Below, in pieces: positions 1 to 63,161 of a stretch of 63,161 nucleotides of DNA (within the stretch, counting starts at the first letter, position 1; each line of letters begins with the position of its first letter). Position numbers and translations under genes: made by a program. The notes beneath the pieces were generated by a model. It made no database searches, had not been told where the DNA came from, and saw nothing but the letters and a program-made list of their open reading frames with translations. The DNA comes from a virus: IMG/VR virus record IMGVR_UViG_3300027262_000003, positions 1-63,161 of that record; one strand, given 5' to 3'.

Positions 1-192
1 CTTACCGAGACCGTCAAAATAAGCGTCAGTGTCTTTTGATACTTCTGCTTTGAACGTCTTTACTAATTTTCCATTCTGGAAAACTTTGTAATCACCACCC
101 CATCCTATAGCCCTTAAATTGTCACCTATTCCAGTGATTAGTTTAGGGCTATTGTTAGATGATTCCGATGGTATGTATTTGGTTTTACTCAT
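1..192 (-). CDS. Virion-region protein, N-terminal part (runs off window edge)
   Basis: The ATG is at 192 and the frame stays open for 64 codons to the window edge. The start lies 4 nt after the stop of the preceding 189-residue gene, so it belongs to the capsid operon. If the last five window bases (CTTAC) are overlapped with the first five, the frame runs straight into the open frame at 62935-63161 and gives a 138-residue protein ending 3 nt before the portal gene. The family is not recognised. Its place between capsid and portal suggests a small head or connector protein, which is an inference. Confidence 0.75.
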   Translation of the reverse strand, partial: MSKTKYIPSESSNNSPKLITGIGDNLRAIGWGGDYKVFQNGKLVKTFKAEVSKDTDAYFDGLGK

Positions 193-196
193 TCAA

Positions 197-766
197 TTAT
201 GGTAGTGGAATTAATGGTAGTGTATCATAGTCGACTAATGTAGACATGACTTCACAATTAGATCTCCAGTTGTAGGTTACGGCATTGGTTAATTCACCTG
301 TACCGCCTAATGAGATTTCGTGACCTGTGAGTTTGCCTTTATAGCTTGCGCCCATTTGACCACCGATATTCTCAAGTCCAATGATGTATTGTCTACAATC
401 TGTCGTTAATATCCATGCTACCCAATCACAGAAACTTTGCATGTTACAATTCATCAATCGTAACTGCTTACTTAGTGTCTGATAATCGACTGTCAGATTA
501 TTTTCATACCTACAATTAGCCTCATCAAAACTTTGAGTGAATGTTACAAAGTCAGAATCCCATCCTGCTACTTCAAAAAACAATCCTTCTGACATGACAA
601 TTGTAGTATTACAATCTTCTGCATCAATTCCCATGTTAGGAAGATCTAATTGTCCACGTCTTGCAAAAGCTAATTTTGCAATCTTAGCATTACATGTACA
701 TCCATCAGACGTTGTGTCTACTGAAGTAAATTCATATGGATTATCGTCGCAACTAATTATTGGCAT
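197..766 (-). CDS. Putative virion structural protein downstream of capsid
   Basis: This 189-residue protein starts 3 nt after the capsid gene stop and is clearly co-transcribed with it. Cysteines are frequent, including a CTCN motif near residue 24 and further Cys around residues 85-125. The C-terminal third (KLTGHEISLGGTGELTNA) has the glycine and threonine-rich beta pattern seen in tail-tube or decoration proteins. No family is recognised with certainty. A head decoration, connector or tail-tube role is inferred from position only. Confidence 0.7.
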   Translation of the reverse strand: MPIISCDDNPYEFTSVDTTSDGCTCNAKIAKLAFARRGQLDLPNMGIDAEDCNTTIVMSEGLFFEVAGWDSDFVTFTQSFDEANCRYENNLTVDYQTLSKQLRLMNCNMQSFCDWVAWILTTDCRQYIIGLENIGGQMGASYKGKLTGHEISLGGTGELTNAVTYNWRSNCEVMSTLVDYDTLPLIPLP

Positions 767-769
767 GAT

Positions 770-2026
770 CTATTTTTGAATTTTTTCAATAGTCTTCCAG
801 CCACCTAAGTACATGTTAGGTCTTACTATTCCGACAAATAATAGTGAGTACGATAACCAAGTCCACTTGCCATACCAATCACTTGAAATGTCATTGTTCC
901 GTTGGAACATCAAAGCAACTTGATCACCATTAGCAGTCGTATTTTCTGGATCATCTGGGCTACTTCTGAATGAAGTACCAAACTGCCAGTTATTACTAAT
1001 GTCCACTTCTGCATGAAGTGTTTGAGTTTTCAAGCATTCATCCCATGTACAACTGTGGTGATTCGGCACCACTGGAATTCTGTTTTCAAAATATAAGACT
1101 GGACCAACACCTGCTACATCTCTATATGTCCAACATGTACCATTAGTAGCAACTGATTTGTTTTCTTTTCTCTGAGCCGCTTGTGCAAGTCTGTAAAGTG
1201 GGTATGATAATCTGGTGACTACTGCACCGCTTGTACCTGTACCTGGATCTATGCCAGAATCAAAAGCATATTGAAGCTCTGGAGTTCCTTTCTCCATAAC
1301 CCAACATCTTAGCCATTCTCCAAAGTCGCCTTGATATTCGCCCTTGACAAAATCAATTTTATTGCAATCAATGAAGTCTTCACACCACATATTAGCGTGA
1401 CCTTCTCCAGCCATTCTACGAGCTTGCGCTCTCATCCCTTCACATGAATTGACTGTCTGTTCAAATCTCTTTTTCTTTTCGGCTGTTATGTTTTCAGCCC
1501 AAAGATCCTCAGTATTGATCTTATCAATATCATAAGATCCAGCATTGAATAGAGTCGTCTTTAATGCTCTAATGACCATTGAGACTGCTTCAGTCTGGTG
1601 CAGACTAAATATCTCATTTCCTTCTTGTGTTAGATTGACATCACCGCCTGAATACGATAACATATGGTCATAGCAATCATCTAACATCCAAGCATCATAA
1701 CATTGTTGAAGCTTAATGTAGACTGGACATCCATCACCATAATTTCTTCTATCAGTTCCGATTGCCCCTGATGGAGTAGTCTTACAGTTCTTGTGAGGTC
1801 TAACGATAAGCGTATCACCATTGACATCATGTATGTAGAACTTACCACGCTTATTAACTTGGACGTGTCCAAACATATTGAAAGCATCGTTATACTTCTG
1901 CATCGGGTCTACATAAGCGTATCGCTCTAAGTAGTGTACATCACTCTTAGTGTAGACTATGTTTCTACCCCTGCCCTCTTCAATGATTGAAGTAGGTATA
2001 ATGGGCTTCTGTTGAATATCTGCCAT
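770..2026 (-). CDS. Probable major capsid protein
   Basis: This 418-residue protein is encoded 3 nt downstream of the protease-scaffold gene, the standard place for the major capsid protein. Length fits an HK97-fold capsid subunit. It has no signal peptide or membrane segment, a helical middle (about residues 140-200) and a beta-rich C-terminus. By hand count it holds 11 cysteines, unusual for a cytoplasmically assembled shell protein. They could form inter-subunit bonds or bind metal. The assignment rests on context and size, not on a recognised motif. A proteomic or structure-based comparison would settle it. Confidence 0.7.
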   Translation of the reverse strand: MADIQQKPIIPTSIIEEGRGRNIVYTKSDVHYLERYAYVDPMQKYNDAFNMFGHVQVNKRGKFYIHDVNGDTLIVRPHKNCKTTPSGAIGTDRRNYGDGCPVYIKLQQCYDAWMLDDCYDHMLSYSGGDVNLTQEGNEIFSLHQTEAVSMVIRALKTTLFNAGSYDIDKINTEDLWAENITAEKKKRFEQTVNSCEGMRAQARRMAGEGHANMWCEDFIDCNKIDFVKGEYQGDFGEWLRCWVMEKGTPELQYAFDSGIDPGTGTSGAVVTRLSYPLYRLAQAAQRKENKSVATNGTCWTYRDVAGVGPVLYFENRIPVVPNHHSCTWDECLKTQTLHAEVDISNNWQFGTSFRSSPDDPENTTANGDQVALMFQRNNDISSDWYGKWTWLSYSLLFVGIVRPNMYLGGWKTIEKIQK

Positions 2027-2029
2027 ATC

Positions 2030-3112
2030 TTATTGATTGTTATGCTTTCTCGCAGCTTCTATGTTCGCTAATAGGTCATTCTGGAATGCTGAGCCTATAG
2101 ATCTCATAGCCTCTTTTGGATCTTTTCCATTTCCTGTAGGTGTAGGTTTGCCTTCAATCTTTGCTGTCAGCTCAACTATCTTCTCGTCTCGCTTAGTCAG
2201 CTCTTTATTGACTTCCTTTTTGTAGTCATCCATAGCCTTGGCGATCGTAGGCGCAAATCTTTTTGTTATCGCATTGACGATATCATCTTGATTGACAATC
2301 TGATCAGCTTTAGCGTAAGGCTTTAAAGAGTTCTCAATTTGAGCTTTGACCGTTTCGGGGATGGCCTCTTGAACTTGGTTTGCTACCAGTTCTTTTATAT
2401 CGTGGTTTTCTATGTGTTCTTTGATCTGATCTACAGAGCTAAGTCCCATCCACTGTGCAACTTTTTCTAAAATGCTATTTTCTGCCATGTTTGGCTTTTT
2501 TTGATTATTAATTTTAGGAGCTATGCCGTGTGCTTTCTTATAAGCGGCGATAGCCATTTTCTTTTCATTCTGTTTTCTGGAAGTGGTCTTGATGATGTTG
2601 TCTACAAAACCGAGTTCTTTGGCTTCTTGTGCTGTAATGATTTCTTCACTATCTCCAGCGTCGAGAAGCTTTTCAATTTTGCTTTTACCAAGCCCTGTCT
2701 TTTTTCTGTAGATACCAATGATGACATCATTAGCTCTTTGGATTTCTTTTGTATCATCGTCTGAACCGTCTACATAAGAAGCTCTATGAATAAAGTAGTC
2801 GCTGTTTTCTGTAATGTTTACGATCTGACAAGCACAAGCTATAATGGTAGCAGCTGATCCAGCTAACCCGTAAATGTTCGCTGTAGCTTCTACGCCTTTG
2901 CTAATTAAGTATTCGTAAACAGCAATCGCTTCTACATAAGAACCGCCTCCTGAAAAAATATTGAGGATGAGATTAATATCATCTTTGAAATAGGATAGGT
3001 AACTAATTAAGTCACCAGCTGTAAAATCATATCCAATGTAACCATGAATTGTGATTTCCAATATCCCATCATCTAGATGGTTTAATTCTATCTTTTTAGC
3101 TTTGTCTACCAT
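2030..3112 (-). CDS. ClpP-like prohead maturation protease with C-terminal scaffold-like region
   Basis: Residues 1-175 form a ClpP/S14-type serine protease. There is a glycine-rich oxyanion loop (FSGGGS, about 53-58), the nucleophile in GLAGSAAT (Ser86) and the catalytic His in DYFIHRAS (His109). The AQEAKELGFVD segment (161-171) is typical of ClpP. Residues 210-360 are charged and coiled-coil-like, as in scaffold domains fused to phage proteases. An in-frame ATG at residue 209 (position 2488) could make a free scaffold protein, as in the lambda C/Nu3 arrangement. The gene is followed directly by the capsid gene, which fits a role in head assembly and maturation. Confidence 0.88.
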   Translation of the reverse strand: MVDKAKKIELNHLDDGILEITIHGYIGYDFTAGDLISYLSYFKDDINLILNIFSGGGSYVEAIAVYEYLISKGVEATANIYGLAGSAATIIACACQIVNITENSDYFIHRASYVDGSDDDTKEIQRANDVIIGIYRKKTGLGKSKIEKLLDAGDSEEIITAQEAKELGFVDNIIKTTSRKQNEKKMAIAAYKKAHGIAPKINNQKKPNMAENSILEKVAQWMGLSSVDQIKEHIENHDIKELVANQVQEAIPETVKAQIENSLKPYAKADQIVNQDDIVNAITKRFAPTIAKAMDDYKKEVNKELTKRDEKIVELTAKIEGKPTPTGNGKDPKEAMRSIGSAFQNDLLANIEAARKHNNQ

Positions 3113-3174
3113 CCTCGTATGTCAATACATACAAAGATTATCTAATATGTTATTAATGTATAACTTTGATAAAG

Positions 3175-3217
3175 TCTAAGGTAACGCTATGGAGTTACGT
3201 TACTATATTCGCTTAGA
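3175..3217 (-). terminator. Nested hairpin between small gene and protease gene
   Basis: An inner stem GTAACG/CGTTAC (3181-3186 with 3198-3203) sits inside an outer TCTAAG/CTTAGA pair (3175-3180 with 3212-3217). The stop codon of the upstream 95-residue frame lies in the structure. On the minus strand the tail is CTTTATC, which is only weakly U-rich. It may be an attenuator or processing site rather than a strong terminator. Confidence 0.4.
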
Positions 3218-3490
3218 AGATTTGCGAAGTCCGCATAGTTTCTGAGATACGTAAGCTGAAATTTTAAAATGGTCTCTGATCTTTTTCCAGCCCCACCCGT
3301 TACAAACTCTTTTATGATTTGCTGGAATAGCGACTAACTGATCATAAGGAATGACCATTAAAGTGTTGAGTTTCTTTTCTGGAATATCGAATACTGAGTC
3401 TATGTTGTCACCAGTAAACCAATTCCATATATCAATGATTGCTTTTGGTTTGTCTATGATCTCACGTTTTATTAGTTCTTCTTTTTTCAG
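3203..3490 (-). CDS. Small protein with apparent CTG start
   Basis: A 95-codon open frame has no ATG at its beginning. The best start is the CTG at 3490, whose TG is shared with the TGA of the 126-residue gene. This gives a CTGA overlap that mimics the ATGA overlaps used elsewhere in this genome. The protein is basic and contains VCNGWGWKKIRDHF followed by a KSSKR terminus, suggesting nucleic-acid binding. Only 8 more codons are open upstream. A fusion to the preceding gene by frameshift is an alternative. The family is not recognised. Confidence 0.5.
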   Translation of the reverse strand: MKKEELIKREIIDKPKAIIDIWNWFTGDNIDSVFDIPEKKLNTLMVIPYDQLVAIPANHKRVCNGWGWKKIRDHFKISAYVSQKLCGLRKSSKRI

Positions 3491-3867
3491 AGTCGACCGT
3501 TTTCTAATCCGTATTTAATCCATTCCATTGCCGCTACTTGTGTATAGCTACATGTCCCACAACTGGACATGACTTTATTCTTAATCACTAAGTCTTTGAT
3601 AACTGGATAGTTCTTTTCTTCGTATGCTTTGAGTAGCTCAAATTGCTGATCATCTGAAAGTTTGCTCCAATCCCATTCTCCTGGAAATCGGTCTGCTTTC
3701 TTCTTTTTGCTTTTTCGATCTTTGAGCTTTAATATAGGAATACCGTCTAAGTCTGATTCTTTTTTGTAAGGTAGTATGATTTGTTTAGCCCATCTCTTTG
3801 CCCTGATGGCTTGAAATCTTGTGAGGTTCTTTTCTATTCTATTGCCTGATATAAGTGCATAGGGCAT
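3487..3867 (-). CDS. Hypothetical basic protein before the head module
   Basis: This 126-residue protein is very basic in the middle (KLKDRKSKKKKAD, about 48-60). The C-terminal part has a CGTC motif (about 103-106) and helical segments. A TATATTTG element ends 5 nt before the ATG, so transcription probably starts at or next to the start codon. It overlaps the next small frame at CTGA. The family is not recognised. A DNA-binding or head-assembly role would be only a guess from position and charge. Confidence 0.65.
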   Translation of the reverse strand: MPYALISGNRIEKNLTRFQAIRAKRWAKQIILPYKKESDLDGIPILKLKDRKSKKKKADRFPGEWDWSKLSDDQQFELLKAYEEKNYPVIKDLVIKNKVMSSCGTCSYTQVAAMEWIKYGLENGRL

Positions 3868-3872
3868 TATTG

Positions 3873-3880
3873 CAAATATA
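3873..3880 (-). promoter_or_regulatory. Bacteroidetes-type -7 element (TATATTTG)
   Basis: The minus strand reads TATATTTG, matching the Bacteroidetes -7 consensus TAnnTTTG, 5 nt before the ATG at 3867. No TTTG -33 box is visible about 20 nt upstream. If used, the transcript would be leaderless or nearly so. Confidence 0.45.
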
Positions 3881-4001
3881 CAGAAAAATTGTAATACGTT
3901 AAGATTGTATTATTTATTTCAAAAGCGATTCTCTATTTTTGTAACTGTATGCTTTTAATTTACTGGTTTTCAATTAGTTAGGCCGGAAACGTTATATATG
4001 A

Positions 4002-4104
4002 ATTATAAGTAATAGGACTCGACCCCTTTTCAATAGGTTAATGCAGTTACTTTGCCGACATTTTCACTGCAATAGTTTGCTGAGTATGTCCTACTACTTA
4101 TAAT
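4002..4104. repeat. Long two-tier inverted repeat in a gene-free stretch
   Basis: The stretch 3881-4209 has no convincing gene. Its main content is a 17-bp inverted repeat with one mismatch (4002-4018 with 4088-4104). The loop holds a second perfect stem TGCAGT/ACTGCA (4042-4047 with 4066-4071). Pairing may extend outward through the ATATATG and CATATGACG segments. The tail is AT-rich but not a clean T run on either strand. It could be a structured RNA, a long-loop terminator or a recombination or replication site. Confidence 0.55.
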
Positions 4105-4209
4105 ATTACATATGACGCTATATTTTTACTTTTTAAAAAGGTAAATCCTCCGATATTGGCTTTTGTTTTAAAGACTCTTTTTGCCAGAAGTGATAAAACT
4201 TAATAGAAC

Positions 4210-4452
4210 CTATCGCCTACCCACATTTCGGGTTTCGCTACCACCTTTTGGGGATGGTTTTACTTTTACGGGCTTTTCATTAACTTTCTCTAATTGCTCA
4301 ATGTCTAAGTAGACAGTCTCTGGATACTCTCCATCTTTAACCATTTTACATTTAAGCCCTAACTGTATGCATCCATTAAGATGTTTTAGTTTAGCCACAC
4401 AAACACCCTCAAAACCTGTTACTTTACATTTTAATTTGTCTCCTAATTTCAT
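4210..4452 (-). CDS. Conserved small phage protein (KLGDK...KVTGF type)
   Basis: The 80-residue reading from the ATG at 4452 begins MKLGDKLKCKVTGFEGVCVA and continues with LNGCIQLGLKCK and a YLDIEQLE segment. I recognise this pattern from small uncharacterised proteins of many phages, which start at this position. The upstream in-frame ATG at 4500 would add 16 residues and is less likely. The N-terminal half looks like a small SH3-like beta barrel. Function is unknown. Confidence 0.7.
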   Translation of the reverse strand: MKLGDKLKCKVTGFEGVCVAKLKHLNGCIQLGLKCKMVKDGEYPETVYLDIEQLEKVNEKPVKVKPSPKGGSETRNVGRR

Positions 4453-4534
4453 ACTTTTTACTAATTTATAATTTGATTGTGGAATATTGCCCTCCCACAA
4501 ATAAGGTCTACTAAGTTTATCACCGAGCCATTAT

Positions 4535-4624
4535 AAAGAATCCCTCATGGTGCGTTGATATAATCTCTCTACCACACTTCTCCACGGACATGCAGGTGAC
4601 TTACTCTAATCGAAGGGACTCTTT
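4535..4624 (-). terminator. Long-loop hairpin between two small genes
   Basis: Arms AAAGAATCCCT (4535-4545) and AGGGACTCTTT (4614-4624) pair with one mismatch around a loop of about 68 nt. On the minus strand the structure ends in TCTTTATAAT. It separates the 102-residue gene from the 80-residue gene and belongs to a class of similar hairpins in this genome. Confidence 0.4.
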
Positions 4625-4646
4625 AAAATACCGCATATCAGAGAAT

Positions 4647-4955
4647 TTAATCACTAGCATTCGTTTCGACAATTTCAAAATCATCAGAGCTTGTAAAGAA
4701 ATCTTCATCGGTAACATTGACCTCATCGTTTACTTTCGTAGCCGAGCCTTTTACATCTGACCAATTCATATTGTTTAATAACCAGTCGATCCCTTCAAAG
4801 TCATCATCCATTACATAATTTACTTCACCTATGTACTCAGCAGTTCCTTTTTTAAAATCTTCTTGTTCACCATAATAGTCTGCTCGATTTTCGGCTACTA
4901 ATTTTAGTGGTAATTGAAATTGTCCTTTAGGTGTGTTTACTTGAATTACTTTCAT
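4647..4955 (-). CDS. Hypothetical acidic protein
   Basis: This 102-residue protein begins MKVIQVNTPKGQFQLPLKLV and becomes strongly acidic at the C-terminus (DEDFFTSSDDFEIVE). The middle contains EGIDWLLNNMNWSDV. It resembles small uncharacterised phage proteins in composition, but no family or motif is recognised. The neighbouring genes are equally small and separated by hairpins, so each may be its own transcription unit. Confidence 0.6.
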   Translation of the reverse strand: MKVIQVNTPKGQFQLPLKLVAENRADYYGEQEDFKKGTAEYIGEVNYVMDDDFEGIDWLLNNMNWSDVKGSATKVNDEVNVTDEDFFTSSDDFEIVETNASD

Positions 4956-5030
4956 TGTATATTAAAAATTTTAATTTCAAAATCCGTGATTAAACTCTCG
5001 ATATGCAGTGTACATTATAAACAATAAAAT

Positions 5031-5189
5031 TTAATATTCCTCAAACTTTAAAGCGATTGGGTCAAACGCATAACTAAGGTAATCTTCATAACAATCAAAA
5101 GTTATCCATCCTCTTTTTTCAGTCTTAACCCAATCTCCACGTTTTACCCACCTAACTAATTTTAGGTTATCTATTAAGTTTTGTATCAT
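5031..5189 (-). CDS. Hypothetical small protein
   Basis: The frame is open back to 5336, but its first part contains a terminator-like hairpin (5206-5260), so the internal ATG at 5189 (MIQNLIDN) is preferred, giving 51 residues. The sequence KLVRWVKRGDWVKTEKRGW is basic and aromatic, followed by an acidic end. No family is recognised. The start is uncertain, and a 101-residue form remains possible. Confidence 0.45.
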   Translation of the reverse strand: MIQNLIDNLKLVRWVKRGDWVKTEKRGWITFDCYEDYLSYAFDPIALKFEEY

Positions 5190-5205
5190 CCAATTGTTAG
5201 AGTTA

Positions 5206-5260
5206 AAAACGGCCTGCGAGCTGTCATTACACACAACCGAAGTGAGGTATCTCGCAGACC
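5206..5260 (-). terminator. Rho-independent terminator, minus strand
   Basis: CTGCGAG (5214-5220) pairs with CTCGCAG (5251-5257). Read on the minus strand, the stem is followed by GCCGTTTTTAAC. The loop is 30 nt. It probably ends transcripts from the helix-turn-helix gene at 5497-5781, which run antisense across the tRNA. Confidence 0.55.
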
Positions 5261-5360
5261 TAATTCTTAATAATATTTTTTTGAAGTAGGCTATATGTAA
5301 CGACAAGACTAATATACAACAAAATTGTATATACAAAAGAAATGTAATTTATAATTTTAC

Positions 5361-5368
5361 TATCTTTG
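5361..5368 (+). promoter_or_regulatory. -7 element for the tRNA gene (TATCTTTG)
   Basis: TATCTTTG matches TAnnTTTG and ends 3 nt before the first base of the tRNA. The primary transcript would therefore begin almost exactly at the mature 5' end. No -33 TTTG is obvious. Confidence 0.45.
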
Positions 5369-5371
5369 TTC

Positions 5372-5444
5372 CGCAGGGTGAAGCAGTTGGTAGCTTGTCG
5401 GGCTCATAACCCGAAGGTCGTTGGTTCGAGTCCAGCCCCTGCAA
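5372..5444 (+). tRNA. Initiator-type tRNA-fMet (CAT anticodon)
   Basis: A full 73-nt cloverleaf folds by eye. The acceptor is CGCAGGG/CCCTGCA with an unpaired C1-A72. The D arm is AAGC/GCTT, the anticodon arm TCGGG-CTCATAA-CCCGA, the T arm GTTGG/CCAGC with loop TTCGAGT, and the discriminator base is A. The C1-A72 mismatch, the three G-C pairs below the anticodon loop and the A11-T24 pair are the classic identity marks of bacterial initiator tRNA. CCA is not encoded (the gene is followed by CTA). It is the only tRNA found, lies opposite to neighbouring genes, and has its own -7 box and terminator. This strongly argues for a functional phage gene. Confidence 0.93.
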
Positions 5445-5468
5445 CTATCATAGATTTGTATTTTTATT

Positions 5469-5498
5469 CCCTGTCCACTGGTACTGGATAGGGTTTTT
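5469..5498 (+). terminator. Rho-independent terminator after tRNA
   Basis: CCCTGTCC (5469-5476) pairs with GGATAGGG (5486-5493, one G-T pair) and is followed by TTTTTAT. It lies 24 nt after the tRNA and overlaps the stop codon of the convergent minus-strand gene. Confidence 0.7.
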
Positions 5499-5781
5499 AT
5501 TTTGATCGATCTTTAAGTGCTTGGAATACTTCGCTTGGTCTGAATTTTGGATGACCATGCTCTCCTATGCCGACATAGTAAGCTTTGATTATTTCTTTCC
5601 GTCTCATGCCATCTATCGTGGATTCGGCACAATCTAAAAGATCTGCTAACTCTGATTTTCCGACAAGTCTTTCTGGATTACGTTGCTCTCTAAGTAAAAG
5701 AGATAGTTGATCAAATCTCTCATTTGTATTTTGCCTTAGAGCATTTAGATCATCAATCGTTGCTATGTTAATTTCTGCCAT
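5497..5781 (-). CDS. Helix-turn-helix DNA-binding protein (MerR/excisionase-like)
   Basis: This 94-residue protein starts at the ATG at 5781. The longer in-frame start at 5829 is rejected because a complete promoter (5798-5830) lies inside it. The N-terminal 40 residues look coiled-coil-like. Residues 40-90 (VGKSELADLLDCAESTIDGM, then HPKFRPSEVFQALKD) match the single-domain helix-turn-helix type found in excisionases and small Bacteroidetes regulators. Palindromes over its own -33 box suggest autoregulation. No integrase was found, so a repressor or activator role is as likely as excision. Confidence 0.75.
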   Translation of the reverse strand: MAEINIATIDDLNALRQNTNERFDQLSLLLREQRNPERLVGKSELADLLDCAESTIDGMRRKEIIKAYYVGIGEHGHPKFRPSEVFQALKDRSK

Positions 5782-5797
5782 AATATAAATTTTGAGG

Positions 5798-5830
5798 CAA
5801 ATATATGGCAGGACTTTAAAGCGTACCAAA
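5798..5830 (-). promoter_or_regulatory. Promoter of the helix-turn-helix gene
   Basis: On the minus strand there is TTTG at 5830-5827, a 21-nt spacer and TATATTTG at 5805-5798. This matches both Bacteroidetes housekeeping promoter boxes. The ATG at 5781 follows 16 nt later. Confidence 0.65.
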
Positions 5831-5854
5831 AGGTACTTTAGTACTCAAAAGTAT
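5823..5854. promoter_or_regulatory. Putative operator pair over the -33 box
   Basis: A perfect palindrome GTACCAAAAGGTAC (5823-5836) and a degenerate copy GTACTCAAAAGTAT (5841-5854) lie 18 bp apart. The first covers the -33 TTTG. This spacing suits cooperative binding of a dimeric repressor, most simply the product of 5497-5781. Confidence 0.45.
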
Positions 5855-5918
5855 TTTCTTTTAAAGTTTTGTTTGCTCCTTGAAATTGTATCATATGTTC
5901 TATTTCTGATACTGTATA

Positions 5919-5948
5919 CCCTGTCCTTTCTTATTGGATAGGGCTTTT
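5919..5948 (+). terminator. Second copy of the tRNA-type terminator
   Basis: CCCTGTCC (5919-5926) and GGATAGGG (5936-5943) followed by CTTTTTAA repeat the stem found after the tRNA at 5469. No plus-strand gene precedes it here. It may be the remnant of a second small-RNA or tRNA unit, or it may insulate the 83-residue gene from antisense transcription. Confidence 0.5.
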
Positions 5949-6199
5949 TAATTAGCCTTAAAGTGCCCTACCATATCCAAATATTCAAACCATTTTTTTC
6001 TCAATAGATCATATTCAGCTTTAATGAACACCTCAGCACCTGATTTAAACATTAGATAACAATCATCTGGATCATCGGTCGCGCTGACACCTAATATTTC
6101 AGAGAATAAGAAAGAAGCTTTTTTATACATTTTTTCATCTGAGTAATATTCATTTTCGATCAGTATCTCACAAGTTAGAATAGGTATTTGTTTCATCAT
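5948..6199 (-). CDS. Hypothetical protein at end of tail operon
   Basis: This 83-residue protein has an ATG that shares a base with the stop of the large tail gene (TAATG), so it is translationally coupled to it. A second Met follows directly. The protein is acidic with aromatic residues (ENEYYSDEKMYKKASFLFSE). There is no signal peptide, membrane segment or recognised family. A small tail-associated or assembly role is inferred from position. Confidence 0.6.
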   Translation of the reverse strand: MMKQIPILTCEILIENEYYSDEKMYKKASFLFSEILGVSATDDPDDCYLMFKSGAEVFIKAEYDLLRKKWFEYLDMVGHFKAN

Positions 6200-9100
6200 T
6201 AGCCTTGAGGTCTTGGGTCAAATGTTGGTTTTGTATGAGGATCACCACCAGCTATGAATGGAGAATGATAGTAAGAATATAGAATGCACTCACATCCAGG
6301 TTTGCTAAGAATCCCAATATACCATATTTTCAACTGATCATCGAAGGGCAATGTTTCGGGTCCATAGATAGGATAGCTGCATTTTATTTCTTCCTTGATC
6401 TCATTGTCTATGATCGGAGTTTCTTGTGTTAGACCAAATGGTATCACATTAGGGTCTGTAAATCCTTTCATTTGATACCATACGACTTTACGCTCACATT
6501 TCTCAGAAAATTGATATAGGCAGTCTATACATTCGCCTTGTACGTCGCAGCAGCATTGATTAGGCTTTACTCTCGTTAGTGGCTCTAATAATATAAAAGG
6601 CTTACATGGATCTTGCCAGCTGATCTCTAAAGTTTCTAATGTGAACGTGTCACCTGTGTCTAAACAGATAGGGTCTGATTGTGCGCTTAATCCATCAGCT
6701 GCGATATTGAAATTGATAGCACCTACATTAGTGGTAGCTTCTATCTCATCAATCATACTTTGAATATCACCTTCAATAAATACCGTGAAGCATGGTCTAC
6801 ACTGATCATCGTATTCACATTCTATCCTTATTTCTGGACTGTTGCCACAAGGGTCTTTAGTAATTATTTTTTTTACGCTTGGGCATGGTTCACAATCACA
6901 ATCTGTGGTTCCTGAACTTTGCAAGATGATCACCGTATTTATATCTTGTCCAAATTCTCTGATGGTGTAAGTGCCCCCACCTGTATGGGTACATCCATTA
7001 TCTTCTACTACGATGTCTACTGGAAATCCATGAACATTAGAGTTGGTACCTGACTGTCCATTGACTCCATTTGTCCCATTAACCGTATTGCCGTCCACTG
7101 TAGCGACTATCGACCCTGCTACGAATAACTGCCACGTCAATTGATTATTAGTTAAGTCAGCGACAAAGTTAGCCTGCAACGATCCACATTCTGGACATTC
7201 ACAGTCATCATATTCGTAATCTACTGCCATACTAAGTTTGACTGGGCAATCTAAATCACAGATTTGAGCTGAAATATTAGATGTAGGTGTTGCTTCCTGC
7301 CATATCGCTTCACCTGTATTAGGGTCAACTTCTGATGTCAATCCTCCATTCCCATCATCAACTAATAAGCAGTATTCAAATAGTGCCATCGATGGGATAG
7401 AATTATTGATACCACCTAACATAAGAATCAAACAACCGTCAACAACTTCGCAGTCTATTTCTGGAAAGTTCTCACAGATTACAGGGTCTACATTACCACC
7501 GTTTCCAGTTGGCCTATCAACACAAATTCCTAAGACTTGATTAGGGCTATTGAGCGTTAGTGTTGTGCGCTCTGTGCATAGATTATTCTGAATTGTGTCT
7601 ATAAACCCATAGTATTGAAATCCTTTATAACTGATCGTCGTCAGCTTTCGCTTATCTATTTTAAAAAGATCAGCGCAACATAAATGTAATTGAAATGTCA
7701 CTTTGTTAGTCAAGAACCGCCCGACAAATTCACGACCGATGTATTTAGTCCAAAGTTCCTCTTCATGGTCTCCATAGACAATAGCGCAATCTTCTGGATT
7801 TATACCCGGTAATCCTACATTTTCACCATCTAACAATTGATAGAATGATGGGATTCCTGATATCTGATCTCCACACCAATTGATAGAGGCTTCACCAATA
7901 ACATTCCCAAATTCATCTAAATATTCTTGAGTTGGGACATAATAACCTATCCCAATTCTCCAACAAATATCATAACTGATCTTTTGATTTCCTTCACTGT
8001 CTGGAGCATTGTCTGTTAAGCATGTCAAGTGGGCTGGAAGCACTTCATCATTCACTCCAAAAGAATGGCTAAAGACTTCTGTTAAAACCGTAGGCTCAAT
8101 ACACTTGTTTCGATCTTCATTGCATCCATCTTGAAAGCCTGCGCCGAAATCTATTTTCTTATCGTATGGTTGGTCTAAGTCTTGATATCTTGAATCTGTC
8201 GTAATACATGGATCGCTACTTTTTTTGAATCCTCTGATTTGGCATTTCTGTTGGAATTTCTCTAAAGCTCTATTGTTTAGACTGTCCTTAATTACATAAT
8301 CGCTTAGGTCTTGCTGTTCATCTTCTTTATAGTGTCCATCCAATCCATCTACGTCAAAAGCAGGTCTAATGTCTAATACTCTGCTTCCTGACTTCCAATC
8401 TATCTTGGAGCCTGTCATGTGCGCTAATGACTCTGTTAAATCATAGATTGTTTTATTACAATCTAATGTTTGAGACATTTGGATGATATCACCTTCACAG
8501 TATTTTAATCTTTTGGGTACGCTTGTTACGCAACTATATTGTAATGTCATTTCAATTCCCAATACATTTGGGTCTGTCTCATATTTACCCTGAACACAAT
8601 ATTTTAGCCTAAATAAAAGACACTCTTCGAAAGAACTATGATTTTTAAATAAATCACACCCAACAGTAACTTTTCCTGAAACAATCATATATCTATTATT
8701 AGTAGGATCGTCTATGAAAGAAGTTTGTGTGCTGATGTCGTCGCTTGCAATAACAGATGATATACTATATGATAATGACTGTGATATTGTTTTATTTGTG
8801 GTTAGATAAGCTTCTGCAAAAACATTTATACTGTCTATTGTTTTAATACCTTTTATCACTCTAAGCCTATATTCAAAACAATAATCTGCTACAATACATG
8901 GATCTATTTTTATAGAATTTCCTTGTATTTGTAAATTTGGATCAAGCTCAACATTTAAAGGAACTTCGAAAAACTTGCAACCTAATTCTGCTCCGAGTTC
9001 AGGAGCTGACAATGGTAAATCTGAATGGCTAAAAGTTGTCTCTTTTGAACTTGCTTTTAGTTTATAGTTTTCTAAATTTATATTTGCGTTGCCTCCAAAA

Positions 9101-9792
9101 CTTTTATCTGATAAATACATCCAAGTCTTTCTCCACTTAGGATCTTGTAAAAATGGAGTTTGTAGGTTTACCCCAATTTTACAGTAGGCTTTTTGTAATA
9201 ATGCAAATGGATTGAATCTTGGCCTTAAATCTTCTGGAGTGAACTGATTAGGTAAATAGGTATCCCCAAACCATTCGATTGGCCAAACAAAACAATCAGC
9301 ACCAGGTATCCATCCGTTTTCTAATAATGGCCAAGTTGCTTCTATATTTTCTTTCGTTAATTCAAACTCTCCTAAGTCTGGAATCTCGCAAAGCTTACAG
9401 CTCTTAGCTAACTCTAATGGATGGTTTATCTTATTGGTTAATTCAAAAGTATATTGACATGATGAATCTATTCTTCCAGTGACTCTAATGTGTGAGAAGT
9501 CAAGTGATAATCCACATCTGAGAGCATTAATTTCTAAGTATACACATTGTTCAATTTGAAATAAATTAGAAGATATAAGAGGTTCGAATATTGCTTTATT
9601 TGTAGGGCTTTGTGGTGCTGTAGCTTCTAACGTCGTATCATTCCTGAATCCTTTAACAGTAAACTCTGAATCTTCCTGTATTGTCGTTAGGTCAAATTCT
9701 GGACTAAGATCTATTAATATAAACCCACTATCAGTAAGGTCCTGTGGAATCGAATGAGGTAGATTAATTATTTGAATCGAAATACAACTCAT
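6199..9792 (-). CDS. Large Cys-rich tail/baseplate protein
   Basis: The 1197-residue product overlaps the preceding gene by ATGA and is third in the series tape measure, 379-residue protein, this gene. That order is typical of distal tail protein and tail hub or receptor-binding genes. It has no signal peptide. The first 500 residues look beta-rich. The C-terminal half (about 780-1197) is very rich in Cys, with clusters such as CECPECG, CDCEPCPS and CCCDVQGECIDC. It also has a NGTNGVNGQSGTN low-complexity stretch near residue 905. The clusters suggest disulfides or metal-stabilised knots in an extracellular tip. Enzymatic motifs are not visible. Confidence 0.75.
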   Translation of the reverse strand: MSCISIQIINLPHSIPQDLTDSGFILIDLSPEFDLTTIQEDSEFTVKGFRNDTTLEATAPQSPTNKAIFEPLISSNLFQIEQCVYLEINALRCGLSLDFSHIRVTGRIDSSCQYTFELTNKINHPLELAKSCKLCEIPDLGEFELTKENIEATWPLLENGWIPGADCFVWPIEWFGDTYLPNQFTPEDLRPRFNPFALLQKAYCKIGVNLQTPFLQDPKWRKTWMYLSDKSFGGNANINLENYKLKASSKETTFSHSDLPLSAPELGAELGCKFFEVPLNVELDPNLQIQGNSIKIDPCIVADYCFEYRLRVIKGIKTIDSINVFAEAYLTTNKTISQSLSYSISSVIASDDISTQTSFIDDPTNNRYMIVSGKVTVGCDLFKNHSSFEECLLFRLKYCVQGKYETDPNVLGIEMTLQYSCVTSVPKRLKYCEGDIIQMSQTLDCNKTIYDLTESLAHMTGSKIDWKSGSRVLDIRPAFDVDGLDGHYKEDEQQDLSDYVIKDSLNNRALEKFQQKCQIRGFKKSSDPCITTDSRYQDLDQPYDKKIDFGAGFQDGCNEDRNKCIEPTVLTEVFSHSFGVNDEVLPAHLTCLTDNAPDSEGNQKISYDICWRIGIGYYVPTQEYLDEFGNVIGEASINWCGDQISGIPSFYQLLDGENVGLPGINPEDCAIVYGDHEEELWTKYIGREFVGRFLTNKVTFQLHLCCADLFKIDKRKLTTISYKGFQYYGFIDTIQNNLCTERTTLTLNSPNQVLGICVDRPTGNGGNVDPVICENFPEIDCEVVDGCLILMLGGINNSIPSMALFEYCLLVDDGNGGLTSEVDPNTGEAIWQEATPTSNISAQICDLDCPVKLSMAVDYEYDDCECPECGSLQANFVADLTNNQLTWQLFVAGSIVATVDGNTVNGTNGVNGQSGTNSNVHGFPVDIVVEDNGCTHTGGGTYTIREFGQDINTVIILQSSGTTDCDCEPCPSVKKIITKDPCGNSPEIRIECEYDDQCRPCFTVFIEGDIQSMIDEIEATTNVGAINFNIAADGLSAQSDPICLDTGDTFTLETLEISWQDPCKPFILLEPLTRVKPNQCCCDVQGECIDCLYQFSEKCERKVVWYQMKGFTDPNVIPFGLTQETPIIDNEIKEEIKCSYPIYGPETLPFDDQLKIWYIGILSKPGCECILYSYYHSPFIAGGDPHTKPTFDPRPQG

Positions 9793-10928
9793 GTAGTACT
9801 AAAAGTGGCTAAATCGTTTGCATAGAATCCTGTGAACTTAATGACACCTTTACTGTCTTCGTCGTGTCTGACTTGTACTGATGTACCTCCAATGATAGGT
9901 GCATATACTGACTGATTAGGGCTGCAATTAATTAGAGACTTATATCCTCCAGCATTGCCAAATGCTTCATAGTAGCACTCATTACATTCATCAACATTGA
10001 CAGACTTTTCTAACTCAATCATCTTCCATGATCGCTTATTTAACGCTATCCTTCCATGCTTATCTACTTGTTCCTGATAGCTGCTTGCACAAAATCCCTG
10101 TCTACATATTTCTTGAAAACTTCTGTTAATCGTTGTTGATTTAACGCAATCGAAAGTCATATTAGACCAGGTACCTCTTGGCTGTTGGAATAATACATCT
10201 ATTCTTTCACCTGACTTACAACAGCACTGTACGACCTTTACCCAATATTCAAATGGATTATCTGCTGATTGACTCGAAACTTTATAGCAAACTAAGTTTC
10301 CAAAAACAGGACTTGATAGAGGCAAAGGCCCATTCGCTGGACCTGTTGGAATAATACTGACATTCCCAGAAGCTCCGAGTGTCTGTAAAAATCTTAATCC
10401 AGAATCATAGTGACCTTCAAAATTTAACTGAGGTGAACCACAAGCATAAACCCAATCATCTGCATCGCTACATAATTCTATTATTCCACTATTCACAGCC
10501 ATGATTATATCACTTCCGTTAGGTGAATCTTCATAGAATTGAAAGTTAGATGCTAATACTTCAAAGTCTATTGTAGTTCCTGTGTCTACAGTCGGCTCGT
10601 TGTCTTCACAATCAGTTGGATAGCAAGCGTCCCCATATTTGAATTGGACCTCAATTTTAGCAGAATCATCTTGCTCTACACTTGATGATCCTGGCGCTGG
10701 ACATTTGGTAGTCAATCTGCAAGAGATGAGGTCTTTTAAATTAATAGGGACGCTGCCATTTCCAATGAACGGGTTATCTGGATCTCCTATAGATACACCA
10801 TCAATGCAAACGTCATAAGCAAATCGCTTTGTTTCATCTTCAGTACTTGGTGCCGATGTTCCGATGATACAAATGTCATCTGACATCATGTATAGGTCTT
10901 TCGGATTCGATTGTGTTGCTGTTGCCAT
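9789..10928 (-). CDS. Tail protein following tape measure (distal-tail-like)
   Basis: This 379-residue protein directly follows the tape measure gene and overlaps the next tail gene by 4 nt. In siphophages this slot normally holds the distal tail protein. Cys residues are clustered (VVQCCCKSGE, VDECNECYY). The start MATATQSNPKDLYMMSDD shows no signal peptide. No family is recognised by motif, so the assignment is positional. Confidence 0.7.
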   Translation of the reverse strand: MATATQSNPKDLYMMSDDICIIGTSAPSTEDETKRFAYDVCIDGVSIGDPDNPFIGNGSVPINLKDLISCRLTTKCPAPGSSSVEQDDSAKIEVQFKYGDACYPTDCEDNEPTVDTGTTIDFEVLASNFQFYEDSPNGSDIIMAVNSGIIELCSDADDWVYACGSPQLNFEGHYDSGLRFLQTLGASGNVSIIPTGPANGPLPLSSPVFGNLVCYKVSSQSADNPFEYWVKVVQCCCKSGERIDVLFQQPRGTWSNMTFDCVKSTTINRSFQEICRQGFCASSYQEQVDKHGRIALNKRSWKMIELEKSVNVDECNECYYEAFGNAGGYKSLINCSPNQSVYAPIIGGTSVQVRHDEDSKGVIKFTGFYANDLATFSTT

Positions 10929-13925
10929 CTATATTCTACTGTCTTGTAATCTTCTTTTTTCTGCTAATGATTCTCTGTTGCTTGTCGTAATCGCATTTCC
11001 CACAGCTTCACTTGTTGCTGTCGCTATTTCTGGTGCAGCATCTTTTAATGATTCGCCTGTACTGGTTGCTATCTGTTTGGCCATTTCTGGAATGGTAGAT
11101 TTGATCGCTAAGGCTACTGCTCTGGCCATCAGTTCACCTTCTGTACCTCTGTTAAGGAATCTTGCATTAGGTACTCCACCTGTAAAACCACCTTCCATGA
11201 ATCCAGCTGGGAATGCTTTTGGCTTATATCCTTTTTGAATAGCCATATTCTGTAGTTCCTTTAGCAATGGTCTGGCCCTTCGATCATTGACTACTCGTTT
11301 AGGTGTTACAAATTCACCTTTATGTACATCGCCTGCATAGTCATCATCTCTACCATGTCCAGTAAAGCCACCTTCTCTAAACTGTTGGCTTGATATAATC
11401 GCTAATTGTGCGGCTCCTGCTATGGCTGCCGCTGCTGCTAAAAATGGATTAGGTAAAGCTTTGATGATCGCTAAGCCTATTGCTATTGCTGCTTCCTTGA
11501 GTGCTATTTTTTTACGCTCTTTAGCTGCTTGCTTTTCTATTTCGGTTTTCTTTGCTTCCTGCTCTTCTAATATCTGTTCTTGAAGTGCTGCATTACCTTC
11601 TGCTGCATCTAAGCGAGCTGCTGTTTGGACGTCAATAGATTCTAAGGCTGAATCAGTTTCTTGCTTGATTCGCTCTTTTTGTCCTTCGAATACAGATTTA
11701 AAAGCATCTTCAATAGCTTTTAGTCCAGCCGTCGCAATCTGTTTTAATCCTTCCTGTCTTGCTTGTTCTTGTTCTGCTAACTGATCGTTTAGGTCTGATC
11801 GAGCTGCTAAGATTTGTTCGTTTGCATTTTCTTCTAATGATACTCTAAGATCTGCACTGTTGCTGTCTCCATCGAACGTTAATATTTCAGGAAGAGATGA
11901 TGATGCGCCTTGATCTAATGAAGCTACATCTCCAGTTGACCTATTACCGTTCTCTAATCTATTTCGCGTCTCTGTGATGGTAGAGTTAATGCCATCCAAT
12001 TGAGCTTCTAAGGCTATGATCTCTTTTAGCTTTTCTTCTATGATGTTCTCATCAGAAGTGCTATTGATTTCTTTATTGAGGTCTGATATTATCTTTCTGA
12101 TGTCAGATATCCCAGCTTCACCTGATCCAAGTCTTTTGTAAGCTTCTGCTAATTGGTCTACTGTTTTGGCAGCCTTTGCGGTTTCTTTTGTTGCCTCTTT
12201 TTGGATTTCTATAACCTCTTCTGTGGTTCCTTTTAGTTCATCTTGTGCATTGACTTGATCACTGAGTACCCCTATCAATTCAAATGCTTTGTTCTTAGCA
12301 TCTTCTGCACTAATTCCAGTTTCTTTATAAGCCTCTACTAATCCTCCAAATTCATCGTTTGCAAAAGCATTTAATTCATCTTGAGTCGTAACTAATTTTT
12401 TAACTCTACCCTCCATTCGATCAACTGCTTCTCTTGCTGCTTTTATATCGGCTGGCCATTTTGAAAATACAGCGTCTAAGGTGATATTCCCCGAAAGACC
12501 ATCAGTTACAAAATTTAGTGTGTTAGTTAATCCCTCAGTGAATGATTTAAAGAAGTTTGATAAACCAGAATTGCCATTCAATAATTCCGAGAAAAAGCCA
12601 TTAAATGCTGTTGTTAATTTCTGTGTCTGACCTCTAAGCGTATCAGTATTGTTATTAGCTTGTGCTAATGCATTGCCTGTCTGATCTAATGCACCATTCA
12701 ATTCAGTAACAACTTCTCTATTTTGAATCAGTGTTAGTGCTGCAGCTGCATTTTGTTTTCCAAATAGATCAGTGGCATCAGTTATACTTGTTACCTCTGT
12801 AGATAAGACTTGAAGTATATCATTGAAGTCTTGAGTCTCTGGATTTAGTTCTTCTCTTTGGGTCTTAGCTAATGCCAGTATGATGTTTCTTAGCTTGGTA
12901 CCTGCTTCTGCACCTTCAATATTTCCTTTGGCTAATGCCTGTAATAGTGCGTTACCTTGCTCAAATTCTATATTCGATTGAGCTAATATTGATCCTACAT
13001 TTTTAAATGATTCTGCTAACTGTTCAATTCGTGCGGTACCTAACTGCTGAGAAGTCGCTAATATATCCGTGAATCGTGCGGCTTCTCTTGCTTCTGCTCC
13101 ATAGACATTTAAGAATCCAGCTAAAGCATTACCTGCCTGTGGTAGATCAATTCCAGCTGCTTTAGATAGGATCTCGGCTTGTCTGGTGACTTCTGCTAAT
13201 GCATCTGCACTCTGTAGTAGTTCTGGATTCTTAGATCCTATCAAACTAAATGCATCTAATACAGCAGGACCAGCCGTTCCAAATTGCTGTGAGATCTGTC
13301 GTGCTCGATCTGCTAATCCGTCTAAATCTTCATTGTTTAATCCTGTGATAGATTGTAGAGATTTGAGTGAATCCTCAAAGTCATTGATATTTTTTAATCC
13401 ACTCCTGAGAACATTTGCAAAAGTGGCAACACTGGCAGTAATCCCAAAAGCTGCACCAAATGATCTAAGTGCACCACCTGCTTTGCTTAGTGCTTTCTTA
13501 TAGTTTCCAACTGATCTTTGAAACTGCCCTACACTGGCATCAATCGATTTGAGTCTTTTGTCTAATGCTTGAACTTGAGCTAATTGAGTCTTAAAGGCTT
13601 GTGTATTCGTCTGACCTGCAGCTGCTAAATCCTTTACAGAGGTACGGGCTTTGTTTAATTCTGCCGATAACTGACGGTATGCGCCTGCTCCTGTCTTACC
13701 TGTAGCTATCGTGTCATTTAGTAATTTGCGCTGTTCTGTTCTTAGGTTTTGCTGTTGGCCCTTGAGCTGGGCTACAACTTCTGCATACTTTTGGTAGTTT
13801 TTTGTCCCAATGGGAATCTCTTTGAGTAATCCAGTAAATAGCTTAATAGCATTGTTCAACTCTTTTTGAGAGTTCAATGAGGCTTCAAAGCCATCTATTT
13901 CTATTCTACGTCGTATTACTTCCAC
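10929..13925 (-). CDS. Tape measure protein (TP901 type)
   Basis: This 998-residue protein sets tail length. The N-terminal 140 residues are coiled coil with AQVQALDKRLKSIDASVGQF. Residues 150-420 carry the TP901-type core, with repeated Ala-rich helices such as GLADRARQISQQFGTAGPAV and GNALLQALAKGNIEGAEAGT. Residues 720-800 are another long coiled coil, and an Ala-rich hydrophobic segment (about 815-850, IALKEAAIAIGLAIIKALPN) probably inserts in the membrane. It is followed by tail genes. An [A/G]-type -7 box lies just upstream. Confidence 0.93.
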   Translation of the reverse strand: MEVIRRRIEIDGFEASLNSQKELNNAIKLFTGLLKEIPIGTKNYQKYAEVVAQLKGQQQNLRTEQRKLLNDTIATGKTGAGAYRQLSAELNKARTSVKDLAAAGQTNTQAFKTQLAQVQALDKRLKSIDASVGQFQRSVGNYKKALSKAGGALRSFGAAFGITASVATFANVLRSGLKNINDFEDSLKSLQSITGLNNEDLDGLADRARQISQQFGTAGPAVLDAFSLIGSKNPELLQSADALAEVTRQAEILSKAAGIDLPQAGNALAGFLNVYGAEAREAARFTDILATSQQLGTARIEQLAESFKNVGSILAQSNIEFEQGNALLQALAKGNIEGAEAGTKLRNIILALAKTQREELNPETQDFNDILQVLSTEVTSITDATDLFGKQNAAAALTLIQNREVVTELNGALDQTGNALAQANNNTDTLRGQTQKLTTAFNGFFSELLNGNSGLSNFFKSFTEGLTNTLNFVTDGLSGNITLDAVFSKWPADIKAAREAVDRMEGRVKKLVTTQDELNAFANDEFGGLVEAYKETGISAEDAKNKAFELIGVLSDQVNAQDELKGTTEEVIEIQKEATKETAKAAKTVDQLAEAYKRLGSGEAGISDIRKIISDLNKEINSTSDENIIEEKLKEIIALEAQLDGINSTITETRNRLENGNRSTGDVASLDQGASSSLPEILTFDGDSNSADLRVSLEENANEQILAARSDLNDQLAEQEQARQEGLKQIATAGLKAIEDAFKSVFEGQKERIKQETDSALESIDVQTAARLDAAEGNAALQEQILEEQEAKKTEIEKQAAKERKKIALKEAAIAIGLAIIKALPNPFLAAAAAIAGAAQLAIISSQQFREGGFTGHGRDDDYAGDVHKGEFVTPKRVVNDRRARPLLKELQNMAIQKGYKPKAFPAGFMEGGFTGGVPNARFLNRGTEGELMARAVALAIKSTIPEMAKQIATSTGESLKDAAPEIATATSEAVGNAITTSNRESLAEKRRLQDSRI

Positions 13926-13958
13926 TATGCTGGTGATAGTGGTAGTTGAAATGGAGCT

Positions 13959-13966
13959 TAAATATA
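13959..13966 (-). promoter_or_regulatory. -7-like element (TATATTTA) before tape measure gene
   Basis: The minus strand has GTATATTTA 33 nt before the ATG. The same octamer occurs in both copies of the 49-bp repeat and at 45473, always just before a minus-strand start. It differs from the host consensus TAnnTTTG only at the last base. Confidence 0.4.
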
Positions 13967-13999
13967 CAAATTATATGTTATGCGTGAAAGTTGTATTTT

Positions 14000-14050
14000 A
14001 TAAAGGTGACAGCTTCGATACCTTCTGGACGGGTCAATTCACTGTCACCT
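14000..14050 (-). terminator. Rho-independent terminator before tape measure gene
   Basis: AGGTGACAG (14004-14012) pairs perfectly with CTGTCACCT (14042-14050) around a 29-nt loop. The minus-strand tail is TTTATAAAATAC. It separates the run of small genes from the tail operon. Confidence 0.55.
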
Positions 14051-14073
14051 GATTTCGTATGTCTTAGAAGCTG

Positions 14074-14304
14074 TTAACAGTATCTGATCCCTTTATTGAA
14101 CCCTCTACCCATTTGGTCTTTGTCTGCATAGTCACGCTCTAAAGTATAATTATCAGGATTGTATCCTTTATTAGTGATTAACTCTCTTGCTTCGTTTTCA
14201 TCTAATGAGATGATGCTGAATACGGTAGTACCTTTTGAGCGTAACTCATGATTAATAAGTTCTGGAGTTTCATTATTCCAAATTGCTGTGTATCTTTTAT
14301 TCAT
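14074..14304 (-). CDS. Hypothetical small protein
   Basis: This 76-residue protein, MNKRYTAIWNNETPELINHE with a SLDENEARELITNKGYN segment, ends in a basic RGFNKGIRYC tail. The pattern of a beta strand followed by EARELI resembles small phage proteins of unknown role. No membrane segment or motif is present. It is followed by a terminator, so it ends a small operon. Confidence 0.6.
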   Translation of the reverse strand: MNKRYTAIWNNETPELINHELRSKGTTVFSIISLDENEARELITNKGYNPDNYTLERDYADKDQMGRGFNKGIRYC

Positions 14305-14366
14305 TATTATACATTTAATTATTATTGATTTAATAGGGCTTTAATGTTATCGCAGCCCGTTTTGAT

Positions 14367-14531
14367 TTATCCTAAAAATTCTTTTCTTATCTGATCCTCA
14401 GCTTTTTCAAGAGCCTTTAATTGACTGCTTAGGTATGAAGATGCAGCTGCTTCAGGGTTTGCCATCATTTGTTCTAATGTAGCTCCGTTTTCTAATCCTG
14501 TTTTGATAATTTTATTTATATAATCTTGCAT
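14367..14531 (-). CDS. Small helical protein
   Basis: A 54-residue frame, MQDYIN...EFLG, starts 21 nt after the first 49-bp repeat, which probably supplies its promoter. The sequence is almost entirely helical and Ala/Glu/Lys-rich (NPEAAASSYLSSQLKALEKA). Its codon use looks natural and an identical upstream region drives another gene. Function is unknown. Confidence 0.6.
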   Translation of the reverse strand: MQDYINKIIKTGLENGATLEQMMANPEAAASSYLSSQLKALEKAEDQIRKEFLG

Positions 14532-14552
14532 TTTTACTTTATTTAATTGTTA

Positions 14553-14601
14553 TTGATAATGTAAATATACGAATTATATTGACATATTACACTATAAAAT
14601 G
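14553..14601 (-). repeat. 49-bp direct repeat, copy 1 (promoter-bearing)
   Basis: This copy is identical over 49 bp to 15256-15304, in the same orientation. On the minus strand it contains TTCGTATATTTACATTATC with a -7-like TATATTTA at 14569-14562. It lies immediately upstream of the 54-residue gene. Confidence 0.85.
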
Positions 14602-14643
14602 TAAACTATTTTACATTATTTACAATAATTAACATTTGTTAAT

Positions 14644-14823
14644 CTAATCACGGCCTATCATGTGAAGCTCTGTGACTGTCATTCCATTCTTTTGATAGGG
14701 TAGCTTTTGACGTTTGATCTTATCGTTGGCTGACCTGTAGGATAGTTTGTGAGTATCGCAAAGGAGCTTTAGATTTGAATAGTAAAGCTCCTGGTCTTCT
14801 GATTTTAATTTGTAGAATCTCAT
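14644..14823 (-). CDS. Small putative DNA-binding protein
   Basis: The ATG at 14823 gives 59 residues beginning MRFYKLKSEDQELYYSNLK, with a basic helix-turn-helix-like stretch LSYRSANDKIKRQKLPYQK. A longer reading from a TTG at 14928 is possible but would overlap the 42-residue frame at 14831-14959 almost completely. The ATG follows that frame's stop by only 7 nt, so two consecutive genes are more likely. Confidence 0.5.
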   Translation of the reverse strand: MRFYKLKSEDQELYYSNLKLLCDTHKLSYRSANDKIKRQKLPYQKNGMTVTELHMIGRD

Positions 14824-14830
14824 ATGGGCG

Positions 14831-14959
14831 TTAACATATAAGCGTAATACTACCGACTTTAATCTTTTTTTCTCTGTGGATACTAACGCCTTGAATTTCT
14901 CCTTTTTGTATCCGATTATATAATTCAATCGCTTTCATTTTAATTTCAAGTTCTGTCAT
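14831..14959 (-). CDS. Very small helical protein
   Basis: A 42-residue frame starts MTELEIKMKAIELYNRIQKG and ends GSITLIC. It is preceded by an A-rich leader and followed 7 nt later by the ATG of the 59-residue gene. That spacing supports a two-gene unit. No family is recognised. The competing explanation is the TTG-initiated 94-residue frame across the same DNA. Confidence 0.45.
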   Translation of the reverse strand: MTELEIKMKAIELYNRIQKGEIQGVSIHREKKIKVGSITLIC

Positions 14960-14997
14960 AATTACTTTTTTAATTGTTATTGATATTATTCGCTATA

Positions 14998-15225
14998 CTA
15001 CTCCTGTTCTCCATCAATGCAAACGCCACCTTCCTCTATAACATAAACAATTGATTCTTTATCAGTGAATTTAATTTCTCCATCTTCCTCAAAGCACCCC
15101 CATATATGGTCGTTGTTGTAAAGATTCTGAAACTCTTCTGGAGTATCTGACAGATTAATAAATTTTATAACAGTTTCTGAATCTTTAGAATCATGAATCG
15201 CTACTTTAATATCTAAATTTTGCAT
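14998..15225 (-). CDS. Hypothetical acidic protein
   Basis: This 75-residue protein starts 30 nt after the second 49-bp repeat. It is strongly acidic (CFEEDGEIKFTDKES and EEGGVCIDGEQE), with no membrane segment. Small acidic phage proteins often bind host nucleic-acid-binding proteins or mimic DNA, but nothing in the sequence shows this. Function is unknown. Confidence 0.6.
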   Translation of the reverse strand: MQNLDIKVAIHDSKDSETVIKFINLSDTPEEFQNLYNNDHIWGCFEEDGEIKFTDKESIVYVIEEGGVCIDGEQE

Positions 15226-15255
15226 TTTTATAATTTTACTCTCCGCTTAATTGCT

Positions 15256-15304
15256 TTGATAATGTAAATATACGAATTATATTGACATATTACACTATAA
15301 AATG
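15256..15304 (-). repeat. 49-bp direct repeat, copy 2 (promoter-bearing)
   Basis: This is an exact match to 14553-14601. Beyond the repeat both copies continue into similar AT-rich DNA ending near TTGTTAAT. It is positioned just upstream of the 75-residue gene and contains the -7-like TATATTTA at 15272-15265. The rest of the 15226-15406 gap shows no gene. Confidence 0.85.
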
Positions 15305-15406
15305 AAAATAATATTAATTTATTTACATAAATAAACAATTGTTAATCCTGATAATGGAGATTGTAATGATTAAACCCTTTGCAGTACTGGAGATTCAGCC
15401 AATAGA

Positions 15407-15931
15407 TTATGCTCTAATGATATTTGGTAGTTCTTCTAAGGGTTTAAGAATCTCAGATAATAATGCATTCATGTATCTATCAGAAACTAATAAAGATGTC
15501 ATTTCTTCATTAGCATATTGATCTCCAATTTTTATCCAATCTTTTCTTACCCCTGTTTTACTAAATGATCTACTACCTGATGTTGGTACATTTTCTTTCC
15601 TTGCTTTGGCCCAAACAGCAGAAAGAAATTGTTTTAATTCATTATCATCAAGTTGAGGTTTAACTGCTCTACCCCAATCTTTTGCTACTTCTAACCATCT
15701 TGTAATCCCAATCCTAAATTGAAATCCAGTATCAACATATCTACCATACTTCTCCATGTACTGATTAAGTTTGACCTTATTGGATGATATGATTACTTCT
15801 GACTTTAATGAATTAATAAGCCTACCTGTAGCTCTGTGTCCTTGGTCATCTAAAGTTTTTCGATCAAATGAATCTAAGGATTTGCCGATATCTTCTAACT
15901 CTTGAATTAGAACATCAATTGAGTTTTCCAT
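15407..15931 (-). CDS. Putative tail-completion/neck protein
   Basis: This 174-residue protein starts MENSIDVLIQELEDIGKSLD. It includes RATGRLINSLKSEV and then YVDTGFQFRIG and an alpha-helical C-terminus. The pattern of a small helical protein with a 'R-A-T-G-x-L-x-x-S' segment near residue 33 is reminiscent of HK97 gp10-like tail-completion proteins. Those carry a comparable TGxLxxSI motif. Position upstream of the tape measure gene agrees. This is an inference from a short motif only. Confidence 0.6.
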   Translation of the reverse strand: MENSIDVLIQELEDIGKSLDSFDRKTLDDQGHRATGRLINSLKSEVIISSNKVKLNQYMEKYGRYVDTGFQFRIGITRWLEVAKDWGRAVKPQLDDNELKQFLSAVWAKARKENVPTSGSRSFSKTGVRKDWIKIGDQYANEEMTSLLVSDRYMNALLSEILKPLEELPNIIRA

Positions 15932-15947
15932 TAAAATCTAATTTTAT

Positions 15948-16106
15948 TCTAATAATATGTCAATAGGTAGTTGCATCTATCTTATATCTTCGTCACTTAA
16001 TAAGCGTTGATCTTTATAGATTTGGATCTGCTATTCTATATTGGTCTATTAGTCTTAGTCCTTTTTCAAAGTCTTCTATTAGTATGTCTATTGGTAGCTG
16101 CATCTA
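15948..16106 (-). repeat. Imperfect 32-bp direct repeat pair
   Basis: 15948-15979 and 16075-16106 match at 27 of 32 positions. On the minus strand both read ATGCARCTACCWATWGACAT and each begins a frame MQLPIDIL. The downstream copy stops after 10 codons and the upstream one after 29. This looks like a partial gene duplication. Confidence 0.6.
16014..16103 (-). CDS. Very small ORF beginning MQLPIDIL
   Basis: A 29-codon frame overlaps the end of the 62-residue gene in another frame. Its first eight residues recur in a second 10-codon frame at 15944-15976. The remainder, FEKGLRLIDQYRIADPNL, reads like the C-terminus of a normal helical protein. It could be a real micropeptide or the decayed end of a larger gene. 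Confidence 0.3.
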   Translation of the reverse strand: MQLPIDILIEDFEKGLRLIDQYRIADPNL

Positions 16107-16254
16107 ACTTGATGATTTCATTTTTAATTGATATCATTTCAATTTTAAGATATTGGAATATTTCAGAATCTATTGGAGCGTTAAGAAATGAATTTTTTGC
16201 ATCTCTATATTTTGAAATTAATGATTTGTAACTTTCATTATCTATCATAAACAA
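16066..16254 (-). CDS. Hypothetical small helical protein
   Basis: This 62-residue protein's start (ATG at 16254, second Met at 16248) overlaps the end of the 238-residue gene by about 10 nt, indicating coupling. The sequence is helical and charged (NESYKSLISKYRDAKNSF). The C-terminus (LDAATNRHTNRRL) is read across the repeat described at 16075. No family is recognised. Confidence 0.5.
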   Translation of the reverse strand: MFMIDNESYKSLISKYRDAKNSFLNAPIDSEIFQYLKIEMISIKNEIIKLDAATNRHTNRRL

Positions 16255-16961
16255 CTATCACATTTAATCATAGCAAATTCATCATCCTCTACAGTCTTTA
16301 CATCAAACATCTGATCTTCTACATGACAGCCGCAAATGGTTAGATTAACCCACGATATTCTTATCCTGTTATCTCCGATACAATCATAACTGCATTTGAT
16401 GTCTTTTCGGTTCTCGATCTTATGATCGATCGAGTCGCCACAATCTTTGCAGTATAGTATCTTTCCTTCATCCTTCCAGCACTTCACCTGTTCTCGAGTG
16501 GCAAAGACTTGTATCTCTTCGCTATTCGCTGATTCCTTAATCTTGTATAATCGGTAAGATCTCAGTTCGTCTATGACTGCAAATAAGACATCTTCATTTT
16601 CATTATCTACTGCTATGCTTCCTTTTCTCTGATTTTCTGGACATCCATCGCATAGCTCTCTTTGGCTGACTCCGATCAATACATCCAAGCACTTGATTTT
16701 CTTATTGATCGCCTGACGCTTGCACCCCCTTAGCATCATGATCAATCTTAAATCATCAGCGCATTTGTCTGGATTGTAGCCGCCTCTCTGCCAGTAGTAG
16801 CTATTATCATAGTCGTATTGGTCTTTGCCTAAGTTGTCTAATGTAAGCTGCTTAAAGCTGTCTACGATTCCAAATGTGTTGATTCTACTGTAGGGATGGG
16901 CGTTGTGTCGCTTGGCTATGTTTAGAAGAATGTTTGATACGGTGTTTAGGTTAAAGGCCAT
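16245..16961 (-). CDS. Cys-rich protein upstream of tail genes
   Basis: This 238-residue protein starts MAFNLNTVSNILLNIAKRHN and carries YYWQRGGYN. Several Cys pairs appear in the C-terminal half (CDGC near 104, CKDCGD near 170, CSYDC near 190, CGCH and CDSC at the end). The pairs could bind zinc. It sits in a tight run of genes between the frameshift gene and tape measure. A neck, tail-assembly or adaptor role is inferred. No family is recognised. Confidence 0.65.
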   Translation of the reverse strand: MAFNLNTVSNILLNIAKRHNAHPYSRINTFGIVDSFKQLTLDNLGKDQYDYDNSYYWQRGGYNPDKCADDLRLIMMLRGCKRQAINKKIKCLDVLIGVSQRELCDGCPENQRKGSIAVDNENEDVLFAVIDELRSYRLYKIKESANSEEIQVFATREQVKCWKDEGKILYCKDCGDSIDHKIENRKDIKCSYDCIGDNRIRISWVNLTICGCHVEDQMFDVKTVEDDEFAMIKCDSCL

Positions 16962-16963
16962 TA

Positions 16964-17218
16964 TTAGATAATTTTACCCTTGATCTTCAATTCTTCCAAT
17001 TTACTATTTGTGAAAATCAAATAGTCACCTTCACAACTAACAGTAATGCTATTATCACCTTTACGGTGTGCTTCTATTTTTTCAGAGTCCAAAGTATTAT
17101 CTAATTCTATAGACAAATCTTTATGCTTTGTAACACTATAAAGTTCACACATAGTGTTTTCAAAGTCTGCAAAAAAAACATCATTGCTACTTTCAGTTAG
17201 ATTATTACCCATTATCAT
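16964..17218 (-). CDS. Hypothetical protein
   Basis: This frame of up to 84 residues overlaps the end of the 69-residue gene. The first two Met codons (17218 and 17212) both lie in the overlap. The sequence is acidic and beta-rich at the C-terminus (ITVSCEGDYLIFTNSKLEEL). It ends 2 nt before the 238-residue gene starts. No motif is recognised. Confidence 0.6.
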   Translation of the reverse strand: MIMGNNLTESSNDVFFADFENTMCELYSVTKHKDLSIELDNTLDSEKIEAHRKGDNSITVSCEGDYLIFTNSKLEELKIKGKII

Positions 17219-17414
17219 GAATATTTACACGTTCACCAAATACAGGATTATCGTCATAATAGATATTCCCGTTCATATAACATACTGATTTAGGAGCTTC
17301 GATCTGTTCGCCTGTTCTCTCATCAATGTGGCAGCAGTATTCTTGACAGCATGTATTAACTATTACTTTATTGAGTACTGGAGGGTTCCTAAATGCGCTT
17401 TGTGGTAGGCTCAT
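17205..17414 (-). CDS. Small Cys-rich protein
   Basis: This 69-residue protein has a CCQEYCCHIDE segment near residues 22-32 and a further Cys at about 45, suggesting a small metal-binding or disulfide fold. Its ATG directly adjoins the stop of the 91-residue gene. Translation appears coupled through the run 17689 to 15407. The family is not recognised. Confidence 0.6.
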   Translation of the reverse strand: MSLPQSAFRNPPVLNKVIVNTCCQEYCCHIDERTGEQIEAPKSVCYMNGNIYYDDNPVFGERVNIHDNG

Positions 17415-17689
17415 TAATTCTGATTTCGTCTTAAAATATTATGATCTAAATAATTGTCATCTGGCACATCATCTAAAACGTTTTTACTTAGTGGTTCGTT
17501 CGGTTCCACTATATCTTCTGAATTGAATAGCTTGTTTCTGATCGCTTTGATTCTCATGCTGACGGTCATTCTTATCTTGTATCTAAATCCGTTTTTCTTT
17601 AAGAATATATGCATCCTTTGAAGCTCCTGCCACAATTCTTCATTCTCATATTTGAGTAATTTGTTGTTATCTTCCCACCATGAAAACAT
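17414..17689 (-). CDS. Hypothetical protein heading a small-gene operon
   Basis: This 91-residue protein starts MFSWWEDNNKLLKYENEELW, with a basic middle (KKNGFRYKIRMTVSMRIKAIRNK) and a polar tail. It resembles short proteins encoded upstream of tail genes in other Bacteroidetes phages only in general composition. A TATCTTTA element 5 nt before the ATG suggests a leaderless transcript. No family is recognised. Confidence 0.6.
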   Translation of the reverse strand: MFSWWEDNNKLLKYENEELWQELQRMHIFLKKNGFRYKIRMTVSMRIKAIRNKLFNSEDIVEPNEPLSKNVLDDVPDDNYLDHNILRRNQN

Positions 17690-17694
17690 AGGTT

Positions 17695-17702
17695 TAAAGA
17701 TA
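17695..17702 (-). promoter_or_regulatory. -7-like element (TATCTTTA) abutting a start codon
   Basis: The minus strand has TATCTTTA ending 5 nt before the ATG at 17689. It differs from TAnnTTTG only at the last base. No -33 box is visible. Confidence 0.35.
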
Positions 17703-17837
17703 CGACTTTTTTACTATAGGTTATTCTTTAAAAATATCGGTACTTACGCAATTTACAACGTGAACAAGTATTGTATTGCCAGCCAACGCTTATTTTTTGC
17801 TCTCCTTTTTCCTATGTCCTACACATATCTTTGTACA

Positions 17838-18056
17838 TTATCTGCAATTATTTTCTCCTTTCTTTTGCCAACGCTTGTATCTATTAACCACTCTTTTAAG
17901 TTGATTGAATGAGTGGATTCTTATAGCAAATTCAAAGTTAAGATGACGGACATACCAATCTTTCATGTTGGGACTAAAAAATGTCAAGTCACCACTATGC
18001 ATATTTGCTAATGACCTTGTTTTAAATCCTTGTTCTTTTAAATAATCTAATATCAT
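17838..18056 (-). CDS. Small cassette-like gene, toxin/YcfA-like proportions
   Basis: This 72-residue protein begins MILDYLKEQGFKTRSLANMH, with a basic C-terminus (SFNQLKRVVNRYKRWQKKG). It is preceded at 14 nt by a conserved leader motif shared with the gene at 39604. It is followed by a spacer with the GATAATGTAC signature seen after 39837. These features mark it as a cassette-like insertion together with the RNA ligase. No family is firmly recognised. Confidence 0.6.
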   Translation of the reverse strand: MILDYLKEQGFKTRSLANMHSGDLTFFSPNMKDWYVRHLNFEFAIRIHSFNQLKRVVNRYKRWQKKGENNCR

Positions 18057-18070
18057 TTGTTTTAATTTTC

Positions 18071-18091
18071 AGTTAGACTCCCGCAAAGGAG
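18071..18091 (-). promoter_or_regulatory. Conserved leader motif, copy 1
   Basis: The minus strand reads CTCC followed by TTTGCGGGAGTCTAACT. Twenty bases are identical to 39570-39589 on the plus strand. In both places the motif ends exactly 14 nt before an ATG, with an AAATTAAA-rich spacer. CTCC and GGAG can form a short hairpin with a TTTGC loop. Confidence 0.6.
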
Positions 18092-18148
18092 AAAAATAAC
18101 AGTTCATTCCACTTCGCTTCTTTTGCCATCACACAGGCGTATAAGAGT

Positions 18149-19186
18149 CTATTCAGACACATATCCGATTTTGCTCGCTTCCGCTCTAAACGGACGTGAA
18201 AAAGTTGGTCGTAGTTTCTTCCATATTTGTTCACTATAGTCTCTTTTATCTAACATTGAGAAAAGTACATTTGGGTGACTTTGTTTTAAAAAATACTGAG
18301 CCGTTTCTTTTCTTGTACCGAACTCATTGTAAGCCTCTTTACAGTCTTGTTCTATTTTCAGATATTCATCTTCTAATTGTTTCTTTACAGTCCTAACCCA
18401 TTCGTAAAACTCATCTGGAACTCTTTCTAATAGTTCATCTATGTTTTTACCTGCCTTTAGGTTTTCCCATATTGATATATTTGAGAATTGGGTAATAAGT
18501 TTGTGGAGTCTAATATATTCAGTGAATTTTATTTTCATTCTAAATCCACAATTAAAGACTATTACATATCCTTCACTATTATTAGTGTCTTGTTCTTTTA
18601 GAGATTCAAATGATTCTGAGCTATAAGATTTGACAATATCGAATCCGTGAGACTCTAAAGGCATTTCTTTACCAGTTTTTGTTTCTATTACAGCTAATAA
18701 CACAAGTTCTTCTTTTGCTCCGTAATCAACCACTATTTTATTATCAGGGTAAATTATTTCAAAGAGATAAGTGTAATTCTGATTAAGGTATGGTATTATG
18801 TGACTATACTTTCCCGACAACCAAGATGTAGACTTAATCGCTTGGGCTGATTCAAAAGATCCTCTGGTGGATATAAAGGGATTGTTGCCTATCCAATACA
18901 TTATTCCTAAAGATCCGTCCATCTTTTCATACACTCTGTAATCTTGAGATGGTATATTAGGCATATCGTCCTCTTGTAACTCTTCCATATTGAATAACTT
19001 AGGAAATGGTCTTGCTACTATTTCTTGATGCTCGTTAAGTATTAATCCTCTACACATTAATGTAGTGTCGTTCCAGAATTTTTCAAATTGAGTTTTAGGA
19101 CTATAGTTGTATATCCAAAGTTTTTCAGTCGGATGTTTTCTTGATTTTATCCATCCTTCTTCGATGTATTTATTTAAGTCTTTCAT
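18149..19186 (-). CDS. T4 Rnl1-like RNA ligase
   Basis: This 345-residue ATP-dependent RNA ligase joins 3'-OH and 5'-phosphate RNA ends. Motif I is KMDG (Lys88 is the adenylated residue, in YEKMDGSLGI). Motif IIIa lies around YLFEIIYPDNKIVVDY (140-155), motif IV is EGYVIVF (205-211) and motif V is MKIKF (217-221). An N-terminal RG motif (CRGLIL, 45-50) is as expected. The C-terminal 100 residues are helical. The gene interrupts the tail operon and is flanked by spacers like those in the plus-strand accessory arm, so it is probably acquired cargo. Repair of cleaved tRNA is the family's known phage role. The substrate here is inferred. Confidence 0.9.
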   Translation of the reverse strand: MKDLNKYIEEGWIKSRKHPTEKLWIYNYSPKTQFEKFWNDTTLMCRGLILNEHQEIVARPFPKLFNMEELQEDDMPNIPSQDYRVYEKMDGSLGIMYWIGNNPFISTRGSFESAQAIKSTSWLSGKYSHIIPYLNQNYTYLFEIIYPDNKIVVDYGAKEELVLLAVIETKTGKEMPLESHGFDIVKSYSSESFESLKEQDTNNSEGYVIVFNCGFRMKIKFTEYIRLHKLITQFSNISIWENLKAGKNIDELLERVPDEFYEWVRTVKKQLEDEYLKIEQDCKEAYNEFGTRKETAQYFLKQSHPNVLFSMLDKRDYSEQIWKKLRPTFSRPFRAEASKIGYVSE

Positions 19187-19299
19187 ATGTTATTTTGTTT
19201 TTGCTTTACAATTGTCAGACACTATTCCGCTTTGCTACATACCCTTGCTCTTGCTATATCGAACTACTTTTATATTTTCCATTTAAGTTATCGTTTTTT

Positions 19300-19587
19300 T
19301 TAATAAGGTGGATTCATAACATGCTCCTGAGCTACATCAGTTGCCAGCTCATCCCAGTACATATAGAAACAGTCTTGTTTGCTTCCTAATCCGTAGTTCT
19401 TACCTATCGTAAGATACTGATACCATCCTACATTCTCACTAATTATTTTTTGCTTAATTCCATCTCTTAGGCTTTTCTCAGATCGATCTTTGGGGTCTTT
19501 GGGTTGACGCCTAATTCCTTCGTAAACGTCTGTAAAAAAAGCTCTGTTAACTGGATCATGTCGGACCTTAACCAAGTAAGAATCCAA
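19300..19587 (-). CDS. Frameshifted C-terminal extension of tail-chaperone-like protein
   Basis: A 95-codon frame opens with TTG at 19587 inside a T9 run, in the -1 frame of the 333-residue gene. It has no start codon of its own with a plausible leader. Its sequence (LDSYLVKVRHDPVNRAFFTD, ending HVMNPPY) is protein-like and well conserved in style, so it is most likely expressed by slippage at U UUU UUU. The fusion would be about 389 residues. Position two steps before the tape measure gene matches G/GT-type tail chaperones. An indel in the homopolymer is the alternative. Confidence 0.6.
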   Translation of the reverse strand: MDSYLVKVRHDPVNRAFFTDVYEGIRRQPKDPKDRSEKSLRDGIKQKIISENVGWYQYLTIGKNYGLGSKQDCFYMYWDELATDVAQEHVMNPPY

Positions 19588-20468
19588 AAAAAAACAACGC
19601 TGTAGTATGTCAACATAGGTATTTCGTTGAAGAAATCAGCGCGTTCATTAATGAACTTCTTTTGTGGAACTCGATAATACGGTAGTGATTCGTCTTTCTT
19701 CCTGCATAGTATGGCCATCTCTTTTGCGCTTAGCTCCATCTCATATAGGCCCTCAGTATCTCCTAATCGCTTAATCCTATCCCGGTACTCTTTTTTGATT
19801 TCGTTTCGTGCTATGACTTCACCAGCCTTATACCCTTGCTTTGCATAGTGTCTTATGATATCTTCCTGCTGGATGTAGAATGTTTCACCTTTAAACTCAA
19901 AGCTTAATTCATCAATTTTGTACTTACACGTTCCGAATAGTTCTGAGAATTGCATAATTGCCTGGAATCGTTCATGTAATGTCAGTCCTGTATTTTTCAT
20001 CGAGTCTACAATGGCCTTATCTCGATCGTTGAGCTTATCGTATGGCATCATGTCCAGAGCTGACTGTAATGTCTCAAAGTAGAATGTATTGAACATGTTG
20101 AAGTAATGGACGTACAACCGCTCTACGCTTATCTGATCATCATATGATAATCTGTAGACTGATTCGTATAGTTTACTGCTGTCTGCTGCATCTTCCTCTA
20201 ATTGATAGGGTATTTCATAGAATAGTTTCTTTTCGTCTTCTGTGAAGCCCTGATATATCATTAGGACCGCTTCTGTTCTATATTCATCTAAGTCACCTAA
20301 ATACAAATCATCAGCATCTTTGATTTCTTCTGCATTCTTTCTAACCAAGTCCCATCCTTTTTGATCTGCTTTTTTGAAGTCTATGAACATAGATAGTGTG
20401 GTAGATCTTAGATCGTGTATTGGTAGGGATAGGGTTTGTGAGTTTATGTTTAGGGTTATGGTTTGCAT
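19467..20468 (-). CDS. Putative tail assembly chaperone, zero-frame product
   Basis: This 333-residue protein starts MQTITLNINSQTLSLPIHDL. It is helical and acidic, with no membrane segment or enzymatic motif. Codons 293-294 (TTT TTT) lie in a T9 run (19594-19586) where a -1 shift would replace the last 39 residues with a 95-residue extension. The gene lies between packaging genes and tape measure, where G/GT-like chaperone pairs occur. It is much longer than lambda gpG, so the identity is inferred from position and the shift site only. Confidence 0.65.
   Translation of the reverse strand: MQTITLNINSQTLSLPIHDLRSTTLSMFIDFKKADQKGWDLVRKNAEEIKDADDLYLGDLDEYRTEAVLMIYQGFTEDEKKLFYEIPYQLEEDAADSSKLYESVYRLSYDDQISVERLYVHYFNMFNTFYFETLQSALDMMPYDKLNDRDKAIVDSMKNTGLTLHERFQAIMQFSELFGTCKYKIDELSFEFKGETFYIQQEDIIRHYAKQGYKAGEVIARNEIKKEYRDRIKRLGDTEGLYEMELSAKEMAILCRKKDESLPYYRVPQKKFINERADFFNEIPMLTYYSVVFFWILTWLRSDMIQLTELFLQTFTKELGVNPKTPKIDLRKA
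19587..19593 (-). other. Putative -1 ribosomal frameshift site (T TTT TTT)
   Basis: In the zero frame the codons are GTT GTT TTT TTT TGG. The heptamer T TTT TTT fits X XXY YYZ exactly. A one-base slip gives TTG GAT TCT, entering the open 95-codon frame at its first codon. Confidence 0.6.
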
Positions 20469-20481
20469 TTATGTTGATTTT

Positions 20482-20578
20482 AAATAAGGCGGTCCCTCCA
20501 TAGTGTGCATGATCAACGTTAACCCGTCGGCTTTGGACTTTACGATCAGAGGCCTGAGGATCCAGATTAGACCGCCTT
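20482..20578 (-). terminator. Long-loop terminator-like hairpin
   Basis: AAGGCGGTC (20486-20494) pairs perfectly with GACCGCCTT (20570-20578) around 75 nt. The loop contains a near palindrome GATCAGAGGCCTGAGGATC. The minus-strand tail TTATTTAAAAT precedes the ATG of the 333-residue gene. It could be a terminator, attenuator or structured leader. Confidence 0.45.
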
Positions 20579-20589
20579 AACTATTTTGG

Positions 20590-20769
20590 TTACTTACCGA
20601 TTGAGGTTTTCCAGTTCTCAACGTCGGCATGATGGACCTCCGATAATCTTTCTTCAATGGACACCATCTTGTCTGATTCAGGATGCGACTTAAAAAGCTC
20701 TTTCCTTTCGTTTGACAATAGGTAGTTTCCAAAACTTACCAAATCTTTTTGATTAAAATACAAAACCAT
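20590..20769 (-). CDS. Small conserved phage-type protein
   Basis: A 59-residue frame starts MVLYFNQKDLVSFGNYLLSN. It includes KELFKSHPESDK and EERLSEVHHADVENW, a pattern I associate with small uncharacterised proteins of several phages. Start and stop are clean and it fills most of the gap after the terminase region. Function is unknown. Confidence 0.65.
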   Translation of the reverse strand: MVLYFNQKDLVSFGNYLLSNERKELFKSHPESDKMVSIEERLSEVHHADVENWKTSIGK

Positions 20770-20864
20770 ATTCTTGAAATTTTCATGGTTATATGCCTAC
20801 TCTATTAGTCCTTTTCGGCTTCCTGACTTTGTTATTAACAATACATAAATATTGCAATGCTGTA

Positions 20865-21035
20865 TTATTTTTTTCTTTTGCTTATTATATTCTGCATTAA
20901 GCTCCTCAATGTACAAGCTGTGTATTGGTGCATTTCTGCTTGAAGCTGCATGTTTAGATCCATGGCTATTTGAGCTTTGCCTAACTCATCTTTGATTCTC
21001 ATTTTAAAAAATCTTTTTACTTTCTTTCTTTTCAT
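20865..21035 (-). CDS. Small basic helical protein
   Basis: A 56-residue frame's ATG overlaps the stop of the 144-residue gene (ATGA), showing translational coupling. Both ends are very basic (MKRKKVKRFFKMRIK and SKRKK) around a Met/Gln-rich helix. It could bind nucleic acid. The family is not recognised. Confidence 0.6.
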   Translation of the reverse strand: MKRKKVKRFFKMRIKDELGKAQIAMDLNMQLQAEMHQYTACTLRSLMQNIISKRKK

Positions 21036-21466
21036 ATCTCATTCATTAACTCATCCAAATCAATATCAAACTCTTCCAGCACATGATCAATGTTCTCAAA
21101 GATCACCTGGAGCGTGTCCTTTGCGCTGTAGCCTTGATCATCGATGTCGTGGTTGACTTGGTCTTTAATACATTTGATTTTGTTTAGAGCTTCTATAAAT
21201 CGTCTTCGTTCGGGCTTTACGTCTGGTACTTTTTCAAAGTTTCGAACAAAATGAGAATTATGGTCTGTTGTGATCTCACCATCTTCATGACGTATAACCC
21301 ATTCGTGACCACTTACATATGAAAATCCATTATGCAATATTTTTAAGTTGTGATCGCCTTTATTAACTTGTATGTCCCCTAAGAATTCTTTTATCTCTTC
21401 GTAATTCTCACCTGTCCACTTGACGGCTTGGACTTTGTCTGATTTGTATTGGTAGGTGTGGTTCAT
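21032..21466 (-). CDS. Phage protein with VQAVKW-type N-terminus
   Basis: This 144-residue protein has an N-terminal half, YKSDKVQAVKWTGENYEEIK through GHEWVIRHEDGEI, that matches a small domain common in Firmicutes and Bacteroidetes phage proteins of unknown function. The C-terminal half (RRRFIEALNKIKCIKDQVNH) is a coiled coil. It is separated from the 233-residue gene by 16 nt and overlaps the next small gene by 4 nt. Confidence 0.65.
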   Translation of the reverse strand: MNHTYQYKSDKVQAVKWTGENYEEIKEFLGDIQVNKGDHNLKILHNGFSYVSGHEWVIRHEDGEITTDHNSHFVRNFEKVPDVKPERRRFIEALNKIKCIKDQVNHDIDDQGYSAKDTLQVIFENIDHVLEEFDIDLDELMNEI

Positions 21467-21482
21467 AATCTACTGTTGTATG

Positions 21483-22184
21483 TTACTTTCCTTTGGCCTT
21501 ATCTCTGATTCTTTTCCGCTTCTTTTTTCTGGTATTCGATTCTACTTGACTGCTTGCAATATTTGCATTAGCTTCTGATATCCGATCTTCTGTTGATTGG
21601 TTTTCTTCTATGATCAGCTCCATGATTTCAGTCATAGTCTTATCGTCCTGTGGATATTTGCCAAACATCTGACGGTAGTAGGCTTTGACAGATACATACT
21701 TTTCACTCGAATTGTCACCAAATTCTACTTGTAGCTTGACTTCAAAGTCTTCTAAGGTTAGAACATCTTCAATTTTGATTGATGGTGGTATTAGGTCTTC
21801 GTCTTCCTTTAGAGAGGCTGTTACTTTGTCCTTGGTCTTATCTGTCGTAGTGATTGTTTCGTCTCCATAGCAGTTAGTACAGTTGCCATTGTTGTCATAT
21901 CTGAAGTGCTTGTCTGGATAAATGTCTACGACTCTTGGCTGTCTTATCTTAGTGACATGTTCTACTATCGTTTGTGTTGTCTGTCCTTCATAGATGTCTA
22001 TGATGTTTTGAGGATCTAACTTGAGTCTCTTAATCCATTCAAATCTACCTGTTTGATCTTCATTAGCCACCTTGACATATTCACACCACATGGTTACTTG
22101 GAATCTTCCATTGGCGTAAAAATTTGTACCTGCAGTCATGTCTCTGATGTTTGCTATCATCTTTAGGAACATCTGCTGTGTCAT
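21483..22184 (-). CDS. Hypothetical protein after large terminase
   Basis: The ATG at 22184, 7 nt after the terminase stop, is preferred over the GTG at 22214 and gives 233 residues. It has a CTNCYGDE segment (about 112-118) that may bind zinc. The terminus is highly basic (TRKKKRKRIRDKAKGK), suggesting nucleic-acid contact. A packaging accessory or head protein role is possible from location. No family is recognised. Confidence 0.65.
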   Translation of the reverse strand: MTQQMFLKMIANIRDMTAGTNFYANGRFQVTMWCEYVKVANEDQTGRFEWIKRLKLDPQNIIDIYEGQTTQTIVEHVTKIRQPRVVDIYPDKHFRYDNNGNCTNCYGDETITTTDKTKDKVTASLKEDEDLIPPSIKIEDVLTLEDFEVKLQVEFGDNSSEKYVSVKAYYRQMFGKYPQDDKTMTEIMELIIEENQSTEDRISEANANIASSQVESNTRKKKRKRIRDKAKGK

Positions 22185-22191
22185 AACTGTA

Positions 22192-23697
22192 TTAGGCTGT
22201 TGAGTAGAATCCACTGCTTTTTATTTTAGGTTTTAAATCAAATATTGCTCGCTGTAAAAGGGCATCCCATATATCTGGAGATGAACCATTTAGTATTCTT
22301 TTCATTTCAGGCTTTGGTAGCATTCGCTTCTTACCTTCATGATCAGGTTTGTATTTCTTGATTGCTTTGCGCTCCTGTATTAATCTGGCTTTTACTGTGG
22401 TGTTATCCCATTTAGCTTCTAAAACTCTGTCAGAGAACTCCACATGGCCTTCATTGATCATTCTGGCCATGATGTAACTACACTGAGTCTTGAGATTGAA
22501 ATAGTTTTCATTATTCAATGCTTTAGATCCATTATTGAATCGCTTAGTTGTCTTTATGAAGCCTCCAATGAACTTACCTACACCATCATCATCATAGCTA
22601 ACTTGACGACCTCTAACGCTATGTTTTTTCATAAAAGCATCTAACTTCTCAATGACCTCTTTACCCCCAGCTTTATCTTCAATTAAAATGTCTTGGACTA
22701 TGTAACCTTCCCAGTAGATAAATACTAACTTATCTGATCCCTCTAATGCTATATCAGCAGTGATATACTTATCTCTGTTATCGCTTATTGATTCATAGCT
22801 AAATGAATCTAATAGAGCGTCATAATTTATCAGATCGTCTTCTGATATTCTAACCTTCCAGTTTCCTTCTAATAGGCTGGTCCGCTCTGCTTCGTCTTGT
22901 GCTAATAAATTAGCTAAGTACTGTGGGTTTGTTTCTAATAGTTTTTTGTTCTGATAGATTGATCCTGGAATGAATGATACTGATTTGATTAGATCGGTTT
23001 CTTTGATCAGTCCATCTGACGCCTCTACTATTGGATTGATCTTATCTTCTGCTTGCTTTATGATTTCCTTTTTTGTATTTCCCCAAACATAATTGTCGCC
23101 ATCTTTGAACAGATATCTTAGCTTTCCTGATCTTTCTTCTATTGGATATCCATCCTCTCCGATCCACCAGCTTATGAGTCCTGATCCCCAACCATCTTTT
23201 CCATTGACTAAAAAACTGTCAGGGTCTGGATTGCAAGTGCCTCTCACCCTAGGAGATATGCCACATGTTGATCTATTTCTGGATAGTAGATACCAAAACA
23301 TCTTAGAACTAAAGTGGGTCAGCTCATCAAATCCTATGTAGGGTATTTCTGCACCTTGATAATCGTATACATTCTTTTCGTATTCTAAGTGGCTATACTT
23401 GAATTTGATACCTGATGGGAATGTCCATGTGGCTTTTGAGTCTTTTGGGTCGCCCCCAATGGTAGGGTAAACTTTCATACTGGCATCCCATAGACCGCCC
23501 TCATTCTTTATCTGTGGCATGGTTCGCCTGAATGTAACTGCACCCCAACCTTTATTTGACATGTATTTGGTTTGGGCTGGATCTAATAGCAATACAAATG
23601 TCTTACCTACTCCTGCAGCACCACCACCAACTAAGATATCAGCTTTATTGATCATGAAGTCTCTTTGAAATCCATTCTGTGGTTTGATTCTAATCAA
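22192..23697 (-). CDS. terL: Terminase large subunit
   Basis: This 501-residue packaging motor and nuclease starts at ATG 23697 and overlaps the small-subunit gene by 8 nt. ATPase Walker A is GGGAAGVGKT (24-33). Walker B is IPYIGFDE (118-125, with catalytic Glu125). The RNase H-like nuclease contributes Asp315 in ITADIALEGSD and the Asp pair in VSYDDDG (369-371). It docks on the portal and cuts DNA during packaging. Length and motif order are normal for the family. Confidence 0.93.
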   Translation of the reverse strand: MIRIKPQNGFQRDFMINKADILVGGGAAGVGKTFVLLLDPAQTKYMSNKGWGAVTFRRTMPQIKNEGGLWDASMKVYPTIGGDPKDSKATWTFPSGIKFKYSHLEYEKNVYDYQGAEIPYIGFDELTHFSSKMFWYLLSRNRSTCGISPRVRGTCNPDPDSFLVNGKDGWGSGLISWWIGEDGYPIEERSGKLRYLFKDGDNYVWGNTKKEIIKQAEDKINPIVEASDGLIKETDLIKSVSFIPGSIYQNKKLLETNPQYLANLLAQDEAERTSLLEGNWKVRISEDDLINYDALLDSFSYESISDNRDKYITADIALEGSDKLVFIYWEGYIVQDILIEDKAGGKEVIEKLDAFMKKHSVRGRQVSYDDDGVGKFIGGFIKTTKRFNNGSKALNNENYFNLKTQCSYIMARMINEGHVEFSDRVLEAKWDNTTVKARLIQERKAIKKYKPDHEGKKRMLPKPEMKRILNGSSPDIWDALLQRAIFDLKPKIKSSGFYSTA

Positions 23698-24148
23698 CGT
23701 CGAATCCAGTAGGTAAGTTAATTTTTCCTGAATGTTCTTTCTTATCTGCTAATCCTAAATCTCTTGCTATTATGTTGGCGTTATAGGCTCCTACTGCTGC
23801 ACCTTCAAACTTTTGACTGTAGATAATCTCTCTTACATGCGTAATGACGTTAGAAAAGTCTTTATCAACTTTATTCTCTAAATCTAATTCTGATTCAAAT
23901 TGAGCAAAATATTTAGTATTGACTCCTAAGAAAATACAGAGTCCGGTTAACGTGAATGGTGATGCTGTGGGTATCTTTACCATTTCAACGTCTTTGCCTT
24001 TAAAGTCTGTCTTTTCCCACTTCTGATTAGATTGATGTTCAAAGTATTCATAGCAAGCATCTAATAGGATATTAGGGGTTTTAAATATCTTATCCCTTCC
24101 ATGCTTAGATCTTAATTTCCAGAATTGATTTCCAGTAGGTGCTGCCAT
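23690..24148 (-). CDS. terS: Terminase small subunit
   Basis: This 152-residue protein starts MAAPTGNQFWKLRSKHGRDK, a hallmark N-terminus of Bacteroidetes phage small terminases. Residues 25-90 hold helix-turn-helix-like DNA-recognition helices (TLTGLCIFLGVNTKYFAQFE). The C-terminus (NIIARDLGLADKKE) is the usual oligomerisation and motor-contact segment. The overlap with the large subunit supports the pairing. Confidence 0.85.
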   Translation of the reverse strand: MAAPTGNQFWKLRSKHGRDKIFKTPNILLDACYEYFEHQSNQKWEKTDFKGKDVEMVKIPTASPFTLTGLCIFLGVNTKYFAQFESELDLENKVDKDFSNVITHVREIIYSQKFEGAAVGAYNANIIARDLGLADKKEHSGKINLPTGFDVD

Positions 24149-24153
24149 AAAGT

Positions 24154-24660
24154 CTATTTCTCACTATCTAAATGATCAATGATCTTGTCTATTCTTTCAA
24201 ATACTGACTCTATGTATTGGGTCATAGTGTTGGATATAGAACTTAATGAAGTTTTGCTATGAGGGCCTATATCGTTTCTTGCTGTCATCGTTAGGCGTTC
24301 ATTGCCTATGATGTGATCTAAATGATATGATCTCTTTCCTGGAGTCTCTAATTTGGCTTTGAGTCCAGAAGGATATTGAATTGAGGGCGGTACTTCTACT
24401 AATTCTATTGCTAAAGCATCATCGTGATCTTTAATGATGCTATTATATATTTGGTCTCGCACTCTGAATAGATAAGCATCGTCAATGAATAAATGGAATG
24501 ATCCCAATACTGAATAAGCAGCTTCTAATGACTGATTCCAAAAGTTAGAAGTCATTTGAATGTATGCATTTTCTTTAGCTTCTGTTCGCTCCTTAATAGT
24601 TAACTCTGGCCTTTGGAATGATGTACTTACTTCTGGTTTTCTACCTTTGAATCTACTCAT
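24154..24660 (-). CDS. Hypothetical protein upstream of terminase
   Basis: This 168-residue protein has an N-terminus that is basic (MSRFKGRKPEVSTSF). The middle is helical and the end has a coiled coil (ESVFERIDKIIDHLD). It ends 5 nt before the small terminase gene, so it shares its transcript. It contains LDHIIGNERL but no clear HNH signature. The family is not recognised. Confidence 0.6.
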   Translation of the reverse strand: MSRFKGRKPEVSTSFQRPELTIKERTEAKENAYIQMTSNFWNQSLEAAYSVLGSFHLFIDDAYLFRVRDQIYNSIIKDHDDALAIELVEVPPSIQYPSGLKAKLETPGKRSYHLDHIIGNERLTMTARNDIGPHSKTSLSSISNTMTQYIESVFERIDKIIDHLDSEK

Positions 24661-24925
24661 AGTTATTTGGTTTTATGTATTCTGATAGATCCTTATAGTC
24701 TGGATGTGATATTAGAGCATTGCCTCTTATAAGATCTTTTTCATCAGGTACCGAAGATCCTGTAATGCTGAATTTACCTATAGTCGTTTCTTGATCCTTT
24801 GAAAAATATACTCTATATCCTTTAAAATGCTTGATACTGTTATAATCTCCAACAGATTTAGATAGTGCAACTGCTAATCTATTGCAAATGATAATGTAGA
24901 TTGGTTCAATGGGAGCATACTTCAT
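24653..24925 (-). CDS. Hypothetical protein
   Basis: This 90-residue protein starts MKYAPIEPIYIIICNRLAVA, overlaps the upstream tiny membrane gene by ATGA and the downstream gene by 8 nt. It is mixed alpha and beta without motifs. These overlaps show that 25038 to 22192 is one operon. Confidence 0.6.
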   Translation of the reverse strand: MKYAPIEPIYIIICNRLAVALSKSVGDYNSIKHFKGYRVYFSKDQETTIGKFSITGSSVPDEKDLIRGNALISHPDYKDLSEYIKPNNYE

Positions 24926-25038
24926 TTAGTCGATTTCCTTTCTTTGTGCCGTCTAATATTCCAATATAGGTTTGTCATCTGTAATGAAAATGTTACAAAG
25001 CTGAATGATATTAGAACTACAATTAAAGTATTTGTCAA
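24922..25038 (-). CDS. Tiny membrane protein with TTG start
   Basis: A 38-codon frame opens at TTG (25038). Residues 4-20 (TLIVVLISFSFVTFSLQ) form one membrane helix, followed by a positively charged tail (IRRHKERKSTK), which predicts an N-out, C-in topology. Its TGA overlaps the next ATG, the coupling used repeatedly here. Starting at the internal ATG would lose the helix. Tiny phage membrane proteins can be holins or superinfection factors, but nothing proves this. Confidence 0.5.
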   Translation of the reverse strand: MTNTLIVVLISFSFVTFSLQMTNLYWNIRRHKERKSTK

Positions 25039-25049
25039 TTGATAATTTT

Positions 25050-25083
25050 AATAAAAGCTGCCAACTCTGAGTGAATTGGCAGC
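25050..25083 (-). terminator. Rho-independent terminator/attenuator
   Basis: GCTGCCAA (25057-25064) pairs perfectly with TTGGCAGC (25076-25083). The minus-strand tail is TTTTATTAAAA. It lies between a -7 box (25114) and the tiny membrane gene, so it may act as an attenuator of the packaging operon or end the NinG transcript. Confidence 0.65.
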
Positions 25084-25113
25084 CTGTCTGATTATAAATA
25101 AACCTCCTTGTAA

Positions 25114-25121
25114 CAAATATA
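25114..25121 (-). promoter_or_regulatory. -7 element (TATATTTG) before packaging operon
   Basis: The minus strand reads TTCGTATATTTGTTAC, an exact TAnnTTTG. The flank TTCGTATATTT is shared with the 49-bp repeats. No -33 TTTG was seen. The terminator at 25050-25083 lies between this element and the first gene. Confidence 0.5.
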
Positions 25122-25165
25122 CGAAAAAATTATAATTAATAAGTTCATGGGGGCAGACTATTATC

Positions 25166-25837
25166 TTATTGATACAATCCAATAATCTCATTTAATTCGT
25201 CTCTTGTGTATTTCTGATTATCCCAATTTCTTATAATCGCTCGCATTTCTATTTTTATAGATTTTAAACTCTCCTTGTCAGGCTTTAATGTCGGATAAAG
25301 TCTTGGTAAACTATCTACATATTCAAAGTAATCATCTCCATACCTTCGCTTCAGTCCGTGTCGGTATCGGTTCTCATCGCCTGATCTCCATTGATTAGAT
25401 AAGACACTGCACTTATGAATATTATCCATGTGATACTTTAGATTCGGAAATGCTCCAACAGACCAAAAGTGACCACCGTCGTATGCTCTGTGGATCTCTC
25501 CAGTACAGATACATGGCTGATTTTCATCTATTATTCTTGCTAATTTCTGTAGTAAAACTGTTAACTCCTTGCCGATCTGACTCACTGACTTTAGCTTCTC
25601 TTTTTCTTTTTTAATTCTGATTCGATCTTTTCTTGCAATTTGGTCCTGTTTTTTCTTCTTTGCTTTAAGTGATAATTGATATCCACATTCAGGACTGCAC
25701 CACTTAACCATGCTTTTGCTTATTAGTCTGGTGTACTTCCTTTTGCAATGATGACAAACATACTGCTTGACCTTTGCCTTTTTCTCTTTTGATTTCTTCA
25801 CTCCGATTTGGTCTTCTTTTGAATAAGGTTTAGCCAT
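25166..25837 (-). CDS. ninG: NinG/Rap-like recombination protein
   Basis: This 223-residue protein has a N-terminal zinc finger (Cys28, Cys31, Cys47, Cys51), a long basic helix (60-95) and the NinG core. Landmarks include LQKLARIIDENQPCIC, GGHFWSVGAFPNLKYHMDNI and NQWRSGDENRYRHGL. NinG (Rap) is a structure-specific nuclease that trims recombination intermediates and favours RecA-independent annealing recombination. This fits with RecT and the exonuclease encoded in this arm. Family recognition is strong, although biochemical action here is inferred. Confidence 0.88.
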   Translation of the reverse strand: MAKPYSKEDQIGVKKSKEKKAKVKQYVCHHCKRKYTRLISKSMVKWCSPECGYQLSLKAKKKKQDQIARKDRIRIKKEKEKLKSVSQIGKELTVLLQKLARIIDENQPCICTGEIHRAYDGGHFWSVGAFPNLKYHMDNIHKCSVLSNQWRSGDENRYRHGLKRRYGDDYFEYVDSLPRLYPTLKPDKESLKSIKIEMRAIIRNWDNQKYTRDELNEIIGLYQ

Positions 25838-25910
25838 TCTTGTTTTTATTTAATATTTGAGCTGCAAAATTTAATCTATACTATTCCACTACAAATGCTG
25901 TCGTGATTTA

Positions 25911-26189
25911 TCAATCTTCAAATATTTTAGCTGCTTGCTGAAATTTATGAAATAGCTGGACATTTGCGGAATAATATATAAAATTTCCATCTCGCCTACA
26001 TTTGACTAATCCTGATCCTTTTAATAATCTTAAAAACCTACTGGCCTCTGATTGATTAATCTGCAATTTTTTATAAATATCTGTTACGCATATCTCGTCA
26101 TAATCATAAATTAAATTAAATATTCTTTTTCTATTTTTATGATTTAAAGCATATGATATTTTATGCAACTGATCTACTGATTCATTCAT
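25911..26189 (-). CDS. ArsR-type winged-helix regulator
   Basis: This 92-residue protein shows a typical ArsR fold. There is a helix with HKNRKRIFNLIYDYDE, then VTDIYKKLQINQSEASRFLR as recognition region (33-52), and the wing KCRRDGNFIYYS (63-74). There are no metal-binding Cys pairs, so it is probably not a metal sensor. It overlaps the preceding gene by ATGA. It may control the switch from replication to packaging genes that follow, an inference. Confidence 0.8.
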   Translation of the reverse strand: MNESVDQLHKISYALNHKNRKRIFNLIYDYDEICVTDIYKKLQINQSEASRFLRLLKGSGLVKCRRDGNFIYYSANVQLFHKFQQAAKIFED

Positions 26190-26737
26190 GATTTTTGTTT
26201 TAATTTTGCTGCTTTTTTATCTTTCATTGCCGCTTGACTGAGTATTTGATCGTAACTGTGGTTTCCTGATCTCAAATTCTGAGATTCTCCACGATCTCCT
26301 TTTAGGTTTTCATGCTCTCTATGTCTATTGTCCGATATAAATTTGCCTGATTGTTTGCAATATGATAGAAACCAATTAAAAACCCTGCTAATATCGATTT
26401 TATTAAAGTCTGGCCCATATTTTCCTTTCGCTGCATTTTTAAAAACAACATCAATTTCAGATAATTTCAAACCATTAAAATCCTCTATGATCATTTCTGA
26501 CAAAATCATTTCTGATTCCTGATCTAATGTGTTTTCCGTTTGTCCAAAATATCGATGAAGATTAATTTTTATTTTTGCTGCTAAAAAAAGAATCATTTGA
26601 TTTTCGTCAAATCGCTTTAATGTTGGTGATGGACTGATCAGAACATCTTCGAATGTTTGGATCCTTAAATTTTCTGTGTCAATGTTTACTAACGCAGAAA
26701 TATCAGTGAATCCCCAGCTCTTTAAGTCTCTCAACAT
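26186..26737 (-). CDS. Replication-associated protein (helical)
   Basis: The start at ATG 26737 gives 183 residues and a 35-nt overlap with the replication-initiation-like gene; an earlier ATG at 26821 or 26863 is possible. It contains ENQMILFLAAKIKINLHRYF and a segment FKNAAKGKYGPDFNKIDISR. I associate that segment with uncharacterised Bacteroidetes phage proteins next to replication genes. The C-terminus is Lys-rich (KDKKAAKLKQKS). The role is inferred from context. Confidence 0.6.
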   Translation of the reverse strand: MLRDLKSWGFTDISALVNIDTENLRIQTFEDVLISPSPTLKRFDENQMILFLAAKIKINLHRYFGQTENTLDQESEMILSEMIIEDFNGLKLSEIDVVFKNAAKGKYGPDFNKIDISRVFNWFLSYCKQSGKFISDNRHREHENLKGDRGESQNLRSGNHSYDQILSQAAMKDKKAAKLKQKS

Positions 26738-27626
26738 CCTTCCTTCGTCTATCCAGTTCTTGACTTTTATTTCCGATTGTCTGATTTCTACCAGACTTGA
26801 AGTCTTTGACACTTTCGACATATTTTGCAAATTTTTCGAGGTTAAAAATAGTTTGAGGTGCAAGCCATTCGCGCTTGATTATATTTTTATTTGATTGATC
26901 AACTTTAAATTCTATGACTTCTCTGATTTGATTCTCTGTATATTGATTTTGGAGAAGCGTAAGTATGTGGCTGCGAAATGGGATAGAATTTTCAGGATAA
27001 GATGTTCCAGCTAATTCATTGAGGTACTGTAGACAAAATCCAGCGATCTTTTCATTTTCTGGAATTTCAGATAAAAAATCATCTAAGTTGGTGCATTCAA
27101 AAGACAAAAAATCTTTTTCTTTTTTCTGTTTTTTTCTGTTCTGTTCTGCTCTGTTATTATCTGTTATAGTATTATCTAATATACTTTGTGTATTTATGGC
27201 GCCTTTACTCCGACTGAAACTATTTAAACTCCGTCCGTTATCGCTTAAATGCTGGATTAATAAAGTTAATGACGGAGCTTCATTTTTTCTTTTTCGGTAT
27301 GCATCTTCAATTGAGTCAACAAATTTCTGTGACCATAAGATATTATCTTGCCATAAATTAGCGTCAAATTCCTTTAGCTTGATGAGCAATTCTATGATAC
27401 TAATTAAAATAGGCTCATCGACTTTAAATTGATCAGCTAAGTACATAATTTGGGTATCATCATCAAAGTCTAAAAAATGATATTCAGCTTTGCCTAATTC
27501 TTCTAATAGCATAAACCATACAGCATAACCATCATTTCCAAACTTGTTTCTTATCAAATGCATCTTCTTTCCATGATCAGCGTAATGAGGAAAGTATGTC
27601 ACTGTATTTTTTGGTTTTCTTGCCAT
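26703..27626 (-). CDS. Replication initiation-like protein (DUF4373 N-terminus)
   Basis: This 307-residue protein has an N-terminus, YFPHYADHGKKMHLIRNKFG with GYAVWFMLLEELGKAEYHFL, which is the Lin1244/Lin1753-type (DUF4373) domain of phage replication proteins. A low-complexity linker follows (SDNGRSLNSFSRSKG to KKQKKEK). The C-terminal domain (about 205-275, YLNELAGTSYPENSIPFRSHILTL... WLAPQTIF) resembles the conserved C-terminus of phage replisome organizers. It probably recruits a host helicase to the phage origin. Confidence 0.75.
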   Translation of the reverse strand: MARKPKNTVTYFPHYADHGKKMHLIRNKFGNDGYAVWFMLLEELGKAEYHFLDFDDDTQIMYLADQFKVDEPILISIIELLIKLKEFDANLWQDNILWSQKFVDSIEDAYRKRKNEAPSLTLLIQHLSDNGRSLNSFSRSKGAINTQSILDNTITDNNRAEQNRKKQKKEKDFLSFECTNLDDFLSEIPENEKIAGFCLQYLNELAGTSYPENSIPFRSHILTLLQNQYTENQIREVIEFKVDQSNKNIIKREWLAPQTIFNLEKFAKYVESVKDFKSGRNQTIGNKSQELDRRRKDVERLKELGIH

Positions 27627-27636
27627 TTATGATTTG

Positions 27637-27849
27637 TTAGGGTTGAATATTTTTACTTTTTAATAATTTCAAATCATCTTCACTGTAGCAGGCTAACATT
27701 ACTCTATTGTGATGCTGTCTTATTATGCCCTCATTCCTATTTTTTAACTTCATGTAGTCACTTTCTTTTATTTCTATGGTAGTGCGCCCATAGAGAGTAA
27801 AAGTCTCTCTATGGGCGTTGTATTGCGTTTTTACGTCATAGAACCTCAT
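27637..27849 (-). CDS. Hypothetical small protein
   Basis: This 70-residue protein's ATG lies 4 nt inside the stop of the helicase-methyltransferase (ATGA). A perfect 13-bp inverted repeat is embedded in codons 11-21. This suggests either regulatory structure or that the true start is the later ATG at residue 33 (MKLKNRNEG). The sequence is basic and without recognised motif. Confidence 0.55.
   Translation of the reverse strand: MRFYDVKTQYNAHRETFTLYGRTTIEIKESDYMKLKNRNEGIIRQHHNRVMLACYSEDDLKLLKSKNIQP
27785..27817. repeat. 13-bp perfect inverted repeat inside a coding region
   Basis: CGCCCATAGAGAG (27785-27797) and CTCTCTATGGGCG (27805-27817) flank a 7-nt loop. There is no T run on either side, so termination is unlikely. 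It could form an mRNA hairpin about 30 nt after the start of the 70-residue frame, or be a protein or replication site. Confidence 0.75.
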
Positions 27850-30350
27850 GATGCTATGTCGAATAAGGTAGGGACTGATAATTTATATTCTAATGACTTC
27901 ATATAGAATAATCCATCATCATAATAGTCTGGATTTAATTCTGTAGAAATGCATTTACGGTTCATCTGAACTGCTCTATATGCTGTTGAAAATAAGCCTC
28001 CAAATGGATCATCAATAATATCACCTTCCATACTGTATCGGTTTATCAACCTGTCTATGATGTCAAATTGAAGAGGGCAAATGTGTTTTTCTTTTTTCCT
28101 ATTTGCTTGATTAGCATTTAGGGTTTTCATTCTATTTACATCAGTCCATACAAGCTCATTATTTGAGATGGTAGGTAATGTCATGAATAGACTACTTAGC
28201 TTTTCACGGGCTTCTAATTCTTCACATGATTCTAAATGCTCAATGAATGAATAGACTTCATTCTCATTAAACTCTTTCCATTGATTAAATATCACCTTCA
28301 TAGATCGCTTATCTAAATCATTAGAAGCTAAGAATCTATTTCCATTAGATCTCCAATAAGCATGTGCGTCTAACTGCCAGTTGGCCCTTGTATATTCTTC
28401 TTTTGTTTTACTTACTGGTTCATCAGAGTAAGCATTATTTGACTCAGTGGGAGGCTTCCTAAATAATAGAACATATTCAGGTAAACCTACACCCATCTTA
28501 GATCCATCTTTACACTGTTCACTCCAGCCCAATCTATAGGTCTGATTGTTTTCTCTAACCACATCTGTAGTGATTGTGATTTTTCCAATCAAATAGAATC
28601 CATGTTTTTCAAAGTGCTGGACCGTTTGGCCACTAAAATCTTTGATTGTAGTAAAAGATGTACCATTCTGATAACTGTACCTGATCCTATCTTTTACATG
28701 AATCGCTGCGATTCTTCCAGGCTTCAAAGTTCTTAGTAGTTCAGGTGTTAAATAATCCATCTGCTTAAAGAAATTATCATTTCCATCATTATGACCAAAG
28801 TCATTATAGTTATCTGAATATTCATAATGATCACCAAATGGTATTGATGTCAAAATCATGTCAGTCGAATCACTATCCATTTCCTTATGTGTGATTGTTG
28901 TATCATTATTAAAAAGAGTACAACCTAAGACTTCACTGGATCTTGGATTGTTAAATATTTTACGTTTCATGTCTGCTGATATTTTATCATTATTTAATCC
29001 GTATTCTCTTACTATGTTGATCATTTCAGTCTGTAGATTGATATGGTTTTTCCATTTCATTTTTAACTTTTTCAAGACATCATACTCATTATTCGTAAAG
29101 ATGATATACACATTGACTTCATGATTCTGATTGAATCTATATGTCCTGTGAAGTGCTTGTATAAAATTATTGAACTTATAATCTATTCCTACATAGATTA
29201 CATTATGGCAATGCTTTTGAAAATTACATCCTGATCCAGCTATGCTTGGTTTTGTCGATAAGATCTTGAAACGGCCATTCTTAAAATCGTTTAGGTTTTT
29301 TTCCTTTAGGTCGTTTTTCTGAGAACCATAGACAGATCTTAAATCATAGTCTTTAAATACCTTAGTTATTTCTTCTCGTTCTTTCTCTCGATGGTGCCAT
29401 AATATCCAATGATTATCAGGATCAGCGTCTACTAATTCTTTTGCCTTTTGAACTCTTATTTTTAAAGAGCTGGACTTTTCTTTAGAAGTAGCTGTAAGGC
29501 TTGTTTTATTTTTAGTGTATAGTGTAACTTGGCCCCGATCATCTACATAAGATTCATCTTGAATATTCTTAACTTCAATATCATGAACGTGCATTTTAGG
29601 TAGGTCATAGCCTTTGTCATCATATCCTAAATCTGATGGCTTATTGATGAATATGGCCCAAGTAGACACCCACATCCAAAACTCTTGTTTTTTATTTTCA
29701 TAGAGTTTCAAATTTCCAGCCTTAGTTGAATCTCTTTGAAAGAATCTGGTTAAGGCGTGTCCTCTATCTATAACTCCTAAATAGTCTGCATAATTTAATA
29801 TCTCTATGTAGTCATTAGGTGTCGGTGTTGCTGTTGCTACAAATCTATAAGGAACTTTAGTAAAATGATCTAATACATAATTAGTGGTTTGAGATCCTAA
29901 GGATCTAAGACAACTCGCTTCATCGAATGATACACCACCGAAAACAGAAGCATCTATATCGCCTTTTCTGATGCGCTCATAATTAGTTAGATAGATTTTC
30001 TTTTCCCAGTTAGTTACACTATCTGTATCTGTTATGTATTCTAATTCTATATCAGTCGATAGAAGCGTTAAGTCATCTTTAAATTCACCTATGACTCCGA
30101 GAGGTAAACAGACTAAGAAAGGCTTTTTTGTTTTTCTAATTACTTGGATAGCTATCTCCAGTTGCATTATTGTTTTACCTAATCCAAATGATGCAAATAT
30201 TGCTCTACGACCTCCATTTAGTGACCATTTTACTATATCGCTTTGATGAGGCTTTAAGATGGGGTCCATAGATTTATTACGAATATCAAAACCGTATTTT
30301 TCAGCTACGACAATCTTTGACTCTAAAAACTCTTTATACTGCATGGTCAT
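27846..30350 (-). CDS. SF2 helicase fused to DNA methyltransferase
   Basis: This 834-residue two-domain protein has helicase motifs in order. Walker A is ASFGLGKT (53-60), motif II SFDEAS (141-146), motif III TATPT (173-177) and motif VI QALHRTYRFNQ (398-408). The methyltransferase part has motif IV TSIPFGD (501-507) before motif I DPFGG (781-785), the order of beta-class amino-methyltransferases. TSIPFGD is a variant of the usual TSPPY. Such helicase-methylase fusions in phages are thought to modify phage DNA against restriction. The start ATG 30350 overlaps the 74-residue gene by 17 nt. Confidence 0.88.
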   Translation of the reverse strand: MTMQYKEFLESKIVVAEKYGFDIRNKSMDPILKPHQSDIVKWSLNGGRRAIFASFGLGKTIMQLEIAIQVIRKTKKPFLVCLPLGVIGEFKDDLTLLSTDIELEYITDTDSVTNWEKKIYLTNYERIRKGDIDASVFGGVSFDEASCLRSLGSQTTNYVLDHFTKVPYRFVATATPTPNDYIEILNYADYLGVIDRGHALTRFFQRDSTKAGNLKLYENKKQEFWMWVSTWAIFINKPSDLGYDDKGYDLPKMHVHDIEVKNIQDESYVDDRGQVTLYTKNKTSLTATSKEKSSSLKIRVQKAKELVDADPDNHWILWHHREKEREEITKVFKDYDLRSVYGSQKNDLKEKNLNDFKNGRFKILSTKPSIAGSGCNFQKHCHNVIYVGIDYKFNNFIQALHRTYRFNQNHEVNVYIIFTNNEYDVLKKLKMKWKNHINLQTEMINIVREYGLNNDKISADMKRKIFNNPRSSEVLGCTLFNNDTTITHKEMDSDSTDMILTSIPFGDHYEYSDNYNDFGHNDGNDNFFKQMDYLTPELLRTLKPGRIAAIHVKDRIRYSYQNGTSFTTIKDFSGQTVQHFEKHGFYLIGKITITTDVVRENNQTYRLGWSEQCKDGSKMGVGLPEYVLLFRKPPTESNNAYSDEPVSKTKEEYTRANWQLDAHAYWRSNGNRFLASNDLDKRSMKVIFNQWKEFNENEVYSFIEHLESCEELEAREKLSSLFMTLPTISNNELVWTDVNRMKTLNANQANRKKEKHICPLQFDIIDRLINRYSMEGDIIDDPFGGLFSTAYRAVQMNRKCISTELNPDYYDDGLFYMKSLEYKLSVPTLFDIAS

Positions 30351-30558
30351 TAATTCTATTGTGAGTGATAGGGTTTGCTTCTTTTCTAAGTTTATTTAAT
30401 TTAACAGCATTGATAATCTCAAACCTATTAGCGATGTAATATCTCTGTGTTGTCTTTCGGTATTCGTCTTTTTTCTTAGCTCTATTTGCTTTCATTTGTG
30501 CCTTATGCTTTTCTTTATTTTTCTGATACCAATCTGCTTTGTATTGCTTTGATGTCAT
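30334..30558 (-). CDS. Small very basic protein
   Basis: This 74-residue protein is dominated by Lys and Arg in its first half (YKADWYQKNKEKHKAQMKAN), followed by YRKTTQRYYIANRFEIINA. Similar Lys-rich helical pieces are found next to HNH motifs in phages, but no HNH residues are present. It probably binds nucleic acid and is cotranscribed with the helicase-methylase. Confidence 0.6.
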   Translation of the reverse strand: MTSKQYKADWYQKNKEKHKAQMKANRAKKKDEYRKTTQRYYIANRFEIINAVKLNKLRKEANPITHNRINDHAV

Positions 30559-30587
30559 ATTGCGAATATTTAATGTAGATAAATGCG

Positions 30588-30917
30588 CTATTTCTTGCTG
30601 TAGTAATTACAATTAGTTCCATGAGCTTTAACATTCTTAGTCTTACCTACATGAGTGAACTGTATGATATTCTGTTTCATGGCTTTTCTCATAATGCTTC
30701 CAAAAGCTCTGCCATTAATCTTAGATAGGTCTATGTGGTCGCTGCAATATTCTCTAAAGTCGCTGCACTCAAATAAACCTTCTGGATTGTACTGTCTCAA
30801 TAACTCCAGTATCTTATCTGAAAAGTTATCTATCTGTTTTTCTGCTTTGTCTATGGCTAAATTTATGCCTGTCTTTGCAGCTTCTTTAGACTCGAACATG
30901 TTTAGTTGTAGTGTCAT
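30588..30917 (-). CDS. Hypothetical protein, possible winged helix
   Basis: This 109-residue protein starts MTLQLNMFESKEAAKTGINL. The C-terminal half (NGRAFGSIMRKAMKQNIIQF then THVGKTKNVKAHGTNCNYYS) looks like a recognition helix and wing. It follows the 118-residue gene by one base. Proteins of this shape occur in phage recombination operons. No family is certain. Confidence 0.6.
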   Translation of the reverse strand: MTLQLNMFESKEAAKTGINLAIDKAEKQIDNFSDKILELLRQYNPEGLFECSDFREYCSDHIDLSKINGRAFGSIMRKAMKQNIIQFTHVGKTKNVKAHGTNCNYYSKK

Positions 30918-30918
30918 G

Positions 30919-31275
30919 TCAATCTAATAATGTTTTGTAATGAGTGATGACTTTCTCCATTTTAAATATGTAGTACAAATTGAAGTCTTCATACCCTTCA
31001 TTGTCTTGATCCCATAGCCTGTAAAAAACTGATCTAAGTCTTTTTGATGGCGTTTTCCCTTTTGGCATTTCGATATTGAATTGTAGCTCATCGAATTGCT
31101 CAATCTGTTCGTCTGTATATTCTTCACCTTTAAATGCAAAGAATCCTGATACGTTTTGACTTGTCATTAATTGGCCAGACTTTTCTGGACCTAACTCCAT
31201 TGTCTCTACTGTAACTTTTATTGATCGATCCTTTAAGGTTTCAATCTTTGCGATGTGTCCTGGAAATATGATCAT
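30919..31275 (-). CDS. Hypothetical protein next to SSB
   Basis: This 118-residue protein has a beta-rich N-terminus (MIIFPGHIAKIETLKDRSIK) and a MPKGKTPSKRLRSVFYRLWD segment. It lies 2 nt after SSB in the recombination operon. That neighbourhood suggests a role in recombination or replication. It lacks motifs for nucleases or helicases. Confidence 0.6.
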   Translation of the reverse strand: MIIFPGHIAKIETLKDRSIKVTVETMELGPEKSGQLMTSQNVSGFFAFKGEEYTDEQIEQFDELQFNIEMPKGKTPSKRLRSVFYRLWDQDNEGYEDFNLYYIFKMEKVITHYKTLLD

Positions 31276-31277
31276 AA

Positions 31278-31676
31278 TTAAAAAGGAAGATCCGATTCGT
31301 CTTTAATTTGATTCGTTGGTTCCTCTACTGGTGGACCTGAATAAGAACCTGTACTCTCTGATCTTTCTAAGCTCCTAATTTGTCGAGCTACAATATCAGT
31401 TGCGTATTTCTTAACTCCATTTTGATCTTCCCAACTTCGATATTTGATCTTTCCATCAATGAATACTTTGTCGCCTTTTTTTAGGTTGCCCACTGAGTCC
31501 CTGTTGTAGATTGTCACTGTATGCCAATCTGTATTCTTTACCCATTCGCCTGATGTCTTATCTTTATAGTTGTCAGCAGTTGCTACGGATAGCCTATGAG
31601 CAAATCCACCAGAATCAAATATTTTCTTTTCTGGATCTGCTCCAAGATTTCCAATTAGTGTTACTTTGTTTATCAT
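31278..31676 (-). CDS. ssb: Single-stranded DNA-binding protein
   Basis: This 132-residue SSB has an OB fold that spans about residues 1-105, with MINKVTLIGNLGADPE and NTDWHTVTIYNRDS. It ends in a flexible linker and the acidic DESDLPF tip that recruits partner proteins. Length is slightly short for a bacterial SSB and usual for phage. It protects ssDNA during replication and RecT-type annealing. The start lies 5 nt from the stop of the MazG-like gene. Confidence 0.93.
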   Translation of the reverse strand: MINKVTLIGNLGADPEKKIFDSGGFAHRLSVATADNYKDKTSGEWVKNTDWHTVTIYNRDSVGNLKKGDKVFIDGKIKYRSWEDQNGVKKYATDIVARQIRSLERSESTGSYSGPPVEEPTNQIKDESDLPF

Positions 31677-31680
31677 TTAT

Positions 31681-32073
31681 TTAATATTTTTTACCGTGTT
31701 TATATTCTCTTAGTGAATTGAATCGCATTTTAGCCTTAATATGAGACTCTAAGTCTATTCCTTTAAATGCAGATAAGTCCATAACTCGAATCATAATATC
31801 TGCAAGCTCATCTTCAAATGTGTCTTTAACGTCTAATTTAAATAGATGCTCAAATGTCATGTCGTCTTCATGCTGAATATCCTGATACGTAGTGCTGCCA
31901 TCCTGATCATAAGGCTCATGAAGGTCACAGTGATTACCGACCCTATCAGATTCACAAGCTTCTGCAACTTCTGTGACAATAAGCATAAGCATTTCACCTA
32001 TGTTCTTTTCATCTTCGTAGAATCCATTCTTCTTATTTATTTCATGTATATCCTTACTTAGTTGATTTATCAT
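31681..32073 (-). CDS. MazG-like nucleotide pyrophosphohydrolase
   Basis: This 130-residue protein is all-alpha. Metal-binding motifs are visible as TEVAEACES (33-41) and EDELADIMIRVMDL (about 87-100). It is related to MazG or dUTPase-like all-alpha NTP pyrophosphatases, which clean up nucleotide pools or lower alarmone levels during infection. An insert of charged residues between the motifs (HCDLHEPYDQDGSTTYQDIQ) is typical of phage versions. Confidence 0.8.
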   Translation of the reverse strand: MINQLSKDIHEINKKNGFYEDEKNIGEMLMLIVTEVAEACESDRVGNHCDLHEPYDQDGSTTYQDIQHEDDMTFEHLFKLDVKDTFEDELADIMIRVMDLSAFKGIDLESHIKAKMRFNSLREYKHGKKY

Positions 32074-32125
32074 TAATTATGTTTTAAATGTTATTGAATG
32101 TGATTTGATATTAAATGCTTCATGA

Positions 32126-33094
32126 TTAAGCTGCTACTTTATCAATTATTTCTTGAATCTTATTCAACTGTTTTTCATTGAATTTATATCCTTCCTTTTC
32201 CATATCATCAAATACATCTGTATATCCTTCTCTGTACTTTATTTCCCAACTTGCAAATATGGTATTGGTTACTGGTTTAGCTGTTTTTTCTACTTTAGCA
32301 TCCTCAAACATTGAAGCAGCTTTATCTACTTTAGATTCATCAACTTTATCATTATCTACATAGTCATATCCTTTATCTGTTATTACCGCCTGATCTGATG
32401 CGATTGCATCAGATAGTTTCTCGTATGCATTATCTATTGATAGTGGAGCATACTTTGATAAAAGAAGCTTTAAGACAGTCTTTGATGCCATTGAATCAAA
32501 ATCTGTTTTCCAGTTAGAATCATTTCTACTATAGCTTTTTGAATACTTAGCTGCATGATCAGTTAATTTCTGAATAGACATATAGCTGGTTTTTTCAAAG
32601 CCATTCAGCAATTTGAAATATGCCATATATCCTACAACTGGCTTGTCTATTCTTTCATCATCTTCTAACCATTCAATATCAAAATCTCCAGTTAATCTAT
32701 CTACTCTCCTGATTTCTGATTGCCTGACATCTGTGACATTTATTGTTTTAAATTGTCCTGTCCTCATAGCAAGCTGAACAAAGCCCTTCCATCCTGTTTG
32801 ATATTGAGCTTCTAATACTTCATCCCATTTACCTTTATCATCTTTAAATTTTCTTTTATAAGGTATGATCCAAGCAAAGCCTAAGTTCTGATCTACTGGT
32901 AAGCCTAAAGATGTAGCCTTTAAACAAGCATACATTAAGCTTGATGGTGTACATTTCTGAAGCTTATTATTGCTCGATACAATTGATACTAAATTTGTAA
33001 CAAACTGCTCTTTTCTTGCACCTAATACTTCTGATAAATATTGAGTTACTTTAGAGTTAGTTATGTATGAATTAAATTGCTGTAGTTGAGACAT
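32126..33094 (-). CDS. recT: RecT-type single-strand annealing protein
   Basis: This 322-residue RecT protein contains CLKATSLGLPVDQNLGFAWI, TGWKGFVQLAMRTGQFKTIN and DWE-like segments characteristic of the family. A C-terminal extension (about 245-322) is acidic and then helical. It anneals complementary single strands made by the partner exonuclease. Its start shares a base with the exonuclease stop (TAATG), confirming the two-gene recombination module. Confidence 0.93.
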   Translation of the reverse strand: MSQLQQFNSYITNSKVTQYLSEVLGARKEQFVTNLVSIVSSNNKLQKCTPSSLMYACLKATSLGLPVDQNLGFAWIIPYKRKFKDDKGKWDEVLEAQYQTGWKGFVQLAMRTGQFKTINVTDVRQSEIRRVDRLTGDFDIEWLEDDERIDKPVVGYMAYFKLLNGFEKTSYMSIQKLTDHAAKYSKSYSRNDSNWKTDFDSMASKTVLKLLLSKYAPLSIDNAYEKLSDAIASDQAVITDKGYDYVDNDKVDESKVDKAASMFEDAKVEKTAKPVTNTIFASWEIKYREGYTDVFDDMEKEGYKFNEKQLNKIQEIIDKVAA

Positions 33095-34050
33095 TATTTA
33101 TTGATTTTAATTGCGATAGTTGATTTTACATTTGATGATTTGTAGAACTTTGTCCAATCTTTAGGATGAGCTTTTTTGACTGCTTCTGCACTAACTGATT
33201 GTCTTACAAATGAATCCTTATAGCTGATCGTGAATTGTGGAGTCTTGATAGATTTAATACCGTTATCCTCCATGTTCTGCTTTAGTGATTCTTTGAAGGA
33301 TGCTATTCTTTCTTCTGCATACTGTTTAAGCATCAGAGCGTCGTTTAAAGTTGCTATAGCTTCTATTTGATTAGATTCCTGTTCGCTTAGTTGTAAGACT
33401 TCTTTTTCTTCGTAGACTGGTATATCATCCCATGCCTCATCTAATTTTTGATAGCCCTCTTGTAGCATTTCAACTAACAAATCTAATGTGCCATGATCAA
33501 AATAGTGGTATGATAATTTGTCTGGATCGTACTTGTAGTTGTCTGGTGTTTGGTAAATATCATTTGTATCGTAATGAACTAAAACGAGTACTGCATCAGT
33601 TAATTCATCCATAATCAACTTATGCTGTGCTAATTGTGCTTGATACTTTTGCTTTGTTGCACTGATACTATCTTTAGTTGCCTTTACTTCATGCCAATAT
33701 TCTATTTTCTTCTGACGCTCAATGACATCAATGTGATTTGATACAACAAAGTTTTTAAATATTTTTACTGGTAATGATCTATAGGGATTACTTTCTTTAT
33801 CCATTGTTTCTAATGACATAAAATAATCCTCTTCTACATTATCCCCTAAGTCGAAATATTTAGAGTGGATTTCAAGTCTATTGGCTTCACCTTTTATTTC
33901 TGCTATCCTACGAAGTAAGACGTTATTCATTTCGCCTGTTGCAGCATAGTGGATGATAGCTGACGCATCACTACTGCCAAATCCTTTTAATCTTTTACTG
34001 GAGTCTGCTTTTTTAGCGACTGCCATTTTTGTTATAGTTGCTGTTGACAT
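33094..34050 (-). CDS. YqaJ-like recombination exonuclease
   Basis: This 318-residue protein has a N-terminus, LKGFGSSDASAIIHYAATG, which is the YqaJ/lambda-exonuclease opening. The PD-(D/E)xK core appears as ALGDNVEEDYF-like GDNVEEDYF (about 69-77), HIDVIERQ (about 115-122) and HEVKATK (about 129-135, the E-x-K). The C-terminal 90 residues are coiled coil. Coupled to RecT, it resects dsDNA to provide substrate for annealing. Confidence 0.88.
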   Translation of the reverse strand: MSTATITKMAVAKKADSSKRLKGFGSSDASAIIHYAATGEMNNVLLRRIAEIKGEANRLEIHSKYFDLGDNVEEDYFMSLETMDKESNPYRSLPVKIFKNFVVSNHIDVIERQKKIEYWHEVKATKDSISATKQKYQAQLAQHKLIMDELTDAVLVLVHYDTNDIYQTPDNYKYDPDKLSYHYFDHGTLDLLVEMLQEGYQKLDEAWDDIPVYEEKEVLQLSEQESNQIEAIATLNDALMLKQYAEERIASFKESLKQNMEDNGIKSIKTPQFTISYKDSFVRQSVSAEAVKKAHPKDWTKFYKSSNVKSTIAIKINK

Positions 34051-34083
34051 AATATTTTTATTTAAGTTGATTTATTTGTCGTT

Positions 34084-34122
34084 CAAAAACTCTGGCTTTC
34101 ACTATTCAGCTAATCACCAGAG
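34084..34122 (-). terminator. Rho-independent terminator before exonuclease gene
   Basis: CTCTGG (34090-34095) pairs with CCAGAG (34117-34122). On the minus strand the stem is followed by TTTTTGAAC. It separates the 193-residue gene from the recombination module. Confidence 0.65.
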
Positions 34123-34146
34123 AACAATATGAACAACTTTATTTTT

Positions 34147-34728
34147 TTAAAATGGCATTGAAAAATAATGACTGCTACCACCTGAAAAATATGATTGGGC
34201 TGCCAATACTGGATTTAAAATCTCCATCTTTTTCATGGCTTCATCTTGTTTAAATCTATATTCATTAGATTTTCTTTCAATTGCTTTTTGCATTAAGCAA
34301 TCTATAGGTTCTATCTCAGCACCCCAACGAGCAATTATATACATGTTATCATCATTTGTTGTGGATGGATATTTATCGTAATTATGCCCTATTAGAACTG
34401 GATCAGGTGCTTGATCATCAGCCCATATCCTAAGATGCTTGAAGTATTTTTCTTTTTCGCAAAGTGCAATTAAAGAAAGAACCTCTAATGGAATTGGGGT
34501 TTTATCGTACTCTCTATAGCTATAGTTACGTGGGCATAATGTAGACCACATTCTTAGCATTGATGTATTTAAGTGTTCAAATGGAATTGGGCTTGAGTCT
34601 TTTTCCCCACCTACTAAATTTAGTTGATTCTCAAGACCTAATTCTTCACACTTAGTTTTCCATTCATCTAATTGTGCAACATCTGTAATAAGATCCTTTG
34701 TGTCTTCGATAATAAAAGTTTCTACCAT
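34147..34728 (-). CDS. Hypothetical early protein
   Basis: The ATG at 34728 gives 193 residues. The frame is open upstream to 34881 but that part covers a strong terminator, so the longer version is rejected. It has no signal peptide. It contains SMLRMWSTLCPRNYSYREYD and DDNMYIIARWGAE, like uncharacterised phage proteins from early regions. The C-terminus is Met- and Ser-rich. Function is unknown. Confidence 0.65.
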   Translation of the reverse strand: MVETFIIEDTKDLITDVAQLDEWKTKCEELGLENQLNLVGGEKDSSPIPFEHLNTSMLRMWSTLCPRNYSYREYDKTPIPLEVLSLIALCEKEKYFKHLRIWADDQAPDPVLIGHNYDKYPSTTNDDNMYIIARWGAEIEPIDCLMQKAIERKSNEYRFKQDEAMKKMEILNPVLAAQSYFSGGSSHYFSMPF

Positions 34729-34751
34729 GTTTATTTTTTTTAGTTTTTTAT

Positions 34752-34818
34752 AAAAAAAAGCGGCCCCGTCTTTGAATAAATGCCACATACACAATAATGT
34801 GATATTAAGGGCCGCTTT
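34752..34818 (-). terminator. Strong terminator with long loop
   Basis: AAGCGGCCC (34758-34766) pairs with GGGCCGCTT (34809-34817). The minus-strand tail is TTTTTTTTAT. The 42-nt loop includes a second small stem-loop (CACATTATTGTG). Read-through would be needed to reach the gene at 34728 unless a promoter lies between. Confidence 0.75.
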
Positions 34819-34841
34819 ATTGATCTCTACTTTTAGAGAAG

Positions 34842-34943
34842 CTACATTCTCATTATCTTGAATACCACGATTAGAAAACATATGATGGCCATCATTCTCA
34901 TCAGGCTGGTTTCAACAATAGCGTCTAATCGGTTTTGATTCAT
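34842..34943 (-). CDS. Tiny membrane protein
   Basis: A 33-codon frame overlaps the preceding HTH gene by ATGA. After a polar N-terminus it has one membrane helix (MMAIICFLIVVFKIM). The terminator at 34752-34818 follows. It parallels the tiny membrane gene at 24922. Function is unknown. Roles in superinfection exclusion or lysis timing are possible. Confidence 0.5.
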   Translation of the reverse strand: MNQNRLDAIVETSLMRMMAIICFLIVVFKIMRM

Positions 34944-35134
34944 TGTATGAGTTTTGCGATTTTTAAAATCTTTACATTATTGATGACCATTTTACATTCT
35001 ATCTTTAGCTCTTTAGCTATATCAGAAAGGCTATATCCTTGAGTCACCATTTCTAAAATCTTGCATCTTGTTTCATTCCTAAGTACAACTTCCTGATGCT
35101 TTTTAATACGTTTCTGTTCAATTGCAGTATTCAT
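34940..35134 (-). CDS. Small helix-turn-helix protein (sigma-4/LuxR-like)
   Basis: This 64-residue protein has a C-terminal half, LEMVTQGYSLSDIAKELKIE followed by KMVINNVKILKI, which is a clear tetrahelical HTH of the LuxR or sigma region 4 type. The N-terminus is basic. It likely regulates early genes or serves as a small activator. It is translationally coupled to the tiny membrane protein downstream. Confidence 0.7.
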   Translation of the reverse strand: MNTAIEQKRIKKHQEVVLRNETRCKILEMVTQGYSLSDIAKELKIECKMVINNVKILKIAKLIQ

Positions 35135-35146
35135 ATTTTTGATTAT

Positions 35147-35491
35147 TTAATTTAAATTAATGGCAGGACGATATTCTAATACTAACTCAGTCATAATCTT
35201 GTGTACTTCTTTAGGGTACTTTTCTAATAGTCTTGAAGGTGGGCAGTCTGGATTTCCGATGTATGTAATTCCAAGCGTTCCTGCATGTTTAAATCTTCCT
35301 GCATTTTCGAGGATAATTTCTAAATGATGTAGGAATATTTCAGCATTTATTTTTTCGACTTTCAAATGTATACCATCGTAATATTCAATCTCATAAAACC
35401 ATACTTCAATATCTTTAATGGTTCTATAATCTTGAGATATCGACAGAACATGGAATCCGCCTATTTCAAATATCTTTTGTAGTTCTATCAT
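35147..35491 (-). CDS. Hypothetical early protein
   Basis: The ATG at 35491 after an AATAAAAAAAATAAT leader gives 114 residues. An ATG at 35518 would add nine. The protein is alternating strand and helix (VWFYEIEYYDGIHLKVEKIN; GITYIGNPDCPPS) without recognised motifs. It precedes the HTH gene by 12 nt. Confidence 0.6.
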   Translation of the reverse strand: MIELQKIFEIGGFHVLSISQDYRTIKDIEVWFYEIEYYDGIHLKVEKINAEIFLHHLEIILENAGRFKHAGTLGITYIGNPDCPPSRLLEKYPKEVHKIMTELVLEYRPAINLN

Positions 35492-35584
35492 ATTATTTTT
35501 TTTATTAGACAGGGACATATCTATGGCACCCTTATCTATGTGATAGACTGGACTATCTTACTTTCCAATCATGATTTAGTTACT

Positions 35585-35612
35585 TAAAAACATGAGGCTA
35601 TAAAACCTCATG
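35585..35612 (-). terminator. Rho-independent terminator
   Basis: CATGAGG (35591-35597) pairs with CCTCATG (35606-35612). The minus-strand tail is TTTTTAAG. It ends the transcript of the 139-residue gene. Confidence 0.7.
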
Positions 35613-35638
35613 TGTGATTCCGAAAATCAATTCAGATA

Positions 35639-36058
35639 TCATGCTCCTTTTGGGTAATTCATTAGATCTTCCAAAGCTTTATCATGATTTGCTTCTGCTT
35701 TATGCAACATGATTATATTGTTTCGTAGATCAGTTCTATTTTCAGATAGTCTAAATGCCATAGCAGCCGATAGAATCGCTAAACGTGCTTTTTGGACATC
35801 TGCTATAAGATTCTGGAATGGCATTTTTGGTTTAGCCAAATTGTTATCCTTGATAAACTCAACGATATATTTATCTGTCTCATTAGCAAATTTCCATTCT
35901 GCTTCATCATTGCTTATGACAAAGGTGTCTGCTATGTGGTTGATGACATCTTCGCCATCAATAGCGATTATTCGCCATGGATCGTTTTGAGTAAAGCAGA
36001 TTGCTACTTCGTATTCAAGTGTATCTACTTCTTCTACATTGTAATCGAAAAAATTCAT
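35639..36058 (-). CDS. Hypothetical early protein
   Basis: This 139-residue protein has an acidic N-terminal half (MNFFDYNVEEVDTLEYEVAI) and a helical C-terminal half (VQKARLAILSAAMAFRLSEN). It is the second gene of the minus-strand early transcript after the repressor-like gene and is followed by a terminator. No family is recognised. Location fits a host-takeover or immunity protein. Confidence 0.6.
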   Translation of the reverse strand: MNFFDYNVEEVDTLEYEVAICFTQNDPWRIIAIDGEDVINHIADTFVISNDEAEWKFANETDKYIVEFIKDNNLAKPKMPFQNLIADVQKARLAILSAAMAFRLSENRTDLRNNIIMLHKAEANHDKALEDLMNYPKGA

Positions 36059-36153
36059 ATCTTTGTTTTTTATTTGCGAAAAAATTATGGCTCAGATCAT
36101 TCCCTTGATTTGGGCCTTTTTGATTTGTTATGTTATTGCCAGCCTCCATTATA

Positions 36154-36390
36154 CTAATCAGCATATTGGCTGATTCTTTCATTATAGACTATCTTCATAG
36201 CTCTTATAATACTTCCGAGCTGAGCAGGATTTTTAAGCCTACCTGCTCGCGCATTGGTGTATGTTCTATATTTTACTTTAGCTAGTTCAGCTATTCTTCT
36301 ACCGCTGCCATGTACAACATCTGAATACTTAGCTGACTCTATAGCGAATTCGCTATTGCTTAGTAGTGTGTATTCTTCATTAGTAATCAT
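36154..36390 (-). CDS. Repressor-like small DNA-binding protein
   Basis: This 78-residue protein is the first gene of the minus arm. The segment GRRIAELAKVKYRTYTNARA followed by AQLGSIIRAMKIVYNERI resembles a helix-turn-helix in which AELAKVKYRTYTNARA is the recognition region. It faces a Cro-like gene across a region with divergent promoters and direct repeats. Its -7 box ends 4 nt before the ATG, so its mRNA should be leaderless, as is lambda cI from PRM. A CI-like role is inferred. Confidence 0.65.
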   Translation of the reverse strand: MITNEEYTLLSNSEFAIESAKYSDVVHGSGRRIAELAKVKYRTYTNARAGRLKNPAQLGSIIRAMKIVYNERISQYAD

Positions 36391-36394
36391 ACGT

Positions 36395-36426
36395 CAAATG
36401 TAAAACTAAATATTCATAATGTCAAA
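36395..36426 (-). promoter_or_regulatory. Early promoter, minus strand
   Basis: On the minus strand TTTG (36426-36423), a 20-nt spacer and TACATTTG (36402-36395) match the Bacteroidetes consensus fully. The start codon A is at 36390, so the transcript probably begins at or beside it. Confidence 0.75.
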
Positions 36427-36434
36427 TAAGATTG

Positions 36435-36517
36435 AGTGAAATATTTTACAATTACCTGTGAAATGTTAAATTTTAAAAAAAACGTAAATAAATCCTCTAA
36501 AAGTTGTGAGATGTTAA
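36435..36517. promoter_or_regulatory. Putative operator repeats in the divergent switch
   Basis: TGTGAAATGTTAA (36457-36469) and TGTGAGATGTTAA (36505-36517) match at 12 of 13 bases in the same orientation. A third, weaker copy AGTGAAATATTTTA begins at 36435. The last full copy overlaps the -33 box of the plus-strand promoter, suggesting control by one of the two HTH proteins. Confidence 0.5.
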
Positions 36518-36534
36518 GGTATGTCTTATATTTG
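36504..36534 (+). promoter_or_regulatory. Early promoter, plus strand
   Basis: TTG (36504-36506), a 20-nt spacer and TATATTTG (36527-36534) match the Bacteroidetes promoter. The first gene starts 28 nt later at 36563. Confidence 0.75.
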
Positions 36535-36562
36535 AGTATCGTTAAACATTTAATCTTTAAAA

Positions 36563-36769
36563 ATGACATACACTATAACAATAGAAAAGACAGCATTAAC
36601 AGGATGTGGAGCATATAACACTTCTTCTCAGACATTAGAAGTTAAATCTTTTGATTCTAAAAAAGAAGCAAATAAGGAGATCAGAAGAATGGTAAAAGAG
36701 GAAGGGTACAAAAGAGGATATTTTGTTAACAATCCAAACTTAAACACGGAATTGCATTTAAATTACTAA
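36563..36769 (+). CDS. First plus-arm early protein
   Basis: This 68-residue protein starts MTYTITIEKTALTGCGAYNT, with a Lys/Glu-rich helix (FDSKKEANKEIRRMVKEEGY). The fold looks like a short beta hairpin plus helix. It is transcribed from the promoter at 36504 and is followed 4 nt later by the Cro-like gene. No family is recognised. Confidence 0.65.
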   Translation: MTYTITIEKTALTGCGAYNTSSQTLEVKSFDSKKEANKEIRRMVKEEGYKRGYFVNNPNLNTELHLNY

Positions 36770-36773
36770 TATA

Positions 36774-36944
36774 ATGACCATCAAAGAGCTAAAAAAAGAA
36801 TTAGGACTATCTGATAAAAAAATAGCCGAGTTTTTCGGGTATAAAAATGCTATGTCTTACTACAATGCTAAGAATGGTAAAACTAAGATCGAGAATGGAT
36901 TAGTTAGATTCTATGAACACGTTCGAGAAGTAAATAAATTATGA
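36774..36944 (+). CDS. Cro-like helix-turn-helix protein
   Basis: A 56-residue frame starts MTIKELKKELGLSDKKIAEF and continues FGYKNAMSYYNAKNGKTKIE. LSDKKIAEFFGYKNAMSYYN is a textbook XRE/Cro helix-turn-helix. Its stop overlaps the next ATG (ATGA). Facing the repressor-like gene over shared operators, it is the best Cro candidate. Confidence 0.75.
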   Translation: MTIKELKKELGLSDKKIAEFFGYKNAMSYYNAKNGKTKIENGLVRFYEHVREVNKL

Positions 36945-37279
36945 CAGGAGAAGATTTTTTACAGTCGAAAGGAATTTGGAATCACCAACGAATCCAACAA
37001 TCAGTAGGATATAAAGACTATGATGTGGCTGAATTATTAGATGAGTTTTTACATATACATAGTGTTGTATTGCAATGCGAACACTTGTCTAAAAACAATT
37101 GCCCATTAAATAGACCACCGAACAAAGAAGTCGAGCAAAAATCAGATGGAATCATATCGCCTATTATAGACCGAAGGGAACTGTTAGAGGCTTTCAAAAA
37201 GTATAGTAACGAAGCTGATAATGTTTTACACATAGGGGATGATGACATTGAAAAATTCTTAGCCTCTAATAGTCTATAA
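36941..37279 (+). CDS. Hypothetical early protein
   Basis: This 112-residue protein is coupled to the Cro-like gene by ATGA. It has helical segments (YDVAELLDEFLHIHSVVLQC, RELLEAFKKYSNEADNVLHI) and a conserved-looking DDDIEKFLAS end. Similar helical proteins with an F-L-x-S terminus occur widely in Bacteroidetes phages. Function is unknown. Confidence 0.6.
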   Translation: MTGEDFLQSKGIWNHQRIQQSVGYKDYDVAELLDEFLHIHSVVLQCEHLSKNNCPLNRPPNKEVEQKSDGIISPIIDRRELLEAFKKYSNEADNVLHIGDDDIEKFLASNSL

Positions 37280-37353
37280 TGGAAAATGATAAGTGGCGGC
37301 TCGATAGACCTGAACATCATATCGACCTATTATCTATTAGATCATTTTTTTGA
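37279..37353 (+). CDS. Possible micro-ORF after early gene
   Basis: A 24-codon frame starts within TAATG of the preceding stop and reads MENDKWRLDRPEHHIDLLSI before a Phe-rich end. The overlap favours translation, but the length gives little support. It is followed by a short AGCT/AGCT stem and T run. Confidence 0.3.
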   Translation: MENDKWRLDRPEHHIDLLSIRSFF

Positions 37354-37395
37354 GCTGTGGAGCTTTTTACCTTATTAATTTGAAAATTAAAATAT

Positions 37396-37854
37396 ATGAG
37401 AGATATAAAATTCAGAGCTTGGTGTAAAATTGAGAACACTATGTACGACTTGCACGGAGGTAAACTTGATTTGCTTTCAAGATTCAGTATATTTTCAGAC
37501 TCAAGTTGGTGCTTGGGTGACGAAGAGGAAACACTTACAGGAACGAGAGAACCAAACGAAGGTGACGATCCGATAGATGATGGTGTAATAATGCAGTATA
37601 CAGGTCTTAAAGATAAGAACGGTGTCGAGCTTTACGAAGGTGACATACTTGGGCTGCAAGACTCAGAAGATGAATCTAAGTTTATAGTAGAGTATCACCA
37701 ATCATCCTTCCAAAAGAAATACCTAAGTCACGATCAGCCAGTAGGTCCAATAAGTTCGTTTGACTTGAAAGATATAGGCTTTATTGTTATTGGCAACATT
37801 TATGAAACCCCCGAACTCGTACAAGTCGCTTATGGTGGCGGTGGCAAAAAATAA
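37396..37854 (+). CDS. YopX family protein
   Basis: This 152-residue protein begins MRDIKFRAWCKIENTMYDLH. It has MQYTGLKDKNGVELYEGDIL (about 74-93) and closes with IGNIYETPEL, the three YopX signatures. These proteins are common in phage and prophage early regions, with unknown biochemical role. After the stop comes a TTGTACATAATATAC spacer like those after other accessory genes here. Confidence 0.88.
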   Translation: MRDIKFRAWCKIENTMYDLHGGKLDLLSRFSIFSDSSWCLGDEEETLTGTREPNEGDDPIDDGVIMQYTGLKDKNGVELYEGDILGLQDSEDESKFIVEYHQSSFQKKYLSHDQPVGPISSFDLKDIGFIVIGNIYETPELVQVAYGGGGKK

Positions 37855-37942
37855 GATTGTACATAATATACAATGGACTGGTGATATGTTCTGGCTGATT
37901 TTTAAAGCGTGGGCTATTCCACAAAACTTAAACACTTGAAAA

Positions 37943-38392
37943 ATGAATAAATGGATTAACGTTAATGATAGGCTGCCCGATCGCGATACAGATGTAATAA
38001 CATGGTCAGAATATTTCGAATTAAGAGTTGGAAGATGCACAAATAATGGCTATTGGTTTATTGATAGTCAATCACTACCTCAAGAGGTGATATACTGGCA
38101 GCCGTTACCCGAAGCACCATCTAATAAATCAGATGACAGCATACCCGTAATTATGCAAGAGATCGATAGCGAACGTCTGTTGATGGATTTTCAACAATGG
38201 CAATTAGACAACCCTAATGATGTATACTACAACAGCTACCAAGAAAATGCTAAAAAATTCTTATCCATGAATGGTGCATCTATTATCATAGCGGAACAAA
38301 GTGAAGCGACGGCCAGTTGTCTTTCCGAAGATCATAAAGATAGCATAAGACTATTTAAAAAGTGTAAGGTTTGCGGATACACTAACACATAG
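37943..38392 (+). CDS. DUF551-containing protein
   Basis: This 149-residue protein has an N-terminus, MNKWINVNDRLPDRDTDVIT through VIYWQPLPEAPS (1-60), which is a DUF551 domain. It is a frequent early phage module of unknown function. The C-terminal half has QWQLDNPNDVYYN and a CKVCGY zinc-like pair near the end. It is a fusion of DUF551 with a second, unrecognised domain. Confidence 0.85.
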   Translation: MNKWINVNDRLPDRDTDVITWSEYFELRVGRCTNNGYWFIDSQSLPQEVIYWQPLPEAPSNKSDDSIPVIMQEIDSERLLMDFQQWQLDNPNDVYYNSYQENAKKFLSMNGASIIIAEQSEATASCLSEDHKDSIRLFKKCKVCGYTNT

Positions 38393-38440
38393 GCAGACTG
38401 GATTATAAGGAGATTAAAATAACAAATATATTATTAAAAC

Positions 38441-38644
38441 ATGGAAGATATTTTAAAAAGAAACGGAACATTGAGTTACCAATTAATCGGTAGAAATGGA
38501 AATGCTTTTGCACTCATGGCGCAATTCTCAGCAGCAGCAGAGAGAGCTAAGTGGTCGCAAGAAGATATCAAGGCGGTTACTAATGAGTGCATGTCTGGAG
38601 ACTACGATCATTTATTGAGAACCCTTATTACTTTCCAAGCGTAG
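38441..38644 (+). CDS. Small helical early protein
   Basis: This 67-residue protein starts MEDILKRNGTLSYQLIGRNG, with ALMAQFSAAAERAKWSQEDI and GDYDHLLRTLITF. I know this pattern from uncharacterised phage and plasmid proteins with an N-A-F-x-L-M motif. It is a plausible small regulatory or anti-host protein, but no function is established by sequence. Confidence 0.65.
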   Translation: MEDILKRNGTLSYQLIGRNGNAFALMAQFSAAAERAKWSQEDIKAVTNECMSGDYDHLLRTLITFQA

Positions 38645-38695
38645 GTAATCATATGAACAAGCATAAGCATAGTATTTTTATAAAAAGCGTTGGCA

Positions 38696-39154
38696 ATGAT
38701 ATTTAAAACAATAGAAGAAGCGAAAGAACACTTCTACACTTATTCTGAAATACCAGAGGGGAAGTATAATCCAAACAAGGAATGGTATACTTACCACTAC
38801 GACCCAAAACCCGAAATGGGAGACTGGCTTTTATTCCAACACATTAAAGGTAAAACGATTAGTAGACCAATATTTGCTTTATGCTGTGGTCACACTGTTT
38901 GGGATCAGGCACTTGTGTTGGAATATGTAGAGCCTTGGAGGACATGGTTTAGTAATCTGTACATTGGAGACCCTGAAGACTTGGACGAAGACGGAGACCC
39001 TAATAGTGCAGACTGGTTTATATCCTACATTTACAAGGAATGTAAGCAAATACAATTCTGGACTGAGAATATTAGGGTTTTGGGATTTTGGAAAACTAAA
39101 CCCAAGTTCAGACAGTTGAGGGAGGCTTATAAAAATATTATGTCTTATGCCTAA
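38696..39154 (+). CDS. Hypothetical accessory protein
   Basis: The ATG at 38696 gives 152 residues. A TTG at 38690 inside the AGCGTTGGC motif would add two. It is rich in aromatic residues (EWYTYHYDPKPEMGDWLLFQ; WRTWFSNLYIGDP). It lies in a cassette-like stretch with its own spacers on either side. No family is recognised. Confidence 0.6.
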   Translation: MIFKTIEEAKEHFYTYSEIPEGKYNPNKEWYTYHYDPKPEMGDWLLFQHIKGKTISRPIFALCCGHTVWDQALVLEYVEPWRTWFSNLYIGDPEDLDEDGDPNSADWFISYIYKECKQIQFWTENIRVLGFWKTKPKFRQLREAYKNIMSYA

Positions 39155-39221
39155 TTATTTGTAAGCGAAGCGACCCGAAGGGTTACACATAATGTATGGC
39201 TATAACTCGTCGTCATTTTAC

Positions 39222-39242
39222 TCTCTTGCGGGAGGATTAACT
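39222..39242 (+). promoter_or_regulatory. Conserved leader motif, diverged copy
   Basis: TCTCTTGCGGGAGGATTAACT is followed 12 nt later by the ATG at 39255. It matches the core CTTTGCGGGAGTCTAACT of 18071 and 39570 with a few changes. The preceding stretch carries TTACACATAATGTATGGCTATAAC-type sequence shared with other spacers. Confidence 0.5.
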
Positions 39243-39254
39243 AAAACTAAATAA

Positions 39255-39494
39255 ATGGAAAAGATTACATATTACCCGCACTCAGGAATAAACTTTGAAG
39301 CAGATTCTTTAAAGCCGTGTCCGTGCTGTGGATCAGAAGCAAAATTGCAATTCGTAGGTAATGCAAGAACAAAACGAAGAAGTGTGACTATTAAATGCAC
39401 TAAATGCAGATTACAAAGAACTGATGCTGCAATTAGGCACGTAGAGCAGTGGGTGGCAGAGGTATGCATTGAGCAGTGGAATTTAAGAGAGTAA
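39255..39494 (+). CDS. Lar-like zinc ribbon protein (restriction alleviation type)
   Basis: This 79-residue protein has LKPCPCCGSEAKLQ and VTIKCTKCRLQ, which give two CxxC pairs of a zinc ribbon, followed by a C-terminal CIEQWNLRE, the usual ending of Lar-family proteins (AxxxWNxR). Rac prophage Lar modulates type I restriction. Anti-restriction action here is inferred from family likeness. The product would be complementary to the phage methyltransferase. Confidence 0.8.
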   Translation: MEKITYYPHSGINFEADSLKPCPCCGSEAKLQFVGNARTKRRSVTIKCTKCRLQRTDAAIRHVEQWVAEVCIEQWNLRE

Positions 39495-39569
39495 TATTAT
39501 GCGATGTTATAGCGTATTAAGGTGTCGTTTTAATGCACCTTAATGGAAAATTATAACAATCGTCTGTCA

Positions 39570-39589
39570 TCCTTTGCGGGAGTCTAACT
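39570..39589 (+). promoter_or_regulatory. Conserved leader motif, copy 2
   Basis: TCCTTTGCGGGAGTCTAACT is identical to the minus-strand motif at 18071-18090 and, as there, ends 14 nt before an ATG (39604). The spacer also holds a hairpin ATTAAGGTG/CACCTTAAT (39516-39524 with 39536-39544). Confidence 0.6.
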
Positions 39590-39603
39590 TATAAATTAAA
39601 CTA

Positions 39604-39837
39604 ATGGAAATATTGAAACTTATAACTGCATTTGAAGAAAGGAATAACCTCTCAATAGGTCTGACTTTATTCAGTGACGGGAGTGGTTGGATTAAAGGAT
39701 TCTGGGATCAACGAGAGATAAAGGAGTTTGAGAGTGAGGTCGAACTTAGAGCTTACTTAGTCGATACCCAATATGAATTAGCACCATCGGGTAGATGTTA
39801 TGACCCACCGAGGGAGTCAAAGAAAGGAGAAAAATAA
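39604..39837 (+). CDS. Small accessory protein
   Basis: This 77-residue protein starts MEILKLITAFEERNNLSIGL, with FSDGSGWIKGFWDQREIKEF and an acidic strand. The short beta-sheet pattern with GSGW is reminiscent of small phage early proteins, but the family is uncertain. It is the last gene of the plus arm and is followed by the GATAATGTAC spacer signature. Confidence 0.65.
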   Translation: MEILKLITAFEERNNLSIGLTLFSDGSGWIKGFWDQREIKEFESEVELRAYLVDTQYELAPSGRCYDPPRESKKGEK

Positions 39838-39875
39838 TTGTAGATAATGTACTGGCTATATTGTATTAATAGAGA

Positions 39876-40313
39876 TTATCGATTAACCACCACTTTATCA
39901 AACATCTCAACTTCCATCATACGAATAAACCTCTGATAAGCCATATAGCTCTGCATCCCCATCCAGTCACCATTTCGATCAAGCTTAACACCTTCATTAA
40001 TGAGTGGACACCCTCTGGTGTTCTTAATCGTATTACCTGTATGAAATAGCACTGCTGAAAAATTAGGTATGTTTTCGATTCTGACAATAAAAGGATGGCC
40101 TAAACGATTGCGGTAGAGCTTTAGAAATCGGCTGTTGGCTGTATTGGTTTCATAGATCAAATCAAACGTCCCTGATGGTATGCGTGTCTCTCCTGCGATC
40201 TTAGGCTTCCTGTGTCCATCTTCTATCACATTACAGAAGTGTTTGCCTCGAACTTCTAAGCTGGACCAAGTGGAGTTCTTGGTTTCGGACATTAGTTTGA
40301 TTGCAATAGACAT
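39876..40313 (-). CDS. DUF5675 protein
   Basis: This 145-residue protein has the DUF5675 landmarks. These are VIEDGHRKPKIAGETRIPSG (30-49), FIVRIENIPNFSAVLFHTGN and TRGCPLINEG (near 100-109). The H-x-G-N...T-x-G-C arrangement recalls L,D-transpeptidase-like active sites. The family is often near phage lysis genes. It is the last gene of the long late minus-strand run and may serve in cell-wall modification, an inference. Confidence 0.82.
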   Translation of the reverse strand: MSIAIKLMSETKNSTWSSLEVRGKHFCNVIEDGHRKPKIAGETRIPSGTFDLIYETNTANSRFLKLYRNRLGHPFIVRIENIPNFSAVLFHTGNTIKNTRGCPLINEGVKLDRNGDWMGMQSYMAYQRFIRMMEVEMFDKVVVNR

Positions 40314-40558
40314 ATCTGAGGATTGTAATTTTCTTTTAAAAAAATAACTATCTGTTTAGATGATACAAGTCGTGCACCATAAGCCACTGCAATATTTACT
40401 TGCCATTGTCTGACGTCATAATGTGGCTGATATTTACCTCTTTTATTTTCAAACCATGATTTAGAAATTCCTATTTTCGCAGCAAAGTCATGCAACTCTT
40501 TGATTGAACTTGCAACCATATGAGAATAACCGTTTTTTGGATTGTCTATTAATATCAT
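40292..40558 (-). CDS. DUF4031 protein
   Basis: This 88-residue protein has MILIDNPKNGYSHMVASSIK, ELHDFAAKIGISKSWFENKR and PHYDVRQWQVNIAVAYGAR. Together they reproduce the DUF4031 pattern (N-terminal D, a W-F pair, then H-Y-D). These small proteins are found in phages and actinobacteria and have no proven activity. It overlaps DUF5675 by 22 nt. Confidence 0.82.
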   Translation of the reverse strand: MILIDNPKNGYSHMVASSIKELHDFAAKIGISKSWFENKRGKYQPHYDVRQWQVNIAVAYGARLVSSKQIVIFLKENYNPQICLLQSN

Positions 40559-40585
40559 GATATTGATTTATTTTTATATGTACCT

Positions 40586-41326
40586 TTATGTTAAAGTCTT
40601 AACAATAATAAAAATAATAAATACCAAAACACTAACTCCTAAAATAATTGATATTTTTAAAAGATACCTGTGGATTGGACCAAATAGCCCAAGATCATAT
40701 CCCAACTTCTCAGGTCTAACTATTTTCCTACTGCTGCCATATCTATTCTTAACCATTTGATCTAATCCATCTATTGAGTCCTGAGTTATTGTAGCTTTTT
40801 CATTGTAGGTATCTCCCATGATATCTTCTCTAACATGGGTATGGCTGAAACCTAAAGCATGACCCCATTCATGTATATAGAATGTCTCAAGATGATAGCT
40901 TCCTTTTTGATATTTTTGTGTGAAATATTCAGCATCATTTAATAGTATTTTTTTATCATGGTACCAGCCCAATACTCCTTTATTGAATCCATGCTTAAAC
41001 TTTTTCTTTTTGCCATTCAATAAAGTAGCAACTGCATTTCCATCTCTACCATTTACTGCTGCATAGACCTTAATGTCCGCTTTCCTGATATCAGATGTTT
41101 GTACTAGCAACAACCGATGATCTTTCAATATTTTATTCCAATGAGTTGTAGCAGCTACCATAGTTAGCAGCTGATCCCTTGTACCCATATCTTTATTGTA
41201 ATTGACCATATGCCAATAGAGAATACCATCTTTATTAAAGTCAGCTAACTTTTTAGTCTTATAATATTCCGGCCCGTTGTGGTCATGTATAGACTGGCAC
41301 CCTTGTATTACGATGTTCTCTGACAT
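40586..41326 (-). CDS. Matrixin-like zinc metalloprotease with C-terminal membrane anchor
   Basis: This 246-residue protein has the metzincin zinc site, HEWGHALGFSH (152-162), with a Met-turn in DIMGD (170). The upstream domain (ILYWHMVNYNKDMG, NILKDHRLLLVQTS, DIKVYAA) is matrixin-like. Residues about 220-243 form a membrane helix (LLKISIILGVSVLVFIIFII). There is no N-terminal signal peptide, so topology is unclear: it may be released at lysis or be inserted by its C-terminal tail. It overlaps the IPTL-CTERM-like gene by 19 nt. Confidence 0.85.
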   Translation of the reverse strand: MSENIVIQGCQSIHDHNGPEYYKTKKLADFNKDGILYWHMVNYNKDMGTRDQLLTMVAATTHWNKILKDHRLLLVQTSDIRKADIKVYAAVNGRDGNAVATLLNGKKKKFKHGFNKGVLGWYHDKKILLNDAEYFTQKYQKGSYHLETFYIHEWGHALGFSHTHVREDIMGDTYNEKATITQDSIDGLDQMVKNRYGSSRKIVRPEKLGYDLGLFGPIHRYLLKISIILGVSVLVFIIFIIVKTLT

Positions 41327-41850
41327 GGTGTATCTTGTTTAATTTCTTGATCTTTTAACTTCTGAGTGCCTACGATCATCAGACCAATTCCTAAACATGT
41401 AAGGCCCCAAAATCCTGCAGTTGGTATAGCAACACTATCTGGCTGCAAAACAATAGTAGTATCCATAGGCATAGGCTGAACCTGAATTATAGTGTCTGGA
41501 ATGATTGGAATACCGCTCTGCATGCATTGGCTAAGATCAAAGACATAAGTCGTCATAAATACCTCCTTACCTCCAGGTGCAATCGAGTCTACTATGACCC
41601 ATGCATGACCTGAATACTCTAATATCTGATCTGGCAGTATATCAAACCTTGCTATAACTTGATTTATAATGCTTTGCTGAGTCACTAAGGAATCAATATT
41701 AGATGTAGCTATTTCATTCACACTATAGATCTGATCTGCTTGTGTAGTTCCTATAAAGAAGCAAGTGTCTTGCTGTGAAAAAGCGCTGCTACAATTAAGC
41801 AGCAACGCTAAAAAACCAACACTCAATCTGACATAAATATTTTTTATCAT
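41308..41850 (-). CDS. Exported protein with IPTL-CTERM-like sorting tail
   Basis: This 180-residue protein has residues 1-25 as a signal peptide (VGFLALLLNCSSAFSQ). The central region (30-135) is beta-rich and followed by a Pro/Asp linker (IPDTIIQVQPMPMDTT). The C-terminus IPTAGFWGLTCLGIGLMIVG followed by Lys residues matches the IPTL-CTERM pattern (IPTxxxWGL, membrane helix, basic end). That pattern marks surface proteins for a dedicated sorting system in bacteria. A phage gene with this signal is unexpected. It sits between two metalloprotease genes. Confidence 0.75.
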   Translation of the reverse strand: MIKNIYVRLSVGFLALLLNCSSAFSQQDTCFFIGTTQADQIYSVNEIATSNIDSLVTQQSIINQVIARFDILPDQILEYSGHAWVIVDSIAPGGKEVFMTTYVFDLSQCMQSGIPIIPDTIIQVQPMPMDTTIVLQPDSVAIPTAGFWGLTCLGIGLMIVGTQKLKDQEIKQDTPCQRTS

Positions 41851-42908
41851 AGTCCTAACTCTTTACACATCTGATCAATAAATTCAACTGCATCAGTAAG
41901 CTTTGCGCCCTTCTGTGAGTATTGAACTTTGAATGTAGACAACCGACTTAGTACTGCTTGTTTCTTAGCTGAGTCTGATTTGGCTTTTGCTAAATCATCC
42001 TTAACATTACTAAGTTCAAATTTAGTATCTTCTAATTCTCTTTTGATTTCTTCAATCTCAATTTCCAACTCATCACATTCAGGGTTTAAATCTATAGGAT
42101 CAATAGGGTCTACGGGTTCATCGATCTGATCAAACGGGTAGTGTCGTTTGCCGAATAAAACTAAGTCCTCTGTGAAGCGGTCCTGTGGGTTTCCTGAGCT
42201 GCCGTCTAATGTTAATTTAGAACTATAAGGATAACCCATAGGATTGTGATTGTTATATGGAGAATTGTTTGTCTGTGATTCTGTTAATCGGTTAAGTATA
42301 TTATTCCTAATAGTGTTTATATCCCAATTATTTGGAGGTCCAGAAGCCCAAGCAATAACAGCTGACTCATTCCATGGTATTGGATTATTGGGATTCTGAT
42401 GTTCATGAAATAATCCCAACATATGTCCAAATTCATGTAGGACGGTTATTGAGTCTAACCATCCAAAATTCATGGTTTGTTGTGTGCTTAATGCATTAGG
42501 TATTCTACCTACAAAAGACCATGCTCCAGAATTATTAAATCCAATTCTAATGTCTGACTCACTAACAGGCACACCCCACTGAAAATCAATATTAACTACT
42601 TTCTTCCATCGTTCGGCGTTTTTAATGACAAAATTCCACTTAATAGAATTACCACCAATCCATGCCACTTTAATGGTTTGCCCAGTTTCCCAGTATCTGT
42701 TTTTTATACTGACATATCTGTCTGGTAAATTTGATATCTCTACAGGCTTAATACTGTTGTTTGTTTTTGCAAAATTATTCCACTCATCAATATTAGCAAT
42801 CTGTATGCAGTCGCCCTGCTTCTCTGAATCTATCGGGTTTAATGGTTGCTCACTGATGCAGCTAACTAAAAAAAGAAGAGCTGGAAATAAATATTTTAAA
42901 TGTCTCAT
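41847..42908 (-). CDS. Astacin-like metalloprotease lipoprotein 1
   Basis: This 353-residue protein has a lipobox LVSC (Cys17), which predicts a lipoprotein. The catalytic zinc site is HEFGHMLGLFHEH (158-170), with a Met-turn-like NPMGYPY (222-228). This fits astacin or M12A-type enzymes. Residues 258-275 are a PVDPIDPIDLN linker. The C-terminal 80 residues form a coiled coil (ELEDTKFELSNVKDDLAKAK) that may mediate trimerisation. It overlaps its neighbours by 4 nt on both sides. Confidence 0.85.
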   Translation of the reverse strand: MRHLKYLFPALLFLVSCISEQPLNPIDSEKQGDCIQIANIDEWNNFAKTNNSIKPVEISNLPDRYVSIKNRYWETGQTIKVAWIGGNSIKWNFVIKNAERWKKVVNIDFQWGVPVSESDIRIGFNNSGAWSFVGRIPNALSTQQTMNFGWLDSITVLHEFGHMLGLFHEHQNPNNPIPWNESAVIAWASGPPNNWDINTIRNNILNRLTESQTNNSPYNNHNPMGYPYSSKLTLDGSSGNPQDRFTEDLVLFGKRHYPFDQIDEPVDPIDPIDLNPECDELEIEIEEIKRELEDTKFELSNVKDDLAKAKSDSAKKQAVLSRLSTFKVQYSQKGAKLTDAVEFIDQMCKELGL

Positions 42909-43813
42909 TTGCTTTGGATTAAGTTATTGACTCTAATTAGAAGTTTTTGTATTTCTGCTTTTTCAAAATCTGTAAGGCAGTCAATCTTATCAGGATCAAC
43001 ATTAATATCGGGTTTCGTTCCCTTACCATAGACGGCTTTGATCATATCCCAGTCACCCTGCACAACTTTTCTATTTAACTTTGCTGTATTGGCTATCTTA
43101 AACGCCTCAGAGCCATTCTCAAAGACTTCTGCAGGATAGGCATAGAACATGATTGAATCCCAGTTAAGCGGTCCGAAAACTGCTGTTTTTGCCAACCTAT
43201 CTTTATAGGCAAAAAATGCATCTACTTGGAATTGTGTCCATCCTTGGCTAATTCTCCATTCAGCATATTTAACACGATTAAACTTGACATCTTTATGATA
43301 CTGCGTATGAAAAAATCCAAGCATGTGTAGTAGCTCATGTGGGATCACCCTTCCATCTTCATAGTCGCCTGTGTCATATTCTTCAAACCCTGCTGAGGTA
43401 CTTGTAGAATCTTGGTGAATCTTCCTGCAATCAGTTCCTAAATAGGATAAGCCGCCTTTTGATTCTTGAAATCCGAAACGATTATCTGCAAAAGTATTTC
43501 CATAGACTTGCAAAAATGTAAACTTCTCATTCCCTGCTGATCTAATCGTATCTTGGATTCTTGATAACCAACTCTCATAATAGCCTTGATATCTGTCAAT
43601 CGTTTCCTGACTCTTTTTTGTATTGATATAAAGATACTTGTAGGTGATTGTATCGTCTGGCCACCATAGATATTTAAGTCCTACTGATTGCTGAATTGGC
43701 TGGATGCAGTAATGATCGTGAGTGACTTCTACTGAGTTGAATGATTCAACTGGACCTGTGTAGTTGCACGCCAAAAGGAAAAGAATTGATATATATGCAA
43801 TGAATCTGTTCAC
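42905..43813 (-). CDS. Astacin-like metalloprotease lipoprotein 2
   Basis: This 302-residue protein has a lipobox LLAC (Cys16). The zinc site is HELLHMLGFFH (159-169), with the Met-turn SIMFY (220-224) at the spacing of astacins (M12A). The upstream segment TITYKYLYINTKKSQE fits the family's N-terminal domain. It is related in plan to the adjacent 353-residue enzyme but lacks the coiled-coil extension, so the two are not recent copies. The target is probably an envelope or extracellular protein. Confidence 0.87.
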   Translation of the reverse strand: MNRFIAYISILFLLACNYTGPVESFNSVEVTHDHYCIQPIQQSVGLKYLWWPDDTITYKYLYINTKKSQETIDRYQGYYESWLSRIQDTIRSAGNEKFTFLQVYGNTFADNRFGFQESKGGLSYLGTDCRKIHQDSTSTSAGFEEYDTGDYEDGRVIPHELLHMLGFFHTQYHKDVKFNRVKYAEWRISQGWTQFQVDAFFAYKDRLAKTAVFGPLNWDSIMFYAYPAEVFENGSEAFKIANTAKLNRKVVQGDWDMIKAVYGKGTKPDINVDPDKIDCLTDFEKAEIQKLLIRVNNLIQSK

Positions 43814-43834
43814 TATATTGAGTCTCTAAATTAG

Positions 43835-44881
43835 TTAATAGGCATAGTTCATATTATCATACCTTAATAAATCATAGTCATGTAAATCCTTAGTAATAAA
43901 CCGCCTAACTCGATAGACCTCATTCTGAGTCAATGTATCTGTTAATGATATACCTTCTTTAATGCTACCATCCCAGTGAGCTTTAATGAACTTGTACATA
44001 GTCGTCTCAATACAATCAGTACCAAAACAAGGCGCATCCGATGCATTCCATAATCTCGGAACCAATACGCTGTCCATCTGACTTGATAAACTTGGCTGCA
44101 TTGAGTTAGACGTATGGCAACTATTACACTTCTGATCGTATAGCTCCCAGTCACCGTATATCAGATTACTTTCCCCTCTGATAAACTTTGAAATGTTATT
44201 GTTATATGGTAGTAGATTCTGCTGAAAGGCTGACAAAGCACAAGCGACGACCTCAAAGATGATTGTGGTATCATATGCTGCTACTGCTAATTCATTCAAA
44301 TGTATGTCGTGAGCTGCTACTAATGTAAGGTCTGGCAAAAAGTGAGCTGATGATGCTTTGGTAACTTGGAATTCCCCTGGCACTTCTGTCTTGAAACCTG
44401 CCGATAAGACACGATCACCATTGAATGCAATACCTAATGATGTCCTTGACTTGACTGTTTTTTCATCAACTGGAATGGCTTTTGCTGCTACTGGATCTGC
44501 ACCCCAATTGATAAGAGACTTTACATATTTACCCCTGAATTTACCACTCCCTGCGCGTAATGGTGTCAATGCATAATATCCAGCTTCAACACTATGGCAA
44601 TCCTCACAAGCTGTTTTACTTACATCTGTAGGCATGTGAAATAGAAGGTCACCAAGCTCAATGGCTGCTGATGTGTCCTTAATGGCCATTGTGGACTTGA
44701 TCTCTACTTTTTTAGGTACTTCGTATTTATATAGCTTTGATAAGTCTGACAAGGCTTCGACTTGGGTACGATCATAGAATGGCTTATCTTGTTCAGTGCA
44801 ACTTGAAAAAGTGCAGCAAATTAATGCTGCACTTGTAATCAATAAGCTATATATAAAAAGACGAAATCTATCTTTATTCAT
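43835..44881 (-). CDS. Di-heme cytochrome c peroxidase/MauG-like lipoprotein
   Basis: This 348-residue protein has a signal peptide ending in a lipobox-like FSSC (Cys28). Two heme-binding motifs are CEDCH (92-96) and CNSCH (252-256). Spacing of about 160 residues fits the di-heme cytochrome c peroxidase/MauG family. Both full CxxCH sites are intact. The family reduces peroxide or oxidises proteins in the periplasm. No phage role is established. Neighbouring genes are 4-20 nt away in the same direction, so it is a genuine member of the phage operon in this sequence. Confidence 0.83.
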   Translation of the reverse strand: MNKDRFRLFIYSLLITSAALICCTFSSCTEQDKPFYDRTQVEALSDLSKLYKYEVPKKVEIKSTMAIKDTSAAIELGDLLFHMPTDVSKTACEDCHSVEAGYYALTPLRAGSGKFRGKYVKSLINWGADPVAAKAIPVDEKTVKSRTSLGIAFNGDRVLSAGFKTEVPGEFQVTKASSAHFLPDLTLVAAHDIHLNELAVAAYDTTIIFEVVACALSAFQQNLLPYNNNISKFIRGESNLIYGDWELYDQKCNSCHTSNSMQPSLSSQMDSVLVPRLWNASDAPCFGTDCIETTMYKFIKAHWDGSIKEGISLTDTLTQNEVYRVRRFITKDLHDYDLLRYDNMNYAY

Positions 44882-45203
44882 CAGAATTTATTTTATCACA
44901 AAAAGTGCTTTCTGGAAATTTCTCGCAAAGGAAAATATCAAGCAATTCATCTTTTAATTTTTGAGCACACCTGCATCCTAATACCTTATCTATTGCATTA
45001 ATGGCAGTGGTACCTAAGCTGATGATCTCAGCTATCCCTAACGCCTCTGGACTATGTTGATACTGAGTATATGATCTATACTCATCTGGTGACATCTTCA
45101 CATAAACAGAATCAGTCGGAAAATAGCCCACACTCTGAGAGTGCAGGCTTAAAACACTTAAACTAATAACTAATGATAAGACTATTAACCTTTTAATCAT
45201 CAA
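44874..45203 (-). CDS. Small exported protein
   Basis: This 109-residue protein has a clear signal peptide (LIVLSLVISLSVLSLHSQ). The mature part is helical (SPEALGIAEIISLGTTAINA) with Cys pairs CRC and a later C-x8-C. It lies between the TM protein and the cytochrome gene. A periplasmic spanin-like or partner role is possible. No family is recognised. Confidence 0.65.
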   Translation of the reverse strand: MMIKRLIVLSLVISLSVLSLHSQSVGYFPTDSVYVKMSPDEYRSYTQYQHSPEALGIAEIISLGTTAINAIDKVLGCRCAQKLKDELLDIFLCEKFPESTFCDKINSDE

Positions 45204-45450
45204 GTAAATTATTAGCTGTTTTTAAAGCTTCTGGTTTACCTGATATGTGTCTGATGGTTCGAGATCCTAATAAAAACCCAAATGCTGTTTCTAATAGAAA
45301 GTCTGTGTATGATGCAGGATCTAATCCTGAAATTCCACCTAATAGTTCAACTGATCCTGCCATTGCAATTACAATAAATAAATGAAGCATGGGTGAACTG
45401 GCCTTTAAGCGGTCCAATAATTGAGCCAATACGGAATTAAGTGATGTCAT
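45193..45450 (-). CDS. Small membrane protein, holin candidate
   Basis: The ATG at 45450 gives 85 residues. The frame is open to 45486 but the extra part covers the promoter region. A hydrophobic helix HLFIVIAMAGSVELLGGI and a second weaker one (FLLETAFGFLLGS) are separated by a polar turn. A Lys/Arg-containing tail follows. Two-helix small proteins in late phage regions are often holins. Experimental evidence is absent. Confidence 0.55.
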   Translation of the reverse strand: MTSLNSVLAQLLDRLKASSPMLHLFIVIAMAGSVELLGGISGLDPASYTDFLLETAFGFLLGSRTIRHISGKPEALKTANNLLDD

Positions 45451-45472
45451 GATATTAAGATTTTTAGTTATA

Positions 45473-45480
45473 TAAATATA
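45473..45480 (-). promoter_or_regulatory. -7-like element (TATATTTA)
   Basis: The minus strand has GTATATTTA 22 nt before the ATG at 45450. It matches the octamer in the 49-bp repeats and before the tape measure gene. Confidence 0.35.
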
Positions 45481-45511
45481 CAACAAAATAGTATTACTAT
45501 ATTATACTATT

Positions 45512-45928
45512 TTATCGATAGCAAACCATTTTGAAATTATCATTTACTGAATTGCCATTTTGATCTCGGAAATAAACCTTAGCATGATTATAGAAAGTCT
45601 CTACTTTATGTTCATTCCAGCTATCAGAATCAATTATACAAATAGGCTGTACTGTAAGGCTTCCTGTCGTACTCGTAAAGGGTAATCTGATATATGATAT
45701 AGCAGTAACAACTTGATTAGAATTGATATTGTAACTATCATTTAACATCCCGTTTCGCCAATCTGCTTTTGCGAAGACTAAAGAATTAGAGACGTCTTGT
45801 CCATTCAATTCGATATAATTAGAATTGATATTGCTTTCTAAGTAATTTGATTTGATTGTGTCAGCTTCAACAATGGATTGAGCTGATAGAGAAAACGTGA
45901 ATAATAGATAGATAATTAATAATTTCAT
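45512..45928 (-). CDS. Small exported protein
   Basis: This 138-residue protein has an N-terminal signal peptide (LLIIYLLFTFSLSAQS). The mature part is Asn/Ser-rich and beta-like (SNYLESNINSNYIELNGQDV). It overlaps the 1067-residue gene by ATGA, so it is probably made together with it. No family is recognised. Confidence 0.65.
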   Translation of the reverse strand: MKLLIIYLLFTFSLSAQSIVEADTIKSNYLESNINSNYIELNGQDVSNSLVFAKADWRNGMLNDSYNINSNQVVTAISYIRLPFTSTTGSLTVQPICIIDSDSWNEHKVETFYNHAKVYFRDQNGNSVNDNFKMVCYR

Positions 45929-48900
45929 CTGATTAATATTTTATAAGAATTAGATAATTGAGTACACTCGTTGACTTGTATATTGACCTGTTCGCCTTGA
46001 TCCAGTTCTATTTCATAAATAAAAGGTTCATTATTATCTATTCCTGATTGAGTTCTTATGCATCCCGAATCGTATTCATTTATAATGAATTGATCCTTCC
46101 TGTAGTAGCTTGAAAGTTCAAATATATAATTTTTTGATTCTTGTGCTATGAAAGTTTCATTGAAACTTGACGTGCCTTTTATTTCGGAGGGTAGATAATT
46201 AGTAGACATCAGATAATTTGCGTCATTTATGAGCGAAGACGGACAATTACAAAATTGATTAAAAAACTGAGATCCTCTAATGACATCAAAAGTATTACTT
46301 GTGCAATTTGACGTTACAAATCCAGAAAACCTTATAGTTGATATATCGCATGGATCAGTATTGCCAATATTAATTGTTTCAAAAATATCCTCAGTATCTC
46401 CGCAATTTGTAGTGAATGTATATTGTTGTGAAAAAACAAGGCTGCCATTTGCGATTACTTCAAAAGTTCCATCAAACTCAATAGGTCCACAACAATCATC
46501 AGAACAATTATAATTATATCCCCAAGACCAACCATATCCAGCTGCAAAACAATTAGCAGATAATGGGAATGGAGAATATGAATCAGTTCCAGTGCAACCT
46601 TCACACCCTGAAACATTAGCATTCCAGTTCTTTTCGGGGCAATTAGAATTACCTGATACATCTCTTGAATTTAAAGTATAGGTTCCGTCAGCACTTACAC
46701 TTGTGCATCCAGAATTGCCTGAGATAAGAGTCGCACTGCCGTCTGGATTTAGTATCCTTCTGCTTTCAAAGTTATCACAATCCGCACCCTGATAACTCCA
46801 ACAAAGTTCGCACTCGTCGGGATCAAATAGTAAAGTAGCATTACAGTTACAAGTTGGTGCACAATTAAATTCATTGCAGGTGGTCATTAAATTGCTGCAT
46901 CCATTAGTGCCAATGAATATGACTTGATAAAACCCATTTTCAGTTACATTGTAAGTTGAATTGCCGTTTCCACTGCCTACATTTGTATTTCCACCTCCAG
47001 TACATCCTGAACTATTCCATTTCAAAACAACCCATGTACGATCTGGGCAACTATCCGATATATTAATGCGACAATTTGAAGGGTCAAAAGAGGCTGTAGT
47101 TTGACTATCTGAACAGCTACAATTATTAACATTGCAATTCACTGTAGTTTGTGCATTCAAGGCGTTACATCCTTCACATCCTCTTACAGAAACTATCCAG
47201 TTGCCCGAAGCAGTGGCAGTAAAAGTATTGCTACTTCCATTTGGAAATTGTTGGCCAGAAGGTGAAACAAAAGTATATGTCGCATTTGGGCAATTCGTAG
47301 CACTTGCAGTTAAAATACACCCATTACTTGTTAGCGTTACTGTGCTATTACAATTACATTGCGTTACAACATCAAAGCAATGCTCCGTTCTACATTGACT
47401 GCATCCAGTAGGGGTACAAGATACTACATAGCAATATCGACCTGGGCCATCGATGTCTACAATAGTATTAAGATCTGTTAGGTTTCCGTTTTTCTCCCAT
47501 AGATCACTTGCAGAACTACAATCTCCGTAATTCCCAAATGGTGTCGGATCAAAATCATAATTCCCCGTCCCTGAGCACCACGTCTGATCAGGAAAATTAA
47601 AGCTCGGGCAATTACAGCTCGGATCAACACAATTATTAGTGATTGTCCAAGTGTCTGAAAATGTTTCTCCCGCGCAATCCCCTGAATTACAAGTTAAATT
47701 TATTGTGAATACTCCATACTCTTCACATGTGGATTGACCAACGAAAAAACTACCATTACTCGAGATATTAATATTACATCCAGACGGAGCTGTCACAGAA
47801 CCCGACCAGTTCGAACAATTATTAATAAACCAATCCGAACCTAATTGATATGAGTTAAAACCCTCGGTTGTCCAACATACTGACTCGTCGCTTGGCGCGG
47901 TGACTGTCGGTGCAGGATCACAAACTGGGTCCTGCGTACAAGTTGTTAGCTTAGCAAATCCAAAGTTTCTAACTGTACAGGGGTCCGTGGCTCCCGACAA
48001 CTGTATACCATACCAACCGTCGCCGTTGGGGCACCCTGATAAAGAAACAGTAATGTCAACGCCTGGAGTAATATTTTGTAAATTACAAAAAGACTCTGGA
48101 AAAGTAGTTGATCCCGCAGGACTTGCACCATTTCCATAATACGCGAGATTAACGTTACTATAAAGTGAGCCACAATCCGAACCAACAAAATCTATAATCA
48201 TCTCACAATCATTAACTCCTGTATCAATATTCACCTCACAATCACATACAGGCTCCAATGGAGGAACGCAATTTGCTTGTATTGATGGAGTGGTGATATC
48301 ACAACAAGCGTCTCCGTTCTGTGTAATCTTTCTAGAAGTCCATAGAGAGTTATGGCAACCCGTGTCATTGGTCATGTCATATGTCGTTATTCCTGAATTG
48401 ACTGTAAAATTTGGAGACCCTGCTTGAGCTGGACTACATTCCATAACAAGACCCTCACCACCTGCAAAGTACTCTTGACACGCAGCTGAGCTTGCATCTA
48501 CTCTAATGATACAATTATCAATAGTTACAATAGGTTCGCACAAACAGCAATTTGCAGGATCGTCTAATACAATGTTCCAGCTGCCAGACTTTTTACATCC
48601 GTCTGGAGTTTCAAGGTTAAACCCAATGCTTTGTCCTCCCTGACAACCATTATATTCAGGATTTATCGTTAAGCTGCTTTCTAAATTTGGGAGCCATTGT
48701 ATCGTAGTTCCTGCCGGTTGCAAGTTTTGTATACCTACAATGATATCATCATCATTGTAGCAAACAGCATTAGCATAACTACAATCGGGATCGACTTGAA
48801 ACGTTGCGCCTCCATCAAGCGATATCACGCATTCAAATGTAGCCACTTCAAATACCGTCACATTGAATTGAGCTATTGAGTTACATTCGGGCTTATCGCA

Positions 48901-49128
48901 GTCGCCAGAAAATCCGTAATATGTGCCACTCTCTGTGGTTATGAAACTTCCTGATCCAGTAGCTGTTAGTTCTGGTGTTCCGCTTAAATTCTTAGACCAT
49001 TTAGCATCTCTTCCCCCGCCTGTTAGAAAAGCAGCATAGCAAAACTCACACTCTATGACAGCATCAACTGTTTGAGCATTGCCTGAAAAAAATGGCAAAA
49101 TAAATAATACGATAAGTAACTTTTTCAT
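45925..49128 (-). CDS. Giant Cys-rich exported adhesin-like protein
   Basis: This 1067-residue protein has a signal peptide (LIVLFILPFFSGNAQ) followed by repeated beta domains. By hand count about 79 residues are Cys (7 percent). The recurring pattern CNC or CxC near domain borders (CLCEP, CDCEV, CNCPS, CSCSD) suggests tandem Ig-like or disulfide-knot modules. The C-terminal 90 residues (LPSEIKGTSSFNETF...SYKILIR) form a separate beta domain. No enzyme motif is seen. It is probably surface-exposed and used for adhesion or shielding. Overlaps with both neighbours indicate operon membership. Confidence 0.75.
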   Translation of the reverse strand: MKKLLIVLFILPFFSGNAQTVDAVIECEFCYAAFLTGGGRDAKWSKNLSGTPELTATGSGSFITTESGTYYGFSGDCDKPECNSIAQFNVTVFEVATFECVISLDGGATFQVDPDCSYANAVCYNDDDIIVGIQNLQPAGTTIQWLPNLESSLTINPEYNGCQGGQSIGFNLETPDGCKKSGSWNIVLDDPANCCLCEPIVTIDNCIIRVDASSAACQEYFAGGEGLVMECSPAQAGSPNFTVNSGITTYDMTNDTGCHNSLWTSRKITQNGDACCDITTPSIQANCVPPLEPVCDCEVNIDTGVNDCEMIIDFVGSDCGSLYSNVNLAYYGNGASPAGSTTFPESFCNLQNITPGVDITVSLSGCPNGDGWYGIQLSGATDPCTVRNFGFAKLTTCTQDPVCDPAPTVTAPSDESVCWTTEGFNSYQLGSDWFINNCSNWSGSVTAPSGCNINISSNGSFFVGQSTCEEYGVFTINLTCNSGDCAGETFSDTWTITNNCVDPSCNCPSFNFPDQTWCSGTGNYDFDPTPFGNYGDCSSASDLWEKNGNLTDLNTIVDIDGPGRYCYVVSCTPTGCSQCRTEHCFDVVTQCNCNSTVTLTSNGCILTASATNCPNATYTFVSPSGQQFPNGSSNTFTATASGNWIVSVRGCEGCNALNAQTTVNCNVNNCSCSDSQTTASFDPSNCRINISDSCPDRTWVVLKWNSSGCTGGGNTNVGSGNGNSTYNVTENGFYQVIFIGTNGCSNLMTTCNEFNCAPTCNCNATLLFDPDECELCWSYQGADCDNFESRRILNPDGSATLISGNSGCTSVSADGTYTLNSRDVSGNSNCPEKNWNANVSGCEGCTGTDSYSPFPLSANCFAAGYGWSWGYNYNCSDDCCGPIEFDGTFEVIANGSLVFSQQYTFTTNCGDTEDIFETINIGNTDPCDISTIRFSGFVTSNCTSNTFDVIRGSQFFNQFCNCPSSLINDANYLMSTNYLPSEIKGTSSFNETFIAQESKNYIFELSSYYRKDQFIINEYDSGCIRTQSGIDNNEPFIYEIELDQGEQVNIQVNECTQLSNSYKILIR

Positions 49129-49496
49129 TCAGCTGGTTCTGGTTCTTCAAAGCAAGCCCAATTAGGCGTAGCTTTTTTGCAAATGTCAAACTCATAACTA
49201 ACCCTACTACTGCACCCTAAGCTCTCACAAACACAACTGACAAATACTGTATGACTCCCAACAGATAAAGTACCTGCATGAATAGTTACAGTTCCATCTA
49301 TCTGTGATACTGTGCCCTCTGATGTACCATAGCTATAATTATTCGTGCTGTAATTATCAGTGCATGTGCTTGGACCTAAAGTAATATCTTGACTCTCACA
49401 AAAGGGGCCACAAGGAATAAAGGCAATGTCAACTACCTCCACACTTGGACATGATAGCCAAAGGAAAATCAATAATATGATGCTATTCCTAATCAT
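49125..49496 (-). CDS. Small exported Cys-containing lipoprotein
   Basis: This 123-residue protein has a signal with lipobox LWLSC (Cys16). The mature part is a beta domain with Cys pairs (FIPCGPFCES, VSCVCESLGC) like the domains of the larger neighbours. It has 4-nt overlaps on both sides. It may be a short accessory subunit of the Cys-rich surface system. Confidence 0.65.
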   Translation of the reverse strand: MIRNSIILLIFLWLSCPSVEVVDIAFIPCGPFCESQDITLGPSTCTDNYSTNNYSYGTSEGTVSQIDGTVTIHAGTLSVGSHTVFVSCVCESLGCSSRVSYEFDICKKATPNWACFEEPEPAE

Positions 49497-50374
49497 AGAC
49501 AGTCCTCATTTTGAAAGGTGGTTTTGACAAATAGATTTGCAGAACACATGACTGTACAGCCTTCTGCATCTGTCACCTCTACATGATAGGCTCCGTCATC
49601 TGTCACTATTGGATCTTCTACTGTAGATGTAAAACCATTTGGACCTGACCATACATAAGTGAATGGTGCGTTGCTTCCTGTTACTGTCAAATCAAATTGC
49701 CCAGACGGTGTATTATTTCTGCATATTTTGACGTTCTCGACTGAACAAGATAAGTCACTGTCTGATATTACAATCTTCTCCACTGCTGCACCCATACACA
49801 TACAATCATCTGTGACATCTTCGCTGACGGTCACTGAGTAAGTACCTGCCATTATTACATCTATGCATTCTGTCGTTTCGCCTGTGCTCCATACAAAATC
49901 AGGATTGACATAATTATTAGTCACTGCACAGATCTCTACCGACTCATCACAGAGCAACTCGTAAGGTGCTGATATTTCGACTATGTATTTCTCGCAGCAA
50001 TCCTCACTGCCTCCACCTTCACATGGGATGTATAGGGTAGTGGTTCCTGATCCAACACATCCTGTACAGTCTGGAAAAGAACCTGAGTATGTAAATGAGT
50101 AAGGTCCGCAAACCATTGGATCAAAACAGTGGTCATGTGGCCATTGGCTACCCTGAGTATAAATTGTTTCGCCTACTGGTGAATTGAGAATGGTGATAGT
50201 GCCGCCTGGATCTGGCCTTAATCCATTTTCGTTAGAGTCAATTAAGTCTATGAAGTTATGACACTCTAACCAATAGGCAATATGCAATTGGTGTTTCGTA
50301 TGCTGATCATATTTATCATATGCATACCAAACACCAATTGTTATTAATATTATTAAGACTATCCAACGTTTCAA
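49493..50374 (-). CDS. Membrane-anchored Ig/PKD-like protein
   Basis: This 293-residue protein has an N-terminal hydrophobic segment (WIVLIILITIGVWYAYD), which is more like an anchor than a cleaved signal. The rest contains Ig/PKD-like or SprB-repeat-like sequence (FTYVWSGPNGFTSTVEDPIV, YHVEVTDAEGC) and many Cys. Such modules are common in Bacteroidetes surface proteins. It is encoded within the exported-protein block. Confidence 0.7.
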   Translation of the reverse strand: MKRWIVLIILITIGVWYAYDKYDQHTKHQLHIAYWLECHNFIDLIDSNENGLRPDPGGTITILNSPVGETIYTQGSQWPHDHCFDPMVCGPYSFTYSGSFPDCTGCVGSGTTTLYIPCEGGGSEDCCEKYIVEISAPYELLCDESVEICAVTNNYVNPDFVWSTGETTECIDVIMAGTYSVTVSEDVTDDCMCMGAAVEKIVISDSDLSCSVENVKICRNNTPSGQFDLTVTGSNAPFTYVWSGPNGFTSTVEDPIVTDDGAYHVEVTDAEGCTVMCSANLFVKTTFQNEDCL

Positions 50375-50383
50375 TAGTGGTTT

Positions 50384-51040
50384 TTATGGGTCGCAAATTT
50401 CTAATTGTACTGGTAATTTCACTTGTACCGTCACATCAATTGTAGACACACAACCATCTGGGAATGTCACTGTAGCCGTGAATACATCACCGTCAGTACA
50501 TGGACTACAAATTTCTGTATTGTTTCCTGTAGCGACGACTGCACCTGAGATGTCAGTCCATTCAACAGTAGACCCTGCTGGCAGTCCTGGTATATTACCA
50601 TTCATCTGATCAGTCTCACAGACTCTATGAGTACAATTCCCTTGATTACCATCTGCAACATAGCCGCCTTGACCTGGTGGCACTGGTATTGTCCTTAATT
50701 GACAAGATAAATCTGGTGCTGCTGATACTGGCACTGAGAAAATAGTAACGTTCTCACATGGAGCAGTAGGATCATCACATGTACAGGTGACTGAGAAATC
50801 AAAAGTAGGAGCTGTGAAGTTAGCAGGTATATTGTATGTAGCCACACCACTTGCATCAACGGTTACACCTGTAGAAGCAATATAAGTATATCCACTACCA
50901 TAATTGTCAGAACATCCTGCATCAACCATTCCAGTCGCTCCATTTGGACCTAAACAAATAGGATCACAAATGACATCCTGAGAGAACACTGCAATAGAAA
51001 TAAGTGATAATAGTATAATTAAAATAATCTTATCTCTCAT
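50384..51040 (-). CDS. Exported Cys-containing protein
   Basis: This 218-residue protein has a signal peptide (IILIILLSLISIAVFSQ). Two beta domains follow with Cys in pairs (VICDPICLG, VTCTCDDPTAPC, CSPC). It is similar in style to its neighbours, suggesting a family of related modules. No enzymatic site is seen. Confidence 0.68.
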   Translation of the reverse strand: MRDKIILIILLSLISIAVFSQDVICDPICLGPNGATGMVDAGCSDNYGSGYTYIASTGVTVDASGVATYNIPANFTAPTFDFSVTCTCDDPTAPCENVTIFSVPVSAAPDLSCQLRTIPVPPGQGGYVADGNQGNCTHRVCETDQMNGNIPGLPAGSTVEWTDISGAVVATGNNTEICSPCTDGDVFTATVTFPDGCVSTIDVTVQVKLPVQLEICDP

Positions 51041-51350
51041 CCTTAAAATATTTTTTAGTCATAACATAGAGTCTCAATTCACCTTCTTTTTTTTCTCTTC
51101 TTTCTTTTTCCTCTAAAGCCATTTGGTATTGAAAAACATCATTGCCATCAAGTGAAATTTTACTTTTCTTTTCAATGACTTTTAATTCCAATGATTCCTC
51201 ATCCGCTTTTCTGATGATCACTGTTTTCTTATCAATCAGCTCTGTTAATGTCCTATAAGTAATTCCTCCAAGTGGTGGAGGTGCTACAACTACCTGCCCA
51301 AATCCCACAAAGGAAATAGCCGATAAAATAAGTGTTGTGATTATTTTCAT
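51030..51350 (-). CDS. Small exported protein
   Basis: This 106-residue protein has a signal peptide (LILSAISFVGFGQ) followed by a Pro-rich start (VVVAPPPLGG) and a charged helix (ALEEKERREKKEGELRLYVM). It could be a spanin-like or periplasmic linker protein. It overlaps the next gene by 11 nt. Confidence 0.62.
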   Translation of the reverse strand: MKIITTLILSAISFVGFGQVVVAPPPLGGITYRTLTELIDKKTVIIRKADEESLELKVIEKKSKISLDGNDVFQYQMALEEKERREKKEGELRLYVMTKKYFKDER

Positions 51351-52255
51351 TGTATTTGATTTAAGCCTAAGTCAACTATCGCAGCAGCATTAAGGTGGAC
51401 ATTATCACACCAAGTATATTGCTCTGTACTATGTGCGACTCCCGAGAAGTCTATAGCGAGTTGATCAAAGGCATTATTGATATTCGTAATTCCGTTAGCT
51501 GGATAAATGACTGACCCAGTTTTTAATTTTATAAAATTCCATTCTGGTAGCTGACCTATATGACCATTTAAGCCATTGATCAAGTCAGTCATATTAGAAT
51601 AATAATTTGCTGAATTAGTCGCTCCTGTATCTGCTTCTCCTTGAGTCCATATGACTTTTAAGACATTGACATTTCTTGTGCCTGCCCATGCGATTAAATC
51701 ATCATAAGCATCTAATGTAGTCTGATATAATTCATTAGGAGTATTGACATTCCAGTCTGAGTCATTAGGGTCTTGAAATAAAGATGTACCACCGTCAGCG
51801 ACTTTTAATAATACCGTGACATTACAGTTCTCTTTTGAAAACTCATTAGCATAAACAGAACCAACTGAATAATGATCGCTGAACCCGACATATCCAGTAT
51901 TGCTACCAAATTCTAATAGATCACCAAAGCCATACCCATTACCTCCTACATTCGTATTCCATACATGAGCATCTCCGTCACTTGTAACTAAACTTAAATC
52001 ATCTCCACATCGTGCACCTGCATTAGATTGACCTAATTCGATAATCACATCAATGTTGCATCCACAAGGTCTGTATTCAGTAATACCTCCATCATCAATA
52101 AATGAAAAAACATTAGTCTCTTCTAAATATACCATCTCTGACTCATTAAAAGAATCAGAGATAGATGATTTACATGTGTCCATTTCGCTTTGCGCAAAAC
52201 CAAAGACAGAAAAAATAACTGCCACTATTCCAATATATCTCTTGAGTCCTATCAT
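51347..52255 (-). CDS. SGNH/SASA-type carbohydrate esterase, exported
   Basis: This 302-residue protein has a signal peptide (VAVIFSVFGFAQ). The catalytic block I is LGQSNAG (Ser77 as nucleophile), block III WTQGEAD (203-209) and block V DNVHLN (284-289, catalytic Asp/His). These are the hallmarks of sialate O-acetylesterase-like SGNH hydrolases, which remove acetyl groups from glycans. It directly follows the tail-fibre-like gene. It could strip acetyl groups from host capsule or O-antigen during adsorption or release. Confidence 0.85.
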   Translation of the reverse strand: MIGLKRYIGIVAVIFSVFGFAQSEMDTCKSSISDSFNESEMVYLEETNVFSFIDDGGITEYRPCGCNIDVIIELGQSNAGARCGDDLSLVTSDGDAHVWNTNVGGNGYGFGDLLEFGSNTGYVGFSDHYSVGSVYANEFSKENCNVTVLLKVADGGTSLFQDPNDSDWNVNTPNELYQTTLDAYDDLIAWAGTRNVNVLKVIWTQGEADTGATNSANYYSNMTDLINGLNGHIGQLPEWNFIKLKTGSVIYPANGITNINNAFDQLAIDFSGVAHSTEQYTWCDNVHLNAAAIVDLGLNQIQ

Positions 52256-54646
52256 TTATTTCTGTAATTCTTTGATTTGTTTTTCTAAGTCGTTTATTTT
52301 TTCAGCTTGTGCCTTTATAAGCGATAAGATTAATCCATCCATATCAGCCGTTTCTATTTTTTCATGATCGTGAATAACTCCAATGTCATGACCTACGACA
52401 TTGTAAAAATCCTCTGCCATGATACCAATATGCTGATCCTGATAACCTTGATAAGCCCACTTCGTAATGTCAACATTCAAGAACCGATCATACATTGATT
52501 GATAATTAACTGTTGAGAAATCATGCTTGAATTTCCTTGCTGATATTGCCGCCCAAGCTGTTGCACCAGCTCCTAATGTTGCACCTGTTAATTGAGCTTG
52601 ATCTGAGTACATCCATATACCATTCTGACCGACCATTTTAACCTCGTCGGTATTAGTAGAATTTAAAGGGACGTTGTTAGCTGTGTTCCATAGAAAAACT
52701 CTATCATGTAAGGCATGCGAATTAGTCCCTAATATGACTGATGAATTAGTATTATTTCCTTCATTTCCATTACCTACTGCAATGGTAGATCCTGTATTTA
52801 CAAAAACACCATTTATTCCAGATAAGAATGAATTGATTGAATTTCTATGGCTCATGTTCTGACCGCCTAAATAATTATTTTGACCGTCAAATGATCTTAC
52901 TTGCTGACCTATGACTGATGATCGACTTGTTTCATCTATTTTATTTCCAGCACCAAAGACAACATTATCAAATGAATTATCTACTCTGTTTTGCTGACCA
53001 CCTACCCAAGTGTTATCACTATTATCTATTGAATCTCTTGTACCTATAGCACCAGAGGCTAATGAATTTAAGGCTATGTTATCTTGACCAAACCATAGTC
53101 CATTTTGTGAAGCCTGAATATCATTTCTTCTACCTCCACCAAATGAGTGATGAGAAGCCCTCCAGTAATTCTCACGACCTGCAAAAAATCCAGACTGAGA
53201 TAGTTCATTGTTATTAGTCCTACCTCCTGTCATAGACCAGTTACCATTAGAAGTAACATCATTTGAATTGACTATATTAATTCTATGATTTGTCGTAACT
53301 CCCGTCATTAATGCATTATCACTATCCATCCCCGACACAATCAAATCAAAGTCACCTGTGCTGCCTCCATGTAACAATCCTGTATGTAATGTCTTATGTA
53401 ATCTTAGTACACAATTTTCATTAAACTGCCTGCCATCCTCATCTAAGTAAACTTCATTCGCACATAGTTCTTCTTCTACCGTTCCGTTTGGATTAAGAAA
53501 CTGTAATGACTCACTAATGCCATCAGCATTAGTAATTCGCTGTACAAAAGGTGGATCATGCAAGACAATTGTATCAGCTTCACATGTACTTGATACATGT
53601 ACAATCAAGGTATCTTGAGCGACATATAATGAGCTTGGATGTACCGCTGGAATATCTTCACATTCGCTGATTGAACCAACTAAGTCTAAAGGAAATGTTG
53701 TGTCCGTTCCTGTCTGTGGATCAGTAGACGTAATGATTAATTGACTACTGTCTGCATTATAGGCGAAGTCAGTAATACATGATCTACAGAATGTAACTTT
53801 GCTTCCGTCTGGAGACGTGATCGTAGTATTGCCGCCTGTATTAGTCCATGATACTGTCGTGTCTGTTATCGTATCTCCTACATTATTTGCATCCGCATCT
53901 TGTAAATTATACGTTCCATCTCCATTGTCAACCATTGTATAACAGTCAGCACATTCGCTCCCACCTTCTGGATAAGGCACTGTTGAAACTGTATTGCCGT
54001 CTACATCAATTAAGATTAAATTACCATCTGCATCTGTGCCTAAAGTGTAGCTTGGACAAGTCTCACAGAAAGTAACTACTGTGCCTTCATCAGTTGTAAA
54101 TGTTCCCGTACCTGTACCATCTATGTCTACGCTTAATATTCCATCATCACCATCTTCGCCTGGAGTTCCTGGTGCTCCAGTTTCTCCTGGTGGACCTGTT
54201 TCTCCGTCAGGTCCTGGTTCGCCTTGTGGGCCAGCCTCTCCTGGTGCTCCATCAGCACCGTCAGCTCCAGCAGGACCTGGTTCATTAGGTGGACATTCTG
54301 CACAATCCCCTACGATATCACCACCGCCTCCACCTGACTTGAGACATTCGATTAAATCAGCATCACTCGTAAAGTTTACGATTCGACTTTTTGAATATCT
54401 TGTACCATCTATATTAACCATAGTTGATGTAAATGAAACATCATTATAGCCTACAGAAAAATTACGTTGTGCGCCTGTCACCACGTCAGAGACTTGTAAT
54501 CCTTGAAATGGTGTCGCTGTATAATTCCCTGACTTAGTAAATTCTGTCTGCAATTCACAGACACATTCAATAGATATTGGATTTAATTTCTGAGCACTTA
54601 CATTAAGCGCAAAGAGTAATGAAAAAAGTAATGCTATATGTTTCAT
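52256..54646 (-). CDS. Collagen-like tail fibre with S74 self-cleaving chaperone domain
   Basis: The ATG at 54646 gives a 796-residue protein that begins with a signal peptide (IALLFSLLFALNVSAQ). The ATG at 54673 is less likely. Residues 123-169 are Gly-X-Y collagen-like repeats. About 480-650 form short repeats like YadA heads or phage fibre shafts (GAGNKIDETSRSSVIGQQ). The last 100 residues are an S74 intramolecular chaperone with ISARKFKHDF and HIGIMAEDFYNVVG, ending in a coiled coil. The catalytic Ser and Lys of ISARKFK fit auto-cleavage. The signal peptide is unusual for a phage fibre. Confidence 0.88.
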   Translation of the reverse strand: MKHIALLFSLLFALNVSAQKLNPISIECVCELQTEFTKSGNYTATPFQGLQVSDVVTGAQRNFSVGYNDVSFTSTMVNIDGTRYSKSRIVNFTSDADLIECLKSGGGGGDIVGDCAECPPNEPGPAGADGADGAPGEAGPQGEPGPDGETGPPGETGAPGTPGEDGDDGILSVDIDGTGTGTFTTDEGTVVTFCETCPSYTLGTDADGNLILIDVDGNTVSTVPYPEGGSECADCYTMVDNGDGTYNLQDADANNVGDTITDTTVSWTNTGGNTTITSPDGSKVTFCRSCITDFAYNADSSQLIITSTDPQTGTDTTFPLDLVGSISECEDIPAVHPSSLYVAQDTLIVHVSSTCEADTIVLHDPPFVQRITNADGISESLQFLNPNGTVEEELCANEVYLDEDGRQFNENCVLRLHKTLHTGLLHGGSTGDFDLIVSGMDSDNALMTGVTTNHRINIVNSNDVTSNGNWSMTGGRTNNNELSQSGFFAGRENYWRASHHSFGGGRRNDIQASQNGLWFGQDNIALNSLASGAIGTRDSIDNSDNTWVGGQQNRVDNSFDNVVFGAGNKIDETSRSSVIGQQVRSFDGQNNYLGGQNMSHRNSINSFLSGINGVFVNTGSTIAVGNGNEGNNTNSSVILGTNSHALHDRVFLWNTANNVPLNSTNTDEVKMVGQNGIWMYSDQAQLTGATLGAGATAWAAISARKFKHDFSTVNYQSMYDRFLNVDITKWAYQGYQDQHIGIMAEDFYNVVGHDIGVIHDHEKIETADMDGLILSLIKAQAEKINDLEKQIKELQK

Positions 54647-54672
54647 GTTTAAATTATTTGTGATCCAGTTCA

Positions 54673-55011
54673 TTATTCACTTTTTAATTCAGATATCTTT
54701 TTGATAATATCAGTTTGTAATGTCATAAACATCTGTTCTAAATGATCTACTCTCTTTGTCAGCTCATCGTTCTGAGTTTTCAATTGAGCGATTTCAATGT
54801 TTTTCTTTTCAATTTCTTGAGGATCTTTTCCCAGAATCGAATAAATAATCGGACTCAATGAACCGACTAAAACACCGATGATCAACTTAATGACATCATT
54901 ATTCTTTTCGGGTATCTCGAAAAAGAATAAACTAACTGTAATCATGATCACGATGACAAACATCAGGATCGCTCCATAATAATTCTTCGCCTCTTTCATA
55001 AATTCTCCCAC
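54673..55011 (-). CDS. Small membrane protein with coiled coil, holin candidate
   Basis: This 112-residue protein has two membrane helices (AILMFVIVIMITVSLFFFEI and IIGVLVGSLSPIIYSIL) linked by a polar turn. A C-terminal coiled coil (DELTKRVDHLEQMFMTL) follows. This layout is typical of class II holins. It lies between a virion-like exported gene and the tail fibre. Lysis function is inferred. Confidence 0.65.
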   Translation of the reverse strand: MGEFMKEAKNYYGAILMFVIVIMITVSLFFFEIPEKNNDVIKLIIGVLVGSLSPIIYSILGKDPQEIEKKNIEIAQLKTQNDELTKRVDHLEQMFMTLQTDIIKKISELKSE

Positions 55012-55012
55012 T

Positions 55013-56194
55013 CTATTTATTTAGTGCTTCAAAAATCAACTGACTTAAAAATGGTTCGTTTAACATACTATAATTTTTAAGCCCTAATAATTTCGCCCAG
55101 ACTTTATTTTCTTTTAATGTGTAATTTGAAGCTATTTGTTTTGCTGTTAGGTTTCTGATTTCTGAGAATTTGTCATCTGCATCAGAAATCATTTTATCTA
55201 TCTCCGATTGAAATTCATCTATCTGATTACCTGATTTTTCTTCTGCTAATTTTACGGCTGATTGGTATTCTTTTTCATTTATAAAAATAGTAGCACCTTC
55301 AATTGGTTCATCAACTCCATATGTCACGCCTTGGTCTTCCTCTAATATCCAATATTGAGTTTCTTGAATTTGATTAGCGACAACTCCTGTAATCTCATCT
55401 CTTGGATTAAATGAGAAATTAGCCTCTGATCTTAATCCTGGTATGTACCTGAAATATGAATCGCTTTGTGAGCTTGTGACTTGATACCTTTCTCTTACTT
55501 GAACTTGAACTGTAGCACCTGCTGGTACATTTAACCTATATCCATGACCACTTCCAAAAGGAATTATATTTTCTTGTACTGATCTTACGATATCAGGACT
55601 CGTATCATTTCTTGTGTCCTTGTATCTATACTTATGATAAGTCTTAGTCCATACCGGTGTCCCATTTATCACTAACCTATAGTCAGCCCATAGCCTTGCT
55701 CTATTTCTTCTGGATAATAAATAGTGATTTCCAAAATCAAGATTCACTGTCATGTCAGTTATGCAGTTAGGCGATGTTCTTGCTACACTTACATTAGCCC
55801 AATCTCCTTCAGTTCTTGGAATATTAGCATTCTGAGTTATTGGCGTCCATGCTGACCACCAGCCTGTTCGATTTGTTCCATTTTCAAAATCCCCTGTACA
55901 ACGTTCAATGTCTATGTCTGTTAGATACCCATTGTTTGCTACAAAAGCATCTACCTGAGATTCTGTTAATTGTGTATCATTCAAATCTGGATGATCTACT
56001 AATTCATTAATGCAATCTGAGAACTTATTCAAATCATCACATGATAACTCATAAGGATCTGGAAAATCTATACACTTATTAATATCTTCGCAATCAGCTT
56101 TAGCCACTCCTGCCCAGCATTCAATAAACAAGACTTCTTGAGTATTTGCTAAAGTCGCTAAAAAAGTAATTATTGTAATTAATATATATCTCAT
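55013..56194 (-). CDS. Exported structural-like protein
   Basis: This 393-residue protein has a signal peptide (LITIITFLATLANTQ). Early Cys (CWAGVAKADCEDINKC) are followed by a long beta region with LLSRRNRARLWADYRLVING. The C-terminus is helical (EEKSGNQIDEFQSEIDKMIS). It follows the 793-residue lipoprotein with a 4-nt overlap. A tail or surface-array component is inferred. Confidence 0.65.
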   Translation of the reverse strand: MRYILITIITFLATLANTQEVLFIECWAGVAKADCEDINKCIDFPDPYELSCDDLNKFSDCINELVDHPDLNDTQLTESQVDAFVANNGYLTDIDIERCTGDFENGTNRTGWWSAWTPITQNANIPRTEGDWANVSVARTSPNCITDMTVNLDFGNHYLLSRRNRARLWADYRLVINGTPVWTKTYHKYRYKDTRNDTSPDIVRSVQENIIPFGSGHGYRLNVPAGATVQVQVRERYQVTSSQSDSYFRYIPGLRSEANFSFNPRDEITGVVANQIQETQYWILEEDQGVTYGVDEPIEGATIFINEKEYQSAVKLAEEKSGNQIDEFQSEIDKMISDADDKFSEIRNLTAKQIASNYTLKENKVWAKLLGLKNYSMLNEPFLSQLIFEALNK

Positions 56195-58572
56195 TCTTTA
56201 GTTAATTTAGGACAACAATCATCTCTTGATGGTACAGCTATCGTATCAGATCTATTAGAAAACTTCTCTATGATGTAGGCTTTTCCGTCAATACAAGCTT
56301 CTTTTTCATATAAGAAACCACCAGCATTAATTGCATCTGCTATCGCTTTTATATCAGCTTCGCAAAGCTTAATTAAAAAAGCATCTTGATTTTCGCATCC
56401 TAAAGATTCTGCATTTGGATTAGGTGATAGTATTGTAGGTGATTCTTGGGCCACTCCATTTATGATTAATTCAGCACCTTCTATTACTGGGCATAAAAAA
56501 TGAAATAGCCCTGGACTTGTGCCGTCGGCTGCTGCTATCCACTGCTTACCACCAGCTGCCACTAAAGCATCGTTGAATTCAGATAGAGTAGTGCCCTTTA
56601 TGTCTCCATATTGATAGCTTACATTAGGATTAGGTCTACCTCCTGTGAATTGTAATGCGGCATCAGCACAAGCGTCGACACATTCTACTATAGGAAGTCC
56701 GACTACCTTTACTGTCTGATCTATCTCACATACTTCTATATCACAAGTTGGAAGCCTCTTAAAGCCTGTCGTGTCTGTTACTTCACCATCAATCGTGAAG
56801 ACTCCATCGCAGATCATACCAGAAAGTTGATCACCGACCTTGCAAGGGAAAGCAGAACTAATAGATAACGCTTTTCTCTTTAGTGATTCTAATTCACGCG
56901 TCAGTTGTTTTTTAACAGTCAGATTTTTAACGAGCTGCAATTTTATCTGTACTGCTGCTATCTGAACCTTGATCGGTCTAACTGGATCAAGTTGAGGCGT
57001 TGCCGTTGATGCATCACACATATAGCAAGCTTGCTCGCATATCTGATCACAACCTTGACAGGGTGCAATATCGTCGCCTGTATAGGTTTCTATGACTTGC
57101 CCAGAAGCATTGTAGTCTGTTGTATCTTGCTGAGTCCCTGTTGATTCAAAAATATCTTCACAGTTGCTTAATTCTGCTAATGTCCTTGTGAATTCTGTAC
57201 AACCATCTTCACCCGTTGTACATAGATTAATAGTGATTTTATTATAATCACATTCGCAATCGATCTTCTTAAATTCTGTAATGAATTCTAATGAGCTGCA
57301 ATCTTGGTAAGTTAGATCTCCAGTGCAGGGATTTTGATAGATCCATAGATCACCTGAGTATTGATCCTTTTCATTTCCGATTAATGCACAAATCGTATTA
57401 CCTGTTTGTATTGATACACAATCATCATCATCTACTTCGATAGGTGGCTCTGAAAAATCAGTACCATCACAATTTATGACTTCACCAGCATATTCAACAA
57501 GATCGTCAGGACTCTCAGCATTCAGATAAGAGTCTTCTGTATAGGTTTCATTGCTCCGTTCTGGGCAATCTGTTATTAATCTTACTACCCGTGGGCCAGC
57601 TGTTCCATCTTCATTTTTCTGACATAAATTAAACCTCTCAGTAGTACAAGGCGAAACTGCATCATCTTCTATGTAATATTCAAACTTGTATCCACAATCT
57701 TTAATACAATCTAATGGTATGGGCACGTCAGGGCCATTCTCTACAGGTTGCCACGTTGGTCTTTCTGTCTCTTCGTATTCGTTTGTTTCATAACCATTCT
57801 CATCAAGTATAGGCTGACAGAATTTTACTTTTTTTACGCCCTTTTCAATGACATGATAGTACCATACTGTTTTATAGGTCTCACCCAATGGAAGAGGATA
57901 CACTGTATATTGGCACCCGTCTGTAATCCTTGTCATCTTTTTAGTGCCGATTTTAAAGCAAGGATCTATACTTGTATATTTTGTAAACCTCCAAGTCGGA
58001 GCTGGCAACCTTCCAAATGCAGCATTTGTTTTATCATCTTTGAACTTGTTGCCGAAATCGGCCCATCCTTGTAATTCTGGTGTCCACAATGTATAAGGTC
58101 CAAGCTGCTCTCCTTCTCCGTATGATCTTCCATTACATCTGAATTCATCGACTATGAATCCTTGATTAAAAAAAACTAAATTAGGTCTATCGCCACAATC
58201 ATTACTGGAAGATCCAGCACTGAAACCATTGTCAAACATTGCTTCAGATATTCTAAATATGCCACAACTTGGGTTTATAATTGTTGGCAAATTACAAGAC
58301 GGTGCAACATTATCGCACGATCTTGGTATAAATTCACTGCCTACTTGATTTAAGCAATCGCATGTTGATGAATTAATAATATCAACCCAAACAGCTTGAT
58401 TTGTAATCGTATCACAAGCTTCATAAAAGTTACCAGTTACTGGCTGTCCGACTCCATTTTGTAATGCTTCTACTAAAACTGAATCGTCAGAATATAAAAT
58501 AGGTTCACTTACTTTTTTCGAGCAACCGAAAAATAAGCCGAAAACCACAAAAAAATAAATGAACCTATTCAT
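56191..58572 (-). CDS. Large Cys-rich lipoprotein
   Basis: This 793-residue protein has an N-terminal lipobox FFGC (Cys17), which predicts a lipoprotein. The chain has many Cys in CxC and CxxC patterns (STCDC, CQGCDQICEQACYMCD). It includes a coiled-coil-like KNLTVKKQLTRELESLKRK. It follows the 358-residue virion-like gene by 28 nt, and the later half shares phrase-like elements with it (GTTLSEFNDALVAAGGK; DACADAALQF). This suggests a common domain. The role could be a tail appendage or cell-surface protein. Confidence 0.7.
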   Translation of the reverse strand: MNRFIYFFVVFGLFFGCSKKVSEPILYSDDSVLVEALQNGVGQPVTGNFYEACDTITNQAVWVDIINSSTCDCLNQVGSEFIPRSCDNVAPSCNLPTIINPSCGIFRISEAMFDNGFSAGSSSNDCGDRPNLVFFNQGFIVDEFRCNGRSYGEGEQLGPYTLWTPELQGWADFGNKFKDDKTNAAFGRLPAPTWRFTKYTSIDPCFKIGTKKMTRITDGCQYTVYPLPLGETYKTVWYYHVIEKGVKKVKFCQPILDENGYETNEYEETERPTWQPVENGPDVPIPLDCIKDCGYKFEYYIEDDAVSPCTTERFNLCQKNEDGTAGPRVVRLITDCPERSNETYTEDSYLNAESPDDLVEYAGEVINCDGTDFSEPPIEVDDDDCVSIQTGNTICALIGNEKDQYSGDLWIYQNPCTGDLTYQDCSSLEFITEFKKIDCECDYNKITINLCTTGEDGCTEFTRTLAELSNCEDIFESTGTQQDTTDYNASGQVIETYTGDDIAPCQGCDQICEQACYMCDASTATPQLDPVRPIKVQIAAVQIKLQLVKNLTVKKQLTRELESLKRKALSISSAFPCKVGDQLSGMICDGVFTIDGEVTDTTGFKRLPTCDIEVCEIDQTVKVVGLPIVECVDACADAALQFTGGRPNPNVSYQYGDIKGTTLSEFNDALVAAGGKQWIAAADGTSPGLFHFLCPVIEGAELIINGVAQESPTILSPNPNAESLGCENQDAFLIKLCEADIKAIADAINAGGFLYEKEACIDGKAYIIEKFSNRSDTIAVPSRDDCCPKLTKE

Positions 58573-58600
58573 TGATATTAAAATTCTAATCCTTAATTAA

Positions 58601-59677
58601 TTATTCACCTTCTCCCTCACCTTCACCTCCTGCTGGTGTTGTTGGATCATCATCACATAAAACTAAAATTGCATTAGCGATAATTCCTGCACCTGCTGGA
58701 ATAACTAAAGGAGTCGTTAAGTCATAACAAGCATCCGCAAGTCCATCACAGTCTTCATCTGCATAAGTTAATTTCTCGCAAAACTTCTGACCAGCATCAA
58801 TTGATACTGGAGTCGTTCCGTATTCTGTAGGTCCATTAGATGTAAGGACTGCGCCTGCGCAATTCTGGCCTTTGTACTCTCCTATAATTTCTAATGCAAC
58901 GATACCATCTGGCGCAACTCCATCAATCAATGCACCTGCAGCAATAGCTGCATCTAATACATCTTGTATGGTTCCCGTAGCTCCAGGTCCGCAAATTTCT
59001 ACTGTTTTTTCAACCGATTTTTCGGCTGGTAATGAAGGGGGAAACCCCGCAAAGTTTGACATTTTTGTATAATTTTCTGTATTAATAATATTTTCCTCAA
59101 TTGGTTCCACGCCCTGCTCAAATTGAACATAGGTGTTATTCTCACAGTCTAAGTATTGCACTAATTCTACAGGCTCCTGATCTTTCGGACCGTCCACTAA
59201 GTACATAGTACATGGAGTCGGGTCTATGAATCTTTCTTTTTTACATGGTGTAAATCCTGCCGCCTCTGGACTACCCATTTGCATGACTGATCCTGTAGCA
59301 TTTCCGTAGTAACCTATAACCGTTCCATCAGGCTTGGTGCATACTTGGAGTGTGCATATATTACCTTCTGTATCTTTGTACTGTAGTGGAATATTTTTAT
59401 TGACTTCTACTGCGCCTGTGATTTCTACGTCCTCTACATTTACTATGACATCTGCAACTTCTGAACAATTACAAAAGTCATCAAATATCTGATCCAAGTC
59501 AGCTTCATTGACAATGCAATCACGATCTATGGTAGTTGATACTGATCCACCAACAACAATACATCCAGGTTCAAGATCAAATGAGTTATATATGTCTTTG
59601 TTTCCCGTCTCAATGTCCATGATGACAATGTTGCATCCGACAAGCTGAATGATATATTTTCTTTTTCTTGCTGCCAT
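58601..59677 (-). CDS. Virion-like protein with acidic repeat tail
   Basis: This 358-residue protein is beta-rich with Cys (CNIVIMDIETG, FCNCSEVADV). Residues 228-245 resemble the neighbouring lipoprotein (GTIQDVLDAAIAAGALI). The C-terminus is GGEGEGEGE, a simple acidic repeat. It lies after the terminator at 59686 and before the lipoprotein gene. There is no signal peptide. A head-fibre or tail-associated role is inferred from position. Confidence 0.65.
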   Translation of the reverse strand: MAARKRKYIIQLVGCNIVIMDIETGNKDIYNSFDLEPGCIVVGGSVSTTIDRDCIVNEADLDQIFDDFCNCSEVADVIVNVEDVEITGAVEVNKNIPLQYKDTEGNICTLQVCTKPDGTVIGYYGNATGSVMQMGSPEAAGFTPCKKERFIDPTPCTMYLVDGPKDQEPVELVQYLDCENNTYVQFEQGVEPIEENIINTENYTKMSNFAGFPPSLPAEKSVEKTVEICGPGATGTIQDVLDAAIAAGALIDGVAPDGIVALEIIGEYKGQNCAGAVLTSNGPTEYGTTPVSIDAGQKFCEKLTYADEDCDGLADACYDLTTPLVIPAGAGIIANAILVLCDDDPTTPAGGEGEGEGE

Positions 59678-59685
59678 TGTTTTGA

Positions 59686-59721
59686 TTAAAAAAAGGGTTT
59701 GAATCTATAACCCAAACCCTT
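59686..59721 (-). terminator. Strong Rho-independent terminator
   Basis: AAGGGTTTG (59693-59701) pairs with CAAACCCTT (59713-59721). The minus-strand tail is TTTTTTTAAT. It follows the 271-residue gene and divides the head/connector genes from the exported-protein block. Confidence 0.85.
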
Positions 59722-59746
59722 ATCCATTTCAACTACCAAATGTGTT

Positions 59747-60562
59747 TTACTTAGGATCTTTCTTCACTTCATCTACTTCCTTCACTGTTTTCGCTTTTTT
59801 CACTGTTTTCGCTTTTTTCTTCGGAGCTTTTAAAGGCTCTGGCCCTTCTTCCGTATCTTCTTCCTCTGACACGTATTCACATTTTGTTGCACATAATATC
59901 GGTGTAGTGCCTCCGATTAAAGCGTCCTCAGTTAAAGCGCAGTCTGCTAAATCAAATGAATATGTATATGAGGTTACCTCTCCAAATACGTTTTTATTAA
60001 TAAGTATATTGGTCGCATCCGGAACGACTTCTAAGATTGATGCTTCGTCAATTTCCTCTACTGATGTGTTTTGATAAGTGCATATATCTATCGCTTTACA
60101 TAGCTTGGTAAATGACAGCTCTGTACCATCTTCTAAGACAAGTGATAGGATTGATGCTTGACCTATATGGCTTATCTCTTCGGCTGTGACTTTCAATTTG
60201 ATATCGCACTCAAGAATGATCTCACAAGTGTCTGGATTCAATTGATCTTCTACTGGTACTTGATAACTCATCAAGGCGTTACAAATCGCATTGTATAGTG
60301 TATTCAATCCACCTTCAAGCTTTGTGTCAACTGGTTTATTGAATCTAACAATACCGTCCACTGGAGCTATACAACCTTCGTAATCTTTATATTGAGAATG
60401 TTTGAATCCTATGACTGGACCTGTAATATCTGCCACTGGGAGTACATTTTTACACACTGGAATAGAGCCGCATTGATCACATTTTTTAGGCTTGATCATG
60501 TTTGTTGGGCACTGGAAAGGATTCGCAGGTATGTAACCGTATATTTTTGTATTTGTAGCCAT
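59747..60562 (-). CDS. Virion-like protein with Lys-rich repeat tail
   Basis: This 271-residue protein has an N-terminal CDQCGSIPVC (27-36) that could bind zinc. The body is beta-rich (CEIILECDIKLKVTAEEI). The last 40 residues switch from acidic (EEEDTEEGPE) to Lys-rich KAKTVK repeats, encoded by an exact 18-bp tandem repeat. The basic tail may contact DNA or the capsid interior. It starts right after the stop of the 151-residue gene. Confidence 0.65.
   Translation of the reverse strand: MATNTKIYGYIPANPFQCPTNMIKPKKCDQCGSIPVCKNVLPVADITGPVIGFKHSQYKDYEGCIAPVDGIVRFNKPVDTKLEGGLNTLYNAICNALMSYQVPVEDQLNPDTCEIILECDIKLKVTAEEISHIGQASILSLVLEDGTELSFTKLCKAIDICTYQNTSVEEIDEASILEVVPDATNILINKNVFGEVTSYTYSFDLADCALTEDALIGGTTPILCATKCEYVSEEEDTEEGPEPLKAPKKKAKTVKKAKTVKEVDEVKKDPK
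59783..59818 (-). repeat. 18-bp tandem repeat (two exact copies)
   Basis: TTCACTGTTTTCGCTTTT occurs at 59783-59800 and again at 59801-59818. On the minus strand it encodes two KAKTVK units in the tail of the 271-residue protein. It is likely unstable and may vary in copy number. Confidence 0.85.
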
Positions 60563-61018
60563 TTAATTATATTTTTTATCAACTTCTGTCCATTTCTTTT
60601 TTGGACATTCTGTAATTACTTTTACAACTTTTTCTCCATTCTTTATTCGCTTCACTTCATCTTCTGTCAATGGATCATCTATTAATTCAGGTATTCTAAA
60701 ATGTTCTATCATCCTCGCTTTAGTCGCTAATACACAAGTGCAAATCCCACAACCGTCAACCGCTGGCAAAAATGCTTTGGGTTTTACTTTTGTTATGTAA
60801 TCACATCTGTTACATATTTCCATCCTCGCATCTTTATGCTCTTTAGTGGCTAATCTGGCATCATCTTCAGTTGGATTAGCTGCTAAATACTTAGCTAACT
60901 GATCTCCAACATAACTTTCAAATCCTTTAGGCAAACCCAATGAGTCTATGATTTTTCTTTTTAGTAATGCAATCCTGTGATCCTGCACATTTACATGAAT
61001 GTAATTTTTCGCATCCAC
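60563..61018 (-). CDS. Cys-containing head/connector-region protein
   Basis: This 151-residue protein has MEICNRCDYITKVKPKAFLP followed by CGICTC (about 95-100), a possible zinc site. The N-terminus from ATG 61018 overlaps the 247-residue gene by 92 nt in another frame, an unusual length. A later start would remove the overlap but also a basic helix (HRIALLKRKIIDSL). It follows the portal and connector genes. The family is not recognised. Confidence 0.6.
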   Translation of the reverse strand: MDAKNYIHVNVQDHRIALLKRKIIDSLGLPKGFESYVGDQLAKYLAANPTEDDARLATKEHKDARMEICNRCDYITKVKPKAFLPAVDGCGICTCVLATKARMIEHFRIPELIDDPLTEDEVKRIKNGEKVVKVITECPKKKWTEVDKKYN

Positions 61019-61670
61019 ATTTCTTACATGCCATCTTGTCTAAGTTCTTATATAAATCATAGCATCCGCATGCTTGATTTTCTACTACCCACTCATCCAA
61101 TTGAGTTAAGATTTCAGCTGCTTCATCTTTGAGCATCTTAATCCTGATCGCTATGTCTTTTGGACTTAATGATTCAGAGTCTTTGTCAAATCCTTTTCTC
61201 CATCCTCTTGCTGTTAATGGCATTGAATGTTTAGATCCAACTTGAATCTGCACCATCAAATCGATGTACTTCCATAGGAACCCCTCACACCACAAATCAT
61301 TCAAACAACTCTCTGTGAACTTCTGACCCTCTTTCCAATAATCACTCATTCCAGGTTCTCCTAATGGAGTTGGATTATCAAAAATGATAAAGCCATCTTC
61401 ATCTTTCTGATAGCAAGCGATCCAGAAGCAATTTTTCAGCTTTACTATATCACCTTCATTATATGTGTCATTTGGATTCCATGCCTTTGCATCAGAATAA
61501 TCAACCAAATGAGCTTTCAAATATTTATAAAAATCAATCCCTAAACATTCCCTAAATTCTCGTCTTTCGACCATGAGAATCTCATCAATGTTGCAGGACT
61601 GTAGATCTTTACCGTATCTATATCCTTTACCTATTTCATTCTGTAACAATAGCGTCTTGTGTCCCATCAC
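60927..61670 (-). CDS. Putative head-tail connector/adaptor protein
   Basis: This 247-residue protein follows the portal with a 35-nt overlap (ATG at 61670, next Met at 61667). The N-terminal half (CNIDEILMVERREFRECLGI, DFYKYLKAHLVDYSD) resembles DUF6712-type adaptor proteins of Bacteroidetes phages. The middle AWNPNDTYNEGDIVKLKNCF looks like an inserted carbohydrate-binding-like beta segment. The C-terminus has dense Cys (CKKCGCEKLHSCKCAGSQDC). The assignment is from position plus a loose pattern. Confidence 0.6.
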   Translation of the reverse strand: MMGHKTLLLQNEIGKGYRYGKDLQSCNIDEILMVERREFRECLGIDFYKYLKAHLVDYSDAKAWNPNDTYNEGDIVKLKNCFWIACYQKDEDGFIIFDNPTPLGEPGMSDYWKEGQKFTESCLNDLWCEGFLWKYIDLMVQIQVGSKHSMPLTARGWRKGFDKDSESLSPKDIAIRIKMLKDEAAEILTQLDEWVVENQACGCYDLYKNLDKMACKKCGCEKLHSCKCAGSQDCITKKKNHRLIGFA

Positions 61671-62931
61671 TTACATTTTGATTAGGTAATTCTTCGTTCC
61701 TGACATTATCAGTCGTCTTCGTAAATTCTAAACGATAATTCAAATAACTATCGTTTCCACTTGCTTCTGCTAATGGCTTATTCATCAAGCAAATAAATGC
61801 GCTCAAATCGTGCTGATGCTTTCTAACAATCGTTTCGTCTAAGACATTGATTAATGCATGTTGAGCATTGGATCCTAAACTGCTCTTTTGTTCTGCTGCA
61901 CCTGTTGCTGATTTATGTAGCATATGAGCTGCATAGATGTTAGATGAGGCCATTGACAGATCAGATTCCTTCCATTCATGATTTCGGTTGACTGTTAAGT
62001 CTTCCCATTCTGCTTCATATCCATATGGAATATAATTGACCGCAATTTCACTACTCTTTTTCCCTTTGTTGCTCATCACTTTTTCTACGACCCTTCTCAC
62101 TTGTTCTGCTATCTGTTGTGGAGTCGTTTCTTCTGGTAATGCTCCAGCTTCACATTCTCTAATCGTTAGAATCTTCTTAGTCACGATCGCTGATCCTGCT
62201 ACCTTACAACTGTAATCTCTAATCAGAGCTTCAATTGCTTGATCTCTCTGAGTATGCCAACTATCAGGATAACCATAATCATCACTTTCTCCAGTGTCAT
62301 TTTTTAAATGAAATATTGTTTCTCTGAAATCTTTCTTTTCGGAAAAATTAGGATACACATCTACGAATTTTCGAGACTCCTTTTCATGGAGCTTCCCAAG
62401 ATCGTGACAGATCAATAGAGACTTATTCAATAGATCATCTGGCTTTCTGACGATGTAAGCAGACATAGGATGTATGACTCTTAACGTGACTCTTACTAAT
62501 CCCTCAAATCTTGTTTCCATGTAATGCAAATAAGCATTGCCTGAAATTTTCAAGTGCCTGAAACATTGCTGTGAGATAGATCTCAACAAGGGTAATGTCA
62601 GTCCAAAATTTTCAAGGTATTCGCAATAAGCCTCTTTAGACTCATCGGCCAAAGGATCAACCTCTGGATTCGTGTATCTTAATCCTGCTTTGCCTTTTGT
62701 GATAATGTCAACATCACCACCAAAAGCAAATCGGGATAAGTAATTAATACAAGTTGCATGTGAACTGGCTAGGTCCGTCAACTGGTATAAAAATTTCAAA
62801 GTACCGTGAGAACTATATTTAGTAGTTCCCCTATAGGGTATCACATATTTGAGCGTTCCAAATAAGTTTTGCTGATCGTAAACGTTTCTATATACCTTCT
62901 GAAATGGATCTTGTAATTCTATGAATGACAT
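61636..62931 (-). CDS. Portal protein
   Basis: This 431-residue protein has central elements of the portal family. These include QCFRHLKISGNAYLHYMETR, followed by VRVTLRVIHPMSAYIVR and SDLSMASSNIYAAHMLH near residues 322-340. The helical clip and wing pattern fits. It is the DNA entry dodecamer to which the terminase binds. It lies immediately downstream of the protein split by the window ends. Length is somewhat short but normal for Bacteroidetes siphophages. Confidence 0.8.
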   Translation of the reverse strand: MSFIELQDPFQKVYRNVYDQQNLFGTLKYVIPYRGTTKYSSHGTLKFLYQLTDLASSHATCINYLSRFAFGGDVDIITKGKAGLRYTNPEVDPLADESKEAYCEYLENFGLTLPLLRSISQQCFRHLKISGNAYLHYMETRFEGLVRVTLRVIHPMSAYIVRKPDDLLNKSLLICHDLGKLHEKESRKFVDVYPNFSEKKDFRETIFHLKNDTGESDDYGYPDSWHTQRDQAIEALIRDYSCKVAGSAIVTKKILTIRECEAGALPEETTPQQIAEQVRRVVEKVMSNKGKKSSEIAVNYIPYGYEAEWEDLTVNRNHEWKESDLSMASSNIYAAHMLHKSATGAAEQKSSLGSNAQHALINVLDETIVRKHQHDLSAFICLMNKPLAEASGNDSYLNYRLEFTKTTDNVRNEELPNQNVSDGTQDAIVTE

Positions 62932-62934
62932 CCA

Positions 62935-63161
62935 TTACAGTTGGTAGTTTATAATTGCCGCTCTTAACGATTTATCATCTTTCAATGTGTCAACTTCAAT
63001 TGCTAATTCATTATCAATGATGTAATCAATCAGTTCTTGGCCTTTCAGCTTGTTGACTATTGCAGCTCTCTTTTGAGCTTCTTCTACTTTCTTTGCCTGT
63101 TCGTCATCTGCTGGATTAGTTAGTACTGCTATGGACTTTAAACCTCTTGCAGCTGTCTTAC
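62935..63161 (-). CDS. Virion-region protein, C-terminal part (runs off window edge)
   Basis: An open frame of 75 codons enters at the right edge and stops 3 nt before the portal ATG. It is helical and charged (NPADDEQAKKVEEAQKRAAI; NKLKGQELIDYIIDNELAIE). Overlapping the five shared terminal bases joins it in frame with the truncated gene at 1-192. A direct abutment without that overlap would stop after a few codons. Confidence 0.75.
   Translation of the reverse strand, partial: KTAARGLKSIAVLTNPADDEQAKKVEEAQKRAAIVNKLKGQELIDYIIDNELAIEVDTLKDDKSLRAAIINYQL

Follow-up and report, generated by a model that had tools for sequence, protein, structure and literature searches.

A tailed-phage genome carries, between virion-type genes and putative lysis genes, 17 minus-strand genes (positions 58572 to 41308) whose products all begin with a hydrophobic export or membrane segment. 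The signals, their agreement with the Q-rule, the operon, the domains and a precedent in other phages are established. We read this block as a greatly enlarged Sec-exported module for host contact (receptor binding) followed by an envelope-attack tail, an interpretation to which we give an even chance of being correct. The block seems to be a known, if little-noticed, arrangement in unusually large form and not a wholly new system. Assembly of tailed-phage virions is assumed to be cytoplasmic. In contrast to that view, several flavophages have MS/MS-listed virion proteins whose host-type signal peptides are under purifying selection, and the present genome would be an extreme form of this exported virion-protein arrangement.

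Phage genome and operon layout

The window, by which we mean the entire 63,161-base stretch analysed, is the tailed-phage virus record IMGVR_UViG_3300027262_000003. It encodes a tape measure protein (PHROG E 4e-34), a Clp-type head protease and a terminase, as well as NinG, an RNA ligase and a helicase-methylase. Each contig end holds one half of an ORF and naive joining is out of frame, which may reflect a short missing stretch; since the ends otherwise resemble the two halves of one gene, the genome may be nearly complete. In tblastn searches of 50,697 phage records, no match was obtained for the portal-like and MCP-like proteins or for the first block gene, the cytochrome and the fibre described below, and scans of viral contigs likewise returned none for the MCP, portal and cytochrome. 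Terminase relatives in viral contigs stood at ~50%, and neither they nor the Clp relatives show structural synteny with the window. Among 396 Bacteroidota genomes, the first block gene (56191) has no relative and the cytochrome (43835) has weak matches only, while an apparent match to the gene at 55013 was rejected as false, its target being a TolC-type gene. A search for the same gene set elsewhere was recommended in a preliminary description of this DNA; the block genes tested singly had no phage relatives and, among the Bacteroidota genomes, weak or false matches at most.

The 25 minus-strand genes from 62931 to 39876 form a single co-directional string in which many neighbours overlap by 4 nt. 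Intergenic distances range from -19 to +28 nt in the block and reach at most +69 nt over the whole string, which bears out the earlier proposal that the block shares one operon with virion genes. The string appears to run from a portal-like gene (62931), so assigned on gene order, to lysis-associated genes (39876), the portal identity and the lysis role both being predictions. Upstream of the block, the virion-type genes of the operon (58601 to 62931, minus strand) comprise the portal-like gene, a DUF6712-like gene (weak match) and genes for Cys-rich proteins without signal peptides; these unexported neighbours equal the block in Cys richness. At the operon end lie minus-strand genes for DUF4031 (40292-40558, Pfam 9e-17) and DUF5675 (39876-40313, Pfam 9e-19) proteins, a pair that probably acts in lysis. 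The region would divide into two functional parts, 58572-45512 and 45486-39876.

Export signals follow the Bacteroidota Q-rule

Hydrophobic N-terminal export or membrane segments were found in 17 of the 17 minus-strand genes between 41308 and 58572, whereas outside the block two of 68 ORFs scored for an N-terminal signal, both spuriously (Fisher 5e-16). Our own heuristic for a signal peptide, lipobox or anchor was passed by 15 of the 17. Nine products are Sec/SPI candidates (41308, 44874, 45512, 45925, 50384, 51030, 51347, 52256 and 55013), and in all nine Gln immediately follows the cleavage site, as the Q-rule demands; with a chance of 0.107 per protein for Gln in an 8-residue window, nine of nine would arise by chance with a probability of about 2e-9. 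Lipoboxes mark four or five further products as lipoproteins (56191, 43835, 42905, 41847 and probably 49125), and three are membrane proteins (54673-55011, 49493-50374 and 45193-45486). The earlier contention that nearly every product from 58572 to 41308 is exported or anchored therefore holds.

SPI substrates obey the Q-rule in Bacteroidetes but not in related phyla (PMC5837995), so its observance supports the signals as functional and names Bacteroidota as the predicted host phylum. A comparison set of 121 loci held nine Q-rule signals among 1,862 ORFs, and the window had the highest number of all loci examined. Under a looser heuristic, control Bacteroidota phages (part of crAss001, P12024S, P12002L, FCL-2, 11b, B40-8, LoVEphage and parts of others) gave 0-7 matches per stretch, mostly in small proteins.

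Adhesin-like proteins, fibre and esterase in the first two thirds

All genes described in this and the next section lie on the minus strand. The first block gene (56191..58572) encodes a putative Cys-rich lipoprotein of 793 aa with 44 Cys and the lipobox FFGC, which matched no Pfam or PHROG family. It is followed by a 393-aa Sec/SPI protein (55013..56194; Q-rule signal ANT|Q) with a beta-rich middle, C-terminal helices and no Pfam family. Structure prediction, suggested as a check in the preliminary description, gave an AlphaFold model of this protein too poor for use (pLDDT 44). Next come a 112-aa protein with two TM segments and a coiled coil (54673..55011; weak match to phrog_9990, function unknown), which is probably holin-like, and an exported 805-aa fibre (52256..54673; signal VSA|Q) with a collagen repeat and an S74-like C-terminus. 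The collagen assignment is above cut-off (Pfam 1.4e-9) and accompanied by a PHROG tail-fibre match (3e-11). The S74 part of the original "S74 collagen fibre" label stays below cut-off, with a score of 17.3 vs 22 bits (E 0.006) and no match in another search.

The adjacent gene (51347..52255) encodes an exported 302-aa SASA/SGNH-type esterase (signal GFA|Q) that scores 47.7 against a cut-off of 24.8 bits for SASA (PF03629, 2e-12). Its translation contains GQSN, GEAD and DNVH, and with the catalytic Ser and His motifs in place the earlier SGNH esterase call is upheld. Two smaller exported proteins follow, one helical and charged (51030..51350, 106 aa, GFG|Q) and one Cys-rich (50384..51040, 218 aa, VFS|Q) with a weak Rib/Ig-like C-terminus (Rib 0.0069, sub-threshold). 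The 293-aa Cys-rich Ig/SprB-like protein at 49493..50374 has an N-terminal anchor, a sub-threshold SprB match (2e-4) and a PHROG match to Hoc-like head decoration (5e-4). Beyond it are a probable Cys-rich lipoprotein (49125..49496, 123 aa), assigned from its sequence with the lipobox WLSC, and a 1067-aa exported protein (45925..49128, GNA|Q) that is adhesin-like by composition, with 79 Cys and 3% K+R, and has no Pfam or PHROG family. An exported 138-aa protein (45512..45928, LSA|Q) completes this part.

Metallopeptidases and a cytochrome in the last third

The last third opens with a 97-aa membrane protein with a TM segment (45193..45486), probably holin-like, and an exported 109-aa protein (44874..45203; Q-rule signal LHS|Q) that is perhaps spanin-like. 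The next gene (43835..44881) encodes a 348-aa lipoprotein of the CCP/MauG di-haem cytochrome c type, which exceeds the PF03150 cut-off (31.1 vs 25.6 bits, 4.2e-7) and has two CxxCH sites, CEDCH and CNSCH. Two astacin-like zinc metallopeptidase lipoproteins follow, of 302 aa (42905..43813; PF01400 8.1e-6, 26.1 bits; HELLHMLGFFH) and 353 aa (41847..42908; 9.3e-8, 32.4 bits; HEFGHMLGLFH), both above the 22.5-bit cut-off with the HExxHxxGxxH motif and lipoboxes; the second is related to myroilysin (2e-29). The cytochrome and the paired astacins were correctly recognized in the preliminary description. The same account also listed an IPTL-CTERM-like protein. The candidate is the 180-aa exported protein at 41308..41850 (Q-rule signal AFS|QQ), which has a C-terminal TM segment at 142 after IPTAGFWG. 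It matched only NF033207 (midcut-by-XrtH), at 14.5 vs 45 bits (E 0.028), and with the model so far under its cut-off IPTL-CTERM/XrtH sorting is not supported. Just beyond the edge of the claimed block, a 246-aa matrixin-type metallopeptidase (40586..41326; PF00413 3.6e-13) lacks a signal peptide and has a C-terminal TM segment at 221.

Signal peptides on Cellulophaga phage virion proteins

Bacteroidota phages contradict the view that the virion proteins of phages do not normally undergo export. Among 62 MS/MS-listed structural proteins checked from five Cellulophaga phages, ten have Q-rule signals (phi10:1 gp091-gp094, phi18:3 gp085-087, phi39:1 gp25-26 and phiSM gp08), their virion status being that of MS/MS given in GenBank annotations. 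All ten belong to the fibre/lyase stretch at the structural-gene end, and in phiSM and phi18:3 lysis-type genes soon follow downstream, as the predicted lysis genes do in the window. Next to the Q-rule proteins, phiSM gp09, of the SGNH/lyase type, also has a signal. The 19 signal codons of phi18:3 gp086 and phi10:1 gp093 differ by six synonymous and no non-synonymous changes, so that signal codons, where compared, are under purifying selection. In this pair conservation covers the signal and ~120 residues, whereas the C-termini have been exchanged, a pattern that resembles known receptor-binding proteins and is a feature of the Cellulophaga cassette proteins. Signals are absent from the phi40:1 and phi12:3 fibres and from phiST gp030, and fibre export is thus optional, not required. 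Signalling peptides on flavophage lyase proteins were mentioned by Bartlau et al. (PMC8776804), and a limited search of the open-access literature found no discussion of the route by which signal-bearing proteins reach virions.

The known cassettes (phi10:1 gp091-095, phi18:3 gp085-087, phi39:1 gp25-26, phiSM gp08-09 and Nekkels 53-55) share with the window Q-rule Sec signals, successive large proteins and a position at the structural-gene end. Polysaccharide-active domains are SGNH/lyase in the Cellulophaga cassettes, compared with SASA and fibre domains in the window. The cassettes have 2-5 genes whereas the window has about 17, and lipoproteins, proteases and a cytochrome were seen in the window only. 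Between the block and the cassettes, blastp matches were marginal (E 0.06-0.08); in the absence of notable similarity the precedent serves as an analogy, of kind and not of homology for a block without detectable relatives. The window may thus resemble the Cellulophaga cassettes in its working, while homology lends no support to membership among them.

Interpretation of the exported block

Late in infection, we propose, the virion operon would add to its products adhesins, a fibre of the collagen/S74 type and an esterase, each equipped with a host-type signal. Host Sec would export the block proteins, with SPI cleavage exposing Gln on some and lipidation of others, and the products would work beyond the inner membrane. 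Of these, the fibre, the esterase and the Cys-rich adhesins at least would become part of virions, as the exported Cellulophaga depolymerase and fibre proteins appear to do. To attack or condition the envelope at lysis and release is the likelier task of the last third, with its holin-like protein and small exported proteins, the pair of lipoprotein astacins, the membrane matrixin, the di-haem cytochrome and the DUF5675 protein. Late expression, export in vivo, attachment to virions with its timing, and each function are what we infer. The PHROG tail-fibre matches and the SASA esterase are the reason that host contact fits. Against this proposal, a cytochrome c and proteases in lipoprotein form would be strange components of a virion, virion MS/MS lists can include outer-membrane contaminants, and we know of no route by which periplasmic proteins could be added, before lysis, to virions assembled in the cytoplasm.

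The block might instead remodel the surface of the infected cell, for superinfection exclusion, aggregation or conversion, with products that are not virion parts. Four or five lipoproteins, three metallopeptidases and a cytochrome would suit such a role, as would the astacin leader: the window astacin has the same catalytic core as phage astacins L124 and L125 (34-39% identity), and a lipoprotein leader precedes that core in the window alone, all other phage astacins read being leaderless, so that there was a specific gain or loss of export. Q-rule secreted proteins are also encoded by P. gingivalis 'Nixviridae' phages, where five genes of unknown function were proposed to alter the outer membrane of the host (PMC10367356); these phages share with the window host-type Q-rule signals and a Bacteroidetes host, but their genes are not described as a block in a virion operon. 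Surface remodelling is a serious rival, and the main one, though less probable than the host-contact module. Against it, the block is flanked by virion and lysis genes in what appears to be the late operon, and the closest known arrangement has its products in virions. Conversion would also be expected to leave a repressor or integrase alongside, and none was found among the genes scanned in the window, a subset of the early genes included. A search for a defence role with PADLOC returned coiled-coil noise only, and this role was set aside.

Still less probable is that the block is chiefly a lysis and egress module, acting from the periplasmic side to loosen or digest a host envelope, capsule or sheath of an unusual kind. 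Consistent with it are the two holin-like proteins, the spanin-like small exported ones, the exported esterase, and the three metallopeptidases with DUF5675 at the operon end. Yet the collagen fibre and the large Cys-rich adhesin-like proteins, which exceed 3,000 aa, play no part in lysis, and known lysis cassettes consist of 3-5 small genes. An artefact, be it the fusion of a bacterial gene cluster to a phage contig or non-functional signal-like segments, we regard as very improbable. The tested block genes lack phage relatives and the block differs in coding-strand AT skew, but two of these genes lack relatives in the 396 Bacteroidota genomes as well (one false match aside), the Q-rule sites are nine of nine, the overlapping gene string is unbroken at both sides of the block, and the adjoining unexported genes are equally Cys-rich; a chimera was judged unlikely on the last two grounds.

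Returning to the exported host-contact module, decoration of virions after export, one of three options raised in the preliminary description, gains support from the Cellulophaga phages, with a surface structure and a conversion cargo as less probable alternatives. The suggestion of an undescribed system survives in part: the kind is known, but the size, lipoproteins, metallopeptidases and c-type cytochrome go well beyond known examples. More tentatively, tailed phages of Bacteroidota might use Sec to export their host-contact proteins, which would then be assembled outside the cytoplasm onto virions or onto virions still retained at the envelope, here as a structure of 14-17 proteins that include lipoprotein anchors, proteases and a redox protein. 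This raises the testable question of when and where exported proteins join tailed virions and whether the envelope takes part in assembly; outer assembly, if true, would be an envelope-side step previously unrecognized for this type of phage.

Exported proteins of other tailed phages, such as Lom of lambda and the periplasmic and membrane proteins of T4, act on the host surface and are encoded by single genes, in contrast to the 17-gene block of the window. Lom is mentioned in PMC12309495. Q-rule signals in late genes offer a cheap genomic marker for host-contact proteins and for the hosts of uncultured Bacteroidota phages.

Exported and cysteine-rich proteins

Sequence comparison of exported proteins encoded by other phages revealed near-identical signal peptides and N-terminal domains across phi18:3/phi13:2 and phi10:1/Nekkels, with swapped C-termini (comparison loci L137:19545-23584, L141:24101-27392, L140:20577-25003 and L142:18530-22844). 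GenBank places these phages in different families, Pachyviridae for phi18:3/phi13:2 and Assiduviridae for phi10:1/Nekkels. Common N-termini with swapped C-termini, shared across families, may thus be read as a mobile exported host-contact cassette.

Astacin-type peptidases devoid of signal peptides are also present in several phage contigs, one of them 395 kb in length (L124:9680-10801, L125:9683-10504, L145:6115-7746 and L148:5872-6624). The phage-encoded product of 43835-44881 in the window, a predicted di-haem c-type cytochrome lipoprotein, found no match among 50,697 phage records and a single weak match among 396 Bacteroidota genomes.

Virion-type proteins of the window that lack signal peptides (58601-60562, 6199-10928 and 197-766) have a cysteine content of 4.5-4.8%, which is unusually high for cytoplasmic proteins. 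These residues could possibly bind metal, or form disulfides after lysis.

Packaging genes and genome organization

The terminase (22192-23697) is ~50% identical to homologs on many viral contigs and 34% identical to that of LoVEphage, a Bacteroidota phage used for comparison. In contrast, the portal-like and capsid-like genes of the window are orphans, and the terminase is thus a putative mosaic packaging gene.

Partial ORFs at both contig ends (1-196 and 62932-63161) apparently derive from one ORF, yet their reading frames do not match when the ends are simply joined; this suggests a near-complete circular genome missing a short stretch. A lone plus-strand tRNA-Met gene (5372-5445) lies amid minus-strand late genes. 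A plus-strand island of small genes (36941-39837) converges with the late operon and includes a gene (37396-37854) similar to a LoVEphage YopX gene. A T4-type RNA ligase (18149-19186) and a helicase-DNA methylase fusion (27846-30350) are also encoded.
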